Positions 1 through 64,000 of a DNA stretch of 64,000 bases are shown in pieces (the first letter of the stretch is position 1; every line of letters begins with the position of its first letter). This DNA comes from Sulfitobacter sediminilitoris (GTDB lineage: Bacteria; Pseudomonadota; Alphaproteobacteria; Rhodobacterales; Rhodobacteraceae). The notes under the pieces are model-generated. The model was not told the DNA's origin. It saw only the letters and a list, made by a program, of their open reading frames with translations, and did no database searches. Where the stretch lies: assembly GCF_010667575.1 (NCBI RefSeq), contig NZ_JAABNT010000013.1, positions 1-64,000 of the forward strand. The letters are read 5' to 3'. Both the position numbers and the translations under genes were made by a program.

Positions 1-2
1 GA

Positions 3-134
3 AGGTCTTGGCAGACGCGCAGAGACGCCGAGTTGGCCATCTTCCAATACATCAACGGCTTCTACAATCCGCGACGGCGGCATTCAGCATTGGGCTGGAA
101 AAGCCCGGTCGCCTTCGAAAGGAAAGTGGCTTAA
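3..134 (+). CDS. IS3-family transposase OrfB, C-terminal end (cut by window edge)
   Basis: The third plus-strand frame is open from the first bases to the TAA at 132-134 and gives 43 residues. They include YINGFYNPRRRHSALGW followed by SPVAFE. This is the typical C-terminus of the DDE integrase-type transposase (OrfB) of IS3-family elements, where the N-P-R-R-H-S-A-L-G-W motif follows the last catalytic Glu. The catalytic core lies outside the window, so activity cannot be judged. The element seems to end shortly after, near base 173, and the host sequence resumes there. Confidence 0.85.
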   Translation, partial: RSWQTRRDAELAIFQYINGFYNPRRRHSALGWKSPVAFERKVA

Positions 135-150
135 ACGAGCACTTGGAGCG

Positions 151-173
151 GCATCAAACCGTGACAGGTCCAA
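151..173 (+). mobile_element. Probable right terminal inverted repeat of the IS3-family element
   Basis: Seventeen bases after the transposase stop lies GGCATCAAACCGTGACAGGT followed by CCA. Its reverse complement starts TGGACCTGTC and runs into GGTTTGATGCC. That layout, TG at the tip and a conserved GGTTTGATG a few bases in, is usual for IS3-family ends in Rhodobacterales. The left end is outside the window, so the repeat cannot be paired and the last base is approximate. Confidence 0.4.
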
Positions 174-225
174 TCTGTCTGCGGGTGATGTTCCAGTGGA
201 TGATGATTGGGAAGATGAAGAATAA
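172..225 (+). pseudogene. Possible C-terminal tail of a gene interrupted by the IS element
   Basis: Directly after the inferred IS end an open frame reads NLSAGDVPVDDDWEDEE and stops with TAA at 223-225. An acidic tail like this often closes a real protein, and the frame begins exactly where the insertion sequence appears to stop. The family cannot be told from 17 residues. It could also be chance. Confidence 0.2.
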
Positions 226-274
226 GAGTGTTCCGCTATATTGCAGGCGGATCGCTCAAGTCGCGCAGCTAAGA

Positions 275-943
275 TCACTCCACAACCGGGTAGTACGGTG
301 CGCCCCAGTTTTCTTCTGGGTTCGACATCATCGTGTCAACAAATACTGGCATCAGGCTTAGCAGCAACTCCGCCCCATCTCGGACCTGTTTACGATTGAC
401 TTGGCTGTTCCAAGTGGCTCCTCCATGAACCAGTTGGTTGCGCAAAACATACAGCCGGTCGAACAAGATGCTCAAGAGTTTTGCCGTCTCCTGGCCCTCA
501 ATCGCATATTGGGCTGCTTTCTTTGCGTTCTCGAGGCGAAGTTCCCAGTTTTCAAAGGTGGTGGAGCCGTTGTGGAACTTCCAGAACGGGCCGAAGATGT
601 ATTTGTTGTCGAGCAGATCCTTCACAACTCCCTCAAATTGATACCAGATTTCATGAGCAATGCGTCCCTTGATGTCACAACGGACCAATGCGTCAAAGAA
701 ATTTTGAAAATCAGTTCTAGCAAATGAGCCAGGGTCCTCACCCATGTCCTTCGCATAAGCCGCATTGAACGCAATCCATGCGAAGATGAACGCGCCATCC
801 GGATCGTCATCGACCAGTGCTGCTGCCCGATTCAGCCAGCTAATCGACCGATGAGTGCGCAGATTGAGTTCTGACGGGTTCTGCTCGCGAAGCTGCCGGT
901 GTTTGTCTTGTAGGTAGTCGAATTCTGAAGAGGTTCCAGCCAT
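275..943 (-). CDS. HEPN-motif protein, downstream partner of exonuclease I
   Basis: A 222-residue, mostly helical protein without a signal peptide or membrane segment. Near residues 165-175 it carries LRNQLVHGGATW, which fits the R-x4-H core of HEPN domains (RN-x3-H, with polar residues after the His). HEPN proteins are often metal-independent RNases in toxin-antitoxin, abortive-infection and CRISPR-associated systems. Some are only binding domains. The ATG lies two bases past the stop of the exonuclease I gene, so the two are almost certainly cotranscribed and probably translationally coupled. RNase activity is inferred from one motif. I do not recognise a named family. Confidence 0.7.
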   Translation of the reverse strand: MAGTSSEFDYLQDKHRQLREQNPSELNLRTHRSISWLNRAAALVDDDPDGAFIFAWIAFNAAYAKDMGEDPGSFARTDFQNFFDALVRCDIKGRIAHEIWYQFEGVVKDLLDNKYIFGPFWKFHNGSTTFENWELRLENAKKAAQYAIEGQETAKLLSILFDRLYVLRNQLVHGGATWNSQVNRKQVRDGAELLLSLMPVFVDTMMSNPEENWGAPYYPVVE

Positions 944-945
944 GT

Positions 946-2322
946 CTATCGTGCTCCCATCCGATCTGCCAAGAAACGCTCAATCTCGTCCAGCATTGCG
1001 GCATCATGGCTGGCTCCTGCTCTCAGTTCATCTAGCGCATTGCGTGCCTTGTTGAGGGTCATCCATTCCGTCTCGGGTTGATCCGGTGCATTCCAACGTT
1101 CTTGCAGCCAGTTTTTGTATTTGAGGCGCTCACCTTCAGACAAAAGGCCAGTGGCATAGAATGCAACCAATCGGTGGCCCAGCTGACGCAGGCGTGCATC
1201 CTCAAAGGAACTGACAATTTCCTGCCTGTGCCGCCAATCGGCGCCCTGAAATTCGTTCAAAAGTGCTTTGTCGGACCAATTGTAGAAACCACCAAATATG
1301 CGTTTTTCCACAGGAAGGAGGGTCGCGTCTGAAACCTGAGGGTACCGTGCCGCCATAACCTGAGCCAAACGTTCGCGAAACTGAGGGGCGTCTGCAAGTA
1401 TGCTTGCTCGGCGGGTCTGCTCCTCAGTTGCGGCGTGCGCTGTTAATAGGGCAGGGGACTTGTTAATTGAAACGGAGCGAATGATCCGTGGCGTTTCTTC
1501 CAGCCGGGCAGCCAGCATCTCTTCGTCAGCGGTGATCAGCTCTGAGGGGTCAGCTGCGTCGAGATCAAAGAAAAAAGCCTGATTGGGATTGCTACTCGAA
1601 TATCCGCATAAACACCCGATAGTGATTTGCGGTGGGCCACCGCCAAAACGACCTACCAATTCAAGTGGTTTGAAACTTTCCAGCAACGACTGAACAAGTC
1701 CCTTGTTCCGGCTGGACAGAAGCTCTTTCCAGAGATCAGGATCCAGTTCGGCGATCTTGCGGGCAATATGGATTGTGGCTTCGACGTCTCCGAGTGCGTC
1801 ATGAGCGTTGTGACCCTCGAAGCCATTGAGCGGTGCGAGGCGATCCAATTTGAAGCGCACCTTGCCAGCTTCATCGACTGGCCATTCAAATAAATCTGGG
1901 CGACAACACCACACAGCGTAAACGGCGGTCATGATGTCAAAGCGTGTATTGCCGTTGAACTGCGTTGCGAAGATGTCTGGTTGCAGGTTTTGATAAAATG
2001 CCTGTCGAAGCATCTCTTCGTCGAAACGAATGCTGTTGAACCCAGTCCAGATCACAGGTGACCAGCGCTTTACCAGCTCCGCCAGCGACTGTGTGAACTC
2101 AAAGAAATTGGGCAGGTTCTCGTCTAGCAGTTGCGCAGGGCGCAAGCCCGTCACGGCCAAAGCCTGCGGAGATGGGATGATATGGGGTGCTAAGCGGCAA
2201 CGCAAATTCACCCGCTCAATCTCATTGAATTCCGCATCCGTGAGGATCGCCGCAAATTGCATAGGGTGATCAAACGCGGGCGTTATTCCTGTAGTTTCGA
2301 GATCGTAAAATGCGAAATTCAT
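946..2322 (-). CDS. sbcB: Exodeoxyribonuclease I (SbcB/ExoI-type 3'-5' ssDNA exonuclease)
   Basis: A 458-residue DnaQ-fold (DEDD) exonuclease. Motif I is DLETTG at residues 7-12, followed by a segment closely like E. coli ExoI (PAFDHPMQFAAI, then LITG-like AVTGLRP). GFNSIRFDEEMLRQAFYQN near residue 95 is ExoI motif II, and AHDALGDVEAT near 173-183 supplies the His/Asp of motif III. The length matches ExoI (about 475 residues), so the SH3-like and C-terminal helical domains are probably present. ExoI digests single-stranded DNA from the 3' end in recombination and mismatch repair. It is not common in alphaproteobacteria. Here it sits in an island with a HEPN gene downstream and a divergent AAA ATPase, which suggests a system role and not housekeeping. 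Confidence 0.9.
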   Translation of the reverse strand: MNFAFYDLETTGITPAFDHPMQFAAILTDAEFNEIERVNLRCRLAPHIIPSPQALAVTGLRPAQLLDENLPNFFEFTQSLAELVKRWSPVIWTGFNSIRFDEEMLRQAFYQNLQPDIFATQFNGNTRFDIMTAVYAVWCCRPDLFEWPVDEAGKVRFKLDRLAPLNGFEGHNAHDALGDVEATIHIARKIAELDPDLWKELLSSRNKGLVQSLLESFKPLELVGRFGGGPPQITIGCLCGYSSSNPNQAFFFDLDAADPSELITADEEMLAARLEETPRIIRSVSINKSPALLTAHAATEEQTRRASILADAPQFRERLAQVMAARYPQVSDATLLPVEKRIFGGFYNWSDKALLNEFQGADWRHRQEIVSSFEDARLRQLGHRLVAFYATGLLSEGERLKYKNWLQERWNAPDQPETEWMTLNKARNALDELRAGASHDAAMLDEIERFLADRMGAR

Positions 2323-2388
2323 AAGCCTTCTTAAGCTTCCAGAGAGCGGGCGTCACGCAGAGATACTGTCCTTTCATAATCGACACGT

Positions 2389-2433
2389 CCGTATATGACG
2401 CATCGCGATATTATATCTGGTTCGTCAATACGG
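2389..2433. promoter_or_regulatory. Inverted repeat in the sbcB/AAA-ATPase divergent promoter, possible operator
   Basis: CCGTATATGACG (2389-2400) and CGTCAATACGG (2423-2433) are inverted copies differing by one base, with 22 bases of AT-rich DNA between them. The right arm abuts the ribosome binding site GGAGG of the ATPase gene (ATG at 2441). A factor bound here could control both divergent transcripts. The WYL protein encoded at 4577 is the obvious candidate, but that is inference. Confidence 0.4.
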
Positions 2434-2440
2434 AGGTTAC

Positions 2441-4477
2441 ATGACGAACAGATACGAACAGAGATATTTGATTGACTTGGCTCACAGGCTTGCCACGCGC
2501 TTTACGGCCCGCAGTGTTATGGCGCTGGAACTTTCAAGCTGGACTGAGGATCAAGATTTGGGGTTCTCTTGGGACACCGACTTCGACCGCTTCAAACGCA
2601 AGGGTGTGCCTGCTAAGGTTTGGAAAGATCTGCGTGCCCACCTCGCGTATCAGTTTGCACGAACACCACGCGTCCGACCCGATGCTCTTGCCCGCAACAT
2701 CTCGGCGCTGGCAGCGCATATGGGACTTGGAAAGAATGAAGAGGAAATCTTCGCCCTGGCAATTCGCGCAGCTCGTAGCGGACCGGTCAAATCTCTGTGC
2801 TCAGCATTAACAGATGAGGCCCGGATTCCAGTCGAAGACGCTGTTGTTCATCTGACTGGGCTCTCACCTGCGCAGGTGCGAAAAGCTTTGTCCAACTCAG
2901 GACGACTGATGGTCTCTGGTCTACTGCAATTTGAAAGACCTCCGTTTACTGGGCTTGGCCTTTTACCTTCCGATCGCTTGCTGGTGGCACTTGAGCCGCC
3001 TTCCCGTGGGCTTGAGGACATTCTGGGCATGCTCTTTGCCACGACCGAACCGGCATCGGTCACCTGGGAAGACTTCGGTCATCTGGGACAGGGCCGGGAC
3101 TTCGCATTCCGGTTGCTACAGGGTGGACTAAAGCGGCAGGAAAAGGGCGTGAACATTCTGCTTCATGGTGCGCCGGGGACGGGAAAAACTGAGCTTTGCA
3201 AAGTGCTCGCTGAAAGGCTTGGCGCAAGTCTCCACGCTGTTGGTGAAACAGACGATGATGGCGAAGAGCCGACACGGTTTGAGAGGTTACAGCAACTGCG
3301 TCTCGGTCAACGGCTACTCGGTGATCAAGGCAACAGCATCATCCTGTTCGACGAGATGGAAGACCTGTTCCCTGGGCTCGACAATGGGCTCTTCGGAGTC
3401 TCGTTGCGTCGGTCTGGCTCAAAGGTCCATACCAACCGCCTAATTGAGGGCAACCCTGTGCCGACCCTCTGGACGACAAACAACATCAGCGACTGCGATC
3501 CAGCGTTTCTGCGTCGGATCAGCTTTACGCTGGAGTTGCGTACACCCCCGGTCGCTGTTCGTGCCAGGGTATGGCAAAAACTCGCAAGGCAGCATCAGGT
3601 GCCACTGTCCCAAGACCTGTGTTTCGAATTGGCACACAGCATGGAGGATGCACCGGCACTGGCCAACAGCGCCCTTCGCGCGGTGCGCATCGCTCGTGGC
3701 GGAACAGATGACGTGAGACTGGCTGCAACCGCCATTTCTCGGGCTGTACGTGGGGGCCATACTCCGTTGATCTCGCACAGCGCTGTTCATTTTGATCCGG
3801 AACTGGCGAATGCAGACCATGACCTCAGCTTGATCACGCAGCGTTTCGTCACTTGCGGTCCAGCCGATACAGGTGGACTTTGCCTCAGTGGACCGCCTGG
3901 GACCGGCAAGAGCGCCTTCGCACGCTACCTTGCAGAATGTTTGCACATGCCTGTCCTCGAGCGGCGTGCCTCTGACCTGCTCGATCGTTATGTCGGGGGA
4001 AGCGAACGCAACATTGCAGATGCCTTTGCAGAAGCGCGTGACACCAGCGCCTTTCTTGTATTCGACGAAGCGGACTCGCTGCTTGGCTCCCGCAATGGCG
4101 CCTCTCATCGCTGGGAAATCTCACAAGTGAATGAAATGCTCACTTGGATGGAGAACCACCCTCTACCTTTTGCTTGCACCACAAATCTTGTTGATCAGCT
4201 GGACCCTGCCACAGCACGGCGCTTCAGCCTGCGGATCGGTTTTCTGCCGCTGAATCTCAAGCAGCGCCAAGCCTGTTTTCGGCGGTTCTTCCATGCTGAT
4301 CCGCCTGTGGGACTCCAATTGCTTGACCAGTTAACGCCCGGAGATTTCGCAGTCGTGGCCAAGCGGTGCACTTTGCTGGGCATAACAGAGCCTGCGGTTA
4401 TCGTGAACGAGCTGACCCGGGAACAAACGTCCAAACCAAACGCAAACAATCCAATCGGATTCCGAGCAGTGAGTTAA
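2441..4477 (+). CDS. Twin AAA-module ATPase (SpoVK/COG0464-like)
   Basis: A 678-residue cytoplasmic protein with two AAA modules. Module 1 has Walker A GAPGTGKTE near residue 242 and Walker B ILFDEMEDLFPG near 303. Module 2 has Walker A GPPGTGKSA near 483, Walker B FLVFDEADSLLG near 538, a sensor-type segment ACTTNLVDQLD, and an arginine pair (ATARRFSLRI) fitting the second region of homology. The N-terminal 220 residues are helical and unassigned. Such proteins form hexamers that remodel proteins or DNA complexes. Start: ATG preceded by GGAGG four bases away. It is divergent from sbcB and 99 bases upstream of the WYL gene. The target is unknown. I read it as the motor of a defence or repair module. 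Confidence 0.8.
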   Translation: MTNRYEQRYLIDLAHRLATRFTARSVMALELSSWTEDQDLGFSWDTDFDRFKRKGVPAKVWKDLRAHLAYQFARTPRVRPDALARNISALAAHMGLGKNEEEIFALAIRAARSGPVKSLCSALTDEARIPVEDAVVHLTGLSPAQVRKALSNSGRLMVSGLLQFERPPFTGLGLLPSDRLLVALEPPSRGLEDILGMLFATTEPASVTWEDFGHLGQGRDFAFRLLQGGLKRQEKGVNILLHGAPGTGKTELCKVLAERLGASLHAVGETDDDGEEPTRFERLQQLRLGQRLLGDQGNSIILFDEMEDLFPGLDNGLFGVSLRRSGSKVHTNRLIEGNPVPTLWTTNNISDCDPAFLRRISFTLELRTPPVAVRARVWQKLARQHQVPLSQDLCFELAHSMEDAPALANSALRAVRIARGGTDDVRLAATAISRAVRGGHTPLISHSAVHFDPELANADHDLSLITQRFVTCGPADTGGLCLSGPPGTGKSAFARYLAECLHMPVLERRASDLLDRYVGGSERNIADAFAEARDTSAFLVFDEADSLLGSRNGASHRWEISQVNEMLTWMENHPLPFACTTNLVDQLDPATARRFSLRIGFLPLNLKQRQACFRRFFHADPPVGLQLLDQLTPGDFAVVAKRCTLLGITEPAVIVNELTREQTSKPNANNPIGFRAVS

Positions 4478-4576
4478 TGGGGCGGGGACCAACACGACAA
4501 AGCGGTCTCTCACCGCGGCCATTCGCTTGAAGCCTTGATCGGTTTGCGCAAGACTGTTCAAAACGGAGTTTTCCCA

Positions 4577-5566
4577 ATGCGGTATGGCCGACTGACAGAC
4601 CTGGTCCGTTTGGCGCTGCAGATGCAGGGCAGGGCGGATGGTCTGTCACTGGATGATATCGGGGAAAGCTATGAGGTTTCGCGCAGAACAGCTGAACGAA
4701 TGCGTGATGCGCTCAGAGATGCCTTTCCACAAATTGAGGAGATCAGCGAGCCGGGGGGTCGCAAACGTTGGCGGCTTCCACCTGGGACAACGGGCCGACT
4801 GGCTGATCCCACCATCGACGATATTGCAACGCTGCATCGGGGGGCTGAACTGGCGCGTCAAAGCGGAGATACCGCAACAGCAGATAACCTCGACACGCTG
4901 TCAGACCGGTTGCGAGCCCGTTTGCCGGGCCCTAAGCGAACACGGCTTGAGCCAGATATTGCAGCACTGCTCGAAGCAGATGGGGTTGCACTGCGCCCGG
5001 GTCCCCGAGAGCGTATTCCTGAAGAAACACTCAACCACCTACGGCAAGCTATACTTGCTGGTGTCTGGATCACTGTGGATCACCGTGCCCGGGCAACGGG
5101 ATTATTGAGCCGGAACGCACGGCTTGGTCCATTAGCGATGTTGCTTGGTGAAGGACGCCAGTATCTCGTTGCTTATAGTGACTGGGCCAAAGATATTCAC
5201 CTGTTCGCTCTGGCAGGCTTTGAGCGTATCGAATTGTCCAATGAGAGCTTTGAACGCCCTGCAGATTTTGATCTGCAAGCCTGGATCCAGCGGTCGTTTG
5301 GGGTCTGGCAGGCAGAACCTTATGACGTGATCTGGCGTTTTTCACCGGAGGCTGCGCCAGATGCGCGAACATACCTGTTCCATGCTACCCAAGAGATGAA
5401 GGATGAACCCGATGGGAGCTTGACCGTGCGGTTTCGTGCGGGTGGGCTCAAAGAGATGTGTTGGCATTTGTTTCGATGGGGGGATCAGGTGGAGGTCCTT
5501 GAGCCTCAAGCCCTCCGGAAATTAGTAGTTGAACAAGTGGAACTATTGAATCAACATTATGTGTAA
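4577..5566 (+). CDS. WYL-domain transcriptional regulator with N-terminal HTH
   Basis: A 329-residue protein. Residues 1-60 form a DeoR/HTH_11-like winged helix (LSLDDIGESYEVSRRTAERMRDAL), and residues 150-310 form a WYL ligand-sensing domain with a WCX-type C-terminal part. I chose the ATG at 4577 (MRYGRLTDL) over the longer frame because CGGAG lies eight bases upstream. WYL regulators are frequent in defence islands, where they repress systems such as BREX or CBASS until DNA fragments or other phage signals appear. Here it follows the AAA ATPase and could act on the inverted repeat at 2389-2433. The ligand is not known. Confidence 0.85.
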   Translation: MRYGRLTDLVRLALQMQGRADGLSLDDIGESYEVSRRTAERMRDALRDAFPQIEEISEPGGRKRWRLPPGTTGRLADPTIDDIATLHRGAELARQSGDTATADNLDTLSDRLRARLPGPKRTRLEPDIAALLEADGVALRPGPRERIPEETLNHLRQAILAGVWITVDHRARATGLLSRNARLGPLAMLLGEGRQYLVAYSDWAKDIHLFALAGFERIELSNESFERPADFDLQAWIQRSFGVWQAEPYDVIWRFSPEAAPDARTYLFHATQEMKDEPDGSLTVRFRAGGLKEMCWHLFRWGDQVEVLEPQALRKLVVEQVELLNQHYV

Positions 5567-5623
5567 GCCGACTTGGTTGAAACTGAGAAATTCTAATTTC
5601 TTGCAAAGGATGAAGAACTTTGA

Positions 5624-6203
5624 ACGATCTATCGTATGCGTCCGAGCATCTGCCAATTTATATCTGATGCCTTTTATGATGGTCGTCTAACAGCCCATGA
5701 AAGTACCTCCGAGCGCAGTCTGAACCTGCAAGGCGTTGACCTGCCGAGTGAAGGGATTGTTATGATCTCGGCTGAGCATGAAGGATGCTCACAGAAAAAC
5801 GTGGAAGAAGGTGAGATCATTAAAGCCGAATATGGTGGCTTGCTCGGCCAAGAGTTCACCGACCATGATGGCACCACACCCCCGATCACCGAAGACGATA
5901 TTCTGGTGGTCACCTCATATTAATGTGCAGGTGAATTATCTGCGCTCGATCCTGCAGGACAATGCCAAGGTTGGCACTGTTGATAAGTTCCAAAGGCAAG
6001 AAGCACCCATCGTGTTGATTTCCATGGTGATATCCAGCGCCGAAGACCTGACGCGCAATATTGAGTTTCTTTTCAGCAAGAACCGTCTGAATGTTGCCGT
6101 CTCACGCGCACAATTTTTGGCGGTGGTGATTGCCAATCCCAAGCTGCTGGAAATCCCCTGCAGCACTGTGGAACAGATGAAGCTGGTCAATACATTCTGC
6201 TGA
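5624..6203 (+). pseudogene. C-terminal remnant of a superfamily 1 helicase (Upf1/AAA_12 type), frameshifted
   Basis: Two frames together read as the last part of an SF1B helicase. Frame 1 (from about 5624, YRMRPSICQFISDAFYDGRL, to 5923) contains EHEGCSQKN and DDILVVTSY. Frame 2 (from about 5925 to the TGA at 6203) contains VQVNYLRSILQDNAKVGTVDKFQRQEAPIV and FLFSKNRLNVAVSRA. In intact relatives VVTPYNVQVN is continuous; here TCATATTAATGTG carries one extra T near 5920-5921. The rest of the helicase, including Walker A, is missing. The family is often fused to a TM0106/RecB-like nuclease. The remnant precedes mcrB and is not expected to function. Confidence 0.85.
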
Positions 6204-6238
6204 CTGGATGAATATGTTGATAGAAAAAAGAGGAAAAA

Positions 6239-7882
6239 ATGAAAAGCCGACTAAAGAATCTTTACAAATACTTGATTGAGAACCGGAAACACGAAGTCAA
6301 AGGCTGGTATGATGCCTATCGTGAGTTTTACGGTCAGGTCGAACAGATCCGTAAACGTATCAAATCAGGAGAAGACTTATCTCAAACTGATGAGGCTTTC
6401 CTGAAGCAGCTCCTCTATGAAAAAAGTAACGGGATCGCTTCTCGCGGCCAGTCTGTTTTAAGCAACGAAAACTTTCAGGCTTTCATCAAAAACAAGGATT
6501 TTATATCCGCGCTAGGAGAATTCATTCAGACCCCCAACAAGGACAACTTCCAGAAATTTAACGATGCGTGGTCTGACCAAGGCAAGTCCAACAATCCGGT
6601 TCTTGTCAATCGTGTGGCGGCAGCCTGCACGCTCGAAGTCTCCGCTACTGTTGATTCCGGTAAGTTTAATCAGGTCTTCAGCTGGCTTATTCGTGAAGGA
6701 ATTATCCCGGCATATCCGGCCAAAGAGGATCAAGATTGGTATTCAAAAAACATTTTCCTAATGAAGATCATCAAAGATGAGTTCAGAGATGAGCTTCAGT
6801 ACAAAAAAACGGATGAGTTTTATCTGAGCCAGTTTGTCTGGATGCTGTATGAAAACCTTTCCAATCCATTCAGCCTAAAAAAGCAGATTGTTAAATACGG
6901 TGCTCCTGGAACAGGGAAAACATATCAAGCTCGCCAGCAGACCTCGCTGCTGTTTGATATCTGGAAAGAGGAGTTTGCTCCAAACAGCGCACTCACACAT
7001 GCAAGCCAGATTGACCTAGTGCAATTTCATCCTTCTTTTAGTTATGAGGACTTCATGGAAGGCTTGCGCCCAGTTCTGGACTGTAATGGAACCGCGCAGC
7101 TGACGTTGCAAAATGGTGTTTTCAAGGAGTTTTGCAGAAACGCTGGAAAGTGGGAAATTGATGTTTTTAGTCTTGGTCTCGATCGGGACTGGGAATCAAT
7201 TACGATCGATGAGCTTCATTCCCATAGAAAAAAATTATCAGGTGATCATTGGCAGTACATCTTCAAAATATCAGACACATCAAAGCTGGTATCCGATGCT
7301 GTGCCTCCATTCTTCTTTATCATCGATGAAGTGAACCGGGCTGAGTTGTCTCGAGTTTTTGGTGAGCTGATGTATTGCCTAGAATATCGAGGCATTAAAG
7401 GAAGGATCAAAACCCAGTATGCCAATTTGAATAACGAAGGCACTGGCATGCTTCAAACCGATCAGGGATACCTATTTTTCATCCCAACAAATATATATCT
7501 GATTGGCACCATGAATACCATTGACCGGAGTGTGGAAAGCTTTGATTTCGCTCTCCGACGTAGATTCCGCTGGGAAGAATTAACGCCGGATACAGGGCTG
7601 TTGAGATACCATTTGACCCAGTTCTGCAAAACCTGGGTCCCTCTGGCGGATGACCTTGAACGGCTGAACACCCAGATAGCCAAGGAACCTTTGCTGGGCC
7701 ATGATTACCAAATCGGTCATGCCTATTTGATGAACTTGAAGTATGCCACCAGCCTTACGGTTGCGGAAGTAAGAGAGCGTGTCTGGGATGATTACATCCG
7801 GCCTTTGCTGCAGGAATACCTACGCGGTACCGGTAAGGAATCTGAGCTCATCAATTCTTTCGGAAAGGAATTCGGGGTTTAA
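6239..7882 (+). CDS. mcrB: McrB-like AAA+ GTPase of a type IV restriction system
   Basis: A 547-residue protein. The N-terminal 200 residues are lysine-rich and helical and probably hold the DNA-recognition region; I recognise no named domain there. The AAA+ core has Walker A GAPGTGKTY near residue 221, Walker B FFFIIDEVNRAELSRVFGEL near 357, and MNTIDRS near 424. That last motif corresponds to the McrB MNTADRS signature linked to GTP use, with Ile for Ala. An arginine-rich FALRRRFRW motif follows near 437. McrB rings translocate DNA and activate McrC to cut modified DNA. The ATG follows an AAGAGGAAAAA ribosome site. Codons are AT-richer than in flanking genes, suggesting separate acquisition. 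McrC starts three bases after the stop. Confidence 0.92.
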   Translation: MKSRLKNLYKYLIENRKHEVKGWYDAYREFYGQVEQIRKRIKSGEDLSQTDEAFLKQLLYEKSNGIASRGQSVLSNENFQAFIKNKDFISALGEFIQTPNKDNFQKFNDAWSDQGKSNNPVLVNRVAAACTLEVSATVDSGKFNQVFSWLIREGIIPAYPAKEDQDWYSKNIFLMKIIKDEFRDELQYKKTDEFYLSQFVWMLYENLSNPFSLKKQIVKYGAPGTGKTYQARQQTSLLFDIWKEEFAPNSALTHASQIDLVQFHPSFSYEDFMEGLRPVLDCNGTAQLTLQNGVFKEFCRNAGKWEIDVFSLGLDRDWESITIDELHSHRKKLSGDHWQYIFKISDTSKLVSDAVPPFFFIIDEVNRAELSRVFGELMYCLEYRGIKGRIKTQYANLNNEGTGMLQTDQGYLFFIPTNIYLIGTMNTIDRSVESFDFALRRRFRWEELTPDTGLLRYHLTQFCKTWVPLADDLERLNTQIAKEPLLGHDYQIGHAYLMNLKYATSLTVAEVRERVWDDYIRPLLQEYLRGTGKESELINSFGKEFGV

Positions 7883-7885
7883 ATC

Positions 7886-9331
7886 ATGTGGCTGTTCGAT
7901 ATCATAAAGAACGGGACTCTGGTCGACAACCAATCTTATTTAGTCCATCAAGGCATCTTGACCAATATGCGTTTGGGAGAATCGATTTCTCTCAACACTA
8001 AATCAAAGGGCCAGTGGAACAATCTTAATAACGACGAGTCTGCTCTTTGGATTTTTTTGAATTCAGTTTCTCGTGAAGTTGAGAAAACGCTGAATGAAAA
8101 TAAGGCCGATACTCTAATCCTCTTCAATGATGAAGATTACGAACACAATACCGAAGGCGGCTTTATCGGTGTAACTGGTACGGATGCCAGAAATTTCAAT
8201 CTCAGCACAGGCAATCTGATTGGGTTTGTTAAGCGTGGGGATTATTCCCTGAAGATCAGCTCCCGGTTTGGTGATGCTTTCCTTCAGTACATCATTGCCG
8301 ATGCCGACGGGTTTCTTGAACTGGAAAATATTGGCGGTGAAAGTCACGCCGATGGTTACGAGTGGCTCCTTGCATATCTTTGGAATATCAAGTTCAGGAG
8401 AGCTTACCGGCTGGGGCTGCCCAAAACCTACATTACAAAGAATGATCGGATTTCCCGCGTTCGCGGAACAATCGATGCGGTTGACTACTTCCGGAATAAA
8501 ACCTCCGGAAAGTATTTATGCTCCTACCGTGAACACAGCTACGACAGCCCCGCAACCTCACTTTTTATCAAAGCCTATGAGGCGGTTGAGCATTATTCCT
8601 TTTGCCAGCGAACAAGGAATGTCTACAACGCGTTTCTTACCGCCAATCAGGGTGTGAAAAGATCCCGTCAGGAAATTTTGAGAACACCGTATTTCACCAA
8701 CCCCTTCTACAACGATTATAACGTGCTGATAGATCTTTCGAAACAAGTCATCAGCCAGCGGGGCTCTGATTTTGACTCGCAGCATGACTCGAGCGCATTC
8801 TTTTTCGATATTTCGATGCTTTTCGAATATTTCATTCGGAAGCTCATCAAGCGAGATGGGGTTAGACTGTTTAGCAAATTCGAACAACGCTATGAAATCC
8901 CGGCAGGTGCTCCCCGCAACTATATGCGCAAACTTGAACCGGACCTTGTTTTTGAGAGTAATGGCGGCCTTTACGTCTTTGATGTGAAGTATAAAGCATT
9001 TGATCGAAAGTTTGGGGTCAAACGCGAAGACCTTTTCCAGTTGCACACATACGTAGGTCAGTATGGAAATGGAGCCTCGATAAAGGGGTGTGGATTTGTT
9101 TACCCGATATCCGAAGAACTATGGGCTTCACTCAAGCTGGATAAAACGCAGGGGCTGATTTCCGATACTATTCGCCAGCAGAGGCAAGATATCCCGTTTC
9201 ATGTTCTTTTTCTGAAAATCCCTTCAGCTTCAGAAAATAGTGAAGCTTTGCAGAGCGGGTCATTTGTTAGAATGATGTCCAAATCATGCTCAGATTTCGT
9301 GTCGACTTTCAAGCGCATATGCGGTTCATAA
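7886..9331 (+). CDS. mcrC: McrC-like nuclease subunit of a type IV restriction system
   Basis: A 481-residue protein with an N-terminal McrB-binding region and a C-terminal PD-(D/E)xK nuclease. The catalytic residues are visible near residues 351-370 as EPDLVF, then YVFDVKYK (Asp, a spacer, D-x-K). McrC is the endonuclease subunit stimulated by the McrB ring, cutting DNA with methylated or otherwise modified cytosines. The start overlaps no other gene and follows mcrB by three bases, a normal mcrBC operon. Both proteins look full length and intact, so the pair is probably active. Confidence 0.92.
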   Translation: MWLFDIIKNGTLVDNQSYLVHQGILTNMRLGESISLNTKSKGQWNNLNNDESALWIFLNSVSREVEKTLNENKADTLILFNDEDYEHNTEGGFIGVTGTDARNFNLSTGNLIGFVKRGDYSLKISSRFGDAFLQYIIADADGFLELENIGGESHADGYEWLLAYLWNIKFRRAYRLGLPKTYITKNDRISRVRGTIDAVDYFRNKTSGKYLCSYREHSYDSPATSLFIKAYEAVEHYSFCQRTRNVYNAFLTANQGVKRSRQEILRTPYFTNPFYNDYNVLIDLSKQVISQRGSDFDSQHDSSAFFFDISMLFEYFIRKLIKRDGVRLFSKFEQRYEIPAGAPRNYMRKLEPDLVFESNGGLYVFDVKYKAFDRKFGVKREDLFQLHTYVGQYGNGASIKGCGFVYPISEELWASLKLDKTQGLISDTIRQQRQDIPFHVLFLKIPSASENSEALQSGSFVRMMSKSCSDFVSTFKRICGS

Positions 9332-9344
9332 TTGTGCCGTTATC

Positions 9345-9488
9345 AACCCAAGAGGCATCGCCAAGTTGTTCAGTTTTGCTGAGTTGGCTATAGAGTGGCG
9401 AGCCGAGCAGACCCTGAAACAGCGAGAGGAGATCAAACGCAAAACCAATCTCAAGCGGCGCTTGCGCCACCAAACTGAAAACGCATAA
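9345..9488 (+). pseudogene. Unidentified gene tail between mcrC and the RecB-like gene
   Basis: A 47-codon open frame without a start reads NPRGIAKLFSFAELAIEWRA and then a lysine/arginine-rich helix before TAA. Composition and codon choice look protein-like, but the family is not recognised and no start codon with a ribosome site precedes it. It is probably the C-terminal remnant of a gene lost when the mcrBC cassette was inserted. It could be chance. Confidence 0.25.
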
Positions 9489-9544
9489 ACTCAATCATGG
9501 ATGAGCCAGAGCCTCCAAACGAAAGGACGCTCAACTGTCCCAAA

Positions 9545-12500
9545 TTATCTGACGACGGACACTTCAACTGAACAATCATCAATCCAGTGTATGGAGACGC
9601 TCGGGTGGCTGAAACCCTTTTGCTGGACCAAAACGTCTTGGTATGCTTTTAGCTGCGCTATGTAATCGGCAAAACTCCCTGAACCACTCTTATGATCAAG
9701 GATCAGACACTTGTCTGGACCTCTAGCGAGTAGATCGATCATCCCGTTAAACTCGGCACCGGAAGGTTTGCGCTTTTGGATCGGCACCTCGCAGTCAATT
9801 TGTGTGTAGCCCTCCGCTGTCAGCCAGCTTCGTAGAGCCTTCGCCTGCTCCTGCAATGCATCCAGCATGGATTGATCAAAGCCAGTCGCACTTGCGAGAC
9901 GGGAACGCAGATCAGGCCGCATTAAAAGAACACGGAACGCTTTATGCAGGGCCGTGCCTCTATCAGTGGCCGTCCCTTCCATCGCGATCGATTGTGGTGG
10001 GACGTCCAGTTTAATGAGACGTGTTCTGACTTCGCTTGCGACTTTGGGCTCGATCAGCGACGGGCGAACACGCCATGGCGTCACTGCTGTTTCAAGCAAT
10101 GGGCGCGGCTGTCCAAATGCCAGTCGTCCTTGTTCTTCTGACTGCGAAAGCACTGGCAATTCCGGAGACTCAGAACTGCAGATCAAGGTCCTGGCTGGAA
10201 AGCTTGCGTCTCGAAGCGACAAATAACCCGCTTCAGGCTCGAGCCCAGCTTCCAACACGAGCATTTCGGCGTGATTTGCAGGCCCTTCGCTTTCCCCAAG
10301 CTTCTTCAGGCCAAACTCCGGCCATTCGAGGATTAGACGATCCCGTGCTCTCGTCAGAGCCACATAAAGGAGCCGCCGCGCATCAGCCTCAGAGGCTTCG
10401 CGGCGATCTGCCAAGAAGATTTCTTTCTTTTCCTTAATTGGAAGATCAGGTGTCCAGATGAGCTTTGCATGTTCGAGGATGGTTCCAAGGTCACTAAAAT
10501 TGGTGAACTCGGCCCTGAGCGTTCCCGGTCGCTCACCAATCTTGGCATCAAGTCCGACGATTGCAGTGATTGGCCACTCCCGCCCCTTTGAAGCGTGCCA
10601 GGTCACGATCTCGACGCCTTGCTCCTGGCTTTGGCCGGGATCAGGATGACGGTCGAAATCCCGTTCGTCACGGCGAGCCTCAAGCCAACCAAGAAATACC
10701 TGTGCGCTTGCGCCGTGGAACCCTGCAGCGGCCTTGAAGTCCCGATGCGCAGAAACAAAATCCGTGATTTCTGCCTGGAATCGCATGAGATCAGCATGCA
10801 ATTGAGCCGCATCTGGATGCGCCGCTGCCCACTCCAGTATGCCGGCTGCTTCTAGCACCTTGGGTAGCAATGCCTCGAGCGGCATCTCGGGAGCAGCTTT
10901 GGCCAATTCCAGCAAATCAGCAAGTTCTGCACAGGCCTCCAATTCACCATCTGCAAGCGCTGTCATTGCCTGCTGAAGCGGTATGGATGCAGGGCCTAGC
11001 GTCAGCAGCGCTAGCGCAGCATGCCGATCAGTTGGATCCACCGCAAAACTGAGCGCGTTGCGTGCGGCCATTACGGCAGGTGAGTCCAACCAGCCCGGAG
11101 CATTGATCCGCACTGGAATACCCTGTCGTTTGAGCGCGCTGGCATAGCGTGCTGCCATGGAATGTGTCGGGCAGAGCAGGGCGATGTCACGTGGTTCCAC
11201 TGGCCTGAATACCGGAACCTTGGGGTCGCCTTCCCGTTCTACGATGGGACCACGTTCCGCAAGAAGATCAGCGACACGGGCCGCGACATGATCTTCAGGT
11301 CGAGATTTCTTTGACCGCCGACCTTCAGGTATGCGCAGGACCTCAGCAAAGGTCTGACCGGTCTCCGGGCGTTGTGGGTCTAGGGCAACATAGCCATCGC
11401 CAAATAATCCCTGCGAGATGGCGTTGACCATCTTCATCAAGCGTGGGTCAGAGCGCCAGTTGCCGGTTAGAGGAGAAGCCGCATCTGGATTCTGCTTTTC
11501 AAGCGCTTGGCTCAATCTGGGGTCGGCCCCCTGGAAGCCCATGATGGACTGCTTTGTGTCCCCCACGATCAGTACGCGTTTCGCGGACTGGGCAATTCGC
11601 CAGAGCAGCGCAAACTGAACTGGGTTTGTGTCCTGAAATTCGTCAATGATGACGCAATCGATCTCAGAGAGCAGTGCCTCCAGAATCTCCGGGCGTGTCC
11701 GAAGTAAGCGCTCGGCATCACAGATCATATCCGCATAATCGATGACGCCAGCTTCACGTTTCATGTCCGCATATTTGGACATGACTTCCTGTGCGCCATG
11801 CACCAGCGCTTCCAGATGCGCGCACGCATCGTCCAGCGGCCCAGGATGTATCGCAATGTCGGAGGCTGCGGCTATGACCTCACTTGAGAGATCGTCATAA
11901 CCTTCTGGTGTTGGTGAGCCGCGTTTCGTTTGACGCAATTCGCTCAGCGCCTTCCAGAGCTTCCAATCACGGCTGAGTTCACCCGTTCGCAATGCACGCT
12001 TTAGGAGCCTGAAATCCTTCGCAAAGGCTTTTCTTGCTGCGTCCGAAGTCGCGTGTGGTGTCAAATCATTCGGAAAGGCTCCAATTAAAGCTTCGATCGC
12101 ACTTGTAAGGCGCGCTTCAAGAGGAGCGGGATCGCTCGCGACTTCGCCGTAAAGATCGCGCAGCCGTTCAACAGCTGTTTTCGCCAGCTTGGGATCATTG
12201 CCGCTGTCTCCGAGGCCTCTGAGGAGATCGATTGTGCTGAGGACCTTGCCTCGAAAGCTGTCTTCTAGGCTCGCGTTTGAGACAAAACTGGACCTGTAAC
12301 CAAAGCGAGGTAAATCAGCCTTCACTGCATCAAGGCTCGTTGCGTGCGCCATTGCCTGACGGATCAACAAGTCGCGCTCGGCTTCAGCCAATGCCCGCGG
12401 CTGTGGGGATGCCCCCGCTGCAAATGCGTGTTCGGAAAGGACGCGCAAGCCAAGCCCATGGATTGTGGACACGTAGGCCTGTTCAACAGCAAGCGCCTGT

Positions 12501-12697
12501 TCCACCAAACCTTCACTTATAAGGCTCGAGCGGATTCTCCCCCGCAACTCAGCGGCTGCAGCCTCAGTAAAGGTAACGGCCAGAATCCGCTCGGGGCTGA
12601 CAAGTTTGTCTTTTACCCACTTCGTTAGGTCCGACTTGATCCTGAATGTCTTGCCCGATCCGGCACCGGCAGGAACGATGGTTAGCATCTCAGTCAT
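9545..12697 (-). CDS. UvrD/RecB-like helicase-nuclease (AddA-like)
   Basis: A 1050-residue superfamily 1A helicase fused to a nuclease. Seen: Walker A PAGAGSGKT (residues 9-17), motif Ia VTFTEAAAAELRGR, VSTIHGLGLRVL, motif II IIDEFQDTNPVQF near 352, motif III VGDTKQSIMGFQGAD, NWRSDPRL, motif V VTWHASKGREWP, and motif VI LLYVALTRARDRL. The C-terminus has a RecB-family nuclease core (GMIDLLARG, then LILDHKSGSG, near 985-1005). This matches AddA, which resects double-strand breaks with AddB. It overlaps the AddB-like gene upstream by eight bases and is probably translated with it. The island location suggests a second, defence- or element-linked AddAB-type complex; the usual chromosomal addAB would be elsewhere. 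Confidence 0.88.
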   Translation of the reverse strand: MTEMLTIVPAGAGSGKTFRIKSDLTKWVKDKLVSPERILAVTFTEAAAAELRGRIRSSLISEGLVEQALAVEQAYVSTIHGLGLRVLSEHAFAAGASPQPRALAEAERDLLIRQAMAHATSLDAVKADLPRFGYRSSFVSNASLEDSFRGKVLSTIDLLRGLGDSGNDPKLAKTAVERLRDLYGEVASDPAPLEARLTSAIEALIGAFPNDLTPHATSDAARKAFAKDFRLLKRALRTGELSRDWKLWKALSELRQTKRGSPTPEGYDDLSSEVIAAASDIAIHPGPLDDACAHLEALVHGAQEVMSKYADMKREAGVIDYADMICDAERLLRTRPEILEALLSEIDCVIIDEFQDTNPVQFALLWRIAQSAKRVLIVGDTKQSIMGFQGADPRLSQALEKQNPDAASPLTGNWRSDPRLMKMVNAISQGLFGDGYVALDPQRPETGQTFAEVLRIPEGRRSKKSRPEDHVAARVADLLAERGPIVEREGDPKVPVFRPVEPRDIALLCPTHSMAARYASALKRQGIPVRINAPGWLDSPAVMAARNALSFAVDPTDRHAALALLTLGPASIPLQQAMTALADGELEACAELADLLELAKAAPEMPLEALLPKVLEAAGILEWAAAHPDAAQLHADLMRFQAEITDFVSAHRDFKAAAGFHGASAQVFLGWLEARRDERDFDRHPDPGQSQEQGVEIVTWHASKGREWPITAIVGLDAKIGERPGTLRAEFTNFSDLGTILEHAKLIWTPDLPIKEKKEIFLADRREASEADARRLLYVALTRARDRLILEWPEFGLKKLGESEGPANHAEMLVLEAGLEPEAGYLSLRDASFPARTLICSSESPELPVLSQSEEQGRLAFGQPRPLLETAVTPWRVRPSLIEPKVASEVRTRLIKLDVPPQSIAMEGTATDRGTALHKAFRVLLMRPDLRSRLASATGFDQSMLDALQEQAKALRSWLTAEGYTQIDCEVPIQKRKPSGAEFNGMIDLLARGPDKCLILDHKSGSGSFADYIAQLKAYQDVLVQQKGFSHPSVSIHWIDDCSVEVSVVR

Positions 12698-15365
12698 CGA
12701 GGTCCTCCAGGTCCTCTATTTGATCTGTAGCTGGCATCATGAAGCGGGCGATCAGAGGCGAGGCATCAAGCGCATAGGGCGCAAGATTTGCAGTCTTTTC
12801 AAAAAACTTTCGATCATCTTCGGTATTGAGGCGAATGAGTCCCTCGCCGATCTCTTGGAGACGTGTGTCGAGCATGCTCATGGCCTGTCCGGAGATATCC
12901 CCCTGCATCACGGTTACGACCCCGTCAGGTGGTTCCAGTCCCTCCAAAAGGACACCCTGATCATTTATGAGGTGGTAAGCGACACCAATTGCAGGGTTCC
13001 CCGCCAATGCATCTTCGAGCACAGGATCGGTTTTTTCCGAGTGCATAAGCATTGCACGGTAAAGCCCGAGCTGTAGATCCCATCCTGCTTCCAGCCGAGC
13101 ACGCCGCTTTGGTGTGCCACTTTTCTTGTGGTCGACCACAAGCAGGCTGCCACCTGCCAGTTGCAGCAGGCAGTCAGCGCGTCCTCGCAATCGGATATCA
13201 AACGCAGTGCCGCGGAGATCGATCTCATTGTCGATCACAGAAGCACCAAGGCCTTCGAGCGTGTCGCGCCAGGCATGAGCAGCATTGCGGATGTCGCGCG
13301 CAAGCCCTTCACGTTCCACTGCCCAAATTGATCGCTGTAGAAATGGCGCGTATCTCTGTATCGCTGCCGTGAGCAACTTGGGCACCGAAGCGTCAATTTT
13401 TGCGTGGTCCGGAAGTGGCGCGTCTCTTGGAAACAGAAATTCCAATACATCGTGCGCTATCGTGCCCGCGACCATGATATTAAGCCCTTCGGGAGCCCAG
13501 GTTATGGGTTCTGCACCGAACTCTGAAAGGCTCCATGCCAGAGGACTGACTAGAAGCGTCTCAAGCCTGCTTGGAGATTGTGGGCGCATTCGACCATCGT
13601 CTGTCAACTGTCTGCGCAGGAGATCACGGTCGAGATGAAGAGCACCGTCTTCTGGCAAGGATTGTGCTTTAGTGTCCGCTGCCACGAACCGATGTGCAAA
13701 AGGCCAACGCTCCGCTGAGATCGAGCGTAGATCATGGATCAGGGTTTCCTCATCCTCGGGGTCATTGGCCTCATCTCCAATTGTGCGGGCGACCAGCGAA
13801 AGGGCTGCTGCAGGCGGTTGACGGCTCCCGTTTGCCGCAAAAACAGGGCGCAGTAGGGTCAGTGTCTCGGAACCACATAAGAACTGGCGGCGCAGCTTCT
13901 CCAGCCGCCGAGCAAGTGCATCACCACGTGTCTCGACATTTAACCCTGTCTTTTTGCGTAGAAGCTGAAGTTCACCATCAAGAAAAAGCGGCGATGCAGA
14001 AACTGTGCGTGGCCAACGATTGCCGCTCATCCCAAGAGCAATCAGATGTCGTGCTGGTCGCCATGGCATGGCCGTCTCAGTGAACACGCTCACACCTTCA
14101 ACAAAGGGGTCTGAGGATGTCGGCTTGGCTGAGCCTGGGGTTGCTATGCGAAAGAGGCCGGTCCAGTCCAGTGTACCGCTCTGTGAGAGTACGCCGCGGA
14201 CCGCAGTGAGTTTTGAACGAAACTGAGTGATGTCATCGCGCAGCTCCGGGGAATCGTTTAAATTCTGAGCGGCTTGCTCGAGCGCCTCCAGAATTCCGGA
14301 TGGTGTTTGGGAAAGATTGCTCCGAAGGAGCGCATAAAGTCGCTTCGCACGCCCGGTCAGCGCGGAGGCCACATAGGGATCAAACCGGCCCTGCATCACC
14401 TCGCGCGCAAGCTGCAGCCCGGTTGTTGCGGGCCATGGCATGAGGGGTGAGATGTAAAGGCTCGCGAGTGCCATGGCAGGCGCCGGGCTTTGCAGGCACA
14501 GGAGAAGGTGCAGCAAGGTTTCCCCGGCGATATCCCGACGAACTGGTAAATCCGGCAGACCGGAAATCGGTAAACCCAGCGTATCAAAGGCTCGTCGAAG
14601 CTGTGCGAAATATCCAATCTCATCTGGTACAAGTATGGCGATCTCATGAGGCGCTACGCCCTCGTCGATCAGCCGCTGTGCACGGGCAGCGGCAAAATCT
14701 GCCTCTTCCGCTTCATCGCGAAGTGCAAAGAAACTCAAGCTCTCATCAAGGGGTGCTGGCGCAATATCAGCACCGGTTAATCCTTGCTGAACCCGCCAAA
14801 GACTTGTCTTTTCCTCTGCACCAGTCAGTAGGGGCGACCTGCGCATCACCCATTCTTGCTGGAAGGCTTCGCTGGCAAGCCCATGATGCTCCAGCAGATG
14901 GGCATGAAGACTGCGCTCTATTGGGGAAGCAAAGGTACAAGGCTCTGCAGTGACCAAAGGCAGGGGTTCGAGCGCGTCAGTCGCTGTACTGCGCAAAACA
15001 TGGGCGTACACCTGAAGATCCTCGGAAAGGGCAGCAGGTGACTGCCGCCAGAGATCGCATAGGGCTGCGAGATGCCGGTAAAGTCGGCTGTCTTGATCCA
15101 GACCTGACAGGTCGACCTCATCTGGCGAAAGGCTCTTTGTTGCCATAGCGAGAGATCGGAGAGCCGAAAACACGGCCGTGGCCGTTTCCATCGGTGCAAC
15201 TGCCATACTGGCAGACCAAGGCTGCCCGTCCACAGACAAAACCGCGTTTAGATCGAACGCCTCAGCGCGAGGGGAAAGATACGTCTCGGCCAGAAGATCT
15301 GAAGTGATCGTACGGAAAGCGCCCGTCTCAGAATGGACTGTTACAAACGTATCAAGTCCATTCAT
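12690..15365 (-). CDS. PD-(D/E)xK nuclease family protein, AddB-like partner
   Basis: An 891-residue protein with an inactive-looking helicase-like N-terminal half and a C-terminal RecB-type nuclease. Nuclease residues are visible near 745-760 as GRADCLLQL, LLVVDHKKSG and, after a spacer, QLGLYRAM. No complete Walker A motif was seen, as expected for many AddB-like subunits. I chose the ATG at 15365 (MNGLDTF) and not the longer frame because AAGGAGGTG lies five bases upstream, an almost perfect ribosome site. Its stop overlaps the start of the AddA-like gene. The pair probably forms one helicase-nuclease complex. It is divergent from the phosphatase/ADP-ribosylglycohydrolase fusion at 15612. 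Confidence 0.82.
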   Translation of the reverse strand: MNGLDTFVTVHSETGAFRTITSDLLAETYLSPRAEAFDLNAVLSVDGQPWSASMAVAPMETATAVFSALRSLAMATKSLSPDEVDLSGLDQDSRLYRHLAALCDLWRQSPAALSEDLQVYAHVLRSTATDALEPLPLVTAEPCTFASPIERSLHAHLLEHHGLASEAFQQEWVMRRSPLLTGAEEKTSLWRVQQGLTGADIAPAPLDESLSFFALRDEAEEADFAAARAQRLIDEGVAPHEIAILVPDEIGYFAQLRRAFDTLGLPISGLPDLPVRRDIAGETLLHLLLCLQSPAPAMALASLYISPLMPWPATTGLQLAREVMQGRFDPYVASALTGRAKRLYALLRSNLSQTPSGILEALEQAAQNLNDSPELRDDITQFRSKLTAVRGVLSQSGTLDWTGLFRIATPGSAKPTSSDPFVEGVSVFTETAMPWRPARHLIALGMSGNRWPRTVSASPLFLDGELQLLRKKTGLNVETRGDALARRLEKLRRQFLCGSETLTLLRPVFAANGSRQPPAAALSLVARTIGDEANDPEDEETLIHDLRSISAERWPFAHRFVAADTKAQSLPEDGALHLDRDLLRRQLTDDGRMRPQSPSRLETLLVSPLAWSLSEFGAEPITWAPEGLNIMVAGTIAHDVLEFLFPRDAPLPDHAKIDASVPKLLTAAIQRYAPFLQRSIWAVEREGLARDIRNAAHAWRDTLEGLGASVIDNEIDLRGTAFDIRLRGRADCLLQLAGGSLLVVDHKKSGTPKRRARLEAGWDLQLGLYRAMLMHSEKTDPVLEDALAGNPAIGVAYHLINDQGVLLEGLEPPDGVVTVMQGDISGQAMSMLDTRLQEIGEGLIRLNTEDDRKFFEKTANLAPYALDASPLIARFMMPATDQIEDLEDLDD

Positions 15366-15611
15366 CTGCACCTCCTTGCCAGACATGTCGCTGGCTAACT
15401 TTTCTCTAAGGAGCGGGTTGCATGATGCGGTACTTTTCAAGTCCCATCACTATCCTGACCTTCTAAGCGATGCGTGGATCGCAGCCCCTGTTTGAGACAA
15501 AGCTTGCTCTAAACCATCGCGTGTTACAACCCATACTCAGAACGGGTGCGTCCGAAAGTGACGTGTGAAAATTCTATAGTGATCACGAATCGAAGAGAAA
15601 AGGAGACCCGT

Positions 15612-17180
15612 TTGGTTCGAACCAGTCATACCCACCCCCTCCGCATTGATGCTCTGCCGCTTGCAAACGGACAGCTAGGCATCACTTTTTGCCCTGGGAA
15701 GAAGGGCGACAGCGTTTATGGCGCAGCTTGGGATCGAGATCTCGAACTCGACATCGACGCGATCAAGGCTTGGGGTGCCAGCGCCGTCCTGACCCTTCTT
15801 GAGGATCATGAATTCGAGATGCTTTCGGTGACAAATATTGGCGATGCACTCAAAGCTCGTGGCATCGAATGGTTTCAGTTCCCTATCAGGGATGTGGATG
15901 TACCGACGCCGGAAGCGATGGAGCAATGGCGAGCGGTGTCGCCAAAACTGCATCAAATCATGGAACACGGCGGCCGAGTGGTCGTCCATTGTCGAGGTGG
16001 TCTGGGTCGGGCAGGCACGATTTCAGCATTGATGCTCGTTGAGCGAGGTCGATCTGCGCACGATGCCATCAGTGACATACGGTCTGTGCGGCCTGGCGCG
16101 ATAGAGACCTCTGAACAAGCGAGCTGGCTCATAAAGCATGCGCGCCATCACGACCTGCCCGGCATTCGCCTTCATGCCAGCCTGATCGGAGGGGCCATCG
16201 GCGACAGTTTGGGCGCGGACATCGAGTTTCTGTCGCTGGATCAGATCCGTCGGCGTTTCCCAGAAGGGATTACGGACTTGCCGCCCCATCAGGGACTGCG
16301 GGGCGCGATCACTGATGACACACAGATGACCCTGTTCACAGCTGAAGGCATTATTCGAGCTTATGTTCGCGGCGCACTCAAAGGCATCAGCCACCCACCA
16401 TCTGTTGTGCATCACGCCCTTCTACGCTGGCTACGGACTCAAGGTGGCAAGCCGCGTGTCGAAACGGATGATGTTGGCCTGATTACGGATCGTCGCCTTT
16501 GGGCACGCCGGGCCCCGGGCCTCACCTGCATGTCGGCCCTTGAGCAGAGCGCGCACTTTGGAGTTCCTGCAGAGAACAACAGTAAAGGCTGTGGTACGAT
16601 CATGCGGGTGGCGCCGGTTGCTTTGATGGTTTCTCGTGACCGGGTGCAATCGATAGCGTTGGAAACTTCTGCTCTAACCCACGGACATCCCACAGGACAG
16701 ATCGCTGCGGCGGCTTGGGCTGAGATGTTGGCTGACGTGTCGATGGGCGCAGACCTTGAAGAGAGTGCAACACAAATCGCTGACACCTATGCCCACATGA
16801 AAGATGGGGAAGAGACCGTTCAGGCGATACGAAATGCTCTTGAGGCCCCCCGGGATGGAAGGGCTGAAAGCGTCGAGTCACTCGGTGGCGGCTGGGTTGC
16901 CGAGGAGGCGCTGGCAATTGCGCTCTATGCATGTCTTGCCGGCAAATCTTTCGATGAGGGCCTCCAGATCGCTGTTTTGCATGGAGGAGATAGCGACTCT
17001 ACAGGTGCAATCGCTGGAAACATGCTCGGTCTCATCGATCCTGCGGCGGCGCTTAAACATCCGTGGGCAAGCGCTATAGAAGGCGCGGACATCATCACGC
17101 ATTTGGTACACGACTACCTTTGCCTCGAGCATGAGAGTGGCAGCGCTGAAGAACTTTGGAATGCTTATCCGGGAACCTGA
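15612..17180 (+). CDS. CX5R phosphatase / ADP-ribosylglycohydrolase fusion
   Basis: A 522-residue two-domain protein. Residues 1-175 form a dual-specificity/tyrosine-phosphatase-like domain with the catalytic P-loop VVHCRGGLGRAGT near 125 (Cys and Arg present). Residues 185-520 form an ADP-ribosylglycohydrolase (DraG/ARH) domain with GGAIGDSLGAD, the metal-binding DDTQMT near 235, and HGGDSDSTGAIAGN near 457. I chose the TTG at 15612 because AAAAGGAG precedes it and the phosphatase homology starts just after; an ATG at 15546 is possible. The fusion could remove phosphate or ADP-ribose marks from a target. Being divergent from the nuclease pair, it may reset or protect against that system. The substrate is unknown. 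Confidence 0.85.
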   Translation: MVRTSHTHPLRIDALPLANGQLGITFCPGKKGDSVYGAAWDRDLELDIDAIKAWGASAVLTLLEDHEFEMLSVTNIGDALKARGIEWFQFPIRDVDVPTPEAMEQWRAVSPKLHQIMEHGGRVVVHCRGGLGRAGTISALMLVERGRSAHDAISDIRSVRPGAIETSEQASWLIKHARHHDLPGIRLHASLIGGAIGDSLGADIEFLSLDQIRRRFPEGITDLPPHQGLRGAITDDTQMTLFTAEGIIRAYVRGALKGISHPPSVVHHALLRWLRTQGGKPRVETDDVGLITDRRLWARRAPGLTCMSALEQSAHFGVPAENNSKGCGTIMRVAPVALMVSRDRVQSIALETSALTHGHPTGQIAAAAWAEMLADVSMGADLEESATQIADTYAHMKDGEETVQAIRNALEAPRDGRAESVESLGGGWVAEEALAIALYACLAGKSFDEGLQIAVLHGGDSDSTGAIAGNMLGLIDPAAALKHPWASAIEGADIITHLVHDYLCLEHESGSAEELWNAYPGT

Positions 17181-17237
17181 ATGGTGGTTCGAATTAAAAT
17201 GGAAATTCGACTTTTGACAAATGAGGAGCCACCAAAC

Positions 17238-17831
17238 ATGAGCAAAACCGATAGGCGTGCAGTAGATCGGATCATGTACTGTCATGGATTCGCATCAAAC
17301 TTTGATCCCCAAAAGGATAAGGTTCAGGCATTATCAATGCTTGCTCAGGTTCAGGGCGTCACGGTCGATTATACGTCTCCGCCAGAAAAAGTCTTTGAGG
17401 CGTTCGCAGCAGAGTTAAGCGGATCAACTAGAACGCTGCTCATTGGAACAAGTATGGGTGGGTTCTTTGCAGCCTGGCTAGGCAGTGCCTTCAACTTGCC
17501 GTTCATCGCAATCAATCCAGCTGTGTCGCCTGCAACCTCACTGCAAAAATATCTTGGGCGAGGGCAGACCCATTTTGGGACGCCCTACGACCTAAAGAAC
17601 GACGTCGTTCAAGCGTATGAAGAACTGCAGTTCCGACTTGATGGACCTGGTGAAATTGTCCTTGATCTGGGAGATGAGGTGATCGATGCGCGGGACACTT
17701 TGGCCATGGTTGCTAAAAGGCTCCTTGTAACGACGTTTGAGGGCGGTTCTCATCGTTTCGATCATATGTCCGAACTGGTGACGATCCTCGCCGCGAAATT
17801 TGATTTCAAAGTGCCAAGCCCCGAGGCCTAA
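17238..17831 (+). CDS. YqiA/YcfP-like alpha/beta-hydrolase
   Basis: A 197-residue single-domain hydrolase. It shows an N-terminal YCHGFASNFD strand-loop, a nucleophile elbow GTSMGG (Ser), an Asp in DLGDEVID and a C-terminal His in GSHRFDH, a full Ser-Asp-His triad in the order of the UPF0227 (YqiA/YcfP) esterase family. I chose the ATG at 17238 because GAGGAG lies nine bases upstream; the in-frame ATG at 17181 has no ribosome site and overlaps the preceding stop region. It follows the phosphatase fusion by 57 bases on the same strand and is probably cotranscribed. The family is linked to esterase activity on small acyl esters. The role here is unknown. Confidence 0.75.
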   Translation: MSKTDRRAVDRIMYCHGFASNFDPQKDKVQALSMLAQVQGVTVDYTSPPEKVFEAFAAELSGSTRTLLIGTSMGGFFAAWLGSAFNLPFIAINPAVSPATSLQKYLGRGQTHFGTPYDLKNDVVQAYEELQFRLDGPGEIVLDLGDEVIDARDTLAMVAKRLLVTTFEGGSHRFDHMSELVTILAAKFDFKVPSPEA

Positions 17832-18133
17832 GTCGGCGGATTGGGTCCCGCTTCCTACGGGTCGTAAATTGCCATTCGGAACTGAATCTTTTAAGAAAAT
17901 ATTCAGCGGCATATGACCGGTTTTGACGCATTCTAATGTTATATGTGTCCTCGATGGATGGTGGACAAATGCTGCAAAGGTGAAGTTCCGAAGCCTTTGA
18001 CGTTGGCACCAGGTGCGCAATGAGTTCAGAGATTACGGCCTGATCATCGGCGCGGCTAAGACTGCTCATTCACCTGATGTAACGCATTTTCATTCCCGGC
18101 ACTGTTAACTGAGAACCCGAAAAGGAGACAACA
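17832..18133. other. Intergenic stretch without a supported gene
   Basis: I found no open frame here with a ribosome site or recognisable protein. Minus-strand frames crossing it are shadows of the hydrolase gene. It probably holds the terminator of the upstream operon and the promoter of the phosphatase at 18134, but neither is clear by eye. Confidence 0.4.
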
Positions 18134-19060
18134 ATTACATATTACGACATTATTCCCGACATCCACGCCGACGCTGCGAGGCTGAGCAAAACGCTTGAGA
18201 AGCTCGGCTACCAACTAGTCGACGGCATCTGGCAACATCCTGAGCGCCGGATCGCGGCATTTTTGGGCGATTTTATCGACACTGGGCGGGACAACCGGAA
18301 GGTCATCGAGCAGGTCCGCACGATGGTTAAGGCCGGAAATGCAATCGCTGTCATGGGCAATCATGAACTCAACGCTTTGCACTACCACACGCCGGGAAAG
18401 AACTGGCTAAACACAGATGATGGCTTCATGCGAGCGCACGATGACAAGAATAGAGGCCAGCATCAAAGCTTTCTCGATGAGTATCCAGTGGGAAGCGCTG
18501 AGGCTCAGGACGTGATGAATTGGTTTCTGACATTACCGCTTTTTCTGGAGCTAGAGGGGCTTCGCCTCGTTCACGCCTGCTGGGACGCTCGGCATGTAGA
18601 TCTGGTCGAGAAACGTTGGTCGGACGGGAGACTGAAGGCTGAGGATTTGCAGGAGGTTGCATTCGAACGCACCGACTTTGCGCAAGCGGTTGTCAATCTG
18701 GTAAAAGGGCCAGAGGCGACTCTGCCTTCCGGCTGCGGGTTTCACGATTATCGGCGGACGTGGCGTGAAAAGGCGCGCATCAAGTGGTGGGCCGATCCCG
18801 CTGGCGCTAATTGGCGCGACGCAACTCTATCGGTTCCAAATCCATTGGAACTCCCAGACAGCTCTATTGAAGGAAAGCTGGACTGCGCATTCTACGCTCC
18901 GGATGCACCCCCCGTCTTCTTCGGACACTACAAGCGCACTGGACTGCCGCTGGTACCCGATGCCCCGAATGTCATTTGCCTAGATTACCCGGCCCACGCT
19001 TGCGCCTACCGCTGGGAAGGGGAGCCGGTGCTATCGGCAGCAGGGATCGTGTTGATTTGA
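18134..19060 (+). CDS. PPP-type metallophosphatase, apparent ATT start
   Basis: About 308 residues with the motifs of calcineurin-like (PPP) phosphatases: PDIHAD near residues 8-13 (D-x-H), GDFIDTGRDN near 45-54, GNHE near 75-78, HACWD near 150, and GHYKRTG near the end. They bind two metal ions and hydrolyse phosphoesters. The frame has a stop at 18110 and no ATG, GTG or TTG before the D-x-H motif. AAAAGGAG at 18120-18127 is six bases before ATT at 18134, giving (M)TYYDIIPDIHAD, so ATT is the best start. The TTG at 18263 would delete the first metal site. It is followed 49 bases later by the HTH-like gene, a likely two-gene unit. Confidence 0.75.
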   Translation: MTYYDIIPDIHADAARLSKTLEKLGYQLVDGIWQHPERRIAAFLGDFIDTGRDNRKVIEQVRTMVKAGNAIAVMGNHELNALHYHTPGKNWLNTDDGFMRAHDDKNRGQHQSFLDEYPVGSAEAQDVMNWFLTLPLFLELEGLRLVHACWDARHVDLVEKRWSDGRLKAEDLQEVAFERTDFAQAVVNLVKGPEATLPSGCGFHDYRRTWREKARIKWWADPAGANWRDATLSVPNPLELPDSSIEGKLDCAFYAPDAPPVFFGHYKRTGLPLVPDAPNVICLDYPAHACAYRWEGEPVLSAAGIVLI

Positions 19061-19109
19061 TCGAGCGTTGCAAGAGAACGAGAAGGGAAATCATCAAAGG
19101 AATCTGAAC

Positions 19110-19730
19110 ATGAAACCACTGCCAAATCCGGGCAAAACCACACCACTTTCACGTCTAATTGAGGGGCGCATTATAGAACTGGGCCTGTCGGAGAAGACCT
19201 TTCTGGCGGATCTCGGCTACCGAAACTTCTCGAAGGGTCGCGAACGCTTGCTGCAATTCCGAAAGGCGAAAGGGCTTCGTGGACTCAAGCATCTTGAAAA
19301 TCAGCTCGCCGAGGCGCTCAAAGTTGATGTTTCAACAGTGCAAAAAGCCATTTCGGAAACATGGGTCACGGCGCAGCTATGGGAAGACGAAAAGTATGCA
19401 GCCAGTTTTGAACCCCATGCAGTCTTAAAAACAGATCGCACGAGACCGTCGCAAATAACCATGTGCGCCTTAACCGGCGGACCACAAAGGTGGTTGGTCG
19501 TGGAATTTGAGAGGGACTCCGCTCCTGTGACCTACGTTTCGCAAGTCTTGCGTGATCTTCCAGAAATTGCGCCCTTCTTTGGGAAGGTTCTTGGGTTCTG
19601 GATCAACTACACGCCATCAAGCTGCGTTGAATTTGACCGATCTGGTCAAGCCGTTGCCGAATTCTCCCGCGCAAAGCGTGTTGGAGTGGCTTTAGCTGGG
19701 GGGGTAGAGAAGATCCTCTCGATTGCCTGA
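19110..19730 (+). CDS. Uncharacterised HTH-like protein, partner of the phosphatase gene
   Basis: 206 residues; start ATG at 19110 with AAGGAA ahead of it. Residues 15-75 look like an atypical helix-turn-helix (LSEKTFLADLGYRNFSKG, then LAEALKVDVSTVQKAI, the second reading as a recognition helix). The C-terminal half has mixed strands and Trp residues (PQRWLVVEFERDS, GKVLGFWINY) and is unassigned. It follows the metallophosphatase by 49 bases on the same strand. It could regulate that gene or be its partner in a toxin-antitoxin-like pair. No family is recognised with certainty. Confidence 0.55.
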   Translation: MKPLPNPGKTTPLSRLIEGRIIELGLSEKTFLADLGYRNFSKGRERLLQFRKAKGLRGLKHLENQLAEALKVDVSTVQKAISETWVTAQLWEDEKYAASFEPHAVLKTDRTRPSQITMCALTGGPQRWLVVEFERDSAPVTYVSQVLRDLPEIAPFFGKVLGFWINYTPSSCVEFDRSGQAVAEFSRAKRVGVALAGGVEKILSIA

Positions 19731-19740
19731 AGCTAGCACA

Positions 19741-19857
19741 TATCCCAATTACGCACCGCCGGTCTTCGTCGGTCATTACAAGATGCAGGGTTCTCTAAGG
19801 ATCGAGGCCCACAAAGCCATCTGTTTGGATTTTCCAACTGAACCATTGAAACTTGCC
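19741..19857 (+). pseudogene. Fragment of a second metallophosphatase (C-terminal part)
   Basis: The open frame reads YPNYAPPVFVGHYKMQGSLR and then KAICLDFP. This matches the end of the phosphatase at 18134 (YAPDAPPVFFGHYKRTGLPL, NVICLDYP) in order and spacing. No ribosome site, start or catalytic region precedes it, and the similarity breaks off near 19857; a further stretch (ACPWAFERNWE-like) appears in another frame, implying a frameshift. It is therefore a decayed paralogue or a piece left by recombination, not an expressed gene. Confidence 0.7.
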
Positions 19858-20137
19858 CGTGGGCTTTCGAGCGCAATTGGGAGCCACCTATCACAGAAAG
19901 CAGGCATGCGACCGCTTCTGACGCATGCACTGTCTATAATCTACTTGTTCCGGGTAAAGGCGTCATAAAACGAGCCGCAGTCGGAAATCAATCTCCAAAC
20001 AAAATCTAGCGTCACGACAGGCGTTGGTTCAGGTCTCGGGTCTAAGATCCGACCTGCGGGCACCGGTCTTCCTGATCGTCGTGTTCCCGAGGGCCGCGTC
20101 TAGCCGTGTCGTTGATTGAACCTGATAAAAGGACCAA

Positions 20138-20350
20138 ATGAGCAAAGGAAGAAAACGTCGCTACGAACAGGAAAAGCGCGATGCCAGGTGGGTCGTTGTC
20201 TACCAGGATACTTTCAGTTGGGACGACCCAGACCCTCCACTAATCATTACGGACCCGTTGCCGATCGACGACGCGTACGAGGAAATGTTGAGGCTCAAAG
20301 GGAGCCCCGGGTATGTCTTCGGATATTTATATCTGCGGAAAGATAAATGA
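20138..20350 (+). CDS. Small acidic/basic hypothetical protein
   Basis: 70 residues starting MSKGRKRRYEQEKRDARWVV, with a very basic N-terminus and an acidic middle (SWDDPDPPLI). AAAAGGA lies just upstream of the ATG. The next gene starts 28 bases after its stop on the same strand, so they may be cotranscribed. No family is recognised. Confidence 0.5.
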   Translation: MSKGRKRRYEQEKRDARWVVVYQDTFSWDDPDPPLIITDPLPIDDAYEEMLRLKGSPGYVFGYLYLRKDK

Positions 20351-20378
20351 TAAAAACCAAAAAAAAGGGAATATTAAA

Positions 20379-21068
20379 ATGGAAATGAAACGTAGGTTTC
20401 CTGACAAAATTGCTGACTCGGACAGAATTTTCTATCTCACATCCTGGGGCGGCGAAGATTATGAAAATGACATCTGGTTCGTAAACAATTCAGATGAGAC
20501 ACTAGACTATGTTCGCCCCTCCAGCGGCGGTTTCGCAACCAGTGACGATGACATCATTCCAATGCCTCAAGGCCCCGACAGCGTTGAGTACAGGGAAGTC
20601 AAGCCCGGTGAAGCCGTAAAAATCGACACCTATGATATCATCTATGACAGTGATTTTATTATTTCATTCGGTGTGGACGTGAAATGCCCGAGTTTTGGTG
20701 AGAGGAGCTTTTCAAGTGGCTTTGAAAAGGGAAGCCCTCCGGAGGTTGGGCTTTTTTGGAAACCATTGCCGGAGGAGATCAAGGATCCGGATGATCCGGA
20801 TGCGCTGATTGATCCTGGTGCGGTCGCAGAGGCGTGCCGCATTAGCTCTGGAAGAAGCCTTGCTGCAAATGCTTTTTTTAACAGAGGCAACCTGTTGTAT
20901 GGCGTTTCCGGGCCTTTGGAAACGTGCGGTTTGGAGTTGTTGAACGAGAGCCTCCGAGACGGTCATGTGACGAACTATCGTTTCTTGAACGAAGAGGGCG
21001 TCGAAGTTTTCAGAACCATGGATTTGGATCGAGCGATGGCGTTCGTTCGCGGTTTGAAGGACTCCTGA
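20379..21068 (+). CDS. Hypothetical acidic protein, no recognised family
   Basis: 229 residues starting MEMKRRFPDKIADSDRIFY. AAGGGA lies eight bases before the ATG at 20379; an ATG two codons later is possible. It is acidic, with repeated Asp-Pro in DPDDPDALIDP, and predicted mostly beta in the first 140 residues. No signal peptide, membrane segment or catalytic motif was seen. AT-richer codons than the core genes suggest acquisition. A hairpin follows the stop within ten bases. The function is unknown. Confidence 0.6.
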   Translation: MEMKRRFPDKIADSDRIFYLTSWGGEDYENDIWFVNNSDETLDYVRPSSGGFATSDDDIIPMPQGPDSVEYREVKPGEAVKIDTYDIIYDSDFIISFGVDVKCPSFGERSFSSGFEKGSPPEVGLFWKPLPEEIKDPDDPDALIDPGAVAEACRISSGRSLAANAFFNRGNLLYGVSGPLETCGLELLNESLRDGHVTNYRFLNEEGVEVFRTMDLDRAMAFVRGLKDS

Positions 21069-21074
21069 TGTCAC

Positions 21075-21106
21075 TGCGCCGCCGATGACGCTTATTGGTC
21101 GGCGCA
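21075..21106 (+). terminator. Hairpin after the hypothetical gene
   Basis: TGCGCCG (21075-21081) pairs with CGGCGCA (21100-21106) around an 18-base loop that can partly extend the stem. No T-run follows, so it is at best a weak or Rho-assisted terminator. Confidence 0.3.
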
Positions 21107-21119
21107 TCCGATATCGGAT

Positions 21120-21562
21120 AGCAAAGTCGGTCATAAGAGCTGGATCGCTTCTTCCTAGACCCGATCCATCAGATGCCGGGACTGAACACCTACGTTGAGA
21201 ACCGTTTCACGCTCTCCTTGACATCAACTTGAGCTTCTATTTTGATCACTACTGACCCGTCGGATTTCTGCGACAGCGAGTTATACGGAGACAAATGCAT
21301 TGCAAGGGGTTCTCAGTGAGCACCATCCCCCTACCTGATCAAACAGAGACTTGCCTTCCTCAAAATGCGCAATAATCCAAATCGTTCCTCCGAAACGGAG
21401 TCGTTTGAAGACCTCGGCCAGTTGATAAATGATCAGCTGATCATTCTTGTGAGCAGAAAGGGTCGGTCGGGTGTCACAACACTGTCGACATCAGAGACCT
21501 GGGAAGGCGCTGGATTTGGCAAATCTGACGAAAGACGAGCGCTAATTTGCCCCGAGCGTTTT
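21120..21562. other. Intergenic stretch without a supported gene
   Basis: No frame here has a ribosome site or a recognisable product. The plus-strand frame at 21365-21607 runs into the end of the convergent membrane-protein gene and has low-complexity, unconvincing sequence. A perfect 14-base palindrome, ATCCGATATCGGAT, lies just before this stretch at 21106-21119. Confidence 0.4.
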
Positions 21563-22369
21563 CTATGCCCAACAAAGCCATGCCCTATCGCGAGAGTTAT
21601 TATGTAGATACGGTTTGCGCTGTCTGTCCAGGACATACAAGCCGGGCAATGGGTGATAATTTGATACATGCATTCCTGTGATCTCCACCCAATTCTTGTT
21701 TCCGAGGTGAGGAGCTGTGGCTTCATCAAAAACGCGCCACTTGCCGTTGTAACGGATTTCGACGATCAAATTGTCTGTTAGAGCGCGAACGCCCCAACAA
21801 TCCCGCATAGCCTCTGGTGGGAAATCCCAGACCACTGGTTCGTTTTTTAAGGTGCCGTTGCGCTGAATCTTCCCGGCAATTGTTTTACAGCCTGGTTCGC
21901 ACCAGTTGCTGACACGATTAAAGTGATCAAGTACGATTCTTGTTCCAAGGATGATCATACCTTTTTCATGATCGCAGATGGTATAACCTGCTACTTCTTT
22001 TTTGAATCGACGCTCACAGTCCCAGAATTGCTGTTCAGCACGGGCGTGTATTTCCCGTTTTGGGTGCATGATGAACCAGAAATTAGGCTCTCCGGCTCGA
22101 TTGAAAGGATCTGGGTAGTCTGCGCCTACATAGGCAAAACCAATCCTGTGGTCCTCAATCGGGTCGAATGACCGCATTTTTGCACGAAATTCGCGCTCTT
22201 CGCTGTCGTGAAACACATCGAGTGGCGCGCCCGTTGAACCCATCCAAATCAGCACTAAGCCAATAGCTGCCAATACCGGGGCGATCATGTTTTTTGCCTG
22301 ATACGCCATGAAACCAAGGCCAATTAATGCCAGGCCAATTGCAAAACAGAGCATAACCAGAAAGGTCAC
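21563..22369 (-). CDS. Membrane-anchored hypothetical protein
   Basis: About 268 residues. I chose GTG at 22369 because AAGGAGG lies five bases upstream; longer frames lack a ribosome site. Residues 1-45 hold two hydrophobic segments (MLCFAIGLALIGLGFMAY and APVLAAIGLVLIWMGS), so the remainder is a soluble domain tethered to the inner membrane. That domain has paired Cys (DCERR, TICDHEKG, NWCEPGC) and a conserved-looking VVWDFPPEAMRDCWGVRAL. No family is recognised. It is convergent with the gene at 20379 and divergent from the HerA/TraG-like ATPase. Confidence 0.55.
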   Translation of the reverse strand: MTFLVMLCFAIGLALIGLGFMAYQAKNMIAPVLAAIGLVLIWMGSTGAPLDVFHDSEEREFRAKMRSFDPIEDHRIGFAYVGADYPDPFNRAGEPNFWFIMHPKREIHARAEQQFWDCERRFKKEVAGYTICDHEKGMIILGTRIVLDHFNRVSNWCEPGCKTIAGKIQRNGTLKNEPVVWDFPPEAMRDCWGVRALTDNLIVEIRYNGKWRVFDEATAPHLGNKNWVEITGMHVSNYHPLPGLYVLDRQRKPYLHNNSRDRAWLCWA

Positions 22370-22910
22370 GAACTCCTCCTTGGCATTGTTAGATCTTTCG
22401 ATGTTGCATATTGGAGCAAGCGATATTCTCTGTCTACCTGTCGAGTTCGCGTCCCCCACTGACGAGCATGCGGTGTCAAAGCGGACAGCGTGGGCGTATA
22501 CTCGGTCAGCGGATGTATCCATCGCAGCGTAGTCAATTTGTGAAACCACCATTTCATCTTCGCGGGCTCAGTAGAGTGATGCCGTCCGACTCGAACTATC
22601 TGGCCTCCGTGACATCCCGAAATCGAAAGACCCGGTAGCTAGCTGGCCAATACGTGATTGTTTGATCTCGAGAGCGAAATTGAGTGCCAAGACGATCAAT
22701 GGCTGACGGAAGTCAGGATTACCCGGTATCAACCACAACACATAGAGCATTCCTTTACTTTGAGGAACGCAGCCGAACTCATAGATTTCGTTGACTATTC
22801 TGGAAGTTGCCGTCGCCTTGGATGTTCGCCGTGAGAGAGAAACGAGTTCTGTTGTGCTCTGGCCGATAGTGGGTCTGGAACAAAACGGGCACTTTCTACA
22901 CAATATCAAT
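22370..22910. other. Stretch between divergent genes with an ambiguous minus-strand frame
   Basis: A minus-strand frame (22568 to about 22910) reads protein-like (MLYVLWLIPGNPDFRQPL, then LNFALEIKQSRI) but has no convincing start: its ATG lies inside the ATPase gene. It may be a decayed gene tail. The plus-strand extension of the ATPase frame (22791-22910) shows no ribosome site. Confidence 0.3.
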
Positions 22911-24071
22911 ATGATAAATGTTGCCGAGAAAGGCTGTGTCTTGGGTTTGGCCTTAAACCGCAACGGCGGAATACCCTTTAGAATCCAACTCAAAGACCGG
23001 CTAATGCATCTGCACGTCGTTGGTCAAACGGGCACGGGCAAATCGACTTTGCTCGGGAATCTAGCGCTGCAAGATGCTCAAAGAGGATTCGGGTTTTGTC
23101 TGATCGACCCACACGGCGACTTGGCGGAAGCTTTGGCAAAACGGTTGCCAGAGAGGGCCATTGTTTGGACGCCCGCTGATCCGACCAACCCGTATGGGTA
23201 CAACCCTCTAACACGGGTACCTGCTGAGTATCGTCCCTTGGTTGCGTCAGGGCTGATTGATGCCTTCAAAAAACAATGGGCAGATGCTTGGGGTGTGCGC
23301 ATGGAACATCTATTTCGTCACGCCTTGCTCACCTTGCTGGATCAGCCGCAAGCCGACTTCCGCGATGTCATGCCGCTTTTTCTCGATAAGGCTCTTCGGA
23401 GCCAGATGATGCAACAAGTAAGCGACTCTCAGGTGCGGCATTTTTGGGCAGCAGAGTTTGACAACATGAACTATAAAAACGCTCTTGACGGCGTGGCTCC
23501 CATTGCCAACAAATTGGGGGCGTTTCTTGCCCATCCAACCGTGCGACAAGCCCTTTGCCATCCCGAAAGGCCCCTGCGATTTCGCAAAATCATGGATGAA
23601 GGTCAGGTGCTCATTATCAACCTTTGCAAGGGGCGGTTGGGTGTCGATGTCGCCAATGTTCTCGGCGGATTGATTGTCGGCAGCATCGTCAATGCGGCTT
23701 TCTCGCGACAGAGCTTGCAGGAGGGTGATCGACGTCCTTTCATGCTGCACGTTGATGAGTTTCACTCCTTCACAACTGGCGCCATTGCCGACTTGTTGCC
23801 GGAAACCCGTAAATACGGTCTCGGATTAACACTGGCGCATCAGCACGTAGCCCAGGTCGATGCAAAGGTCTTTGATGCGATCCTTGGTAATGTGGGTAGT
23901 CTCCTGGCGTTTCGTGTCGGCGCAAACGATGCCCCAATATTTCAGCGGCAACTGGAGCGCGTGACAAATTCTGACCTTATCAACCTACCCAATCGCCGAG
24001 CCTATCTGCGTCTCATGCTCGACGGTCAACGCACCCAGGCATTTTCAGTAGCTACATCACCTCTTCCATAG
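22911..24071 (+). CDS. HerA/TraG-like P-loop ATPase (DUF87/type IV coupling-protein family)
   Basis: About 386 residues. The Walker A motif GQTGTGKSTLLGN lies near 39-47, LIDPHGDLAEAL follows, and Walker B FMLHVDEFHSF is near 280, with a LTLAHQHVAQV segment after it. These are the marks of the HerA/FtsK/VirD4 DNA-pumping superfamily. The ATG at 22911 (MINVAEKGCVLG) matches the usual start; no clear ribosome site precedes it. Such ATPases move DNA in conjugation or, paired with nucleases, in defence. No relaxase, pilus or NurA-type gene is visible nearby, so it may belong to a decayed mobile element or act with an unrecognised neighbour. Confidence 0.75.
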   Translation: MINVAEKGCVLGLALNRNGGIPFRIQLKDRLMHLHVVGQTGTGKSTLLGNLALQDAQRGFGFCLIDPHGDLAEALAKRLPERAIVWTPADPTNPYGYNPLTRVPAEYRPLVASGLIDAFKKQWADAWGVRMEHLFRHALLTLLDQPQADFRDVMPLFLDKALRSQMMQQVSDSQVRHFWAAEFDNMNYKNALDGVAPIANKLGAFLAHPTVRQALCHPERPLRFRKIMDEGQVLIINLCKGRLGVDVANVLGGLIVGSIVNAAFSRQSLQEGDRRPFMLHVDEFHSFTTGAIADLLPETRKYGLGLTLAHQHVAQVDAKVFDAILGNVGSLLAFRVGANDAPIFQRQLERVTNSDLINLPNRRAYLRLMLDGQRTQAFSVATSPLP

Positions 24072-24073
24072 AA

Positions 24074-24098
24074 AACCGCCTCCACATTGGAGGCGGTT
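24074..24098. terminator. Bidirectional terminator between ATPase and DUF3768 genes
   Basis: A ten-base-pair stem, AACCGCCTCC (24074-24083) with GGAGGCGGTT (24089-24098), around ACATT. On the minus strand it is followed by TTTTC, a good Rho-independent terminator for that strand; on the plus strand only TTCAAG follows. It closes two convergent genes. Confidence 0.7.
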
Positions 24099-24103
24099 CA
24101 AGC

Positions 24104-24634
24104 TCAATATTCACTGCTGAGCATGATAGTTAAAACCCGATGGGTTTGTGCCGGATTGGCTGGATTGGGTGAGCCGTTTTGGAGATCGAGATCATAGGCG
24201 TCGATTTTCCAGAAGACCTTGTGTGAGCGGATATCAAACGCGCCAAAGTCATGCTCGCCCCAAGGGTCATTGTCGTCCGTAAAGCTATCAAAGGCTCGGA
24301 CGGCTTGACTGACTTCCATGGTGAAATCCTTCCCGAGCGCTCGGATGCCTTGCGTGATCATCACGCTACCGCGACCGTAACCAAGCTGACGAAACGCATC
24401 ATTGAGTGCTCGTACTCGATTGTTGGGGGGATCATCAGGACGTATCCATTGAAGTTTGGTGGGGCCTTCGCAAGCATGGCAATGTACGTCATCGAAATGG
24501 GATTCGAGCTCCCACAACCCACTATAGCGGTTCCAGCAAGCCCAGGCATCCGTCACAACCCGTTCAGATCCGCATTTTGCACAGATCGGAACTTCGCCGA
24601 TGCTTTTATGGCTGTCTTCACGAATATCTGTCAT
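24104..24634 (-). CDS. DUF3768 domain-containing protein
   Basis: About 176 residues. A zinc-ribbon-like N-terminus (CAKCGSERVV, then HCHACEGPT) precedes a DUF3768 domain with LNDAFRQLG, VMITQGIRALG, FDSFTDDNDPWGEHDFGAFD, WKIDAYD and a final RVLTIMLSSEY. This order is typical of DUF3768, found mainly on alphaproteobacterial plasmids and islands; its biochemical role is not known. The ATG at 24634 is preceded by GGAGGAAAG. It is convergent with the HerA-like gene, with a terminator between them. Confidence 0.8.
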   Translation of the reverse strand: MTDIREDSHKSIGEVPICAKCGSERVVTDAWACWNRYSGLWELESHFDDVHCHACEGPTKLQWIRPDDPPNNRVRALNDAFRQLGYGRGSVMITQGIRALGKDFTMEVSQAVRAFDSFTDDNDPWGEHDFGAFDIRSHKVFWKIDAYDLDLQNGSPNPANPAQTHRVLTIMLSSEY

Positions 24635-24715
24635 TTCGCACTTTCCTCCGTTGGGGTGGCCGCCCGAGATCATCTCAGGCGCACCCCACGAAGGACGAAA
24701 GGCGGATTTAGCGTA

Positions 24716-25189
24716 CTACTGGTTGGGGGCTGAAATCCGGCCCAATGCAGACTCAATCAGCGACAGCGCTTCGAAGTAGATGAGAGTCTTAGGCTCCGCT
24801 TCCCAGGGCTTGCGCCCTGAAGGCAAATACGGCTCCATCTTCGGGTACCGTGCGGCCAATTCCCGTGCCTCATCAAAGCGGCTGTCATGTGAACGACCGC
24901 GTGAAACCTCAAAATTGAGAACATCAGCGCAGTCAGCTACTTCAGTTATTGCTTTGATAACCGAACGCGTCTTTGAACCCTTCTTTGATTTCTTCAGCAC
25001 CTTTTCGGTAACTACCACATCAGGTCGACGATCCTCCAAAGCCTGCGCTGTGAACGCTCTGGCCTCGGCAGGTCCCATGCTGGCCTTTTTGGACATACCG
25101 AGGTGCACTACATTGGCACCCTCCAGGACGACGTGCCCGACGCGCCCACTAGCAACGGCGATGGACAGAATGCGGCGGTCATGAATCAT
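24716..25189 (-). CDS. Hypothetical protein, possible RNase H-fold (RuvC-like)
   Basis: 157 residues. The N-terminus (RRILSIAVASGRVGHVVLEG) reads as the first strands of an RNase H-fold/RuvC-like domain, and PDVVVTEKV fits the next strand with an acidic residue. A lysine-rich loop (KKSKKGSKTRSV) and DSRFDEARELAARYP follow. A full catalytic tetrad was not confirmed, since the first acidic residue is not clear. Its start overlaps the upstream HTH gene by 11 bases, so the two are translationally coupled. The fold is inferred from pattern alone. Confidence 0.55.
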   Translation of the reverse strand: MIHDRRILSIAVASGRVGHVVLEGANVVHLGMSKKASMGPAEARAFTAQALEDRRPDVVVTEKVLKKSKKGSKTRSVIKAITEVADCADVLNFEVSRGRSHDSRFDEARELAARYPKMEPYLPSGRKPWEAEPKTLIYFEALSLIESALGRISAPNQ

Positions 25190-25523
25190 AGTGACGCGCT
25201 ATCCGATCAAGTCTGTTCTCCAGTTTGTTCAGGGCGTTGGTCCGGGTAAAACGACCGAGCCATCCGATTTTGGGCTCTGGCAGGTCGTAGAGCCTGGCGC
25301 GAATTGACATGGCTTGTTCCTTTAGCAGGGGTTCAAGCATTATCTCCATCGTTCGTCCGAAGAGAACGGCTACACCGGAGATGTCGGCAACGCTCGGGAC
25401 GCTGTGAGCGAGCTCAAGGCGCGAAATATAGCTCTGCGACACGCCCAATAAATGGGCGCAATCTGCCTGGCTGAACCCAGATTTCTTGCGGGCCTCGGAC
25501 AGGCAGTGTGAGAAGTCTTGCAT
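25179..25523 (-). CDS. XRE-family helix-turn-helix protein
   Basis: About 114 residues from the ATG at 25523 (MQDFSHCLSEARKKSGFSQ); longer frames lack support. Residues 5-60 form a Cro/C1-type HTH (SQADCAHLLGVSQSYISRLELAHSVPS). The C-terminal 50 residues are basic and helical. It overlaps the start of the RNase H-like gene by 11 bases, an operon that resembles small regulator-effector pairs. It probably represses its own promoter. Confidence 0.75.
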   Translation of the reverse strand: MQDFSHCLSEARKKSGFSQADCAHLLGVSQSYISRLELAHSVPSVADISGVAVLFGRTMEIMLEPLLKEQAMSIRARLYDLPEPKIGWLGRFTRTNALNKLENRLDRIARHYDS

Positions 25524-25866
25524 AAAGATCAAATGAACTAAGAGCGCTGTGGGCCCGGCCCGCATTGCTCTTGCTAGTAACCTGAACGAACGCAGCAAGC
25601 ATCGTTCAGTACGCTCCACGGCCTAAGGTCGTCGTATACAATGCCAAGTCATCCACCGAGTCGGCCTCAAGTGATCTTCAGATCGTCGGAGGGGTGGAAC
25701 CCCTCCGATCCCCGAGACCGGCCTGGTGGTCTGGTAGTCGACGAGCCTTAGAGCTTTCCACAAGCAAGCTTACGCTAACCCGCATATCACGCAAGACCCA
25801 CCCGATATGCTATGCAGCATGGACGCGTGTCTTGGCGGCAAATCCTATCGTAGTATTCTTTCCAAC
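25524..25866. other. Intergenic stretch with one perfect hairpin
   Basis: It lies between the divergent HTH gene and the recombinase unit. TCGGAGGGG (25686-25694) and CCCCTCCGA (25700-25708) form a perfect nine-base-pair stem around TGGAA, without a T-run. It could be a recombinase site, operator or structured leader. No gene is supported. Confidence 0.4.
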
Positions 25867-26022
25867 ATGGATAAAGATGAACACTTACAACGCCACCTGG
25901 ACCTCTGCCAAAGGGTGTTTCAACGCATGTTGGCCGAACGTTCCTGGCCATGGAAAGAAGATGTGGATTCGACAGAACCCAAGGATGTGATAGAATCCGG
26001 GGATATCTCTAATGACGTATGA
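25867..26022 (+). CDS. Small protein coupled to a serine recombinase
   Basis: 51 residues from the ATG at 25867 (MDKDEHLQRHLDLCQRVFQR), with SWPWKED and VIESGDISNDV after. An earlier ATG (25819) is possible; neither has a strong ribosome site. Its TGA overlaps the recombinase start as ATGA, so translation is coupled. Small acidic proteins with a conserved WPW motif precede many serine recombinases in proteobacterial islands. A role as accessory factor is inference. Confidence 0.65.
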   Translation: MDKDEHLQRHLDLCQRVFQRMLAERSWPWKEDVDSTEPKDVIESGDISNDV

Positions 26023-27560
26023 TATCTTGCTTCGGATACATCCGAGTGAGCACACTCAAGCAAGGCGAGGGTGTGTCTCTTCAAGAACAAAAGGATGCAA
26101 TTCTCGCTTATGCGCAGGGCCAAGGTCTCGATGTAGTTGAATGGTTTGAGGAAAAGGAAACCGCTGCCAAATCGGGACGACCTAAATTCAATCGAATGCT
26201 TAAGCTGTTGCGACGCGGGAAGGCAGCTGGCTTGATTATGCACAAAATCGACCGATCTGCTCGAAACCTGAAAGATTGGTCCATCGTTTCTGAACTGCCC
26301 GATCAAGGTATTCAAGTATTTGTAGCTACTGAAAGCTTGGATTTCACCACTCGTGGTGGGCGTCTCACTGCCGACATGTTGGCCGTTATAGCCTCTGATT
26401 TCATTCGTAACCTAAGAGAAGAGACCAAAAAAGGTATACGAGGCCGACTGAAGCAAGGCTTATATCCATTTCGCGCGCCAATCGGATACGTAGACAACGG
26501 CAAGGGACGACCCAAGACCTTGTGTCCAGTGAAAGCTCCGTTGATTAAAGAAATGTTTGAACTGTACGGCTCCGGTCAGCACTCTTTGCGCAGCATACAT
26601 GCTGAAGTACAACGACGCGGCCTTCTCAATCACTCTGGAAGGCCGCTAAGTCTTTGCGGCGTCGAAACCATCCTCAGGAATCCTTTTTACACCGGCATTA
26701 TTGAAATCAAGCGCACCGGTGAGATCTTCAAAGGTGTTCATGAACCTCTCATCACGCCATCGCTCTATCAGCTGGTTCAAGACATCAAAACAGGCCGATG
26801 CGGTCCAAAGATCACCAGACACAACCATCTCTTTCAAGGCTTGTTCCGATGCGGCCTCTGCAACGCCCCGATGTCGCCGGAGTTGCAGAAAGGGCGTGTT
26901 TATTATCGATGTCAGCGACCCGATTGTGCCACTAAAACCGTCCGCGAAGACGTGTTGGATGATGAAGTCTATCAGAAGCTTAAGGTGCTGCAGGTTTCTC
27001 CGGAAAATGCAACTAAATTGGAGAAAGAATGGTTGAGCGATGCCGATCCAACTGGCCGTGACGACCTGCGCAGATCGATTGAATTGCGTATCAGTCTATT
27101 GGAACAGAGCATAAGCCGAGCCGCGGACCTCTTGATCGATGGTACGCTTGACAACGAAACCTACGTGACCAAGAGAAAAGAATCCTCGCTGAAGGTAGCG
27201 CAACTGCGTGAGGAACTTCAAAAACTGCCTGATGCAGCAGAAATCAAAGCCAACGCCAAGCAGTTCATCGAACTCATGAAAACACTTGCAGGGCTTTACC
27301 AAAGCTTGAAGCGCGACGAAAAAAGGGAGTTCATCAAAAACGCTTTCTCGAACCGAACTGTTGTCGAAAGAAAGCTAACACTGGAGCCGCACTCTTGGCT
27401 TACGGAGGCCAAAGTTGGCTTAGGTGTCTTGGATGGTGCCCCACATCGAGACACAGATCGAACTCTGGAAGCGACCTGCGACAGCAAACGAATTGAAACC
27501 TTGATTATTATGAAAGAAAACGTAAGTCCGAGCCGTGCAGAGTCCTGCTCTGGTTCCTGA
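26019..27560 (+). CDS. Large serine recombinase
   Basis: 513 residues with an N-terminal resolvase catalytic domain (FGYIRVSTLKQGEGVSLQEQ; Ser11 is the likely nucleophile, with LIMHKIDRSARNLKDW further on). A recombinase domain follows (GIRGRLKQGLYPFRAPIGY), then a zinc ribbon (CGLC, then CQRPDC, near residues 277-303) and a C-terminal coiled coil. It is cotranscribed with the small gene before it. Large serine recombinases integrate and excise phages or islands at short att sites without accessory DNA. Its last bases overlap the tail of a broken DUF2779 gene, so that gene may have been the insertion target. Confidence 0.92.
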   Translation: MISCFGYIRVSTLKQGEGVSLQEQKDAILAYAQGQGLDVVEWFEEKETAAKSGRPKFNRMLKLLRRGKAAGLIMHKIDRSARNLKDWSIVSELPDQGIQVFVATESLDFTTRGGRLTADMLAVIASDFIRNLREETKKGIRGRLKQGLYPFRAPIGYVDNGKGRPKTLCPVKAPLIKEMFELYGSGQHSLRSIHAEVQRRGLLNHSGRPLSLCGVETILRNPFYTGIIEIKRTGEIFKGVHEPLITPSLYQLVQDIKTGRCGPKITRHNHLFQGLFRCGLCNAPMSPELQKGRVYYRCQRPDCATKTVREDVLDDEVYQKLKVLQVSPENATKLEKEWLSDADPTGRDDLRRSIELRISLLEQSISRAADLLIDGTLDNETYVTKRKESSLKVAQLREELQKLPDAAEIKANAKQFIELMKTLAGLYQSLKRDEKREFIKNAFSNRTVVERKLTLEPHSWLTEAKVGLGVLDGAPHRDTDRTLEATCDSKRIETLIIMKENVSPSRAESCSGS

Positions 27561-27741
27561 ACTTGCTTACGACGATCTCGACATCAAGGAAGGTGCAAGT
27601 GCATCCCGTCTGTGGAAAGAAGTTAGACTGACCAATCCAGAAGCTTCGAAACGTGACTGAGTTTATGCGGATTTAGTGGATTATTGCACTCGTGACACCT
27701 GGGCGATGGTCGCAATCCACAGGACGTTGTTGGCGATGTGA
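27529..27741 (+). pseudogene. C-terminal remnant of a DUF2779 gene
   Basis: The frame reads VQSPALVPELAYDDLDIKEG and SRLWKEVRLTNPEASKRD, then TGA (27658-27660), then on in the same frame VYADLVDYCTRDTWAMVAIH to TGA at 27741. This resembles the end of DUF2779 (RNase H/RecB-like) proteins, with the ALVPELSYDDL motif and the YC-x-D-T-x-AM motif. The N-terminal part is absent and one in-frame stop splits the tail, so it is not functional. Confidence 0.75.
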
Positions 27742-27863
27742 CCGGCGCTGCGGTTCAGGCTCTGGATCAATAAACTAAATTAGTCTCGATGTGATCTGAC
27801 ACCGCCCCCTTCTCAGCAAGTTGGAATGGGAGCCGCGCATCTCTTGAAAGAGATGATGGTTAC

Positions 27864-29045
27864 CTATTCCTCATGACCCTTTCGAGTAACTCGGCCGAGG
27901 CGCGAAAGCATTTTTGCCCACTCATCGACATCGCTGGATAACTTTGCAGGAGTTTTGTCATTTTTTTGTAGCGGCTTCGCGTTGACCGAGACCCTTTTCG
28001 ATTTAAGCCTCTTTGCCTTCGTGGTCCTTTTTGTAGGCTGCTTTTTCCCAAAATCTCGCGAGGAACGCGATTTATGACGCTCATGCGGCCTTTCTTGAGG
28101 CACGCCAGTAAGCAAAATCAGAAAAGCTGCGAGACGCGGGGTCCAAGGTGAGCCGTTGGCGGTCTTACGTCCTGTCGCGTTTAGGTAATGCGCAACTAGC
28201 TTAGCACCAACAATTCCCTTCTTCGCGAAGTCTTGGAGAACCGGGCGCAATTCGTCCTGTACGGTGATGGTTGACGTAAGCGCATATGAGAAGTGACGCT
28301 TTTCAGTAGCGACCATATCGGATATTTTCTGCGGGATCTCATTGTGATCAATACCGCCCTCGACCTCATCGAGATTCAACAAAATCTCGCCATTTACAAT
28401 TTCTATGCTTTCAAGTGTTCCTGGGTTCAAAAAAGAGAACACATTTCCGCGCCAGCTTACAAAATCCCCGGCATTTAGAAGTTGCTGATCGCAGTATACC
28501 TGGAGCCGGTGCTTCTGATGATTTTTGGTTGAAAGGTCTTCAATCAGAACCGACATCGAAAGATCAGAAAAATCGACCTCGGTCACCAGAGCTAGTTTCC
28601 ATGATTTTTTTCGAGCCTTTTTACTTGCTGGAAGAATTCTCTGATCAATCTTTTTCTCCGCATCCAGAATTTTGTTGATTTCGATTAGAGGCCTACTGAC
28701 CGGACGCGCTTTGACTGCTGTGGAGTTGCTGCGACCATTGTCGGTGCATGGGTGCTTTGTCCAAGGTTTGCCGAGTTCATCAAAAAACACCCGACTGCCG
28801 AAATCATTAGAGTAAAAATATACAGATTGCCCGCAAACAGGGCAGACGGCATTCGGATCGACAAAACAACGAGAATAACTACTTGCTCCATAGCTATTCA
28901 GTGCCTGTCTGGCTTTGTGTTTCTCCTCTTCTGAGTACGCAGGTCGCGCTGGTTTCATTGGCATCGGAGGAGAACGGCTTCCGCTATTTCCTCCGCCCAC
29001 GCACCAACCGCAGGTACACCAAGGATAGTGATTATGCCCAGTCAA
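27864..29045 (-). CDS. CxCGWC zinc-type protein of unknown function
   Basis: 393 residues from a TTG at 29045; the frame holds two stops just upstream and no ATG before the motif. The N-terminus reads HNHYPWCTCGWCVGGG, and CPVCGQSVYFY follows near residue 68, so a zinc site is likely. Residues 150-230 look like a beta-rich OB-like domain (VLIEDLSTKNHQKHRLQVYC). GIVGAKLVAHYLNATGRKTA near 285 is recombinase-like in helix pattern. The C-terminus is strongly basic (KKQPTKRTTKAKRLKSKRVS), suiting nucleic-acid binding. It follows the DISARM operon on the same strand, with a gap holding one small frame. No family is recognised. Confidence 0.65.
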   Translation of the reverse strand: MTGHNHYPWCTCGWCVGGGNSGSRSPPMPMKPARPAYSEEEKHKARQALNSYGASSYSRCFVDPNAVCPVCGQSVYFYSNDFGSRVFFDELGKPWTKHPCTDNGRSNSTAVKARPVSRPLIEINKILDAEKKIDQRILPASKKARKKSWKLALVTEVDFSDLSMSVLIEDLSTKNHQKHRLQVYCDQQLLNAGDFVSWRGNVFSFLNPGTLESIEIVNGEILLNLDEVEGGIDHNEIPQKISDMVATEKRHFSYALTSTITVQDELRPVLQDFAKKGIVGAKLVAHYLNATGRKTANGSPWTPRLAAFLILLTGVPQERPHERHKSRSSRDFGKKQPTKRTTKAKRLKSKRVSVNAKPLQKNDKTPAKLSSDVDEWAKMLSRLGRVTRKGHEE

Positions 29046-29118
29046 TTTCGAATCAGCGCTTCTGTTCTACTAAATCTGCTTAGATAGTAAGCTAAGACAT
29101 TGATGGTCCTCAACAACA

Positions 29119-29295
29119 CTAGTGGAAGATCGTCGATCGGGGCTCGAAGGCGTCATGTGGCGATGCAGAGCTAGGGCGTTTGCTCAGGTCGCGCAGCATA
29201 CCCGGGGCTGGGGTCACACACGTCAGAAGGCGGCAACGGGTTTCGAGGCGGTCAAGTTCATTCATGCTGGCATCGATTAATTGATAATCAATCAT
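29119..29295 (-). CDS. Possible small protein upstream of the CxCGWC gene
   Basis: A 58-codon minus-strand frame starting MIDYQLIDASMNELDRLETR with high-GC third positions, as in real genes of this genome. No ribosome site is seen before the ATG, and the tail loses its pattern. The rest of the 29046-29428 gap shows nothing else except TTGATAATCAA at 29281-29291, a perfect 11-base palindrome at the start of this frame. Confidence 0.3.
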   Translation of the reverse strand: MIDYQLIDASMNELDRLETRCRLLTCVTPAPGMLRDLSKRPSSASPHDAFEPRSTIFH

Positions 29296-29428
29296 TTGTT
29301 CGGGGCGATGTAACTATCTGAAGTTCAACGTGTTCAATTCTTTTCTGACCTGGCTTGCAACATTCTCTGCAACAATGCCTAAGAATCCTGCCCGGTCGAA
29401 CGCCAAACGAAGCAGAAGAAACGTGAAT

Positions 29429-30436
29429 TTACTCGATTTGAAAGTCACGACTCAGCATCTGCGAAGCTTTTGAAGCGCGGCTCTCGTTTGCGCCATCCAA
29501 AAGTCGAGCTGCTTTTCGCCCTTGCTCTGTAAACTCAGAAAGCCGCTCTGATAGACTCGTCATATTTTTGGTGTTGATGAACAAACGAATTGCTGTCCCG
29601 TGAAAGTCAGTTCTAAATTTTTGTTTTCCAGTTTCATCGGTGAGGTCAATCCCGTGACCACCCGAGCAAATCAGAAAATTTCCACCGTTTCGGCATATCC
29701 GGCTGGTCATGTAGAGTCCGTAACCAGAATTATTCCATATATTTCGTCCTTTACCAGCAAGTGGATTCCCCGAAATGCCGGGCATTAATGCTAGCTCAAG
29801 CGCTTGGTCTTCAGTCAGGCCTTCATGAGCTGGGTTCCGTGTTAGTGCCGCATGGATACCTATTCCATCATCCACTATTCCAACTTCAACTTGTTCCTTT
29901 TGGGGCCAGTATTGAGCGCAGACGTACACCGTATCAGATTCGCTGTGTTCTACCACATTGCGAATAATTTCTCGGATAGAAAAAGTCAGAGTATCCTGCA
30001 GAGGCCCAACTTCCTGCTGCGTGAGAATTTCGGCGAGTTCGGAGGCTTTCCTTTCAATTACATCACCGGTTTCTAAAAATCTGTCGGAGGCTTCACGCTC
30101 AATTTCGGCAACACAGTACTCGGTAATCGGGATGTATCGATCGCTCCCGGCTGCAGCACCAGGAGACTTGCCGTGATCCAGGCCGAAGGATTGAAAAAAA
30201 CCGAGGTGGGCAGCGTATTCGTGTTTTTCGTAGTTCTTTGCCCTGCGCAGCGCGTCAGGTCTGGCTTCCCGAAAAGTCCTAAAAATTGATGCAAGAAATA
30301 ACATCGAGAAAGGGGGAAAACGACGTACATTTCCAAAATCGAACATGTATTCATCTGCCATTGGGAGTTCTCGCAGTTCGATTGCAAACTCAGCTAGACT
30401 AGTGGGTTCAAGGCTGTTTGGTAGATGGATGAGCAT
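29429..30436 (-). CDS. GHKL-ATPase protein with N-terminal STAS-like region, at the drmC position
   Basis: 335 residues. Residues 1-100 look like a STAS/anti-sigma-antagonist-type fold (FDFGNVRRFPPFSMLFLASIF). Residues 140-300 form a histidine-kinase-type ATPase with N-box SIREIIRNVVEHSES, G1 VDDGIGIH and G2 SGYGLYMTSRICRNGG. No phosphoacceptor His domain is present, so it is an ATP-binding sensor or switch, not a classical kinase. It begins 58 bases after drmB on the same strand. DISARM class 1 operons normally end with drmC, a PLD-type nuclease; no HxK-x4-D motif is seen in this protein. It may be a DISARM accessory or an unrelated follower. Confidence 0.75.
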   Translation of the reverse strand: MLIHLPNSLEPTSLAEFAIELRELPMADEYMFDFGNVRRFPPFSMLFLASIFRTFREARPDALRRAKNYEKHEYAAHLGFFQSFGLDHGKSPGAAAGSDRYIPITEYCVAEIEREASDRFLETGDVIERKASELAEILTQQEVGPLQDTLTFSIREIIRNVVEHSESDTVYVCAQYWPQKEQVEVGIVDDGIGIHAALTRNPAHEGLTEDQALELALMPGISGNPLAGKGRNIWNNSGYGLYMTSRICRNGGNFLICSGGHGIDLTDETGKQKFRTDFHGTAIRLFINTKNMTSLSERLSEFTEQGRKAARLLDGANESRASKASQMLSRDFQIE

Positions 30437-30494
30437 AATGACCTTTCGCTAAATGAATCTGTGTTGATAAGGCCAAAGACGAACCTCTGTGCGC

Positions 30495-32333
30495 CTACCG
30501 AGCCCCCAAGATTTCCAGCATAGAAATCCGATCCAACAACGTATTTCGGCGTTCGCAACTTGTTTCTGCTGTGAACAAGCAGCCGTGGCATGCCGCGCCG
30601 TTGATCATGTCGACATCCGATGTCAGAAGTTCAGAGTCCGAAGAGCAGATCGGATCATTTCCACAGACCGATTGGCGCTTTATTCCTCGCTGCAACGTTG
30701 CCGGAAGGTTGATTGCTTGATCAAGTAATCCGCCGAGCGTTCCTTGTGATCCCCCGCCAGCTGCATAAATCAGCAAACCAAGTTTCGAGACTCGCCCACT
30801 TCCCTCTGGTTTCAAGACATAGATACGCTCTGAAAGTGATGTTGAAGGATAACCGGCTTCAAGGGAAATCTGCTCAATCAGCAAGTGAGACAAAGAGTGG
30901 ACAAAAACGTATTCGTCTCCCGGGTAGGGCCGCCGCCTAGTTGGGTCCTTTTGATACCAGGAATCATAGCGCTGCTTTAACTCGTTTAGAGAGCTCTCTT
31001 TTCCCAAAGTGCCGATGCGTTTTTGAACTTCACTGATGTCAAACTTTAAGAACAAGCCTTCGCCAAATTGCTCCATTGCCGGGAGCCAAGTTACCTTGTC
31101 AGCCAGTGACTGACCTTTGACCTCGAGCGTAATGTCTTCTTGGATTTCATCGAATGGCGATGGGGCCGGTTCAATCCGTGTGAAACCGTATAGGCAGGTT
31201 ACTTCGCAAAGCCGGTGTACTTTTGCGAGCGAGCTAATAAATGAGGTATCGAACTCGCCAGGATCGCGCCAGTCCGCGTCGTCCAGCGTCTCGGCATGAA
31301 GTCGAGCGCCTAAACTGTTTTGTCCAATTAGCTTTTTTCCACTTGCCAGTATCGCATATTCTTCGACTTTCGGATTCTCAATATCACTTGTGTCAGAAGA
31401 AATCTGATCAGCGCGCACTTTCTGCAATGCTGCCCAGACTTCGGCCTGACTGATACCCTCGAACGCATTTTTGATGGGGCCCTGTCCGTAATGAATAGGG
31501 TGTAGTGCTTCCTCAAGGCTTTTCACACTGTCAAACGCCGGCAAGTGATCCTGTATCTTTTGTTCAATTTCGTTCTGGTCGGTCGGCAGAGCAATCAGCT
31601 TTAGTGTCTGTGAGTAGTAGTTATTGATCGCCCCTCGTGTCATCGGACGCTGGCTCTCATTGCAGGCTGTAGCTGTATAACCCTCAATCCATGGGCGGTA
31701 CCCCTTACAGGTACCAAGCGCATTTTCGGTAAAAAGCTCACTCAACTTTCGATTGGCTCCACAGTCACACTGGACCGTAATGTACTGAGGATCACCAGCG
31801 GCACCTTCATCCTTCATATACATCGTTTGCTGGCAGTTCTTACCTTGATGAACAAAATATCGCCAATCGATATCGTCGATGTGGCCCTTGCTACAAGCGG
31901 CGACCCAGCGAACAGGCGATATGGTTTGCCCCTTTTTCCCCTTTGGCTTTTCTCCCGACCGAAACCGCCGCAGCTCCTGTTTGGACAGATCTGAGGGATC
32001 TGAGACAACTTCCCATCTGGGGTACTTTACCGCGGGAACGGCAGGAGTTTTGTGGCCTGTAGGTGTGTCTCCGTTTAGAGGCGGCTCGTACAGGCTCAAA
32101 GTCACCCCTGTAGCGAGCCAGCTTTCTCCGTCTTCAGAATTGTTCAAGAGCTTCGTAAGGTAGTTTACCAGCCGAGGCTCTTTGATCTGCCGCATGCTTT
32201 GGTTTCCAAATGCAATTGGCCAGCTGTCCAGCCCCATGATCATCACAGAGTTGTCTGGTAGATCAACAATTGCGCCCGGTCCAAAGGTCTGGATCAGTTG
32301 TGACAACCTAATTTCATCTTTGGAGCTCACCAA
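30495..32333 (-). CDS. drmB: DISARM component DrmB (DUF1998 protein)
   Basis: 612 residues; the start overlaps the end of drmA by seven bases. The DUF1998 region is visible near residue 480 (VHSLSHLLIEQISLEAG) through LLIYAAGGGSQGTLGGLLDQ. A C-terminal Cys cluster (CGNDPIC, NGAACHGCLFTAETSCERR) near 555-590 probably binds zinc. N-terminal LSQLIQTFGPGAIVDLPD is the usual DrmB opening. DrmB works with the DrmA helicase to recognise and block incoming phage DNA. The length and gene order match known class 1 DISARM. Confidence 0.9.
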   Translation of the reverse strand: MVSSKDEIRLSQLIQTFGPGAIVDLPDNSVMIMGLDSWPIAFGNQSMRQIKEPRLVNYLTKLLNNSEDGESWLATGVTLSLYEPPLNGDTPTGHKTPAVPAVKYPRWEVVSDPSDLSKQELRRFRSGEKPKGKKGQTISPVRWVAACSKGHIDDIDWRYFVHQGKNCQQTMYMKDEGAAGDPQYITVQCDCGANRKLSELFTENALGTCKGYRPWIEGYTATACNESQRPMTRGAINNYYSQTLKLIALPTDQNEIEQKIQDHLPAFDSVKSLEEALHPIHYGQGPIKNAFEGISQAEVWAALQKVRADQISSDTSDIENPKVEEYAILASGKKLIGQNSLGARLHAETLDDADWRDPGEFDTSFISSLAKVHRLCEVTCLYGFTRIEPAPSPFDEIQEDITLEVKGQSLADKVTWLPAMEQFGEGLFLKFDISEVQKRIGTLGKESSLNELKQRYDSWYQKDPTRRRPYPGDEYVFVHSLSHLLIEQISLEAGYPSTSLSERIYVLKPEGSGRVSKLGLLIYAAGGGSQGTLGGLLDQAINLPATLQRGIKRQSVCGNDPICSSDSELLTSDVDMINGAACHGCLFTAETSCERRNTLLDRISMLEILGAR

Positions 32334-35300
32334 GTATCCACCTTTTTCTTGATTTGCGGCCCGGCCAGGTAGTCCTTGATATCAAGGTCGATCCCAGGTT
32401 GAACATCGCGCATTGACCAGCCAGCCCGATAAAGCTCAAAGTCTGGTGAAAGAGCAGAGAGGTCGGTTAAAGGATTGTGCATAAGACCCTGATCATCGGC
32501 GCGATTGGTGTCCCAATAAAGGTCTTCATCGCCGTGATCCGCTAGCAATTGTTCCCAGCTGTCAATTAGTCGGTCGATATCTTCCTGCAAACAGACTCTC
32601 GATTTCAGGAAGTTACTTGCTTCGATGACAGAAGGGTCCTTTGGATCAAATTTGGATGCACCAGCCTTGATTGCAAAGTCAGGGTTGAGATGCCGTACCA
32701 AACCGGCAAACACTGCACCAAGAGCTCGGTCTTTGGCGCGCATTGACCCCGGTGTGACGCTTGTGGCTTCGACTGCACGGTAGAAAGCTTTGTGATAAGT
32801 CTCAAAGTCTTCATAATGAGCTCGATCACGTGCCCGGTGCATGTTCAAAATTACAAGCACCATGCCAGGGCGGTCGGAGTCACGCCCTACGCGGCTGGTG
32901 GCCTGGATATATTCAGCCGCTGACTTGGGTTGATTTTGTACAAGCATCAAGCCGAGACGGGTGATGTCGAGACCGACTGAAATCATATTGGTTGCCAGCG
33001 CTACATCAAGCGGACCTTCATTTTCTTTTGGTGGCGATTTGAGAAAGCTTTCCGCCAACCGCTTCTTGGCCTTAGCCACGAGGTCTGTACTGAGGCGCGA
33101 AGTCAATTCTTCCGGCGCGGCGATGCTGCGACTGGCGAAAGAAGATTCTGTGATTTTTTGTCCATCGCGCAGGCGCTTTAGGGGCCAACTGCGCAAGTTG
33201 TTGGCTACCTCGTCTTCGACAATGCGCCGACTGGCTCCCAGCTCCCGGAGTGCATTGAAGTAGCATAAGGCAGTCATGTAGGGATCCGCTGCGTTTTCAT
33301 CCGCGTCCCTCGGATCGTCATCGTACTGTTTTTGTGCTGCGGCAAGAATAGGTACGACGGAGCGTAGGAGAACTTTACGCGGACCGATACCCAGAGCGCT
33401 TATGGCCAAATATCGACGGCCATGAGCCTCTTCCAAAGATCGTGCAATGGCAAAATAGCTGTCGCGTCGATCAATCCCCGGTGGTGGAAAGATTGCTGTC
33501 TTGTCCCGGCCAAACAGTTTTTTGATCTGGTCTTCGGCGCGCCGTACTGTGGCAGTCGAAGCGACAATTTTTGGACCACGCAATTCACCGTTGATGTTGC
33601 GTGAGGCCAATCGGTCAACCATGGCCTCGTAAAGACCCGCAATCGTGCCCAAAGGGCCGGAAATCAGGTGCAACTCGTCCTGAATTATCAACGATGGCGG
33701 TGGAAGACTCTCACCCTGATCGTTCAACAGAAAGCCAACGCCCGGCTCATCGGCCCCATAGAACCGTAGATGTTTAGAATCCGTCTCCTGACTCATTCGA
33801 TCAACATTGTCGAAGAACCGACCGACCTCGCCGCGCCTTGGCAAAGACGCAAATTTGTCGACAGTTCCGACAATAAACGCAGGTAGCCTGTTGTAGATTT
33901 CCTCATCCACGGCCAGAACGGGCAGGCCACCGTTTTCGGCGCTGAAATCACAATCGATGTTTACACAGTTGATCAGCATACGCTTGCCAACCACATGGAA
34001 GGTGTCCTCGTCGAATTGCGTGCCGCACCATGGGCATTCCTTAATTGGGGCCGGTGCTTCGCGCCCCGATTTCCGATACCTGTTGACCTTGGTGTAGGCA
34101 TGACGTGCGTGGGTGTCTTGTTCACCGCGTCCGCCAATAAGATTTGGAGTTGCCCCGGAACCGACCCACAGCCCGATCTCAATGGGGAAAAGGCCAAGTC
34201 GAGGTTGACCGTTCTTCTGCCACTCCGGTGAACGGCGCAACAACTCCATGGCGCAGATCATAGCGGCGGCACGGCCAAGCTGGTCCAGTGTGAGAAGTCT
34301 CAAAGTATAGCGCATGATCACACATACGCCGCTACCTAGCCAGTCCGGACTGTTAAGGCGTCGATAAGCAATCTGAAAGGCTGCAAGGCCAAGATAGGCC
34401 TCAGTTTTACCGCCACCTGTGGGGAAGAACAGCAAATCGACAATCTTGCGGTCGGCGTGAGTTGGATCAGAAAGGCCGTTTAGGTTTAGCAAAATAAAGG
34501 CCAACTGAAACGGTCGCCACGCGGCTCCGATAATGCCGCGCTTCTCAAGATAGGAATTGATCGACAGGTTCATCGCACGAAACGCATCCCGCGCTGCCTC
34601 ATCGACCTTCAGCAACTCGATGCCTTGCTGCATACGAGCGCGGGCCTCTTCCTGCTTGGCAACTAGTTCGCTAGCGACGTCCCGTCGCGCGGCAGTTTTG
34701 ATCGACGGCAGATCATTCGACTGACTGGAAATGAATTTGGCATAGTCACTTGGAAAGCTCTGCAAAACACTCGCAAGTTTCGAGGCATCCTTTGCAAGCT
34801 CAGCCAAATTGAGCATGTTGAATTCTGTGACTGTCTTCAGTGCTTTGTTCTGGTCAACTTTTTCCACATCCGCCGAGGGCAACGGATCGGTCCAGATCAT
34901 GTCGGTGTGACCATCAGACGGTTCGGCATGACCCGTGCCGATATTCCGGCCACCGGCAAATCGCAGAACATCTGCATAGTGCAGATCGTGCAGGCGCAGG
35001 TCAGGGTCATCTGCTTTGTAGCCGCTCATATCCGGGTTCCCGATGAATCCAGCACCGCCTGCCATCAGTGACAAGCCGACCTGAAACACATTGGACACAT
35101 CACGAAAGCGCTGAGCGGCAAGGCGACGGTTGATCACAAACAGAGTGACAGAAAGCCCATCAAGATCGGCCTCGGGTCGGGGCAGTTTTGTCTGTTGCAC
35201 CATTAGATGCAGATGAAGTACGCCACCTTTCCTCTGGGGGGACTCGGTTTCAAACAACGGAATGGAAATACCGCCTTTGGTCTGGGCTGCCTCGGCGAGT

Positions 35301-35824
35301 TTTGTTGACGTAATCCGGTGATCAACGGAATTGGGTTTGCGGTGCCAGCTGATTTCCTTCGGTGCACCTTTGCCACTTCCGTCCAACACTGCCTCGGGGA
35401 TGGGCGGTTGGGCGATGTAATCGGCATAGCGCAGGGTGACGTCGATATGCGGGCAATCAGGCGCGACGAAGGCCGTCAGACCAAGGCTGGATGGATCAAG
35501 GCGTTTGCGCTGCTTGGCTTCTACTCCGCCATCGCTGTCCTCGCCAGCTGCCGCGCCCGGTTCCGGGTCGTCATCCATACTGGGTAACGGCTTTTGGATT
35601 TCCGGGGCGTCGTTCTTGGAGAGGCCGACGGCAGAGCCTTCTGCTGGGGTGAGATAGCCGATCAAATAGAAGCTGGACGGGCGGGTAGAATTGATGACCT
35701 CATGATTGGCCATGTGGCTGTCGTGGAATGCGGGGCGGGTGTCGGGGCCGACCACATCCATGCGGAAGGCGTCAATGATTTCGTCGCGCACCTCTGCCGA
35801 GGTTTTCAGGGCTTCGTCGCTCAT
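32327..35824 (-). CDS. drmA: DISARM helicase DrmA
   Basis: 1165 residues. Superfamily 2 motifs: Walker A FFPTGGGKTEAYLGL near residue 468, a DE-box IIQDELHLISGPLG near 716, VASTATVRRAEDQI, and helicase C-terminal motifs GLDITRLGL and ATSRVGRDSDRPG near 981. The long N-terminal 400 residues are typical of DrmA. A CPWCGTQF and C-x-NIDC cluster near 605-635 could bind zinc. DrmA with DrmB forms the DNA-binding core that blocks phage DNA lacking the methyl mark. The ATG overlaps the end of the methylase gene by four bases (ATGA), so translation is coupled. Confidence 0.92.
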   Translation of the reverse strand: MSDEALKTSAEVRDEIIDAFRMDVVGPDTRPAFHDSHMANHEVINSTRPSSFYLIGYLTPAEGSAVGLSKNDAPEIQKPLPSMDDDPEPGAAAGEDSDGGVEAKQRKRLDPSSLGLTAFVAPDCPHIDVTLRYADYIAQPPIPEAVLDGSGKGAPKEISWHRKPNSVDHRITSTKLAEAAQTKGGISIPLFETESPQRKGGVLHLHLMVQQTKLPRPEADLDGLSVTLFVINRRLAAQRFRDVSNVFQVGLSLMAGGAGFIGNPDMSGYKADDPDLRLHDLHYADVLRFAGGRNIGTGHAEPSDGHTDMIWTDPLPSADVEKVDQNKALKTVTEFNMLNLAELAKDASKLASVLQSFPSDYAKFISSQSNDLPSIKTAARRDVASELVAKQEEARARMQQGIELLKVDEAARDAFRAMNLSINSYLEKRGIIGAAWRPFQLAFILLNLNGLSDPTHADRKIVDLLFFPTGGGKTEAYLGLAAFQIAYRRLNSPDWLGSGVCVIMRYTLRLLTLDQLGRAAAMICAMELLRRSPEWQKNGQPRLGLFPIEIGLWVGSGATPNLIGGRGEQDTHARHAYTKVNRYRKSGREAPAPIKECPWCGTQFDEDTFHVVGKRMLINCVNIDCDFSAENGGLPVLAVDEEIYNRLPAFIVGTVDKFASLPRRGEVGRFFDNVDRMSQETDSKHLRFYGADEPGVGFLLNDQGESLPPPSLIIQDELHLISGPLGTIAGLYEAMVDRLASRNINGELRGPKIVASTATVRRAEDQIKKLFGRDKTAIFPPPGIDRRDSYFAIARSLEEAHGRRYLAISALGIGPRKVLLRSVVPILAAAQKQYDDDPRDADENAADPYMTALCYFNALRELGASRRIVEDEVANNLRSWPLKRLRDGQKITESSFASRSIAAPEELTSRLSTDLVAKAKKRLAESFLKSPPKENEGPLDVALATNMISVGLDITRLGLMLVQNQPKSAAEYIQATSRVGRDSDRPGMVLVILNMHRARDRAHYEDFETYHKAFYRAVEATSVTPGSMRAKDRALGAVFAGLVRHLNPDFAIKAGASKFDPKDPSVIEASNFLKSRVCLQEDIDRLIDSWEQLLADHGDEDLYWDTNRADDQGLMHNPLTDLSALSPDFELYRAGWSMRDVQPGIDLDIKDYLAGPQIKKKVDTW

Positions 35825-38800
35825 ATCAGCGTTCCTTGTTGATCAAGCTGCAAGGCCTTTGGCTTCATTTTTCCTTCGGTGTCCCCTTTGGCTTCTTCAG
35901 CGGCGCGGGTACGGTTCAGTTCCAGCAGCCTTGCCAGAACTTTGTCTCTGAACCATGCGGGCCAGTGGTAGCGTTTCTGATAGGCAAATTCGGGTTCATC
36001 GGTCTGGTGCATGAAACGTGGTGCTGCACCGTCGGGTGAGGTGTCTTGCGCCATATCGGCGAGATCATCCCAACCATAGGCACGCAGAACCGCGTCATCC
36101 ATTGCGACATGTAATCGGCGGAGTTCGACAATATCGGGCTTGCGGTCAAGGGGGTCGTGGAACCGGTTGTATGTCTTTGTGAGGCCTTGATTGGACGCTT
36201 TCATCAAATTTGCACGTTGGCTGAAGTAGGCCTGACCGGCCTTCTCTAACCGGTCATTATTGGATTGGATCTCCGCAAAAGGAAATGTCACGAAGCAATC
36301 AGAGGGCGCATAACGAAGGTCGTCTTTCATTGAGGACGAAAAAACTCGCGCCCAAATTTCATGACAAGTTGATTGCAGAACTGCAAAATGAGCAAAGGTA
36401 GAAAACGCAAACACAACTGTTGAATCCGCAAACAGAAACTTATTCTCTGTAATTCCAATACCCACGTTGTTCGAAACTCGGCTCAAAACACATACCCTGT
36501 GCAGTCCTCTAGTCCCTTCCGCTAAAGCTCCCCCAAAGCGCCAATGTTTCCACCAAGGGTGTGCCTTCACAGCCTTATTCTTACTTGCTAGACGCCCTGG
36601 TCTGACTTTCTCTTCCACAATCGCGAGCAATTCTGGCCAGTCAGATGCGACAGGGTCAGGGTAATCTTTTGGAACAACTCCAGATTGCAACCATTCGCGG
36701 CGTTTTTCAATTTCAGCTGTCGGCCAGCCGGAGAGATCGGGATCACGCCTCAATGGCATTTCACCAAAGTCAATTACGTATCGATGATTCAGATGTTGTG
36801 GATGAGTGTTGACCTCTTCTCCTCCGAGGTACGGTCTAATGATTTTGGTGTTGTTTGGGTCTTCTTTAATCAAGCGGTGCATTTCACTAAGGGGGGTGGT
36901 AACGCCCTTTTTGTCGGTGTCGTCAAAGGTAAAACCCATCCCATACACATCTTGTCCACGGAAAGCCCTATCTTGGTTTTCAGACAAAGCAGCCGGAGTA
37001 TCGTCAAAATCGCCCTCACGAACGAAAGCTGATATCCTTCTAACGGGACGACCATCGAGGCGGATCGGCACATCGATCTCCCCGCCCTTGGCCATGTGCA
37101 CGGTCGAAACTACCACCGCAGCATCGCCAGGCCATTTAACCCGCCGCCTGGCGCGGTAAATTTCGCCATTTTGCTCTTGCAGAAGGTACCGCAACCCGCT
37201 TTCGCGGGTGTCGCCCTGTCCGATGGTATTGGTGGCGATCAACCCCATCGTTCCGCCCGTCCGCAGCAGGCCATAGGCTCGGCGAAAGAAGTGCGCCGAC
37301 AGATCGGCGTTGCCATGCGACTTGGGGCTAATCACTTTTAGCCAGTCAAGAAACCCTGTGCGATTTCCACTGGTGATGGTGTTCTTGCCCGCAAAAGGCG
37401 GGTTGCCGATGATGCTGTCAAAACCGGGTTTGTCACCTTCGAACACTTCGGGGAATTCGATTTGCCAGTGGAATGGCGTAATCGGATGGTCGCCGCTGGA
37501 AAGCTGTGCGCGCAACTGGCGGGCCTTGTCCCATCCATCCTCGCGTCCCAGCTGCACCTGAAATTCATCTAGTGCTTCTTTGCGTGCCTTGGCCTTTGTT
37601 TCAGAAAAGAACACGGCGATTACCGCATCGCCACCAAGACGCACATCTTCCAGTTCATGATCGGCCTCATCCAACCGATGCTTTTGTGCTTCGAACGTGA
37701 CATTGTCCGGTGCTGTGCGAATACGCTGACGGTCCTGACGCGCTGCATTGACCAGTTGAACAAACTGACTGGCGAAAAGAGGTGTTGAGCCTTCTGTTTG
37801 CCAATTGACGGCGTTGATCTGATCAAGGGTCAGCCCAACAAGAGAGTCGCCCGTTTTGAGCGCATGATCGAGGAAGCTAAAATCCTCATCCTTGGACAAA
37901 GTTACCAGCCAAAGTGACAGCTTGGCTAGATCGGTCGCCATGTGGTTTTTGTCGACACCATAAAGGCAGCGCTTGGCTACCTCGCGGCGGGCGAATGTTT
38001 GCGGATCTGTACGGGCCTCGTCAGGCAACAAGTCAGGGTGGGAGACCCATGCTGCCTCAAGCCGTTCACCCAAAGCGCGGCACGTTTCCACCAAAAACGC
38101 CCCGGACCCCATTGCCGGATCGCAAACCTTTAAATCAAGCACATGATCGGGTGTCGCATCTTCGCCCAGTTGCGCAAGGACTGGCTCCAATGCTTCGCGC
38201 ACAATCGGCGCAGTAAGGGAACGAGGGGTGTAGTGGCTGCCTGTTTTGCGTCGTTCATCAGTGGGTTGCAGGATGATGGTCCCCGCCGTGACGATACGTT
38301 TCCCGGGCGAGCCGCGTTCGTCGATCTTATTGTCCAGAGCCGCCAACAGGTCATCCACAGTTTTGGCGGGTTTGAGGAGTTTGTTCTGGGCGTCGGTGGC
38401 CGTGTAATCGATTGTATCGGACAGAAACTTCTTGCGCTTGTCCGGGGCTTTGGCGAGTACGTCTTCCAGATTGATATAGGCGGGAATGTTGCCCTTGCCG
38501 GATTTCAACGCGATGCTCGACCCTTGGGAACGGGTAACGGTGAAGCCCATGACCGTCTCATAAACCGAGCCAATCTGTTCCACGTCCAGTGTCTTATAAG
38601 ACAGCCGTTCGCCGCCCAGCATCAGCAATTGGCGCAATACTTCGTAAATGCACTTGTCCGAGACGGGCAGGACATCGGGCTGATCACCATCGCCGAACCG
38701 ACCGAGCAGAAAGGGGAAGGTTTCCGGATCAAACAGTTTGCCACGGCGCTGGTGCATGAACTCTGGTCCAGCCCCATCGTGGATCAGTTGAAACAACCCA

Positions 38801-39762
38801 AGCAGTCGACCCCACGCACCGTAGCGGTCAGCCATGGTATCCGGAAAATGGGCCGCTTCAGCCTCCAGATCGACAAAAAGGCGGCGTACCGCGTAACCCT
38901 GTTCGTAGATCGACTTGGCCTGTTGATTATCTGACGAGGGCATCAACTCGCGATCTTCGGCGTAGAGCACAAAGACCAGTCGCATCAAAACCGTGAGCAG
39001 ACCCTCGTAAAACTCCTGTGGTTGGCTTTCAGCCACGGCGCGCAGGCTGGTGTCAGTTTCGGCCTCTGAAGTGAACCCGCGCAGAAGGGTGTATAGCGCA
39101 CCCAGCACTTGGTCGGCCAGTTTAGTCGAGACGATGTTCTGGTTTTCACGCGAACGTTTTAGAATGCCGTCAAGACGGGCTTCGGCACTACCCCAGATGG
39201 CATTCTTGCCCAGAAGCAGTTTCAGACCAGACAACATCTCACGTCCGGCTGTGGTTTTCAGGCCGGTGATTGGCCATTCAAGAAAACCCGGGGTTTCGCC
39301 CGGCGGTGAGTATGTCAGACGTAACACCTGATCAGTAACAAGCAATCCCTGTGCGACGCCAGATTCTCGCAGATGACGTTCAAATGCTTGTTGTTCGGTA
39401 ATGCCGCTCCAATTCCCAATGGAAATTCGGCTATCCGGGTCTGAGCCGCTCTCAATGCATTTAACTAACAGGCGTGGTGGTTCGTCTGCTTTGCCTGCAA
39501 GCGCTGCATCAGTTTGCAGCGTGACGTCCATTTCGGTCAGCCTGCAAGTGGCCTCGGCGGGCAAGTTCTCACCGCGCAGTATGCGGCTTTGAGGCCAACC
39601 CAGAACATTGGTGCCCATCTGCCAGAAATCGGATGCGTTTTCTTCGAACACCCTGGTGTCTTCAGCAGTTTGCTTGATGGGAACCAGATTCTCCTCATCT
39701 AATGCCGACTGAGAAACAACTAACCCTTCTTGGCGCACATGTTTCAGCCAGAGATCAATCAT
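35821..39762 (-). CDS. drmMI: DISARM class 1 adenine methylase DrmMI
   Basis: 1313 residues. The N6-adenine methyltransferase motifs are present: motif I VCDPAMGSGAFLVETCRAL near residue 550 for SAM binding and motif IV IGNPPFAGKN near 787 for catalysis. N-terminal and C-terminal regions are long and probably recognise DNA; similar BREX and type IIG-like methylases share this build. DrmMI marks host DNA so DISARM spares it. It overlaps drmD upstream and drmA downstream by four bases each. The recognition site cannot be told from sequence. No nuclease motif was noticed. Confidence 0.92.
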   Translation of the reverse strand: MIDLWLKHVRQEGLVVSQSALDEENLVPIKQTAEDTRVFEENASDFWQMGTNVLGWPQSRILRGENLPAEATCRLTEMDVTLQTDAALAGKADEPPRLLVKCIESGSDPDSRISIGNWSGITEQQAFERHLRESGVAQGLLVTDQVLRLTYSPPGETPGFLEWPITGLKTTAGREMLSGLKLLLGKNAIWGSAEARLDGILKRSRENQNIVSTKLADQVLGALYTLLRGFTSEAETDTSLRAVAESQPQEFYEGLLTVLMRLVFVLYAEDRELMPSSDNQQAKSIYEQGYAVRRLFVDLEAEAAHFPDTMADRYGAWGRLLGLFQLIHDGAGPEFMHQRRGKLFDPETFPFLLGRFGDGDQPDVLPVSDKCIYEVLRQLLMLGGERLSYKTLDVEQIGSVYETVMGFTVTRSQGSSIALKSGKGNIPAYINLEDVLAKAPDKRKKFLSDTIDYTATDAQNKLLKPAKTVDDLLAALDNKIDERGSPGKRIVTAGTIILQPTDERRKTGSHYTPRSLTAPIVREALEPVLAQLGEDATPDHVLDLKVCDPAMGSGAFLVETCRALGERLEAAWVSHPDLLPDEARTDPQTFARREVAKRCLYGVDKNHMATDLAKLSLWLVTLSKDEDFSFLDHALKTGDSLVGLTLDQINAVNWQTEGSTPLFASQFVQLVNAARQDRQRIRTAPDNVTFEAQKHRLDEADHELEDVRLGGDAVIAVFFSETKAKARKEALDEFQVQLGREDGWDKARQLRAQLSSGDHPITPFHWQIEFPEVFEGDKPGFDSIIGNPPFAGKNTITSGNRTGFLDWLKVISPKSHGNADLSAHFFRRAYGLLRTGGTMGLIATNTIGQGDTRESGLRYLLQEQNGEIYRARRRVKWPGDAAVVVSTVHMAKGGEIDVPIRLDGRPVRRISAFVREGDFDDTPAALSENQDRAFRGQDVYGMGFTFDDTDKKGVTTPLSEMHRLIKEDPNNTKIIRPYLGGEEVNTHPQHLNHRYVIDFGEMPLRRDPDLSGWPTAEIEKRREWLQSGVVPKDYPDPVASDWPELLAIVEEKVRPGRLASKNKAVKAHPWWKHWRFGGALAEGTRGLHRVCVLSRVSNNVGIGITENKFLFADSTVVFAFSTFAHFAVLQSTCHEIWARVFSSSMKDDLRYAPSDCFVTFPFAEIQSNNDRLEKAGQAYFSQRANLMKASNQGLTKTYNRFHDPLDRKPDIVELRRLHVAMDDAVLRAYGWDDLADMAQDTSPDGAAPRFMHQTDEPEFAYQKRYHWPAWFRDKVLARLLELNRTRAAEEAKGDTEGKMKPKALQLDQQGTLI

Positions 39763-42734
39763 GAAAGTTTCTCCGGCAACAGATAAACAATGCCTACAGG
39801 CTCAATTCGACGGGCCGATACAATGTGTTTTTGGCGCACAAGCTCGGGCTCAGATTCAATCTCGATATCAAGCTCTTGCAGCCGGTTTTCCCAGTTAAGC
39901 TTGTCCAGCCGCCGCTGTTCACGCTCTTGCTCGCTAAAGTCGAATTCTTGTTGGACCGCACCCTGTTGTTCGATAATTCGGTCGCGCTGCTGTTCAAGCA
40001 GGAGTTTCAGAGAGCGAGCCTGGGCTTCGCCAATCTCGGTCAATTCCCTACGGACATTTTGTTCATTCTCTCGCGCCTGCTGCTCGGCAATATCGCGCAG
40101 AAATTGGGCGTCGGCCGAAGCGCGCTTACGGTACTCATCGCAAATCGGTTCATCCGGCCTTGACGAAGACTGGATTGCTTCTTGGAGGTTTCTGTAAACC
40201 TCAGATGCTGTTTGCCCTTCAAACTTCAGAGGCGTCACTCCTTTCTGATTAACCGACGCTGCAACGGGAATGATCTCGGAATGCAGCCGATTGGCTCCTT
40301 TGGCGTAGAGCGTGAGCCGGATAAGCAGCACAACGCGCGGGCGTTCAATCGCTGTCTGCAGGACTGCCGTCCTTTCCAGCCGCGAGCGAAATCCCTGCGC
40401 ATCAAACTGCGCCAGCAGTCGCCTAACTAAACGGTGTTCCAGATGTAGATGTTCTATGCCAGTTTGCAGCCGATCACCGTCCTTGACGGGTGAAAAGCTG
40501 ACTCTCTTTACTGGGGCGTTCTGGCGATACTCAGCAACAGTCTCGTCTTTGTTGCGCGGCCGCTCACGCAATTGGTCAAAGACCGGTGTCCAGTCGGCAT
40601 TGGAAAAGCCCGGAGATTCAGGGTCAAGGGCGATGACATCCACACCGTTTTCCTGATTAATTTGTTTCGGACCAATATCTACATGCATTTTTTCAAGTGC
40701 ATTGAGGAAAACCGCTTGCAAGGCATTTGGTGCAACATTTTTTTGAAGTTTTGATTGCTCCAAACGTCTTGCAATTGATTGCAATTCGCTTTCCAGTTTC
40801 CGAAGACGTTTGTGCTTTTCTGGAGCAATCAGAAGCTCTTCTTTCAAACGCTGCGCTTCTAGATAGCTTTCAGACTCTAAGTCCTGTTCCAGCCGGTCCA
40901 TATTCTCGCGTGTGATGCCAGTTTTGAAGCGCTTCTCAATCTCGGTTTCGATAACTGAGCCAACTTCGCCCAATTCCCTATTTATACGTTCAGTTTTTCT
41001 TACCAGTGCCGCAAGAATCCGGTCCGATGGCCGATGCTTGTAGGTGAAATAACGGCAATACACATCCGGGTTTGGTTGCAAGCGTCGGTCTATACGACCA
41101 TTGCGCTGCTCCAGCCTGGAAGGATTCCAAGGCAAATCAAAGTGAAACAAATCGTAGCAACGATGCTGAAGATTAATGCCTTCGCGCGCGGCATCTGTGC
41201 ACAACAAAATGCGCAGTGGCTCCATTGCGGGGTCTGCGTTGAATCTGGCCTTGAGGCGTTCCCTTTCATTTTTGTCGGTGTCGCCAGTAAATTCAGCGAT
41301 ACGCTCATCCTCAAGCTCGACAGACAGTTCTTCGAGGAGTTGCTTCTTCAACCAGTCAATTGTGGTTTGATACTCTGAAAAGACAATGAGCCGTCTTTGG
41401 TTCCAGGAGCTCCCTTGTCCCAAATGCTCTCTGATCCAGGCCGCAAGATTCTTACTTTTTGAGTCGCCCTTGAAGGCTTGGCGTGTAGCTGTCTTTAACA
41501 AGGCCTCGGCAGCCATTTTAACATCACCATTCACCATCTTGTTAACTTCACCTTGGAGCGTGGTGCAAAACGCTGAAACCGATGATAAGAGCCTTTGCTG
41601 CAACAAAACAAAGGAATGTCCGCCTTTGCTCCCCTCCAGTTCTCCAAAGTCCAATAGTGACTGAAATAGATCGAGCTCCGGTGCCTCAGCCGGGGTGTCC
41701 GGTAATTCTATATTATCCACATGGCGAACCGGAAAAGGCGTATCAGTAAGCTCTCTCAAGTCTGATTTTAGCCGGCGCACCATTATCGCGTCGTGTTCGT
41801 CTTGTGACACAGCTATTCCGCGGGTGAAACGTTGCGGATCGAGCATTTCCAGCAGGGCTGCAAAAGAATTTGAATGCCCGTTGTGAGGGGTTGCGGTTAG
41901 GAAAAGGCGATGTTCAAACATCTTGGAAAGCTCGCGGACCGCGCGGGTCATCTGGCTGTCAGTGGCATATGCCTGACTGTGTGCGGGCGCAGCGTGGTGA
42001 GCCTCGTCAAGAATGAACATTGACCTGGCACGAGGCGCGCCAAGTATCGCCTTTAGGCCAACCATATAACCTTCATCCCTCAGTAGAGAGTGAGAAATGA
42101 TGAATGCATTTCCTGATTGCCACGGGTTGTAACCAAAACCACGTTCAGCTCTCATCTCGGCGAAGAAATCTGCATCGACAATTTCAGCAGTTAAACCGAA
42201 TTTTGAAGACAGTTCTTCTTTCCATTGCTGCGTCATCGATGCGGGGGATGAGACTACGAAGAAGTCTACACGTTTTCGTAACAGCAATTCACGTAAAACC
42301 AACCCGGCTTCAATTGTCTTTCCCAAACCAACATCGTCGGCGATCAATAGGTTAACTCGAGGCAGGTCCAGCGCTTTGGCCAATGGAGTCAATTGATAGG
42401 GCGAAATTTCGATCCCGGCTCTAAATGGAGCTTGGAAGAGCTTATTGTCGGCTGCTGTTGCTGTGTTCCATTGCAAAGATTGCAGATAGGCTGAGTACCC
42501 TTTTGCATCAGTTGGAACATTTGATCCAAGCTGGTGCCAAAGTTCATCGTCAACGCATTCGATAGCGATTTCCGATCTTGGGAGGATGAGTTGTTTTTGA
42601 CCTGTCGCGTCGTCATCGAGGCATCGGATTTCAAGAACATCAGGTGCAAATTCACTTGATTCAATATTTTCAATTAGCCAGTGACGTCTACGGACGCGAA
42701 CGCATTGACCAATTTCGAATTTAGGACTTCCCAC
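39759..42734 (-). CDS. drmD: DISARM class 1 SNF2-like helicase DrmD
   Basis: 991 residues; GTG start at 42734 with GAGGA a few bases upstream. The SNF2/RapA-type motor shows Walker A DDVGLGKTIEAGLVLRELL near residue 138, VVSSPASMTQQW, DEAH in MFILDEAHHAAP near 240, FLTATPHNGH, and the C-terminal half CTDAAREGINLQHRC with RLEQRNGRIDRR near 535-570. A basic, Gln/Glu-rich C-terminus is likely coiled coil. DrmD is the mark of class 1 DISARM and is the first gene of the operon. The upstream gap should hold the promoter, which I could not place. Confidence 0.92.
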   Translation of the reverse strand: MGSPKFEIGQCVRVRRRHWLIENIESSEFAPDVLEIRCLDDDATGQKQLILPRSEIAIECVDDELWHQLGSNVPTDAKGYSAYLQSLQWNTATAADNKLFQAPFRAGIEISPYQLTPLAKALDLPRVNLLIADDVGLGKTIEAGLVLRELLLRKRVDFFVVSSPASMTQQWKEELSSKFGLTAEIVDADFFAEMRAERGFGYNPWQSGNAFIISHSLLRDEGYMVGLKAILGAPRARSMFILDEAHHAAPAHSQAYATDSQMTRAVRELSKMFEHRLFLTATPHNGHSNSFAALLEMLDPQRFTRGIAVSQDEHDAIMVRRLKSDLRELTDTPFPVRHVDNIELPDTPAEAPELDLFQSLLDFGELEGSKGGHSFVLLQQRLLSSVSAFCTTLQGEVNKMVNGDVKMAAEALLKTATRQAFKGDSKSKNLAAWIREHLGQGSSWNQRRLIVFSEYQTTIDWLKKQLLEELSVELEDERIAEFTGDTDKNERERLKARFNADPAMEPLRILLCTDAAREGINLQHRCYDLFHFDLPWNPSRLEQRNGRIDRRLQPNPDVYCRYFTYKHRPSDRILAALVRKTERINRELGEVGSVIETEIEKRFKTGITRENMDRLEQDLESESYLEAQRLKEELLIAPEKHKRLRKLESELQSIARRLEQSKLQKNVAPNALQAVFLNALEKMHVDIGPKQINQENGVDVIALDPESPGFSNADWTPVFDQLRERPRNKDETVAEYRQNAPVKRVSFSPVKDGDRLQTGIEHLHLEHRLVRRLLAQFDAQGFRSRLERTAVLQTAIERPRVVLLIRLTLYAKGANRLHSEIIPVAASVNQKGVTPLKFEGQTASEVYRNLQEAIQSSSRPDEPICDEYRKRASADAQFLRDIAEQQARENEQNVRRELTEIGEAQARSLKLLLEQQRDRIIEQQGAVQQEFDFSEQEREQRRLDKLNWENRLQELDIEIESEPELVRQKHIVSARRIEPVGIVYLLPEKLS

Positions 42735-43033
42735 TCGGTTTCCTCGTCAAGATCAAGTTGCAGGGTGAACAAGCTTCTACAGCCGAATAAGCCGCGTGCT
42801 TTTCTTTACTATCAGCCACTTGAGTTTGAACCAATTGCTCGTCGTCGGCAACGCGTATTTGCCCGCGGAGTACGGATGGAGTGATGCAGCGGTTCCCATG
42901 TCTGAGTGACGGGTGGGTGTGTCACGTTAAGTGCTGCACCGGGGACGCCGTGGATCGATATGATCTGCAGAGATGCAGTTAACATTTGCCGAACGCGCAA
43001 ATAGCAATGTTGCAGAGATGTTGCAGAAACCAA
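42735..43033. repeat. Intergenic stretch before DISARM with direct repeats
   Basis: No gene is supported. TGCAGAGATG occurs twice (42966-42975 and 43011-43020), and AACATTTGC/GCAAAT forms a partial inverted repeat between them. Repeats beside a tRNA scar can be arm-type sites of a tyrosine recombinase, but here this is only suggestive. Confidence 0.3.
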
Positions 43034-43055
43034 AAGCCGCCCCGAAGGGCGGCTT
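43034..43055 (-). terminator. Rho-independent terminator downstream of the tRNA-Asn fragment
   Basis: A nine-base-pair stem, AAGCCGCCC with GGGCGGCTT, closed by a TTCG tetraloop on the minus strand and followed there by TTGGTTTC, a partial T-rich tail. It lies 30 bases past the tRNA 3' end, as expected for a tRNA gene terminator. Confidence 0.75.
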
Positions 43056-43084
43056 GTTAGTCTCTTGTTTTCTATGAGAGATTT

Positions 43085-43129
43085 TGGCTCCGGCGGTAGG
43101 GATCGAACCTACGACCAATTGATTAACAG
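43085..43129 (-). other. 3' half of a tRNA-Asn gene, probable integration scar (att site)
   Basis: Read on the minus strand, the 45 bases begin with CTGTTAATCAATTGGTCG (anticodon loop GTT onward), continue through the T-loop GGTTCGATCC and end CGCCGGAGCCA. This is the 3' half of an alphaproteobacterial tRNA-Asn. The 5' half is absent: bases 43130 onward cannot form the anticodon stem, D-arm or the 5' acceptor strand TCCGGCG. Many tyrosine integrases recombine within the 3' half of tRNA genes and leave such a piece at an island end. The intact gene must be elsewhere. No integrase is visible here, and the polarity of the former insertion is ambiguous. Confidence 0.7.
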
Positions 43130-43289
43130 CCCATTGGTGAAAATGTGGATCTCAAACCCAAGCGTCAGCTACGTACGCGAGGCCTCAGCGTCCAAGACAA
43201 ATCGTCGAGCGGTTGTAGTGCGCCAAGAAGTTTCCGTGCCTAAATAGTGCCTAGAAACATGACGCTCTGATTTAACTATCTGAAAATAT

Positions 43290-43363
43290 TGGAGGCGAGT
43301 ACCGGAATCGAACCGGTGTACACGGATTTGCAATCCGCTGCGTCACCACTCCGCCAACTCGCC
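43290..43363 (-). tRNA. tRNA-Cys (GCA)
   Basis: 74 bases with encoded CCA. The minus strand begins GGCGAGTTGGCGGAGTGG; the anticodon loop is TTGCAAA (GCA at 43329-43331). The T-arm is CCGGTTCGATTCCGG, and the acceptor stem pairs GGCGAGT with ACTCGCC before TCCA. All arms can pair. It is a normal gene and the first clear core-chromosome feature right of the island. Confidence 0.95.
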
Positions 43364-43505
43364 GACCAGTGGTTTTTGCTGACTATCCGATCCCTGTTGC
43401 CGCTGCAAGATGTATGATCGGTGAAAGTATGCCGCTAGCCGTTGCTGACCCGTGCGCGATGTGGCACATCATAGGGATAAGAATCTGAACGGACGAGTTT
43501 AGCAA

Positions 43506-44159
43506 ATGAGTGATTTCGCCGCCCGCCGAACAATGATGGTTGATACGCAGGTGCTTCCCTCGGATGTGACCAAGTTTCCCATCATCGATGCCATGCTCAG
43601 CGTCCCGCGTGAGGAGTTTGTGCCCGCAGCCCAGCGGGAAGCGGCCTACATGGGCGAGAACCTTGATTTAGGACAGGGACGTGTGCTGCTGGAGCCGCGT
43701 ACGCTGGCCAAAATGCTGGATGCGTTAGCCATAAGCAAGGCGGAAATGGTGCTCGATATCGGATGTGCCATGGGCTACTCGGCGGCGGTGGTCGCGCACA
43801 TGGCTGAAGCGGTCATCGCCGTTGAAGAAGACGAGTCCATGGCGACTGAGGCGCAGGAAGCCTTGATCGCTGCGGGATCTGACAACGCGGTGGTGCATAT
43901 TGGACCGCTGGCCGAAGGTGCTGCGGAACATGGTCCCTATGATGTCATCCTGATCGAGGGCGGCGTCATGGAGGTCCCGGACGCTATTGTGTCGCAGTTG
44001 AAAGACGGGGGGCGGATCGCGGCCTTGTTCATGGACGGCGCATTGGGTGAGGTGCGTGTCGGCTACAAGCGCGGTGACCAGGTCAGCTGGCGCATGGCAT
44101 TCAATGCCTCGGCACCGGTGCTGGAAGGTTTCAAACGCGAGGCGGCGTTTCAACTTTAG
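43506..44159 (+). CDS. pcm: Protein-L-isoaspartate O-methyltransferase-like protein
   Basis: 217 residues. A SAM-binding Rossmann fold follows an N-terminal region shared with isoaspartate methyltransferases (FPIIDAMLSVPREEFVPA). Motif I is VLDIGCAMGYSAAVVA near residue 82, with VEEDESM as the acidic residue after strand 2 and PYDVILIEGG as strand 4. The family repairs isomerised Asp in old proteins. The glycine loop (GCAMGYS) differs from the common GTGSGYQ, and an alphaproteobacterial subgroup beside tolC shows this form, so repair activity is likely but not certain. The tolC gene follows by 56 bases. Confidence 0.8.
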   Translation: MSDFAARRTMMVDTQVLPSDVTKFPIIDAMLSVPREEFVPAAQREAAYMGENLDLGQGRVLLEPRTLAKMLDALAISKAEMVLDIGCAMGYSAAVVAHMAEAVIAVEEDESMATEAQEALIAAGSDNAVVHIGPLAEGAAEHGPYDVILIEGGVMEVPDAIVSQLKDGGRIAALFMDGALGEVRVGYKRGDQVSWRMAFNASAPVLEGFKREAAFQL

Positions 44160-44215
44160 AATGAGGTTCGTCACGGGCGGACAAGTGGTTTCAACATGAA
44201 AGAGGTCAACGGTCG

Positions 44216-45640
44216 ATGCTGATCAGGAAAATGCCCCTTGGGTTGCGTGTTATGGCTGGTGCCTGTGCGCTGGCTTTGAGTGTGGCGGCCCCGCGCGCGT
44301 CTACAGCCGAAACACTGGCGGATGCGCTGGTAGGGGCCTACACGCACTCCGGCCTCTTGGAGCAGAACCGCGCCTTGCTGCGCGCCGCGGATGAAGACGT
44401 AGCGGTTGCCGCCGCAGCATTGAAGCCAGTCTTGCGCTGGTCAACCAGCCTGACACAGAACTTCGGACAGGTTCGCACGGCTGCGTCCCGGACCACAATT
44501 GACAATGATGATTTGACGGCAGCTGTGAACCTGATTGCCGAAATGGTCCTTTATGATTTTGGATCGCGAAGTTTCCGAATTGAGGCTGCCAAAGAAACGG
44601 TCTTGGCCACCCGAGAGGCGCTTTTGGACATCGAGCAGCAGATTCTTTTGCGCGCGGTGCAGGCTTATATGGGCGTGATCGAAGCTCAGGAATTCGTGGC
44701 CCTGCGTGAAAACAACGTGCGCCTGTTGACCCAGGAACAGCGTGCTGCCCAAGACCGCTTTGAGGTGGGTGAAGTGACACGGACGGATGTGGCGCTTGCG
44801 CAGGCGCAGTTGGCACAGGCACGTAGCGGCCTGGCGGCAGCGCGGGGGGATCTGGTCAGCTCGATTGAGGAATACCGTAATATCGTGGGCCGCACGCCCG
44901 GCCCGCTGCGCCAGCCGCCCAGCCTGCCCGCGATCGCAGAAGACGTGAACGGGGCCAAGGCATTGGCTGTGCGCACCCATCCGTCCCTAAAAAGCGCGCA
45001 GCATCAGGTTGCCGCAGCAGACTTGCTGGTACGCGCCACCTTGTCGGACATGAAGCCGACGATCAATCTTTCTGGCCGTCTTGCCGCCACAGAGAACCTG
45101 AACGCGAATGAATTCAATCGCGGTGGGTCTATCGGGCTTGAGGCCGGTCAGACGATCTATCAGGGGGGGGCGCTTTCTGCGACGGCGCGGCGGGCGCAGG
45201 CCCAAGCAGACGCCCAACGCGGAAACCTGCATGTGGTACGTAATAACGTTCAGCAGGATGTGGGTAATGCCTATGCCACCCTGACAACGGTTCAGGCCCA
45301 GCTTGCCGCTTCCGTGCGTCAGGTGCGCGCGGCAAGCATCGGGTTTGACGGCATCAGGGAGGAAGCCCGGCTTGGGGCCCGGACCACACTGGACGTGCTT
45401 GATGCAGAACAGGCCTTGCTTGATGCGCAGTCCTTGCAGGTGTCGGCGCGCGCGGCTGTCTACGTGGCGGCCTACCGTATCCTTGCTTCAACCGGACGTT
45501 TGACGGCAAAGAACCTGGGCCTTCCTGTGCAACTCTATGATCCGGCAGAGTATTACAATCTGGTCAAGGACGGCCCGGTCAAGCGGTCAAAGCAGGGCAA
45601 GCAACTGGACCGTGTGTTGCGGGCGCTGCAAAAAGACTGA
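44216..45640 (+). CDS. tolC: TolC-family outer membrane channel protein
   Basis: 474 residues with a signal peptide (residues 1-31, LRVMAGACALALSVAAPRAS). Two repeated OEP halves follow, with long Ala/Gln-rich helices such as TDVALAQAQLAQARSGLAAA and DVLDAEQALLDAQSLQV. The outer membrane strands lie around SLTQNFGQVRT and NLSGRLAATEN. TolC trimers form the exit duct for type I secretion and tripartite efflux. It follows the pcm-like gene and precedes the popZ-like gene, a common arrangement in Rhodobacterales. The length is normal. Confidence 0.92.
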   Translation: MLIRKMPLGLRVMAGACALALSVAAPRASTAETLADALVGAYTHSGLLEQNRALLRAADEDVAVAAAALKPVLRWSTSLTQNFGQVRTAASRTTIDNDDLTAAVNLIAEMVLYDFGSRSFRIEAAKETVLATREALLDIEQQILLRAVQAYMGVIEAQEFVALRENNVRLLTQEQRAAQDRFEVGEVTRTDVALAQAQLAQARSGLAAARGDLVSSIEEYRNIVGRTPGPLRQPPSLPAIAEDVNGAKALAVRTHPSLKSAQHQVAAADLLVRATLSDMKPTINLSGRLAATENLNANEFNRGGSIGLEAGQTIYQGGALSATARRAQAQADAQRGNLHVVRNNVQQDVGNAYATLTTVQAQLAASVRQVRAASIGFDGIREEARLGARTTLDVLDAEQALLDAQSLQVSARAAVYVAAYRILASTGRLTAKNLGLPVQLYDPAEYYNLVKDGPVKRSKQGKQLDRVLRALQKD

Positions 45641-45712
45641 CAATTTTCGCGGCCCCATTGTGGGAATCTCTCTGCCGGGGTACCTTGGAAGAGAGAAAAG
45701 AGTGGTAAAAAA

Positions 45713-46939
45713 ATGTCCGACCCCGTCACAAATGCTGAGGTGGAGGATGTACTATCTTCGATCCGCCGTCTGGTGTCCGAAGATAAACGTCCTTTGCAGG
45801 CTTCGAAACCCGAACCAAAAAACGATCGTCTGGTCCTTACACCAGCATTGCGTGTTGCAGAAAATGATGCGCCGGATGACAGGCAGTCCGAACTTTCCGT
45901 TTCTGAAAGTACGGCCCAAGATACCATCTTTGATGACGATGAGGATAATGTCGAAGACATTGACGCTTTCGCCGCCTTGGATGAGGAGGACGAGGACGGT
46001 GGAATTGACAGCTCTCTTGATGATCTGATCACAGACGACAGATTGTTGGATGTCTATCCGCACGAAGACGTGGCGGAAGTTGATGATGATAAAGAAGCGG
46101 ATGAGGAGGCTCGGTTCGAGGACCTTGCTCAGGATTATTCTACCGATCCCTATAACTTTGATGATGACGATGACCCCGACGGAGAAGGGGGCGAAATTCT
46201 TCTGGGTGACGTTCGGGAGGGCAGCAACAAGCGGACCGCGTTTGAGGACCGTCAGGAAATCGAGAGCGCGGCTGAGGCAGCGTTCATCGGAGAAGACTTC
46301 GAGGATGAACTTGAAAAAGCGCAAGAAAAAGCTGCGCCCCTTAATTTGGACCAGCAAACTGCGCTTCATGTAGATAAACCTGTCAATACAGAAGTGACAG
46401 GAGAACAGCAGGCGTCTTCGGCCGGCAAAACAGCGACCCTAAGCGCCAAGATCGAGGCGTTAGAAACCGCTATCGGTAACATAGCTGATACGTGGGAGCC
46501 TGATGACGCGGGCGAAAGCGATTATGCCGGTACCGAACCTGAAACGATGGCGTGGGAAGACGACGAGCCTGAAACACAGCAGACGGATCGGCCCCAGTTC
46601 GTACATGCCACCGCGGTTTTTGCCCCCAAGGCACAAGCCGCAGCATCAAAACCTGAGCCCGAAACAGAACCAGAATCACAAGTGTTCCCGGAAAATACGG
46701 AATCACGCTCAGCGGCTGCGCCAGAAACCTCGTCTACCGATCGTTCTGAGAATGTTGATTTGGGTCGGGATCTCTCTGAGGACGAACAGTTGATTGACGA
46801 AGAGGCCCTGCGCGATCTGGTCAGTGATATCGTAAGACAGGAACTTCAAGGCGCACTGGGCGAGCGGATCACGCGGAACGTGCGCAAATTGGTCCGGCGC
46901 GAAATACATCGTGCTCTGACTGCTCAGGATCTTGAATAA
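45713..46939 (+). CDS. PopZ-like polar organising protein (DUF2497)
   Basis: 408 residues. A short N-terminal helix (VEDVLSSIRRLVSEDKR) and a C-terminal helical region (ALRDLVSDIVRQELQGALG, then RNVRKLVRREIHRAL) frame a long, disordered linker rich in Asp, Glu and Pro. This is the build of PopZ: client-binding helix, acidic spacer and oligomerising C-terminus. PopZ forms condensates at the cell pole and anchors ParB and cell-cycle proteins. The linker here is longer than in Caulobacter (whole protein 177 residues). It is convergent with cobQ, 13 bases apart. Confidence 0.85.
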   Translation: MSDPVTNAEVEDVLSSIRRLVSEDKRPLQASKPEPKNDRLVLTPALRVAENDAPDDRQSELSVSESTAQDTIFDDDEDNVEDIDAFAALDEEDEDGGIDSSLDDLITDDRLLDVYPHEDVAEVDDDKEADEEARFEDLAQDYSTDPYNFDDDDDPDGEGGEILLGDVREGSNKRTAFEDRQEIESAAEAAFIGEDFEDELEKAQEKAAPLNLDQQTALHVDKPVNTEVTGEQQASSAGKTATLSAKIEALETAIGNIADTWEPDDAGESDYAGTEPETMAWEDDEPETQQTDRPQFVHATAVFAPKAQAAASKPEPETEPESQVFPENTESRSAAAPETSSTDRSENVDLGRDLSEDEQLIDEEALRDLVSDIVRQELQGALGERITRNVRKLVRREIHRALTAQDLE

Positions 46940-46952
46940 ACGGGCTGTGCGC

Positions 46953-48410
46953 TCAGACTTGTCCGGCTAGTACCAGCATGTGATCGATGTCGAAATAGCG
47001 TTCGACGTGGTCAGCCAATGCATCCAACGTGTCGTCTACACCTACCTCAAAGGCTACGGATGACGAGGCGCCAAATGTGGCCAGATATGCGGCCCGAAAA
47101 GCGTCTGAGTTGAACAAGCCGTGCATATAGCAGCCCTGAACCAGCCCATCCTTGCTTGTCGCGCCCTCAGGCGTGCTGTCAAACATAAGCCAGGCACGGT
47201 CCGTGTCAGGGCCCGTGGTTTCCCCGATGTGTATTTCATAGCCAGACAGGGTGGTTCCACTTGCCGGATGTAGCCCCTCTTTGAGCGAGAGGTGTTTGAT
47301 CGGCACCATCTCCGTCTCGATCCGTAAGTGTCCCAGGCCCTGAACGGTCCCCGGCGTCCCTTCAATGCCGTGTGGATCGGATATGCATTGTCCCAGCATC
47401 TGATACCCGCCGCAAAGCCCCAGCACCCGTCCACCGCGGCGCAGGTGTGCAGCCAGATCAATATCCCAGCCCTCTGCGCGGAAGGCCGCAAGATCGGCGA
47501 TGGTGGCTTTGCTACCGACCATCAGCACAAGGTCTGCATCTGCTGGTAACGGCTGACCCGGCATGATGACGCGCAGGTCAACGCCCGGCTCAGCCGCCAG
47601 CGGGTCAAGGTCATCGAAGTTGGAAATGCGCGGCAGACGCGGCACGGCAATCACACAGCCGGCCCCCCCCGATTGTGAACGCGCAGGCAGGTCCATCACA
47701 TCCTCCGCTGGAAGGCGGTGCGCCTGATCGAACCAAGGGATCACCCCAAGACTTGGCCAGCCCGTGCGCCGCGCGATGTCGTCGCGGCCTGCATCAAACA
47801 GGCTGCGGTCGCCCCGGAACTTGTTGACGGCAAAGCCTCGCACCATGGCATTGTCCTGCGCTGACATCACGGCCTTGGTGCCAACGATCTGTGCGATCAC
47901 GCCACCCCGGTCGATGTCACCCATCAGGATGACAGGCACATTGGCGGCGGTGGCAAAGCCCATGTTCGCGATATCACCGGCCCGCAGGTTGGTCTCTGCC
48001 GGGCTGCCTGCACCTTCGACGATGATCAGGTCGCACTGGCTGCCAAGCCGTTGGAAGGACTCAAGCACAGATGGCATCAGCGCGGCCTTGTTTTTCCCAA
48101 AGGCGGCGGCCTCTTGGGTGCCTGCGATCTGGCCCTGAACGATCACTTGCGCCCCTGTGGACGACTGCGGTTTAAGCAGGATGGGGTTCATATCGGTATG
48201 CGGTGCGACGCCTGCCGCCCGCGCCTGCAAGGCCTGCGCGCGCCCGATCTCACCACCGTCTTCTGTAACGGCAGCATTGTTCGACATGTTTTGCGGTTTG
48301 AAGGGACGCACACTCAGGCCGCGTTTCACGCAGGCGCGGATCAGGCCAGCCACGATCATGGATTTGCCGACATTGCTGCCAGTGCCTTGTATCATGATGG
48401 CTTTTGTCAT
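46953..48410 (-). CDS. cobQ: Cobyric acid synthase CobQ
   Basis: 485 residues. The N-terminal P-loop-like domain opens [18 protein letters not shown], with [12 protein letters not shown] after it. The C-terminal class I glutamine amidotransferase domain shows the catalytic Cys in [13 protein letters not shown] near 335 and the His in GCYMHGLF near 435. CobQ amidates four carboxyl groups of adenosylcobyrinic a,c-diamide in vitamin B12 synthesis. I chose the ATG at 48410 since homologues start there; five extra codons are possible. It is divergent from the small membrane gene at 48478. Confidence 0.95.
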
Positions 48411-48477
48411 GTGGTGGTCCCGCACGGTTTGGCCGCAAACTGGCGCAATTCAACAGGACGCGAAAGGGGGATTCACC

Positions 48478-49056
48478 ATGAATACGCCTGTACCTCTCTT
48501 GCTGGGCGCGGCCGCGCTGGCAAAGGGAGGGGATCGCAAGCTGATATGGGCCGCCCTTGTCGGCGCATTGCTGCCTGATCTGTCGCTTTACCTGTTGGCG
48601 GGCACGGCTCTTTACGTGCTGAACATTCCAGCTCAGATCGTCTTTGACCAACTCTATTTCTCAGAGCTGTGGCAGACGGTCTTTGCCGTTGATAACTCAT
48701 TTCTGGTCTGGGGCATTTTACTGGGTTTTGCGATTTGGCAGCGCATTGATTGGGCCATCGTACTGACAGGGGCTGCACTTTTGCACCTGACGCTGGATTT
48801 CCCACTGCATCATGATGACGGCCGCCCCCATTTCTGGCCCATCACCTCTTGGGTGTTTGAAAGCCCGGTCAGCTATTGGGACCGGAGCAGGGGGGCAGAA
48901 TGGATTGCACCCCTTGGTGCAGCTGCCGCTGCGATCTGCGCTTTGATCCTGTGGAAGCGGAAGCCGGGCCTGGTACTCTCTGGCCTGATATTGGGGCTGC
49001 TACTGGCAGAGCTGATGGTAGCGCAGGTCTGGATGTTCGTATTTTCAGGTGCCTGA
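48478..49056 (+). CDS. Integral membrane protein, YdjM-like hydrolase type
   Basis: 192 residues from the ATG at 48478, preceded by AAAGGGGG. Four to five membrane segments are visible (LIWAALVGALLPDLSLYLLAG, SFLVWGILLGFAIW, WIAPLGAAAAAICALILW, LVLSGLILGLLLAELMVA, each given in part). HLTLDFPLHHDDGRPHFWPI carries Asp and His residues like those of YdjM-type membrane-bound metal-dependent hydrolases. In Rhodobacterales this gene sits beside cobQ and is often labelled a cobalamin protein from context alone. A real link to B12 is unproven. Confidence 0.7.
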   Translation: MNTPVPLLLGAAALAKGGDRKLIWAALVGALLPDLSLYLLAGTALYVLNIPAQIVFDQLYFSELWQTVFAVDNSFLVWGILLGFAIWQRIDWAIVLTGAALLHLTLDFPLHHDDGRPHFWPITSWVFESPVSYWDRSRGAEWIAPLGAAAAAICALILWKRKPGLVLSGLILGLLLAELMVAQVWMFVFSGA

Positions 49057-49065
49057 AACGAAAAA

Positions 49066-49087
49066 CGCAGCCCTGAGAAGGACTGCG
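49066..49087. terminator. Bidirectional terminator
   Basis: CGCAGCCCT pairs with AGGACTGCG (one mismatch) around GAGA. ATTTT follows on the plus strand and TTTTT on the minus strand. It ends both the membrane-protein gene and the convergent DUF6280 gene. Confidence 0.75.
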
Positions 49088-49111
49088 ATTTTGTAGGTCT
49101 TGCGGCCTGAT

Positions 49112-49432
49112 TTAGGCAGCTTCAGCCTGCTGTGCAGCATGGCGGCGCTCAGACTCTTCGCGCGACAGCGCAACAGAGGTGCGGACACCTTTGCCGACGA
49201 AATCCATCAAACCCGCTACCACACGTTCGTTAGGGTCGATACCGGCGCAGCTCAACACTTCGCGGCCATCGCGGGAGCGCGCCCAGCGGGCGATCTGTTC
49301 TGGGCCATTGCCGTACTTCTTGTCATCAGCAATCGCGTCATCCAGAGCTGCCAGTACCACGGCAGCAAAAAGTTTGCGGGCACGGTTGCCTTGCTCATTA
49401 TTGAAAGCAGTGCCATCAACGAAATCTCTCAA
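49112..49432 (-). CDS. DUF6280 family protein, TTG start
   Basis: 106 residues beginning (M)RDFVDGTAFNNEQGNRARK, with ALDDAIADDKKYGNGPEQIA and ARSRDGREVLSCAGIDPNER after. This family is short and almost invariant in Rhodobacterales; its function is unknown. The frame holds no ATG or GTG between the upstream stop and the conserved start, and AAGGA lies seven bases before TTG at 49432, so TTG is the start. It is soluble and helical. The high conservation suggests a core role in this order. Confidence 0.85.
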   Translation of the reverse strand: MRDFVDGTAFNNEQGNRARKLFAAVVLAALDDAIADDKKYGNGPEQIARWARSRDGREVLSCAGIDPNERVVAGLMDFVGKGVRTSVALSREESERRHAAQQAEAA

Positions 49433-49653
49433 CTCGTCGTCCTTTCCATTATTCTTGCTCTTGTCATTTCGGCGTGACGCCTCTTATGACCGATATCCCT
49501 CGATTCGGATACATCTAATTGACATGGCACCCATGCGCGCTGTGCATAGCATGCTGCAGGTGCACTACGACATATCGTTGGCTTGCAGGGTCCCATAGGG
49601 CGAGATATAGGGTGCGCTAACTTTTCATCAACCTTTTGCCATGGTTTTGCCAC

Positions 49654-50217
49654 ATGCCCAAAATTAACGGAAACGAGATTCGCCCAGGAAATGTCCTGGA
49701 GCATAACGGAGGCCTTTGGGCGGCGGTCAAGGTCGACCACGTGAAGCCCGGCAAGGGCGGCGCCTTTGCTCAGGTAGAGATGCGCAACCTGCGCAACGGC
49801 TCCAAACTGAACGAACGTTTTCGTTCTGCCGACAAGGTCGAGCGGGTGCGTCTGGAGCAGAAAGACCAGCAATTCTTGTATGAAGACAGTGGGATGCTGG
49901 TTCTGATGGACACCGAAACCTACGAGCAGGTCCAGCTCCCGGCCGAGCTTCTGGGGGAACGGCGCCCCTTCTTGCAGGACGGCATGATGGTCGTGGTCGA
50001 GTACCATGAGGACGAAGCGCTGAATGCCTCACTGCCGCAAAAGGTCATCTGCAAAGTGGTCGAGACGGAGCCTGTCGTGAAAGGCCAAACGGCAGCGAAC
50101 TCTTTCAAACCGGCCATATTGGATAATGGGGTCAAGGTGTCTGTACCGCCTTTCGTCGGTCAAGACGAAGATATCGTGGTGAACACTGAAACAATGGAAT
50201 ACGTCGAGCGCGCATGA
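49654..50217 (+). CDS. efp: Elongation factor P
   Basis: 187 residues starting [20 protein letters not shown]. The KOW-like domain I has the tip loop VKPGKGGAF, whose Lys is the usual site of post-translational modification. Two OB domains follow, ending [22 protein letters not shown] binds ribosomes stalled at proline runs and promotes peptide bonds. I chose the ATG at 49654 since homologues start there. A strong terminator follows at 50284. Confidence 0.96.
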
Positions 50218-50283
50218 TTTCCCGTTAGGCGGGAGCCCTCGCTGACGCGACGTAATACTCAGTTAACGTTCTGAGGAAACGAG

Positions 50284-50308
50284 AGCCCCGCATCTGGCGG
50301 GGCTTTTC
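50284..50308 (+). terminator. Rho-independent terminator of efp
   Basis: AGCCCCGC pairs perfectly with GCGGGGCT around ATCTG, followed by TTTC on the plus strand. It also lies just beyond the stop of the convergent ygfZ gene. Confidence 0.85.
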
Positions 50309-50311
50309 GAC

Positions 50312-51070
50312 TCAATTTGACGCATTTTCCGGCGCATCCGCCCATTTGACGCGGGCGTCACCGGCTAGCATCTCGCCCTTGGCGCGATCAAAACGCAGGT
50401 AGGCGATCGCTTTCCCGTTCGCCTGAGTGAAGAGCGTGCCAGCTGGTTTGCCATCTGACATCAGGTCTGTGCCTACCTCAGCACTCCCGTCTACCAGTAC
50501 CGGTGCCAGACCTTTGCGCAATTCGGTCTTGTGTTTCATGCGTGCGGTGACCTCCTGACCGACATAGCAGCCCTTGCGGAAATCCACGCCGTTCAGCCGC
50601 TCAAACCCCGCCTCAAGAATGAAGGTATCCGGTGTCAATTCAACGTCCGTTTCAGGGATCAGGAGCGCCACACGCAAAGCATCCCAATCGATCGTGTCAT
50701 CGGTCTGCGGTTCATCGCGATAGGCGCGCCAGCCCAATTCAGCAGCGCGTGGATCGGCAAAACCGTCCGCTGGCGTGTCGCCCAAGCCCCGATGCACATG
50801 CAGATCCGTTTCGGCAATGTCGACCTTGGCACGAAGCTTGTACATGGACAGGCGCTGCATCACCATGTCGCCAAGACTGTCCGCGACGTCCAGAAGTACG
50901 GCATCTCCATCTGGTACGAGAAAAAAATCGGCCAGATATTTGCCCTGCGGCGTGAGCAAGGCTGCATACACCGCACCTTCCGAGAGCTTGCCGATATCGT
51001 TGGTCACCAGCCCTTGCAGGAAGTCTTTCGTGTCGGTTCCCGAGAGGCGCAGAATGCGACGTTTGATCAT
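50312..51070 (-). CDS. ygfZ: Folate-binding YgfZ family protein (Fe-S cluster assembly)
   Basis: 252 residues from the ATG at 51070 (MIKRRILRLSG). The family signature RKGCYVGQEVTARMKH lies near residues 165-180, with the Cys needed for function. DFLQGLVTNDIGKL near the start matches the GcvT-like fold. YgfZ (IBA57 in mitochondria) uses folate in the assembly or repair of Fe-S enzymes. It is divergent from the glycosyltransferase gene, 63 bases apart. The length is slightly short but usual for Rhodobacterales. Confidence 0.92.
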   Translation of the reverse strand: MIKRRILRLSGTDTKDFLQGLVTNDIGKLSEGAVYAALLTPQGKYLADFFLVPDGDAVLLDVADSLGDMVMQRLSMYKLRAKVDIAETDLHVHRGLGDTPADGFADPRAAELGWRAYRDEPQTDDTIDWDALRVALLIPETDVELTPDTFILEAGFERLNGVDFRKGCYVGQEVTARMKHKTELRKGLAPVLVDGSAEVGTDLMSDGKPAGTLFTQANGKAIAYLRFDRAKGEMLAGDARVKWADAPENASN

Positions 51071-51133
51071 GGATTTGTCCTTTGCGGTTCGGGATGAGAT
51101 ATAGTGATCACACGCCACACCAAAAGGGGCAAC

Positions 51134-51811
51134 ATGCGCGCACCTATTTCCGTTATCATCCCGACCCTGAATTCAGCTGATCGTTTGCCACAGTGTCTCG
51201 ACGCTTTAATGGAAGGGCTGGAGGCAGGCCTGATCCGTGAACTCATCATCTCTGATGGCGGATCGGACGACGCAACAGGCGCCACGGCGCAGGCATGGGG
51301 CGCTGAGGTGTTGCATGGGGAACCGTCTCGGGGGGGGCAGCTTCGCCGGGCCTGTGAGGTGGCGAAAGCCGATTGGATGCTGATATTGCATGCGGACACC
51401 GTGCTGCAGTCGGGGTGGACAAAATCAGTCCGTGCGCATCTTGGTCAACCAGACAAGGCCGCGTGGTTCCAACTGCGCTTTGATCAGCCAGGGGCGGCAG
51501 CGCGTCTGGTTGCAACTTGGGCCAACCTGCGCAGTCGTTTCGGGCTGCCCTATGGGGACCAGGGCTTGTTGATCTCGTCGGCGCTCTATGCGCGGGCAGG
51601 GGGATACCCAGATGTCCCTCTGATGGAAGATGTAGCGCTTGCACGTGCTTTGAAGGGTAAGCTGAAGGGCCTGCCGATTGACGCGGTCACAAGCGCCGAG
51701 AAATACACCCGTCAGGGATGGATCAGACGCGGCGCGCGCAATCTTTGGACGTTGCTGCGTTACTTTGCCGGCGTTGACGCATCTGCGCTTGCCGCAAGTT
51801 ATCGCCGCTGA
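51134..51811 (+). CDS. TIGR04283-type family 2 glycosyltransferase
   Basis: 225 residues. The GT-A fold shows ISVIIPTLNSADRLPQCLDAL at the start, LIISDGGSDDATG for nucleotide-sugar binding, and LILHADTVLQ as the DxD-like metal site near residue 88. A GGYPDVPLMEDVALARALK segment matches the ED acceptor motif. It is a small, soluble member; the acceptor is unknown. I chose the ATG at 51134 because AGGGGC precedes it. Its stop overlaps the end of the convergent ABC transporter gene by 13 bases. Confidence 0.85.
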   Translation: MRAPISVIIPTLNSADRLPQCLDALMEGLEAGLIRELIISDGGSDDATGATAQAWGAEVLHGEPSRGGQLRRACEVAKADWMLILHADTVLQSGWTKSVRAHLGQPDKAAWFQLRFDQPGAAARLVATWANLRSRFGLPYGDQGLLISSALYARAGGYPDVPLMEDVALARALKGKLKGLPIDAVTSAEKYTRQGWIRRGARNLWTLLRYFAGVDASALAASYRR

Positions 51812-53664
51812 CCGAAAAGCCTGCGTCCAATGCGCTGCCAAAGTCCAATGTGCTCCGACGTGTCTGGGCTTGCCCGATTGGCAGCGCGTTTTTCGGGCAC
51901 CGGGTCGCCAACCTGTCGTCCGTCTTGAAACTGCAACCGATAAAGATCAGCGTAAAGCCCGCCCCGTTCCAACAGCGCGTCATGGGTACCTTCGTCCACC
52001 ACGTGGCCCCGGTCCATCACGACAATCCGGTCCGCACTGCGAATGGTGGCCAACCTGTGTGCGATGACGATTGTTGTGCGCCCTTTCGAAAGACGATCAA
52101 GCGCTTCCTGCACCACCTGTTCGGATTGCGCATCAAGCGCCGATGTTGCTTCGTCCAGCAGCAGAATGGGCGTGTCGCGCAGCAGCGCGCGTGCAATCAC
52201 AACGCGCTGACGCTGACCACCGGACAGGGCAGAGCCACGCGGGCCGACAAGGGTATCGAGGCCCTTCTCCAGCTTCGGCAGAAAGTCCGCCACATGAGCT
52301 GCGTCGAGCACCTCGTTCAAACGTGCTTCGGTCACGTCTTTGCGATCCAACACAATATTTTCACGCAGCGTTGCGTCAAAAAGCAATGCCTCCTGTGTGA
52401 CCACGGAGAAGAGGCTGCGCAGATCAGCTAGGGCCATATCCGTCGTTGCGATACCGCCGAGCAAGGCCTTGCCACCTTGTGGATCAATCAAACGGGTCAG
52501 AACGTTGAACACGGTGGACTTGCCTGCGCCGGATGCCCCGACAAGCGCTGTCGTCTCACCTGCCTTTGCAGTGAACGTGAGGCCATCAAGAACTTTGGTT
52601 TCACTATAAAACAGATCGACATTTTCAAGTTTGATATCGGGGGTGCCTACAGGGGCAGGGACCGGGTGCGCCGGGTCACGCAGGTGAAGCGGCGCCTCAA
52701 ACAGCTCCCTGATCCGCTCCAGCGCGGCGGCAGCAATTTGCCATAACCCGCTGATCCCGCCCAATCGCCGCAGGGGGCTGAAAGCAAAACCCATCGCGGT
52801 GAAGAATGTCATGAACTGACCAATGGTCTTATCGCCAGAGATGATCTCGGATCCGCCATAAAGGATCACGGCCATGAACCCGATGCCAGAGAGGATATCT
52901 ACCATGCCCGGGATCGCGGAATTGCCGAACGCGGCGCGCACTTCGGTGTCGATGAATTTGCCCGTCAGGTCGCGGTATTGCCGGGTCTGATAGGCTTCAA
53001 GCGCGTTTAGTTTGACTTGCACGATGCCGTGGAACACTTCGTCCAGCCGAGTGGCGAGACTTGCGCCCAGATCCCGTGCCTCGCGTGCACGGCGGCGCAC
53101 GAATTTCTGAGCGGCAGCAGCGGGCAGCACCATGATAGGGATGCCCACACAGGCCATCAGCGCCCAGATTGGATCTATGGATATTGCCACGCCCAACAGC
53201 ACCAGCAAACCGATGAAATCACGGCCTGCGCCGGTGATCACGGCACGCCAGACATCGCCCACGGCATTTACATCCGATTGCACCCGCTGAATCAGAAAGC
53301 CCGGCGGATGAGATTGGTGAAACGCCCCGTCCTGCTTCATCATCCGTTCCAGCAGGTCGATGCGCATATCCGCTGCCGTGCGCTGCGCCACCTTGGTCAG
53401 CAGCACCTTTTGACTGACCCCGGCGATGGCGCGCAGAATGAAGATGCCGATCAGCGTAAGGCCGACCCAGATCAGTGCGTCTTCCTGACCAGCGACAAAC
53501 ACACGGTCGAACATCGGCTCCATCAGGCGCGCCAGTGCGCCCAGCGTACTGCCCTCGATAATCATGAAGACCACGGCCACGCCCATCAGCCCGACGTGTT
53601 TGCGCAGATAATCCCGCCAAAGCCACGACAGCAGCTCTTTCGAGGTATATGTCTGATCGTTCAT
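51799..53664 (-). CDS. MsbA-like ABC exporter (fused membrane and ATPase domains)
   Basis: 621 residues. Residues 1-330 hold about six membrane helices (VGLMGVAVVFMIIEGSTLG, IWVGLTLIGIFILRAIAG and others). Residues 345-590 form the ATPase: Walker A GASGAGKST near 374, the signature SALSGGQRQR near 482, Walker B ILLLDEATSAL near 505 and the H-loop IAHRLATI. Such half-transporters dimerise; MsbA flips lipid A precursors and others export drugs or lipids. The lipid substrate is inferred from family resemblance only. It is divergent from the aminotransferase at 53804. Confidence 0.88.
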   Translation of the reverse strand: MNDQTYTSKELLSWLWRDYLRKHVGLMGVAVVFMIIEGSTLGALARLMEPMFDRVFVAGQEDALIWVGLTLIGIFILRAIAGVSQKVLLTKVAQRTAADMRIDLLERMMKQDGAFHQSHPPGFLIQRVQSDVNAVGDVWRAVITGAGRDFIGLLVLLGVAISIDPIWALMACVGIPIMVLPAAAAQKFVRRRAREARDLGASLATRLDEVFHGIVQVKLNALEAYQTRQYRDLTGKFIDTEVRAAFGNSAIPGMVDILSGIGFMAVILYGGSEIISGDKTIGQFMTFFTAMGFAFSPLRRLGGISGLWQIAAAALERIRELFEAPLHLRDPAHPVPAPVGTPDIKLENVDLFYSETKVLDGLTFTAKAGETTALVGASGAGKSTVFNVLTRLIDPQGGKALLGGIATTDMALADLRSLFSVVTQEALLFDATLRENIVLDRKDVTEARLNEVLDAAHVADFLPKLEKGLDTLVGPRGSALSGGQRQRVVIARALLRDTPILLLDEATSALDAQSEQVVQEALDRLSKGRTTIVIAHRLATIRSADRIVVMDRGHVVDEGTHDALLERGGLYADLYRLQFQDGRQVGDPVPEKRAANRASPDTSEHIGLWQRIGRRLFGQRR

Positions 53665-53803
53665 AGGAAGCGGTTTATCCTTTGGATAGAAGCTTGCGGC
53701 CCGGTCTACGCATCGCGATGGCGATGGGCAAGGTGACCGATATGATGTTGACCTCGCACGAGGTGGTTCTAATGTCCGGCCAGTTCAAGCATAAAAGGCC
53801 GTC

Positions 53804-55015
53804 ATGATGACCACGCCCCCCAATCTCTCTCACGGACGCCCATACCTTGCGATCCCCGGCCCTTCGGTGATTCCAGATCCGGTTTTGCAGGCGATGCATC
53901 GGGCTGCACCCAATATCTATGACGGGGAACTGGTCGACATGATGCCGGGGCTGACGGCCGATCTGAAACGGGTGGCACGGACACAACACCATGTTGCGAT
54001 GTACACCGGCAACGGTCATGCGGCGTGGGAGGCGGCCCTGGCCAACGTGATCCGCCCCGGCGATAAGGTGCTGGTACCCGCTACGGGCCGCTTTGGCGTC
54101 GGCTGGGGCGAGATGGCAAAAGGCATCGGCGCGGAAGTTGATCTGCTGGACTTCGGACTGCACTCCCCAATGGATATGGACCGCATCAGCGAGGTTCTGA
54201 AGGCCGATAAGGCCCATGAAATCAAAGCGGTGCTGGGCGTGCATGTGGACACGTCGACCTCAATCCGTAATGATATTCCGGCCCTGCGCGCAGTGATCGA
54301 CGCCGCCGATCACCCGGCGCTTCTGATGGCCGATTGCATCGCGTCCTTGGGGTGTGATCTGTTCGAGATGGACGATTGGGGCGTCGATGTGATGGTGACC
54401 GGGTGCCAGAAGGGGCTGATGGTGCCGCCCGGCATGTCATTCGTTTTCTTCAATGACAAGGCGGATGCAGCCCGCGCCAGCATGCCACGGGTCAGCTGGT
54501 ACTGGGACTGGTCACCGCGTGCCCATGCCGAAGAGTTCTTTCAGTATCACGGCGGCACAGCACCCACCCATCACCTTTATGGCTTGCGCACCGCGCTCGA
54601 CATGATCCACGCGGAAGGTATTGAAGCCGTCTGGGCACGCCACGCGGTTCTGGCCCGTGCGATCTGGGCTGCTTGCGAGGCATGGTCGGAGGCTGGCAGT
54701 TTTGCAATGAACGTCACGGACCGGGCTTATCGCAGTAACGCGGTGACGTCCTTACGGTTGGAAGCGCCCAAGGCGACAGCCCTGCGCAACTGGGTGGAAG
54801 GACAGCTTGGGCTGACCCTTGGCATCGGCTTGGGCATGGCGCCACCGAAGGACCCGGCATGGCACGGATTTTTCCGGCTTGGACATATGGGGCATGTAAA
54901 CGGGCAGATGATCATGGGACTTTTGGGCGGCATCGAAGCAGGGATGCGCAGCCTGAACATAGAGCATGGACCGGGTGCATTGGATGCCGCATCGGCGGTA
55001 ATTGCAGAGAACTGA
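53804..55015 (+). CDS. Class V aminotransferase (alanine/serine-glyoxylate type)
   Basis: 403 residues. The opening LAIPGPSVIPDPVLQAMHR and the PLP lysine in VTGCQKGLMVPPGM near residue 202 mark the class V (AGT/SGAT) family. MYTGNGHAAWEAAL and ADCIASLGCD supply other cofactor contacts. These enzymes transfer amino groups from alanine, serine or aspartate to glyoxylate. A bhc cluster would point to the aspartate-glyoxylate enzyme, but none is present, so the donor is unresolved. The second Met (53807) could also be the start. Confidence 0.85.
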   Translation: MMTTPPNLSHGRPYLAIPGPSVIPDPVLQAMHRAAPNIYDGELVDMMPGLTADLKRVARTQHHVAMYTGNGHAAWEAALANVIRPGDKVLVPATGRFGVGWGEMAKGIGAEVDLLDFGLHSPMDMDRISEVLKADKAHEIKAVLGVHVDTSTSIRNDIPALRAVIDAADHPALLMADCIASLGCDLFEMDDWGVDVMVTGCQKGLMVPPGMSFVFFNDKADAARASMPRVSWYWDWSPRAHAEEFFQYHGGTAPTHHLYGLRTALDMIHAEGIEAVWARHAVLARAIWAACEAWSEAGSFAMNVTDRAYRSNAVTSLRLEAPKATALRNWVEGQLGLTLGIGLGMAPPKDPAWHGFFRLGHMGHVNGQMIMGLLGGIEAGMRSLNIEHGPGALDAASAVIAEN

Positions 55016-55059
55016 ACCGCTTCTGGTCAGGATACGCACGTCGCGCAAAAAGTCTGACG

Positions 55060-55254
55060 TCAGGCGCGTGCGCCGTTGCGTGCCACGTCAATGCGCGTGA
55101 TCACCTTGTTTACCACCCACCCGATCAGGGCGACAGCCAGCAATCCCCAGATCGCCCAGATCACCATGAATATCCATGTCAGGTTTATACCGAACATCAC
55201 GATGCAGGCTTGCGTAAAATTTGGTGCAGCGGGGCGGTCGTTACTATGGCGCAT
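55060..55254 (-). CDS. Small single-pass or two-pass membrane protein downstream of hisC
   Basis: 64 residues from the ATG at 55254 (MRHSNDRPAAPNFTQACIV). A hydrophobic stretch, FGINLTWIFMVIWAIWGL into AVALIGWVV, fills the centre and may cross the membrane once or twice. A basic C-terminus (NKVITRIDVARN) follows. It lies 52 bases after the hisC stop on the same strand and is probably cotranscribed. It is unassigned. Confidence 0.65.
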   Translation of the reverse strand: MRHSNDRPAAPNFTQACIVMFGINLTWIFMVIWAIWGLLAVALIGWVVNKVITRIDVARNGARA

Positions 55255-55306
55255 AACGGTCTCATCATCTGATCCGTTATCGAGTATAGCGCGACATATA
55301 GCGCCG

Positions 55307-56410
55307 TCAGCCCCTTTTTGCCTCCGCAAGGGCTGCTGGCAAGGCGGCTTCTAGGGCGCCAAGTTGTTCCTGCGTGCCACAACTGATCCGAATGCAACGG
55401 TTCTGCGGGGCGGCAAAGGGCATCCTGACAAAAATTCCGCGTGCTACCAGTCCGTCCAGAACAGATTTGGCAAAAGCGCCGTCTTGGCCGCAGTCTATCG
55501 CCACGAAATTCGCGGCAGAAGGCAAAGGCGTGAGCCCATGTGCGCGTGCTATTGCCGCGATACGGTTGCGTGCATCGCTCACTTGCCTGATCACCTGCGC
55601 CAGCCAGATCTGGTCCTTGAGCGCGGCAAGCGCCCCGACCTGTGCTGCGCGGTTCATCCCGAAATGATTGCGGACCTTGTGAAAGGCGGTGATCAGTTCA
55701 GGCGCGCCGATCGCATAGCCGACACGTGCCCCCGCAAGACCATAAGCCTTTGAAAATGTGCGCATGCGGATCAAGCGTGGATCATCAAGGGGGAGCGGTA
55801 AGGCCGTGCCTTCGGGGGCTGTATCGACATAAGCCTCATCCAGAACAAGGAGCGTGTTCTTGGGCAGATCCTTCATCGCTTCAGCCAAGTCAGCGCCTTT
55901 ATGCCAAGACCCCATAGGATTGTCGGGATTGGCAATATAGACCAGTTTGGCATCAACCTCGGCTGCTTTCGCAAAAAGCGCCGCTGGGTCTTCGTGGTCG
56001 TCCCGGTAGGGGACTTTGTGCAGTGCACCACCAAAACCTGCTACGTGGTAATTGAACGTCGGATATGCGCCATCTGAGGTTACTACCGCGTCGTCTGGCC
56101 CAACGAAAAGTCGCACCAGATAGCTGAGCAGACCGTCAATGCCTTCGCCCACGACGATATGATCCATCGTGGTGTTGTGATGTGCGGCCAACGCCGCGCG
56201 CAGATCATGGCTTTCGGGGTCTCCGTACATCCACATTTCAGTTGCGCACATGGCCTCCTTCGCCAAAGGTGAGGGGCCAAAAACATTTTCGTTCGCTCCA
56301 AGCCGGGCATCAAAGGCGAGGCCCATGGCGCGTTCCTGCGTTTCGGGCCCGACAAAGGGGACTGTCGCGGGCAGGGATAGGGCAAGCGGGGTCAGGCGAT
56401 ATTCAGTCAT
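55307..56410 (-). CDS. hisC: HisC-type class I aminotransferase
   Basis: 367 residues of fold type I. It has ARLGANENVFGPSPLA near residue 35 for substrate binding, NPDNPMGSW near 160, LLVLDEAYVDTAP near 193, and the PLP lysine in TFSKAYGLAGARVGYA near 222. CIRISCGTQEQL at the end carries the carboxylate-binding Arg. The family makes histidinol phosphate or, in some members, aromatic amino acids. Rhodobacterales often hold several paralogues, so histidine synthesis is likely but not certain. A small membrane gene follows. Confidence 0.85.
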   Translation of the reverse strand: MTEYRLTPLALSLPATVPFVGPETQERAMGLAFDARLGANENVFGPSPLAKEAMCATEMWMYGDPESHDLRAALAAHHNTTMDHIVVGEGIDGLLSYLVRLFVGPDDAVVTSDGAYPTFNYHVAGFGGALHKVPYRDDHEDPAALFAKAAEVDAKLVYIANPDNPMGSWHKGADLAEAMKDLPKNTLLVLDEAYVDTAPEGTALPLPLDDPRLIRMRTFSKAYGLAGARVGYAIGAPELITAFHKVRNHFGMNRAAQVGALAALKDQIWLAQVIRQVSDARNRIAAIARAHGLTPLPSAANFVAIDCGQDGAFAKSVLDGLVARGIFVRMPFAAPQNRCIRISCGTQEQLGALEAALPAALAEAKRG

Positions 56411-56509
56411 ACCAATCTGATAGGCGGGCTAGGGATGCGGGGCAAGGGTTGGAAAACGGCACAATCGACCTTATATGAGAATCACTCGCAACTGGTCGGC
56501 GGCACCAAG

Positions 56510-56674
56510 ATGCCGAAACTCACCCGCCGTGGATTTATTGCTGCGACCGCTGCTGCCGGTGTTGTCCGCACAGTGCCAAGCCTTGCCACGAAACCACCGG
56601 CGCGGCGTATCCTGACGCTCGTCTACGACAAGAGCCTTGCCATGATGCGTGCGATTGACCGGCTGGTGCCCTGA
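56510..56674 (+). CDS. Tat-signal micro-protein
   Basis: 54 residues from the ATG at 56510. TRRGFIAATAAAGVVRTVP is a twin-arginine export signal followed by a short hydrophobic stretch. The remaining 30 residues (RRILTLVYDKSLAMMRAIDR) have no recognised domain. No ribosome site is clear. Proteins of this size and build occur in Rhodobacterales beside hisC-like genes; the function is unknown. Confidence 0.5.
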   Translation: MPKLTRRGFIAATAAAGVVRTVPSLATKPPARRILTLVYDKSLAMMRAIDRLVP

Positions 56675-56747
56675 TCTGCCGCGACGTTTTGCTGGTCTGA
56701 GCGGTCGGTTTGCGGTTCAGTGATCCCCAACCAATTCGGAGGATCCC

Positions 56748-57536
56748 ATGGCCCGCGTCACCGTCACATACGAAAATCACATCGCTTTTGTCCGTCTGAC
56801 CCGTGCAGACAAAATGAACGCCGTCGATCAGGAGATGATCGACGGAATCATCGCTGCAGGACAAGAAGTTGCCGCATCAGACGCCCGCGTTGCGGTGATC
56901 TCCGGCGAGGGTAAAGCGTTCTGCGCCGGGATCGACATCACCGGCCTGTCGGGCATGATGGGCAGGGATCCGAAAGAGGTCTTGATGCCGCGGACCCATG
57001 GCCATGGTACGACGAACCAATGGCAAGAGGTTGCGATGATCTGGCACCGGATGGAAATACCGGTGATTGCGGCAATTCATGGCGTCTGTTTCGGGGCGGG
57101 AATACAACTGGCGCTGGGCTGTGACATTCGCATCGCCGCGCCCGGCACTCGCTTCGCGGTGATGGAGATGAAATGGGGTATCGTGCCCGACATGGGCGGT
57201 ATGGTACTGCTTCCTAAACTGGTGCGATCAGACGTGCTGCGCCGACTGACCTATACGGCCGAACAGGTGGAAACCGAACAGGCTGCGGACTGGGGTCTGA
57301 TTACCGAGATTTCGGATGATCCGCTCGCGGCGGCGACGGCTTTGGCCGAAACCATTGCAGGCAAGAGCCCTAGCGCGATCCGCGCCGCCAAGAAACTGAT
57401 CCACCTCGCCGAGACGGCAGAAGCTCAGGATGTCCTCGAAGCGGAGTCGCGCATCCAGTCACAGCTCATCGGCAAGCCCGAACAGATGGAGGTGATTGCC
57501 GCCCAGATGCAGAAGCGCGCCCCGGTCTTCAAGTAG
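56748..57536 (+). CDS. Enoyl-CoA hydratase/isomerase family protein (crotonase)
   Basis: 262 residues with AGGA just before the ATG. It shows the crotonase oxyanion motifs GEGKAFCAGIDITGL near residue 62 and IHGVCFGAGIQLALGCDIRIA near 110. In hydratases a second catalytic Glu follows in GLxPEGG; here the segment is GIVPDMGGM with Asp. Asp at this place occurs in dienoyl-CoA isomerases, so isomerase activity is a reasonable alternative to hydration. The enzyme would act in fatty acid or aromatic acid breakdown. The substrate is not known. Confidence 0.88.
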   Translation: MARVTVTYENHIAFVRLTRADKMNAVDQEMIDGIIAAGQEVAASDARVAVISGEGKAFCAGIDITGLSGMMGRDPKEVLMPRTHGHGTTNQWQEVAMIWHRMEIPVIAAIHGVCFGAGIQLALGCDIRIAAPGTRFAVMEMKWGIVPDMGGMVLLPKLVRSDVLRRLTYTAEQVETEQAADWGLITEISDDPLAAATALAETIAGKSPSAIRAAKKLIHLAETAEAQDVLEAESRIQSQLIGKPEQMEVIAAQMQKRAPVFK

Positions 57537-57639
57537 CCTCAAAAGGTCAGCCCCACCCGTTATCGGATGGGGCCTTCCAAATGGACGATCTTCGCTTCCC
57601 AGCTAGGACCGCGTCTTATTCTTCGCGCAGTCTTGGTTT

Positions 57640-57730
57640 CCAAATGGTTAAAAATCCCCGCCGGAGGCAAAAAGTTCTTCTGGAGCACCAGAAAAGTTTA
57701 ATGCCTCCGGCGGGGATTTGACCCATTTGG
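57640..57730. repeat. Nested palindrome, roseobacter-type intergenic repeat
   Basis: The outer arms CCAAATGG (57640-57647) and CCATTTGG (57723-57730) flank perfect inner arms, AAATCCCCGCCGGAGGC (57653-57668, first A shared) and its inverse (57703-57719). The loop itself holds TTCTGG/CCAGAA (57678-57693). It can fold as a long cruciform and lies between the convergent crotonase and valS genes, so it probably ends both transcripts. The core resembles palindromes I associate with roseobacter intergenic DNA. Confidence 0.7.
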
Positions 57731-57743
57731 AAGCAGGGCGGCG

Positions 57744-60700
57744 TCACTCCATCTCGGCCAGGCGCGCGAGGGCAGCCTGAAGCTGATCGGCCTCTTCCTG
57801 ACGGGCGGCAAGATTGGCCTCGGCCTCTGCCACCACGTCCTCGGGAGCGGAGTCGCGGAACTTGGGATTGTTCAGCCGCCCCTTCAGTCCGCCGATTTCC
57901 TTGTTCAGCTTGTCCAGGGACTTTTGCAGGCGCGCCTTTTCTTCGCCAATGTCGATCAGTCCCGCCAGCGGCAGCCCGAAGGTTGCGCCCGGAGCGCCGA
58001 TTGACACTGTTCCTTTCGGGAAATCATTTGCCTTTTCAAGGCTTTCAACCCGTGCAAGCCGCTTGATCATCGCTTCGTTGTTGTCCCACGCGGTTTGCGC
58101 GGCGGCATCCATCTCGGTCACGATCATCGGCACCTTGAGGCCCGCAGGCACATGCATCTGCGTGCGTGCAGACCGGATGGATTCGATCAGCCCGATGACC
58201 CAGTTCAACTCACGATCCGCGTTAGCATCCAGCAGATCAGCGGTCGTGTAGGCAGGCCAGTCGGCGTGGACCAGCATCTTGTCGCGCGTGGCTGTCGTCT
58301 CCCACAGCTCTTCTGTGATGAACGGCATGATCGGGTGCAGCAGGATCAGGCATTGATCTAGCGCCCAGCCCAGCGTCTGGCGGGTTTCTTCCGCCTCGGG
58401 CGCATCTTCCTGCAACAGGGGTTTGGACAGTTCTACATACCAGTCGCAAACCTTGCCCCAAACAAAGGCATAAAGCGCGTTCGCCGCATCGTTGAAGCGG
58501 AAGTTTGTCAGTGCCGCGTCGACATCCTCGCGCACACGGGCGGTTTCACCGATGATCCATTTGTTCAGCGTGGCAGTCGGGGTCGGCAATGCATGTGCCT
58601 CACCCGTGAAGACGCCGTTCATTTCTGCAAAGCGGTGCGCATTCCACAGCTTCGTGCCGAAGTTCCGGTAGCCCGTGATGCGCTGCGTGGAAAGCCGCAG
58701 GTCACGGCCCATCGCCGCCATCGCAGTGAGGGTGAAGCGCACGGCATCCGCGCCGTATTCGTCGATCAGTTCCAGCGGGTCGAGCACGTTGCCCAGCGAT
58801 TTCGACATCTTCTTGCCCTTCTCGTCGCGCACCAGGGCGTGAACATAGACGGTGTCGAAGGGGCGTTCGCCGACGACGGCGTATTGCATCATCATCATCC
58901 GGGCGACCCAGAAAAAGATGATGTCGAAACCGGTGATCAGGACGGAGGTGGGGAAGTATTTTTGCAGCTCTTGAGTGTCCTCGGGCCAGCCGAGGGTGCC
59001 GATGGGCCAGAGACCGGAGGAGAACCAGGTGTCGAGGACGTCGGGGTCGCGGTAAAGCGTAGCTTTATAATTTGCCACATTCTCCTTGCCTCCGAATTCC
59101 ATCCAATAGGATATGTCGTCAAACTCCGGACTACTACTATACGGACTGCTGCGACCGATCTTATTTACAAATCCGTTAAAGCCAGCCTGACCAATTGAAA
59201 TGTCGAAAGCACTTTCTTCTAACTCCGGAAACAGACCTTTGTAGAAATGCCTGGCTTGTCGAATTGCCTCAGCTTCCGTAGCGGCGCAGAAAGAGTTTCC
59301 ATCGTTATCATACCAAACCGGGATCTGATGCCCCCACCAAAGTTGGCGGGAGATGCACCACGGCTCGATATTCTCCAGCCAGTGGAAATAGACCTTCTTG
59401 TCCTGCTCGGGCAGGATCTCGGTGTCGCCTTTGCGCACCGCGTCGATGGCGGGGCCGACGATCTTGGCGGTGTCGACGAACCACTGGTCGGTCAGCATCG
59501 GTTCGATCACCACCTTGGAGCGGTCGCCGAAGGGCTGCATGATCTTCTTGGCTTCGACCAGAGGCACTACCGTGTCCTCGCGCGCCTCTCCGCCTTCTTC
59601 CGGGGCAACGGGCTTTTCGGCGGCCTTGCCAAGACGCGGATCGTGGGCCTGCGTCATCACCGCCAAACCCTCGGCGGTGATCGCCGCGATGACCTTTTCG
59701 CGTGCCTCAAACCGGTCAAGGCCGCGGAATTCTTCAGGGACAAGGTTGATGTTGCTCACATCGGCCATCGGCTGATCAGAGGGTGACTGGAACCGTCCCT
59801 CCGTTTCCGTCAGCATTTCCGCCGTGGTTTCGGCGATTTGTGTCGCCTTGGCAGCGGATTCTTCATAGGGAAGTCCGTCGGCGCGCATATGGCCCTTCGT
59901 GTCCATCAGGGCATAAAGCGGGATACGGTTACGCTTGGCGACTTCGTAGTCGTTAAAGTCATGTGCGCCGGTGATCTTGACCGCGCCTGAGCCGAAGGTC
60001 GGATCGGGGTATTCATCGGTGATGATCGGGATCAGGCGGCGGTGCTCTTTCGGTCCCACCGGGATTTCGCACAGTTTGCCAACGATAGGCGCGTAACGTG
60101 TATCGGTTGGATGCACCGCAACCGCGCCGTCACCCAGCATCGTTTCAGGCCGCGTGGTGGCGATAGAAATATAGTCGCGCTCTTCCTCGAAGAGCACGTT
60201 GCCGTCTTCGTCTTTCTCAACGTAGGTGTACGTCGCCCCGCCCGCGAGCGGGTATTTGAAGTGCCACATGTGGCCGTCGACTTCGATGTTCTCGACCTCA
60301 AGGTCGGAAATCGCGGTCTCGAAATGCGGATCCCAATTCACGAGGCGCTTGCCACGGTAAATGAGACCTTTGTTGTACATGTCGACAAAGACCTTGATCA
60401 CCGCGTCGTGGAAGTTGCCTTCCTCGCCCTCGGGCGCACCCGGAGCGCCGGACATGGTGAAGGCGTTACGCGACCAGTCGCAGCTCGCTCCCAGACGCTT
60501 GAGTTGTTCGATGATGGTGCCGCCGGATTCTTTCTTCCATTCCCAGACTTTCTCAAGGAAAGCCTCGCGGCCCATCTCGCGGCGTCCCGGTTGCTGGGTT
60601 TCGGCCAGTTTGCGCTCCACGACCATTTGCGTAGCGATGCCTGCGTGGTCCTGACCGGGCTGCCAGAGCGTATCGAAGCCGCGCATCCGGTGCCAGCGCG

Positions 60701-60896
60701 TCAGGATGTCCTGCAGCGTGTTGTTGAATGCATGGCCCATGTGCAGCACGCCCGTGACGTTGGGGGGCGGGATCATGATGGAAAACGTCTCTTCCCGGCT
60801 GGCGTTCGCACCGGCCTTGAAAGCACCTGCTTTTTCCCATGCGGCATAGAGGCGGGCTTCGGCCTCGGCGGCGTTGAATGTCTTGTCCAGAGCCAT
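57744..60896 (-). CDS. valS: Valyl-tRNA synthetase with an extra inserted segment
   Basis: 1050 residues, longer than most ValRS (about 950). It has [18 protein letters not shown] (HIGH motif) near residue 45, [11 protein letters not shown] (KMSKS), [20 protein letters not shown], the CP1 editing domain with [10 protein letters not shown], and a C-terminal coiled coil ([20 protein letters not shown]). It charges tRNA-Val. Between [11 protein letters not shown] and [11 protein letters not shown] lies a segment of about 60 residues ([19 protein letters not shown] and more) absent from the ValRS sequences I know. Its codons are clearly AT-richer than the rest of the gene. The frame remains open, so the protein is probably functional. 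Confidence 0.94.
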
Positions 60897-61170
60897 GTTT
60901 CTCGATCCTTAAACGCGGGTTGGGGGTGATCTAACGAAGGATTGGGCGAAGGGAAAGGGTGGCGGTGCGTCGCGCTGGCGCAGACGTGCGATTTGCTTTT
61001 GGTCAAGCGCCGCATTTGGCGGCAGAACCTTTGTCAGGAGGAGAGTTTGGCACCTGGCTTTTAGCGGTTTGCGCCGTAGCCGCGACATCTGCTGTTCCCG
61101 GTGCTGGACATGTGGGCGTCAGCGGTTATGTCTGAGGGGTAACATCCATCCGCTAGAGGGCAGCATCGCA

Positions 61171-63468
61171 ATGGAAAAATTCGGCAAGAGCCAACCTGTA
61201 AAACGGAAAGAAGATGTGCGGTTCCTGACCGGGGACGGTCGCTATGTGGACGACATCGCACCAGAGAACGCCTTGCAAGCATATTTTCTGCGTTCGCCCG
61301 TCGCGCACGGCACGATCACGGAACTGGACGTCTCGGATGCACAAGAAGTTGAAGGCGTCCATCTGGTGCTGACATGCGCCGATCTAGAGGCGGCAGACAT
61401 GGATATCGCCATGGCAGGCGGCATCGTCGATAACCGGGATGGATCAAAAGGGGCGAAACCGCTGCGCCCCATGCTGGCCAAGGACAAGGTCCGTTACGTG
61501 GGAGAGCCGGTAGCAGTGATCGTGGCCGACAGCCTGTCGCAGGCCCGCGATGCCGCAGAGCTGGTCATGCTGGATATAGACGAGTTGCCCGCAAAGATTG
61601 ATATGGCAGCCGGTGGCGAGACGCTGCACGAAGAAGCGCCTGACAACAAGGCATTCGATTGGGGCATGGGAGACGAGGCGGCAACGCAAGCGGCCTTTGA
61701 CGCTGCGGCCAAGACAGTCGCACTGGATGTGGATGACAACCGGATCATCGTGAATTCGATGGAACCGCGCGGCTGTTATGCCGAGTGGCAGGACGGCAAG
61801 CTGCACGTGGCGCAAAACGGTCAGGGTGTCTGGGTGCACAAGGGGTACTTGCAGACGGCGTTTGGGTTGGATGAAGATCACGTGAGGGTCACTAATCCGG
61901 ACACCGGTGGCGGCTTCGGCATGAAAGGGATGACCTACAACGAATATTTTTGCCTCGCGCAGGCGGCGCGTGTGCTGGACCGCCCGGTACGTTGGATGTC
62001 AGAGCGCACCGAAGCGATGCTGAGTGATAATGCCGGTCGCGATCTGACGTCGCTTGCCGAATTTGCCTTTGACGAGAACAATAAGATCACGGCCTATCGG
62101 GTGCGCAGCAAGAGCAACCTTGGCGCCTACAACTCTCAATTTGCCCAGTTCATTCAGACACAGCTTTTCAGCCGTGTCTTGATGGGCGTCTATGATGTGC
62201 AGACGACGTGGCTTCAGGTGGATGGCTTTTACACCAGCACGACACCGGTGGATGCCTACCGGGGGGCGGGGCGGCCCGAGGCGATTTATGTGCTGGAGCG
62301 CCTGATGGACCGCGCTGCACGCGAACTGGGGGTCGACCCTTGGGAGTTGCGCCGGATCAATTTCATTAAGGCGGATCAGTTCCCCTACAAGGCCGCAACT
62401 GGCGAGACCTATGATGTGGGTGATTTCAACAAGGTGCTGAACCGTGCCGCCCAGGAGGCGGACCGCGCCGGTTTCGAGGTGCGCAAAGCCGAAGATGCAA
62501 AGCGCGGTCTGCTGCGTGGGCAGGGGCTTTGCTATTACATCGAAAGCATCCTCGGAGACCCTTCGGAAGGTGCGAAGGTGGTTTTCGAGGACGACGGCAC
62601 CGTGTCGATTTACGTCGGAACGCAGTCGAACGGGCAGGGGCACGAAACTGTTTACGCCCAGTTCCTGAGCGATCAGACCGGCATTCCGGCAGACAAAATC
62701 ACCGTGGTCCAAGGGGATTCCGACCTGATCAAACAGGGTGGCGGTACCGGCGGCTCCCGCTCGGTCACCGTGCAAAATAACGCGACACTTGCGACAGTGG
62801 CCAAGATGACCGAAGCGTTTACCGAGTTCCTCTCGGATGAAATGGGAGTGCCAGCGTCCGAGATCAGCTTTGACGACGAACGTTTCCGCGCTGAGGGCTC
62901 AAACCTGACGCCCACCATGCTCGACGTGGCCGACATGGCCCGCGAAAAGGGGCGCGATGATCTGCTGGCGCATCAAGAACGCGCGACTTTGCCTGCGCGC
63001 AGCTTCCCAAATGGTGCGCATATTGCAGAGGTCGTGATTGATCCTGAGACCGGTATCGTGACCACTGACCGGTACACTGTTGTTGACGACTTCGGTAATC
63101 TTATCAATCCGATGCTTGCCGAAGGTCAGGTCCACGGCGGCGTCGCTCAGGGCGTGGGACAAGCGGTACAAGAGCGGGTTGTCTATGATGAAGACGGCCA
63201 GCTGCTCACCGCTTCGTTCATGGACTACGCTCTTCCGCGCGCAACTGATCTTCCTTACATTTCCTTTACCTCTGAACCTGTACCCTCCACAGCCAATATC
63301 ATGGGCATGAAGGGCTGTGGTGAAGCGGGAACCGTGGGTGCCCTGGCGGCAATCTCGAATGCGGTGCAGGATGCGCTTTGGGAGCATGGCGTGCGGCAGG
63401 CGGATATGCCTTTCACACCGCACCGCGTCTGGGAGATGATGAATGAGGATCGCATCGCCGCCGAGTAA
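61171..63468 (+). CDS. Molybdenum hydroxylase large subunit (xanthine dehydrogenase/CoxL family)
   Basis: 765 residues from the ATG at 61171 (MEKFGKSQPVKRKEDVRFL). Family motifs: GGGFGMKG near residue 247, AYRGAGRPEA near 361, GQGHETVYAQ near 490, and the catalytic Glu in MKGCGEAGTVGAL near 715. The AYRGAGR active-site loop marks form II CoxL-like or other hydroxylases; true CO dehydrogenase has AYxCSFR, which is missing. It should bind a molybdopterin cytosine dinucleotide cofactor and oxidise an unknown substrate. The usual FAD and 2Fe-2S subunit genes are not beside it in the window. Confidence 0.9.
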   Translation: MEKFGKSQPVKRKEDVRFLTGDGRYVDDIAPENALQAYFLRSPVAHGTITELDVSDAQEVEGVHLVLTCADLEAADMDIAMAGGIVDNRDGSKGAKPLRPMLAKDKVRYVGEPVAVIVADSLSQARDAAELVMLDIDELPAKIDMAAGGETLHEEAPDNKAFDWGMGDEAATQAAFDAAAKTVALDVDDNRIIVNSMEPRGCYAEWQDGKLHVAQNGQGVWVHKGYLQTAFGLDEDHVRVTNPDTGGGFGMKGMTYNEYFCLAQAARVLDRPVRWMSERTEAMLSDNAGRDLTSLAEFAFDENNKITAYRVRSKSNLGAYNSQFAQFIQTQLFSRVLMGVYDVQTTWLQVDGFYTSTTPVDAYRGAGRPEAIYVLERLMDRAARELGVDPWELRRINFIKADQFPYKAATGETYDVGDFNKVLNRAAQEADRAGFEVRKAEDAKRGLLRGQGLCYYIESILGDPSEGAKVVFEDDGTVSIYVGTQSNGQGHETVYAQFLSDQTGIPADKITVVQGDSDLIKQGGGTGGSRSVTVQNNATLATVAKMTEAFTEFLSDEMGVPASEISFDDERFRAEGSNLTPTMLDVADMAREKGRDDLLAHQERATLPARSFPNGAHIAEVVIDPETGIVTTDRYTVVDDFGNLINPMLAEGQVHGGVAQGVGQAVQERVVYDEDGQLLTASFMDYALPRATDLPYISFTSEPVPSTANIMGMKGCGEAGTVGALAAISNAVQDALWEHGVRQADMPFTPHRVWEMMNEDRIAAE

Positions 63469-64000
63469 AGGCAGGAGGGCGGGCCGCGCGCCCGCCACCC
63501 ATGTCATTATTCTGGATGGTACGCTGTACTCTTTAGAACCTTTGTGCCAGACCAACGCGGCCCGCGCCTATACCATGCTGCTTGAGATCGGCGCGGCAGT
63601 CTCGCTTTATTATGAGCCCGGCTTGCAGTGGGACAACTGGCGCTCGATCCGTGATGTCGTCACTGGCAAAGGGATAAACCGCCTGATCAGACGTGCCTAC
63701 GGTTGGCTTGCAACGCGTTACCGGCCCGGCGACAGAATTTTCCTGTTTGGTTATTCCCGTGGGGCTTATGCTGTTCGGTCTTTGGCGGGCGTGATCGACC
63801 TTGTTGGCCTATTCCGCAGTGAGCACGCAACCGTCCGCAATATCCGTGCGGCCTATCGGCATTATGCCAACTCGCCTCAGAGTGAAACCGCGCAGGCCTT
63901 TTCCAGACAGCACTGCCATGCACAGATTGAGATCGATATGATCGGCGTCTGGGACACGGTGAAATCGCTCGGCATCAACGCGCCGATCCTCTGGAGGCTC
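63443..64000 (+). CDS. DUF2235 alpha/beta-hydrolase-like protein (cut by window edge)
   Basis: 186 codons are visible from the ATG at 63443, overlapping the end of the preceding gene by 26 bases. VIILDGTLYSL, where the family has FxDGTxN, and FLFGYSRGAYAVRSLAGVI (Ser in GYSRGA), then IGVWDTVKSLG, are the marks of DUF2235. The family includes type VI secretion lipase effectors and many uncharacterised roseobacter proteins. The C-terminus is outside the window. A stand-alone gene here argues for a housekeeping or unknown role. Confidence 0.85.
   Translation, partial: MRIASPPSKGRRAGRAPATHVIILDGTLYSLEPLCQTNAARAYTMLLEIGAAVSLYYEPGLQWDNWRSIRDVVTGKGINRLIRRAYGWLATRYRPGDRIFLFGYSRGAYAVRSLAGVIDLVGLFRSEHATVRNIRAAYRHYANSPQSETAQAFSRQHCHAQIEIDMIGVWDTVKSLGINAPILWRL

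Follow-up and report, generated by a model that had tools for sequence, protein, structure and literature searches.

RecBCD and AddAB are usually viewed as host repair enzymes; they also harm phage DNA, and phages inhibit them. The locus described here, at 275-19060 of a 64,000-nucleotide stretch of Sulfitobacter sediminilitoris DNA (the window), resembles AddAB, RecBCD and AdnAB in the UvrD and PD-(D/E)XK domains of its AddA-like protein and in its addB-addA gene order, but its pair is a second one, very divergent, patchily distributed and accompanied by defence genes. Azaca (ZacABC) is a validated system whose genes directly follow AddB-AddA in the relatives L023 (scored) and G769 (by similarity), and a trio remotely related to Azaca/PDC-M27 is found in nine loci with AddB-AddA. 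The locus itself is not Azaca, which takes ZacA, ZacB and ZacC: no Zac or trio gene lies in window 1-23000, and no Zac match stands among the PADLOC matches listed for the window's AddAB, AAA, WYL and ADPRH proteins (for AddA, the best 25 of 53). McrBC is present as such, with an AAA_5 McrB and a PF10117 McrC; to our knowledge, known McrBC systems include no AddAB-like pair.

Other resemblances are partial. The exonuclease I (ExoI) of the window scores 502 bits against RTasSbcB, the SbcB associated with DRT, and two of its relatives adjoin a Drt1a-type reverse transcriptase gene; the locus is not DRT-SbcB as far as scanned, since no reverse transcriptase was found among the Pfam-scanned neighbours at 275-22552, the contig beginning left of 275. 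The twin-AAA ATPase matches IetA (88 bits, PADLOC) but reaches only 82 bits against an NCBI cut-off of 510, and no subtilisin gene, as IetAS would need, was found among the neighbours scanned. ARMADA, in the part of its description available to us, is likewise a multi-gene helicase-based defence array, built with a YprA-like helicase (PMC12458937); we rejected this name for the locus because no such helicase is among the genes scanned at 275-17831. The arrangement is undescribed in the literature searched, where subscription journals are thinly covered and which includes, as partial texts, PMC12458937, PMC12839542, PMC11090510, PMC12948488 and PMC12278908.

Layout of the locus

The window starts at the start of contig C5. 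All genes named in an earlier reading made from the letters alone (the sequence-only reading) are open reading frames and lie where it placed them; it had overlooked the TM0106 remnant immediately preceding mcrB and the metallophosphoesterase-like gene. The features are as follows:

275-943, minus: HEPN-like protein, 222 aa, movable accessory gene, 2 bp behind ExoI; RX4H motif R168-H173
946-2322, minus: exonuclease I-like (SbcB) protein, defence-associated RTasSbcB type (PADLOC, 502 bits); PF08411 66.9 bits
2441-4477, plus: twin-AAA ATPase, two AAA stretches; Walker A GAPGTGKT and GPPGTGKS, both intact
4535-5566, plus: WYL/WCX regulator; WYL and WCX domains (Pfam/PADLOC)
5633-6215, plus: TM0106-family RecB-like nuclease/helicase, broken remnant of the C-terminal part (some 195 of 1098 aa, two frames)
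6239-7882, plus: McrB; AAA_5 (Pfam)
7886-9331, plus: McrC; PF10117 95 bits
9545-12697, minus: AddA-like helicase-nuclease; UvrD 169 bits and PDDEXK_1
12690-15440, minus: AddB-like nuclease; PDDEXK_1 60.6 bits
15546-17180, plus: fusion of PTP (HCX5R) and ADP-ribosylglycohydrolase (ADPRH); ADPRH 219.7 bits, PTP-SAK 46.9 bits; divergent from AddB
17181-17831, plus: UPF0227/YqiA-like alpha/beta hydrolase, esterase-like (Pfam/PADLOC)
18263-19060, plus: metallophosphoesterase-like protein

The AddA-like gene and mcrC converge and do not form one operon. TM0106 proteins combine a RecB-like nuclease and a helicase in one chain. Relatives of the metallophosphoesterase-like protein occur close to AddB-AddA in G482 and L022, which share the window's AddA clade, and a fragment of such a protein lies near AddB in G471; the YqiA-like hydrolase has no counterpart in the other stretches mapped.

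A second, divergent AddAB-like pair

Judged by its sequence, the pair is distinct from the repair AddAB and appears to keep its ATPase and both nuclease sites. On contig C12, the same genome has a canonical addB-addA pair (addB 935 bits, addA 1194 bits), which rules out the window pair as the repair addAB of this organism; the sequence-only reading had named a sole addAB as a finding that would count against it. Both proteins fall below the NCBIfam cut-offs and thus outside the alphaproteobacterial addAB equivalogs (AddA-like, whole protein, 135.5 bits against 861 for addA_alphas; AddB-like, 28.8 against 486.5 for addB_alphas). As an SF1 UvrD helicase with a C-terminal PD-(D/E)XK nuclease, the AddA-like protein belongs to the AddAB family in the broad sense, with Walker A/B, motif VI and the nuclease DHK intact. 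In the AddB-like protein, H663, E739, D756 and D770-x-K772 are invariant across 25 of 25 aligned sequences; a sequence search of the PDB gave two chance-level matches only, and the five best PDB matches of its structural model (pLDDT 62, pTM 0.40) are all AddB chains (3u4q_B, E 4.5e-15).

We found at least 32 loci with both genes, B before A. The two overlap or lie at most 5 bp apart in 29 of the 31 loci measured, and in both exceptions (L014 and L025) AddB is in pieces. The loci come from several sources (a search of plasmids, a genome scan giving a minimum, a sample of the family and a single IMG/VR contig) and so are no random sample; the AddA tree has 29 rows, which fall into 21 clusters at 90% AddA identity, one of them with six rows. 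Left out of the 32 were G621, an AddB fragment counted among the 14 AddB genomes given below, and L087, an AddB remnant with HEPN. In a class sample of 385 genomes, the organism's own genome gave the sole good match, with weak partial matches in two others.

Genes that recur around the pair

Judged by its occurrence in other genomes, the locus is a kit of movable modules rather than one fixed system, with the AddB-AddA pair as its fixed core and WYL, AAA, the PTP/ADPRH fusion and HEPN recurring around it. Within 10 kb of the pair, the 32 loci listed have WYL in 18, AAA in 11, ADPRH in eight and HEPN in six (the AAA of L159 was read from the overlapping locus L170, and the WYL of G471 is a fragment). 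Uncounted were an ADPRH gene of G728, located on a separate contig next to the start of an AddB gene (L154), and a protein of L022 (6380-8599) whose ADPRH domain is remote (28% identity). AAA, WYL, ADPRH, AddB and AddA form a single run without mcrBC in G733, G687, L009 and L023 (the AddA proteins of G733 and L009 are 94% alike). L010 has the same run with HEPN inserted between ADPRH and AddB, and L159/L170 have it with a gene trio inserted at that point; in the first four and L010, the genes are closely packed and agree in order and strand.

These modules also occur apart. In the 394-genome family sample, AddB is present in 14 genomes, AAA in 10 and both in three, leaving AAA without AddB in 7/10 and AddB without AAA in 11/14. 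AddB and ADPRH occur together in five of 393 genomes against 0.36 expected (P 7e-6; here and for ExoI below, the own genome is left out and genomes are treated as independent). Of the 21 AAA loci mapped, 17 have a WYL gene no more than 600 bp from AAA, and the PTP-ADPRH fusion is also found away from AddAB (L151-L153, L155, L092). The sequence-only reading had joined all these genes into one system, its halves later split by mcrBC, and had held that halves independent in most genomes would refute it. The joined halves of the relatives bear out that AAA-WYL and AddAB-like-ADPRH belong together; an obligate single system is not supported, the refuting condition being half borne out by the 7/10 and 11/14 above, and the 'mark-removing' role for ADPRH remains a guess.

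The HEPN-like gene carries the weakest assignment of the locus, with 15.5 bits in Pfam where the cut-off is 28.4. The RX4H motif shows no variation among the 13 relatives aligned, and several relatives are annotated 'HEPN domain-containing'. AlphaFold predicts an all-helical protein (pLDDT 82.6), with no PDB fold match at E 0.001 or better. Relatives adjoin AddB-AddA in L010, L022 and L088, lie 1.4 kb away in L090, and in other loci are beside WYL, TM0106 or AAA.

The window ExoI is probably a local addition. No ExoI was found in the available stretches of the 31 other AddB-AddA loci (three of them under 6 kb), and ExoI and AddB co-occur in two genomes against 0.99 expected (P 0.26). ExoI, called rare in alphaproteobacteria by the sequence-only reading, has relatives (E 1e-20) in 31 of 394 family genomes. 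We mapped 19 other ExoI neighbourhoods: four plasmids and 15 genome stretches, the latter taken from 12 of the 30 further genomes with a match (three from G766, two from G618). They contain a RecD2-type helicase in seven (domains scored for one, the others by similarity), BREX brxC in four and a Drt1a-cluster reverse transcriptase in two (one scored), with HTH and ImmA genes on all four plasmids; AddA-like (L084) and a WYL fragment (L143) appear once each, and AAA and HEPN in 0/19. Missing from the available stretches around the other pairs and with relatives in other contexts, ExoI was rejected as the core member it had been taken for.

A restriction-type module is close to the pair in 16 of the 32 loci listed: the Azaca/PDC-M27-like trio in nine, McrBC in four, Azaca in two and SbcDC in one. 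The trio is so named because its similarity to these systems is remote; in the two of nine loci scored, its third protein reaches about 70 bits to PDC-M27C, its second about 31 bits to ZacB, and its first has no match. As such modules are scattered across the AddA tree, mcrBC may be a partner in the window and not an intruder. The view of mcrBC as a mere splitter also fits poorly with McrBC beside the pair in G390, L024 and G471, or with the order TM0106 remnant-mcrB-mcrC, which parallels TM0106-McrB-McrC sets in L197 (full set) and L094. The McrBC sets beside AddB-AddA belong to three divergent lineages (the window McrB is 29% like that of G390). Between AddA and McrB of L024 there remain 40 aa of the first trio protein, likely the trace of a swap. 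Some of the adjacency of McrBC and AddAB could be explained by defence-island clustering, since McrC is present in nine of 37 family genomes. G482, the closest to the window in AddA, has no mcrBC in its 13-kb contig. No partner was recognised in 16 loci, six with less than 2 kb of downstream sequence and ten with more.

Possible functions of the locus

We propose, with a probability of about one in two, an anti-phage locus in which exchangeable modules would surround a second, defence-dedicated AddAB-like end-degrader, which would finish off DNA that its partners have cut. Of 11 plasmid records with AddB, seven are typed conjugative, which also counts for this proposal. Foreign DNA would first meet a partner nuclease that cuts or opens it (most likely McrBC in the window; Azaca, the Azaca/PDC-M27-like trio or SbcDC in relatives), and the AddAB-like pair would load on the ends and degrade them. 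The WYL protein would control expression and the twin-AAA ATPase would gate or remodel the complex; PTP-ADPRH may reset a modification-based signal, HEPN may be a back-up RNase, and ExoI, as a local extra, could clear single strands. We tentatively add that the pair, conserved and often with its own WYL, could be a plug-in finisher, joining varied front ends (Azaca, the trio, three McrBC lineages, SbcDC) and destroying opened DNA without the Chi-restrained AddAB of the host; TM0106 with McrBC, WYL and HEPN would be its one-chain version. A second pair among changing restriction-type genes suggests a reusable DNA-destroying helper module against viruses. If a mobile second AddAB is indeed tied to restriction systems, cells would possess a DNA-end destroyer of their own for immunity, separate and exchangeable, and the constant neighbours of Azaca-like, McrBC and other genes would be accounted for.

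An ordinary defence island, in which McrBC, the AddAB-like pair, ExoI-HEPN, AAA-WYL and DISARM are independent and share a neighbourhood while working separately, seems to us doubtful. AAA, AddB and ADPRH are each found without the others in many genomes, ExoI relatives have their other contexts, and a Class 1 DISARM (drmD, drmMI, drmA and drmB all present) lies at 30495-42734 of the window; independence is harder to reconcile with the packed five-gene run described above and with AddB-ADPRH co-occurrence far above chance. It is improbable that the pair serves plasmid-borne repair, recombination or plasmid establishment instead of defence: AddAB is a repair family, AddB is on 11 plasmid records (seven typed conjugative) and a Fuscovulum copy lies about 14 kb from repA, but the G696 copy is on a 3.9-Mb contig and neighbours include WYL, Azaca, Azaca-like, McrBC or BREX genes. 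The full model of the sequence-only reading, an obligate, mcrBC-split complex of AddAB-like pair, ExoI, AAA switch and ADPRH, is very improbable. In its favour are the joined relatives and a Rhizobium anhuiense plasmid on which a distant ExoI (32% identity) and a PD-(D/E)XK/UvrD pair lie about 4 kb apart (the UvrD gene matches AddA; the PD-(D/E)XK gene has no AddB match at E 1e-10), but ExoI neither accompanies the other pairs in the stretches available nor co-occurs with AddB above chance.

Left out of the partner counts were ZacA/ZacB of G766, which follow AddA at a distance of 11 kb, a PDC-M27C-like helicase piece of 146 aa upstream of AddB in L014, and a DUF262 gene two genes after AddA in L088. 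In L018, one of the loci without a recognised partner, two genes further on encode an aminotransferase and a transporter.

Gene content of the locus and identity of the nuclease pair

The host genome comprises 4.86 Mb in 99 contigs, and the left edge of the window is the end of contig C5, from which the genes run as follows.

Leftmost, minus strand: HEPN-like gene and exonuclease I (ExoI, 946-2322)
Right of ExoI, plus strand: twin-AAA ATPase (2441-4477) and WYL regulator
Between WYL and mcrB: broken C-terminus of TM0106, a RecB-like nuclease/helicase
After this remnant, plus strand: mcrB and mcrC
After mcrC, minus strand: AddA-like (9545-12697) and AddB-like (12690-15440) genes, AddB first, overlapping by 8 bp
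Right of AddB-like, plus strand: phosphatase and ADP-ribosylglycohydrolase fusion (PTP-ADPRH, 15546-17180), UPF0227 and metallophosphatase

Domain scans agree with the assignments of the sequence-only reading, HEPN being the weakest. Active sites of AddA, AddB, AAA, PTP and ADPRH look intact: the AddA-like protein keeps Walker A AGSGKT, DEFQDT, motif VI and DHK, the AddB-like protein H663, E739, D756 and D770-x-K772, the twin-AAA Walker A at both sites, and the fusion HCRGGLGR in its PTP part and TDDT and GGDSDS in its ADPRH part.

The pair is not the organism's sole addAB, as contig C12 carries a canonical one that exceeds the family-model cut-offs (addA_alphas 1194 bits, addB_alphas 935 bits). 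These scores, far higher than those of the window pair (58 and 29 bits, best stretches), rule out the latter as the repair AddAB. The five best PDB matches of the AddB-like AlphaFold model are AddB chains of solved AddAB, which suggests an AddB-like fold, with the caveat that the model is of low confidence (pLDDT 62, pTM 0.40).

Linkage of the two halves

The sequence-only reading had proposed that both halves, ExoI included, form one end-resection system later split by mcrBC. A Leisingera plasmid carries AAA-WYL-ADPRH-AddB-AddA and then three more genes (its AAA annotated as two ORFs side by side), and a Fuscovulum plasmid AAA-WYL-ADPRH-HEPN-AddB-AddA, likewise followed by three genes. The AAA-WYL-ADPRH-AddB-AddA run is also present in genomes G733 and G687 and in Amaricoccus (L023), while an IMG/VR contig (L159/L170) has AAA-WYL-ADPRH-trio-AddB-AddA, the trio being an Azaca/PDC-M27-like set. 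Because the halves are joined in these relatives, mcrBC is not required between them.

A family sample of 394 genomes (393 genera), with each protein searched at its own E limit, yielded AddB in 14, AAA in 10, the ADPRH fusion in 12 and ExoI in 31. With the own genome excluded and P values assuming independent genomes, AddB and ADPRH co-occurred in 5 genomes (0.36 expected, P 7e-6), AAA and ADPRH in 3 (0.25, P 0.001) and AddB and AAA in 2 (0.30, P 0.03). Yet AAA lacked AddB in 7/10 genomes and AddB lacked AAA in 11/14, so the single-system claim stands only in part: AAA, WYL, ADPRH and AddB-AddA are modules that can be linked. WYL lies within 600 bp of AAA in 17 of 21 AAA loci and, by annotation, nearby in two others (one gene on in L015, next gene in L017).

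ExoI is probably not a core part of the system. Neither AAA nor HEPN was near it in any of the 19 other ExoI neighbourhoods mapped, and its co-occurrence with AddB was not above chance (2 genomes, 0.99 expected, P 0.26). An AddA-like/PD-(D/E)XK pair lay about 4 kb from ExoI in one of the 19, on a Rhizobium anhuiense plasmid; other partners were a RecD2-type helicase (7), BREX (4) and Drt1a-type genes (2). We read the window ExoI, which has a divergent region of 118 bp in common with AAA, as a local addition. It scores 502 bits against the PADLOC model of reverse-transcriptase-associated SbcB and 237 bits against NCBI exodeoxyribonuclease I, short of the cut-off of 260. In four loci (L137, L138, L145, L147) ExoI lies ahead of a BREX operon, and three of these also have a RecD2-type helicase gene, accompanied by an SNase or Fic gene, in divergent orientation to ExoI; this arrangement looks like another module, ExoI-RecD2.

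Proposed exchangeable partners of the AddAB-like pair

Half of the 32 mapped loci having both AddB and AddA have a restriction-type module close by: the trio in nine (G733, G687, L009, L010, L011, L020, L089, L091, L159), Azaca ZacABC in two (L023, 380, 528 and 1032 bits; G769, by similarity), McrBC in four (window, G390, L024, G471) and SbcDC in one (G766). Downstream sequence in the remaining 16 is below 2 kb in six and longer in ten. Partner types are scattered over the AddA tree (29 rows), and McrB falls into three lineages, the window's being 29% like that of G390 and those of L024 and G471 forming another. Agrobacterium rubi L024 retains, between AddA and McrB, a 40-residue piece of the first trio protein, a likely trace of partner replacement. 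McrC occurs in 9/37 family genomes and under uniform scatter would rarely stand beside an AddAB locus, a weak control since defence genes cluster.

In the L089 and G687 trios, the first protein has no PADLOC match, the second scores about 31 bits to ZacB, and the third has PDC-M27C as its best PADLOC match (about 70 bits); the trio of an AAA-WYL-trio locus from Pantoea resembles them in these matches. A Rhodoferax operon of the same layout, with AAA and WYL and without AddAB, holds true PDC-M27 (605, 805 and 1288 bits). By these scores the AddAB-linked trios are more distant from PDC-M27 than the Rhodoferax set, and their remote similarities suggest a sister set to Azaca and PDC-M27 that is not yet catalogued. 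Trio proteins measure about 404-443, 600-688 and 846-885 aa, the last a helicase (examples: L009 22518-25998, L045 11684-17701, L089 15696-21249, L017 14811-20573).

As a decayed TM0106 end precedes the window mcrBC, the latter may have arrived as a TM0106-McrB-McrC set. Leisingera has a neighbouring McrC-McrB-TM0106 set divergent from WYL-HEPN, and Aminobacter TM0106-McrB-McrC with WYL pieces and HEPN. The operon with WYL-HEPN divergent is mapped at L197 (5206-13024, minus strand) and in L094; our literature search found no published description of this arrangement.

A plasmid search returned the HEPN-like gene in 25 records and AddB in 11, with both on one replicon in 6 of these 11. HEPN directly adjoins AddB or AddA in L010, L022 and L088, lies 1.4 kb from AddB in L090 and adjoins an AddB remnant in Thioclava (L087). 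Its neighbours are WYL, TM0106, ADPRH or AAA in L009, L078, L080, L094 and L160-L162, and it is 6 kb from such genes in L093; in the window it sits 2 bp behind ExoI. We describe it as a "joker" gene that turns up beside varied modules.

Putative mechanism and neighbouring defence genes

The sequences show gene content, linkage and active-site conservation. In the proposed mechanism a front-end nuclease would cut foreign DNA, and the AddAB-like pair would degrade it from the ends so made. Expression would be controlled by the WYL protein, the AAA protein may be a gate or remodeller, and PTP-ADPRH would reverse a phosphate or ADP-ribose signal; should the DNA attack fail, HEPN would cut RNA. The closest working likeness is a RecBCD/AddAB-type end degrader coupled to restriction, of which the locus is best called a putative variant. 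The locus differs from Azaca, IetAS and ARMADA in their defining parts. The Class 1 DISARM of the window (29429-42734, minus strand) is a separate operon, not part of the AddAB-like locus.

39759-42734, minus strand: drmD
35821-39762, minus strand: drmMI
32327-35824, minus strand: drmA
30495-32333, minus strand: drmB

This region also holds a separate 335-aa HATPase protein resembling the N-terminal part of a long DrmA model (41 bits), and tRNA-Cys (43290-43363) adjoins it. A large serine recombinase with Resolvase and Recombinase domains (26019-27560, plus strand) is possibly the mover of the island, and a TrwB/HerA-like ATPase (22791-24071, plus strand) resembles PADLOC mads_8 (57 bits). Elsewhere, a ThsB-like TIR gene adjoins WYL-AddB-AddA in two Agrobacterium records (L013 9763-10473, 374 bits; L024 3181-3948, assigned by clustering), and Vannielia litorea (L022 6380-8599) encodes, upstream of HEPN-AddB-AddA, a protein of 739 aa in which a remote ADPRH domain is joined to a different N-terminal part.
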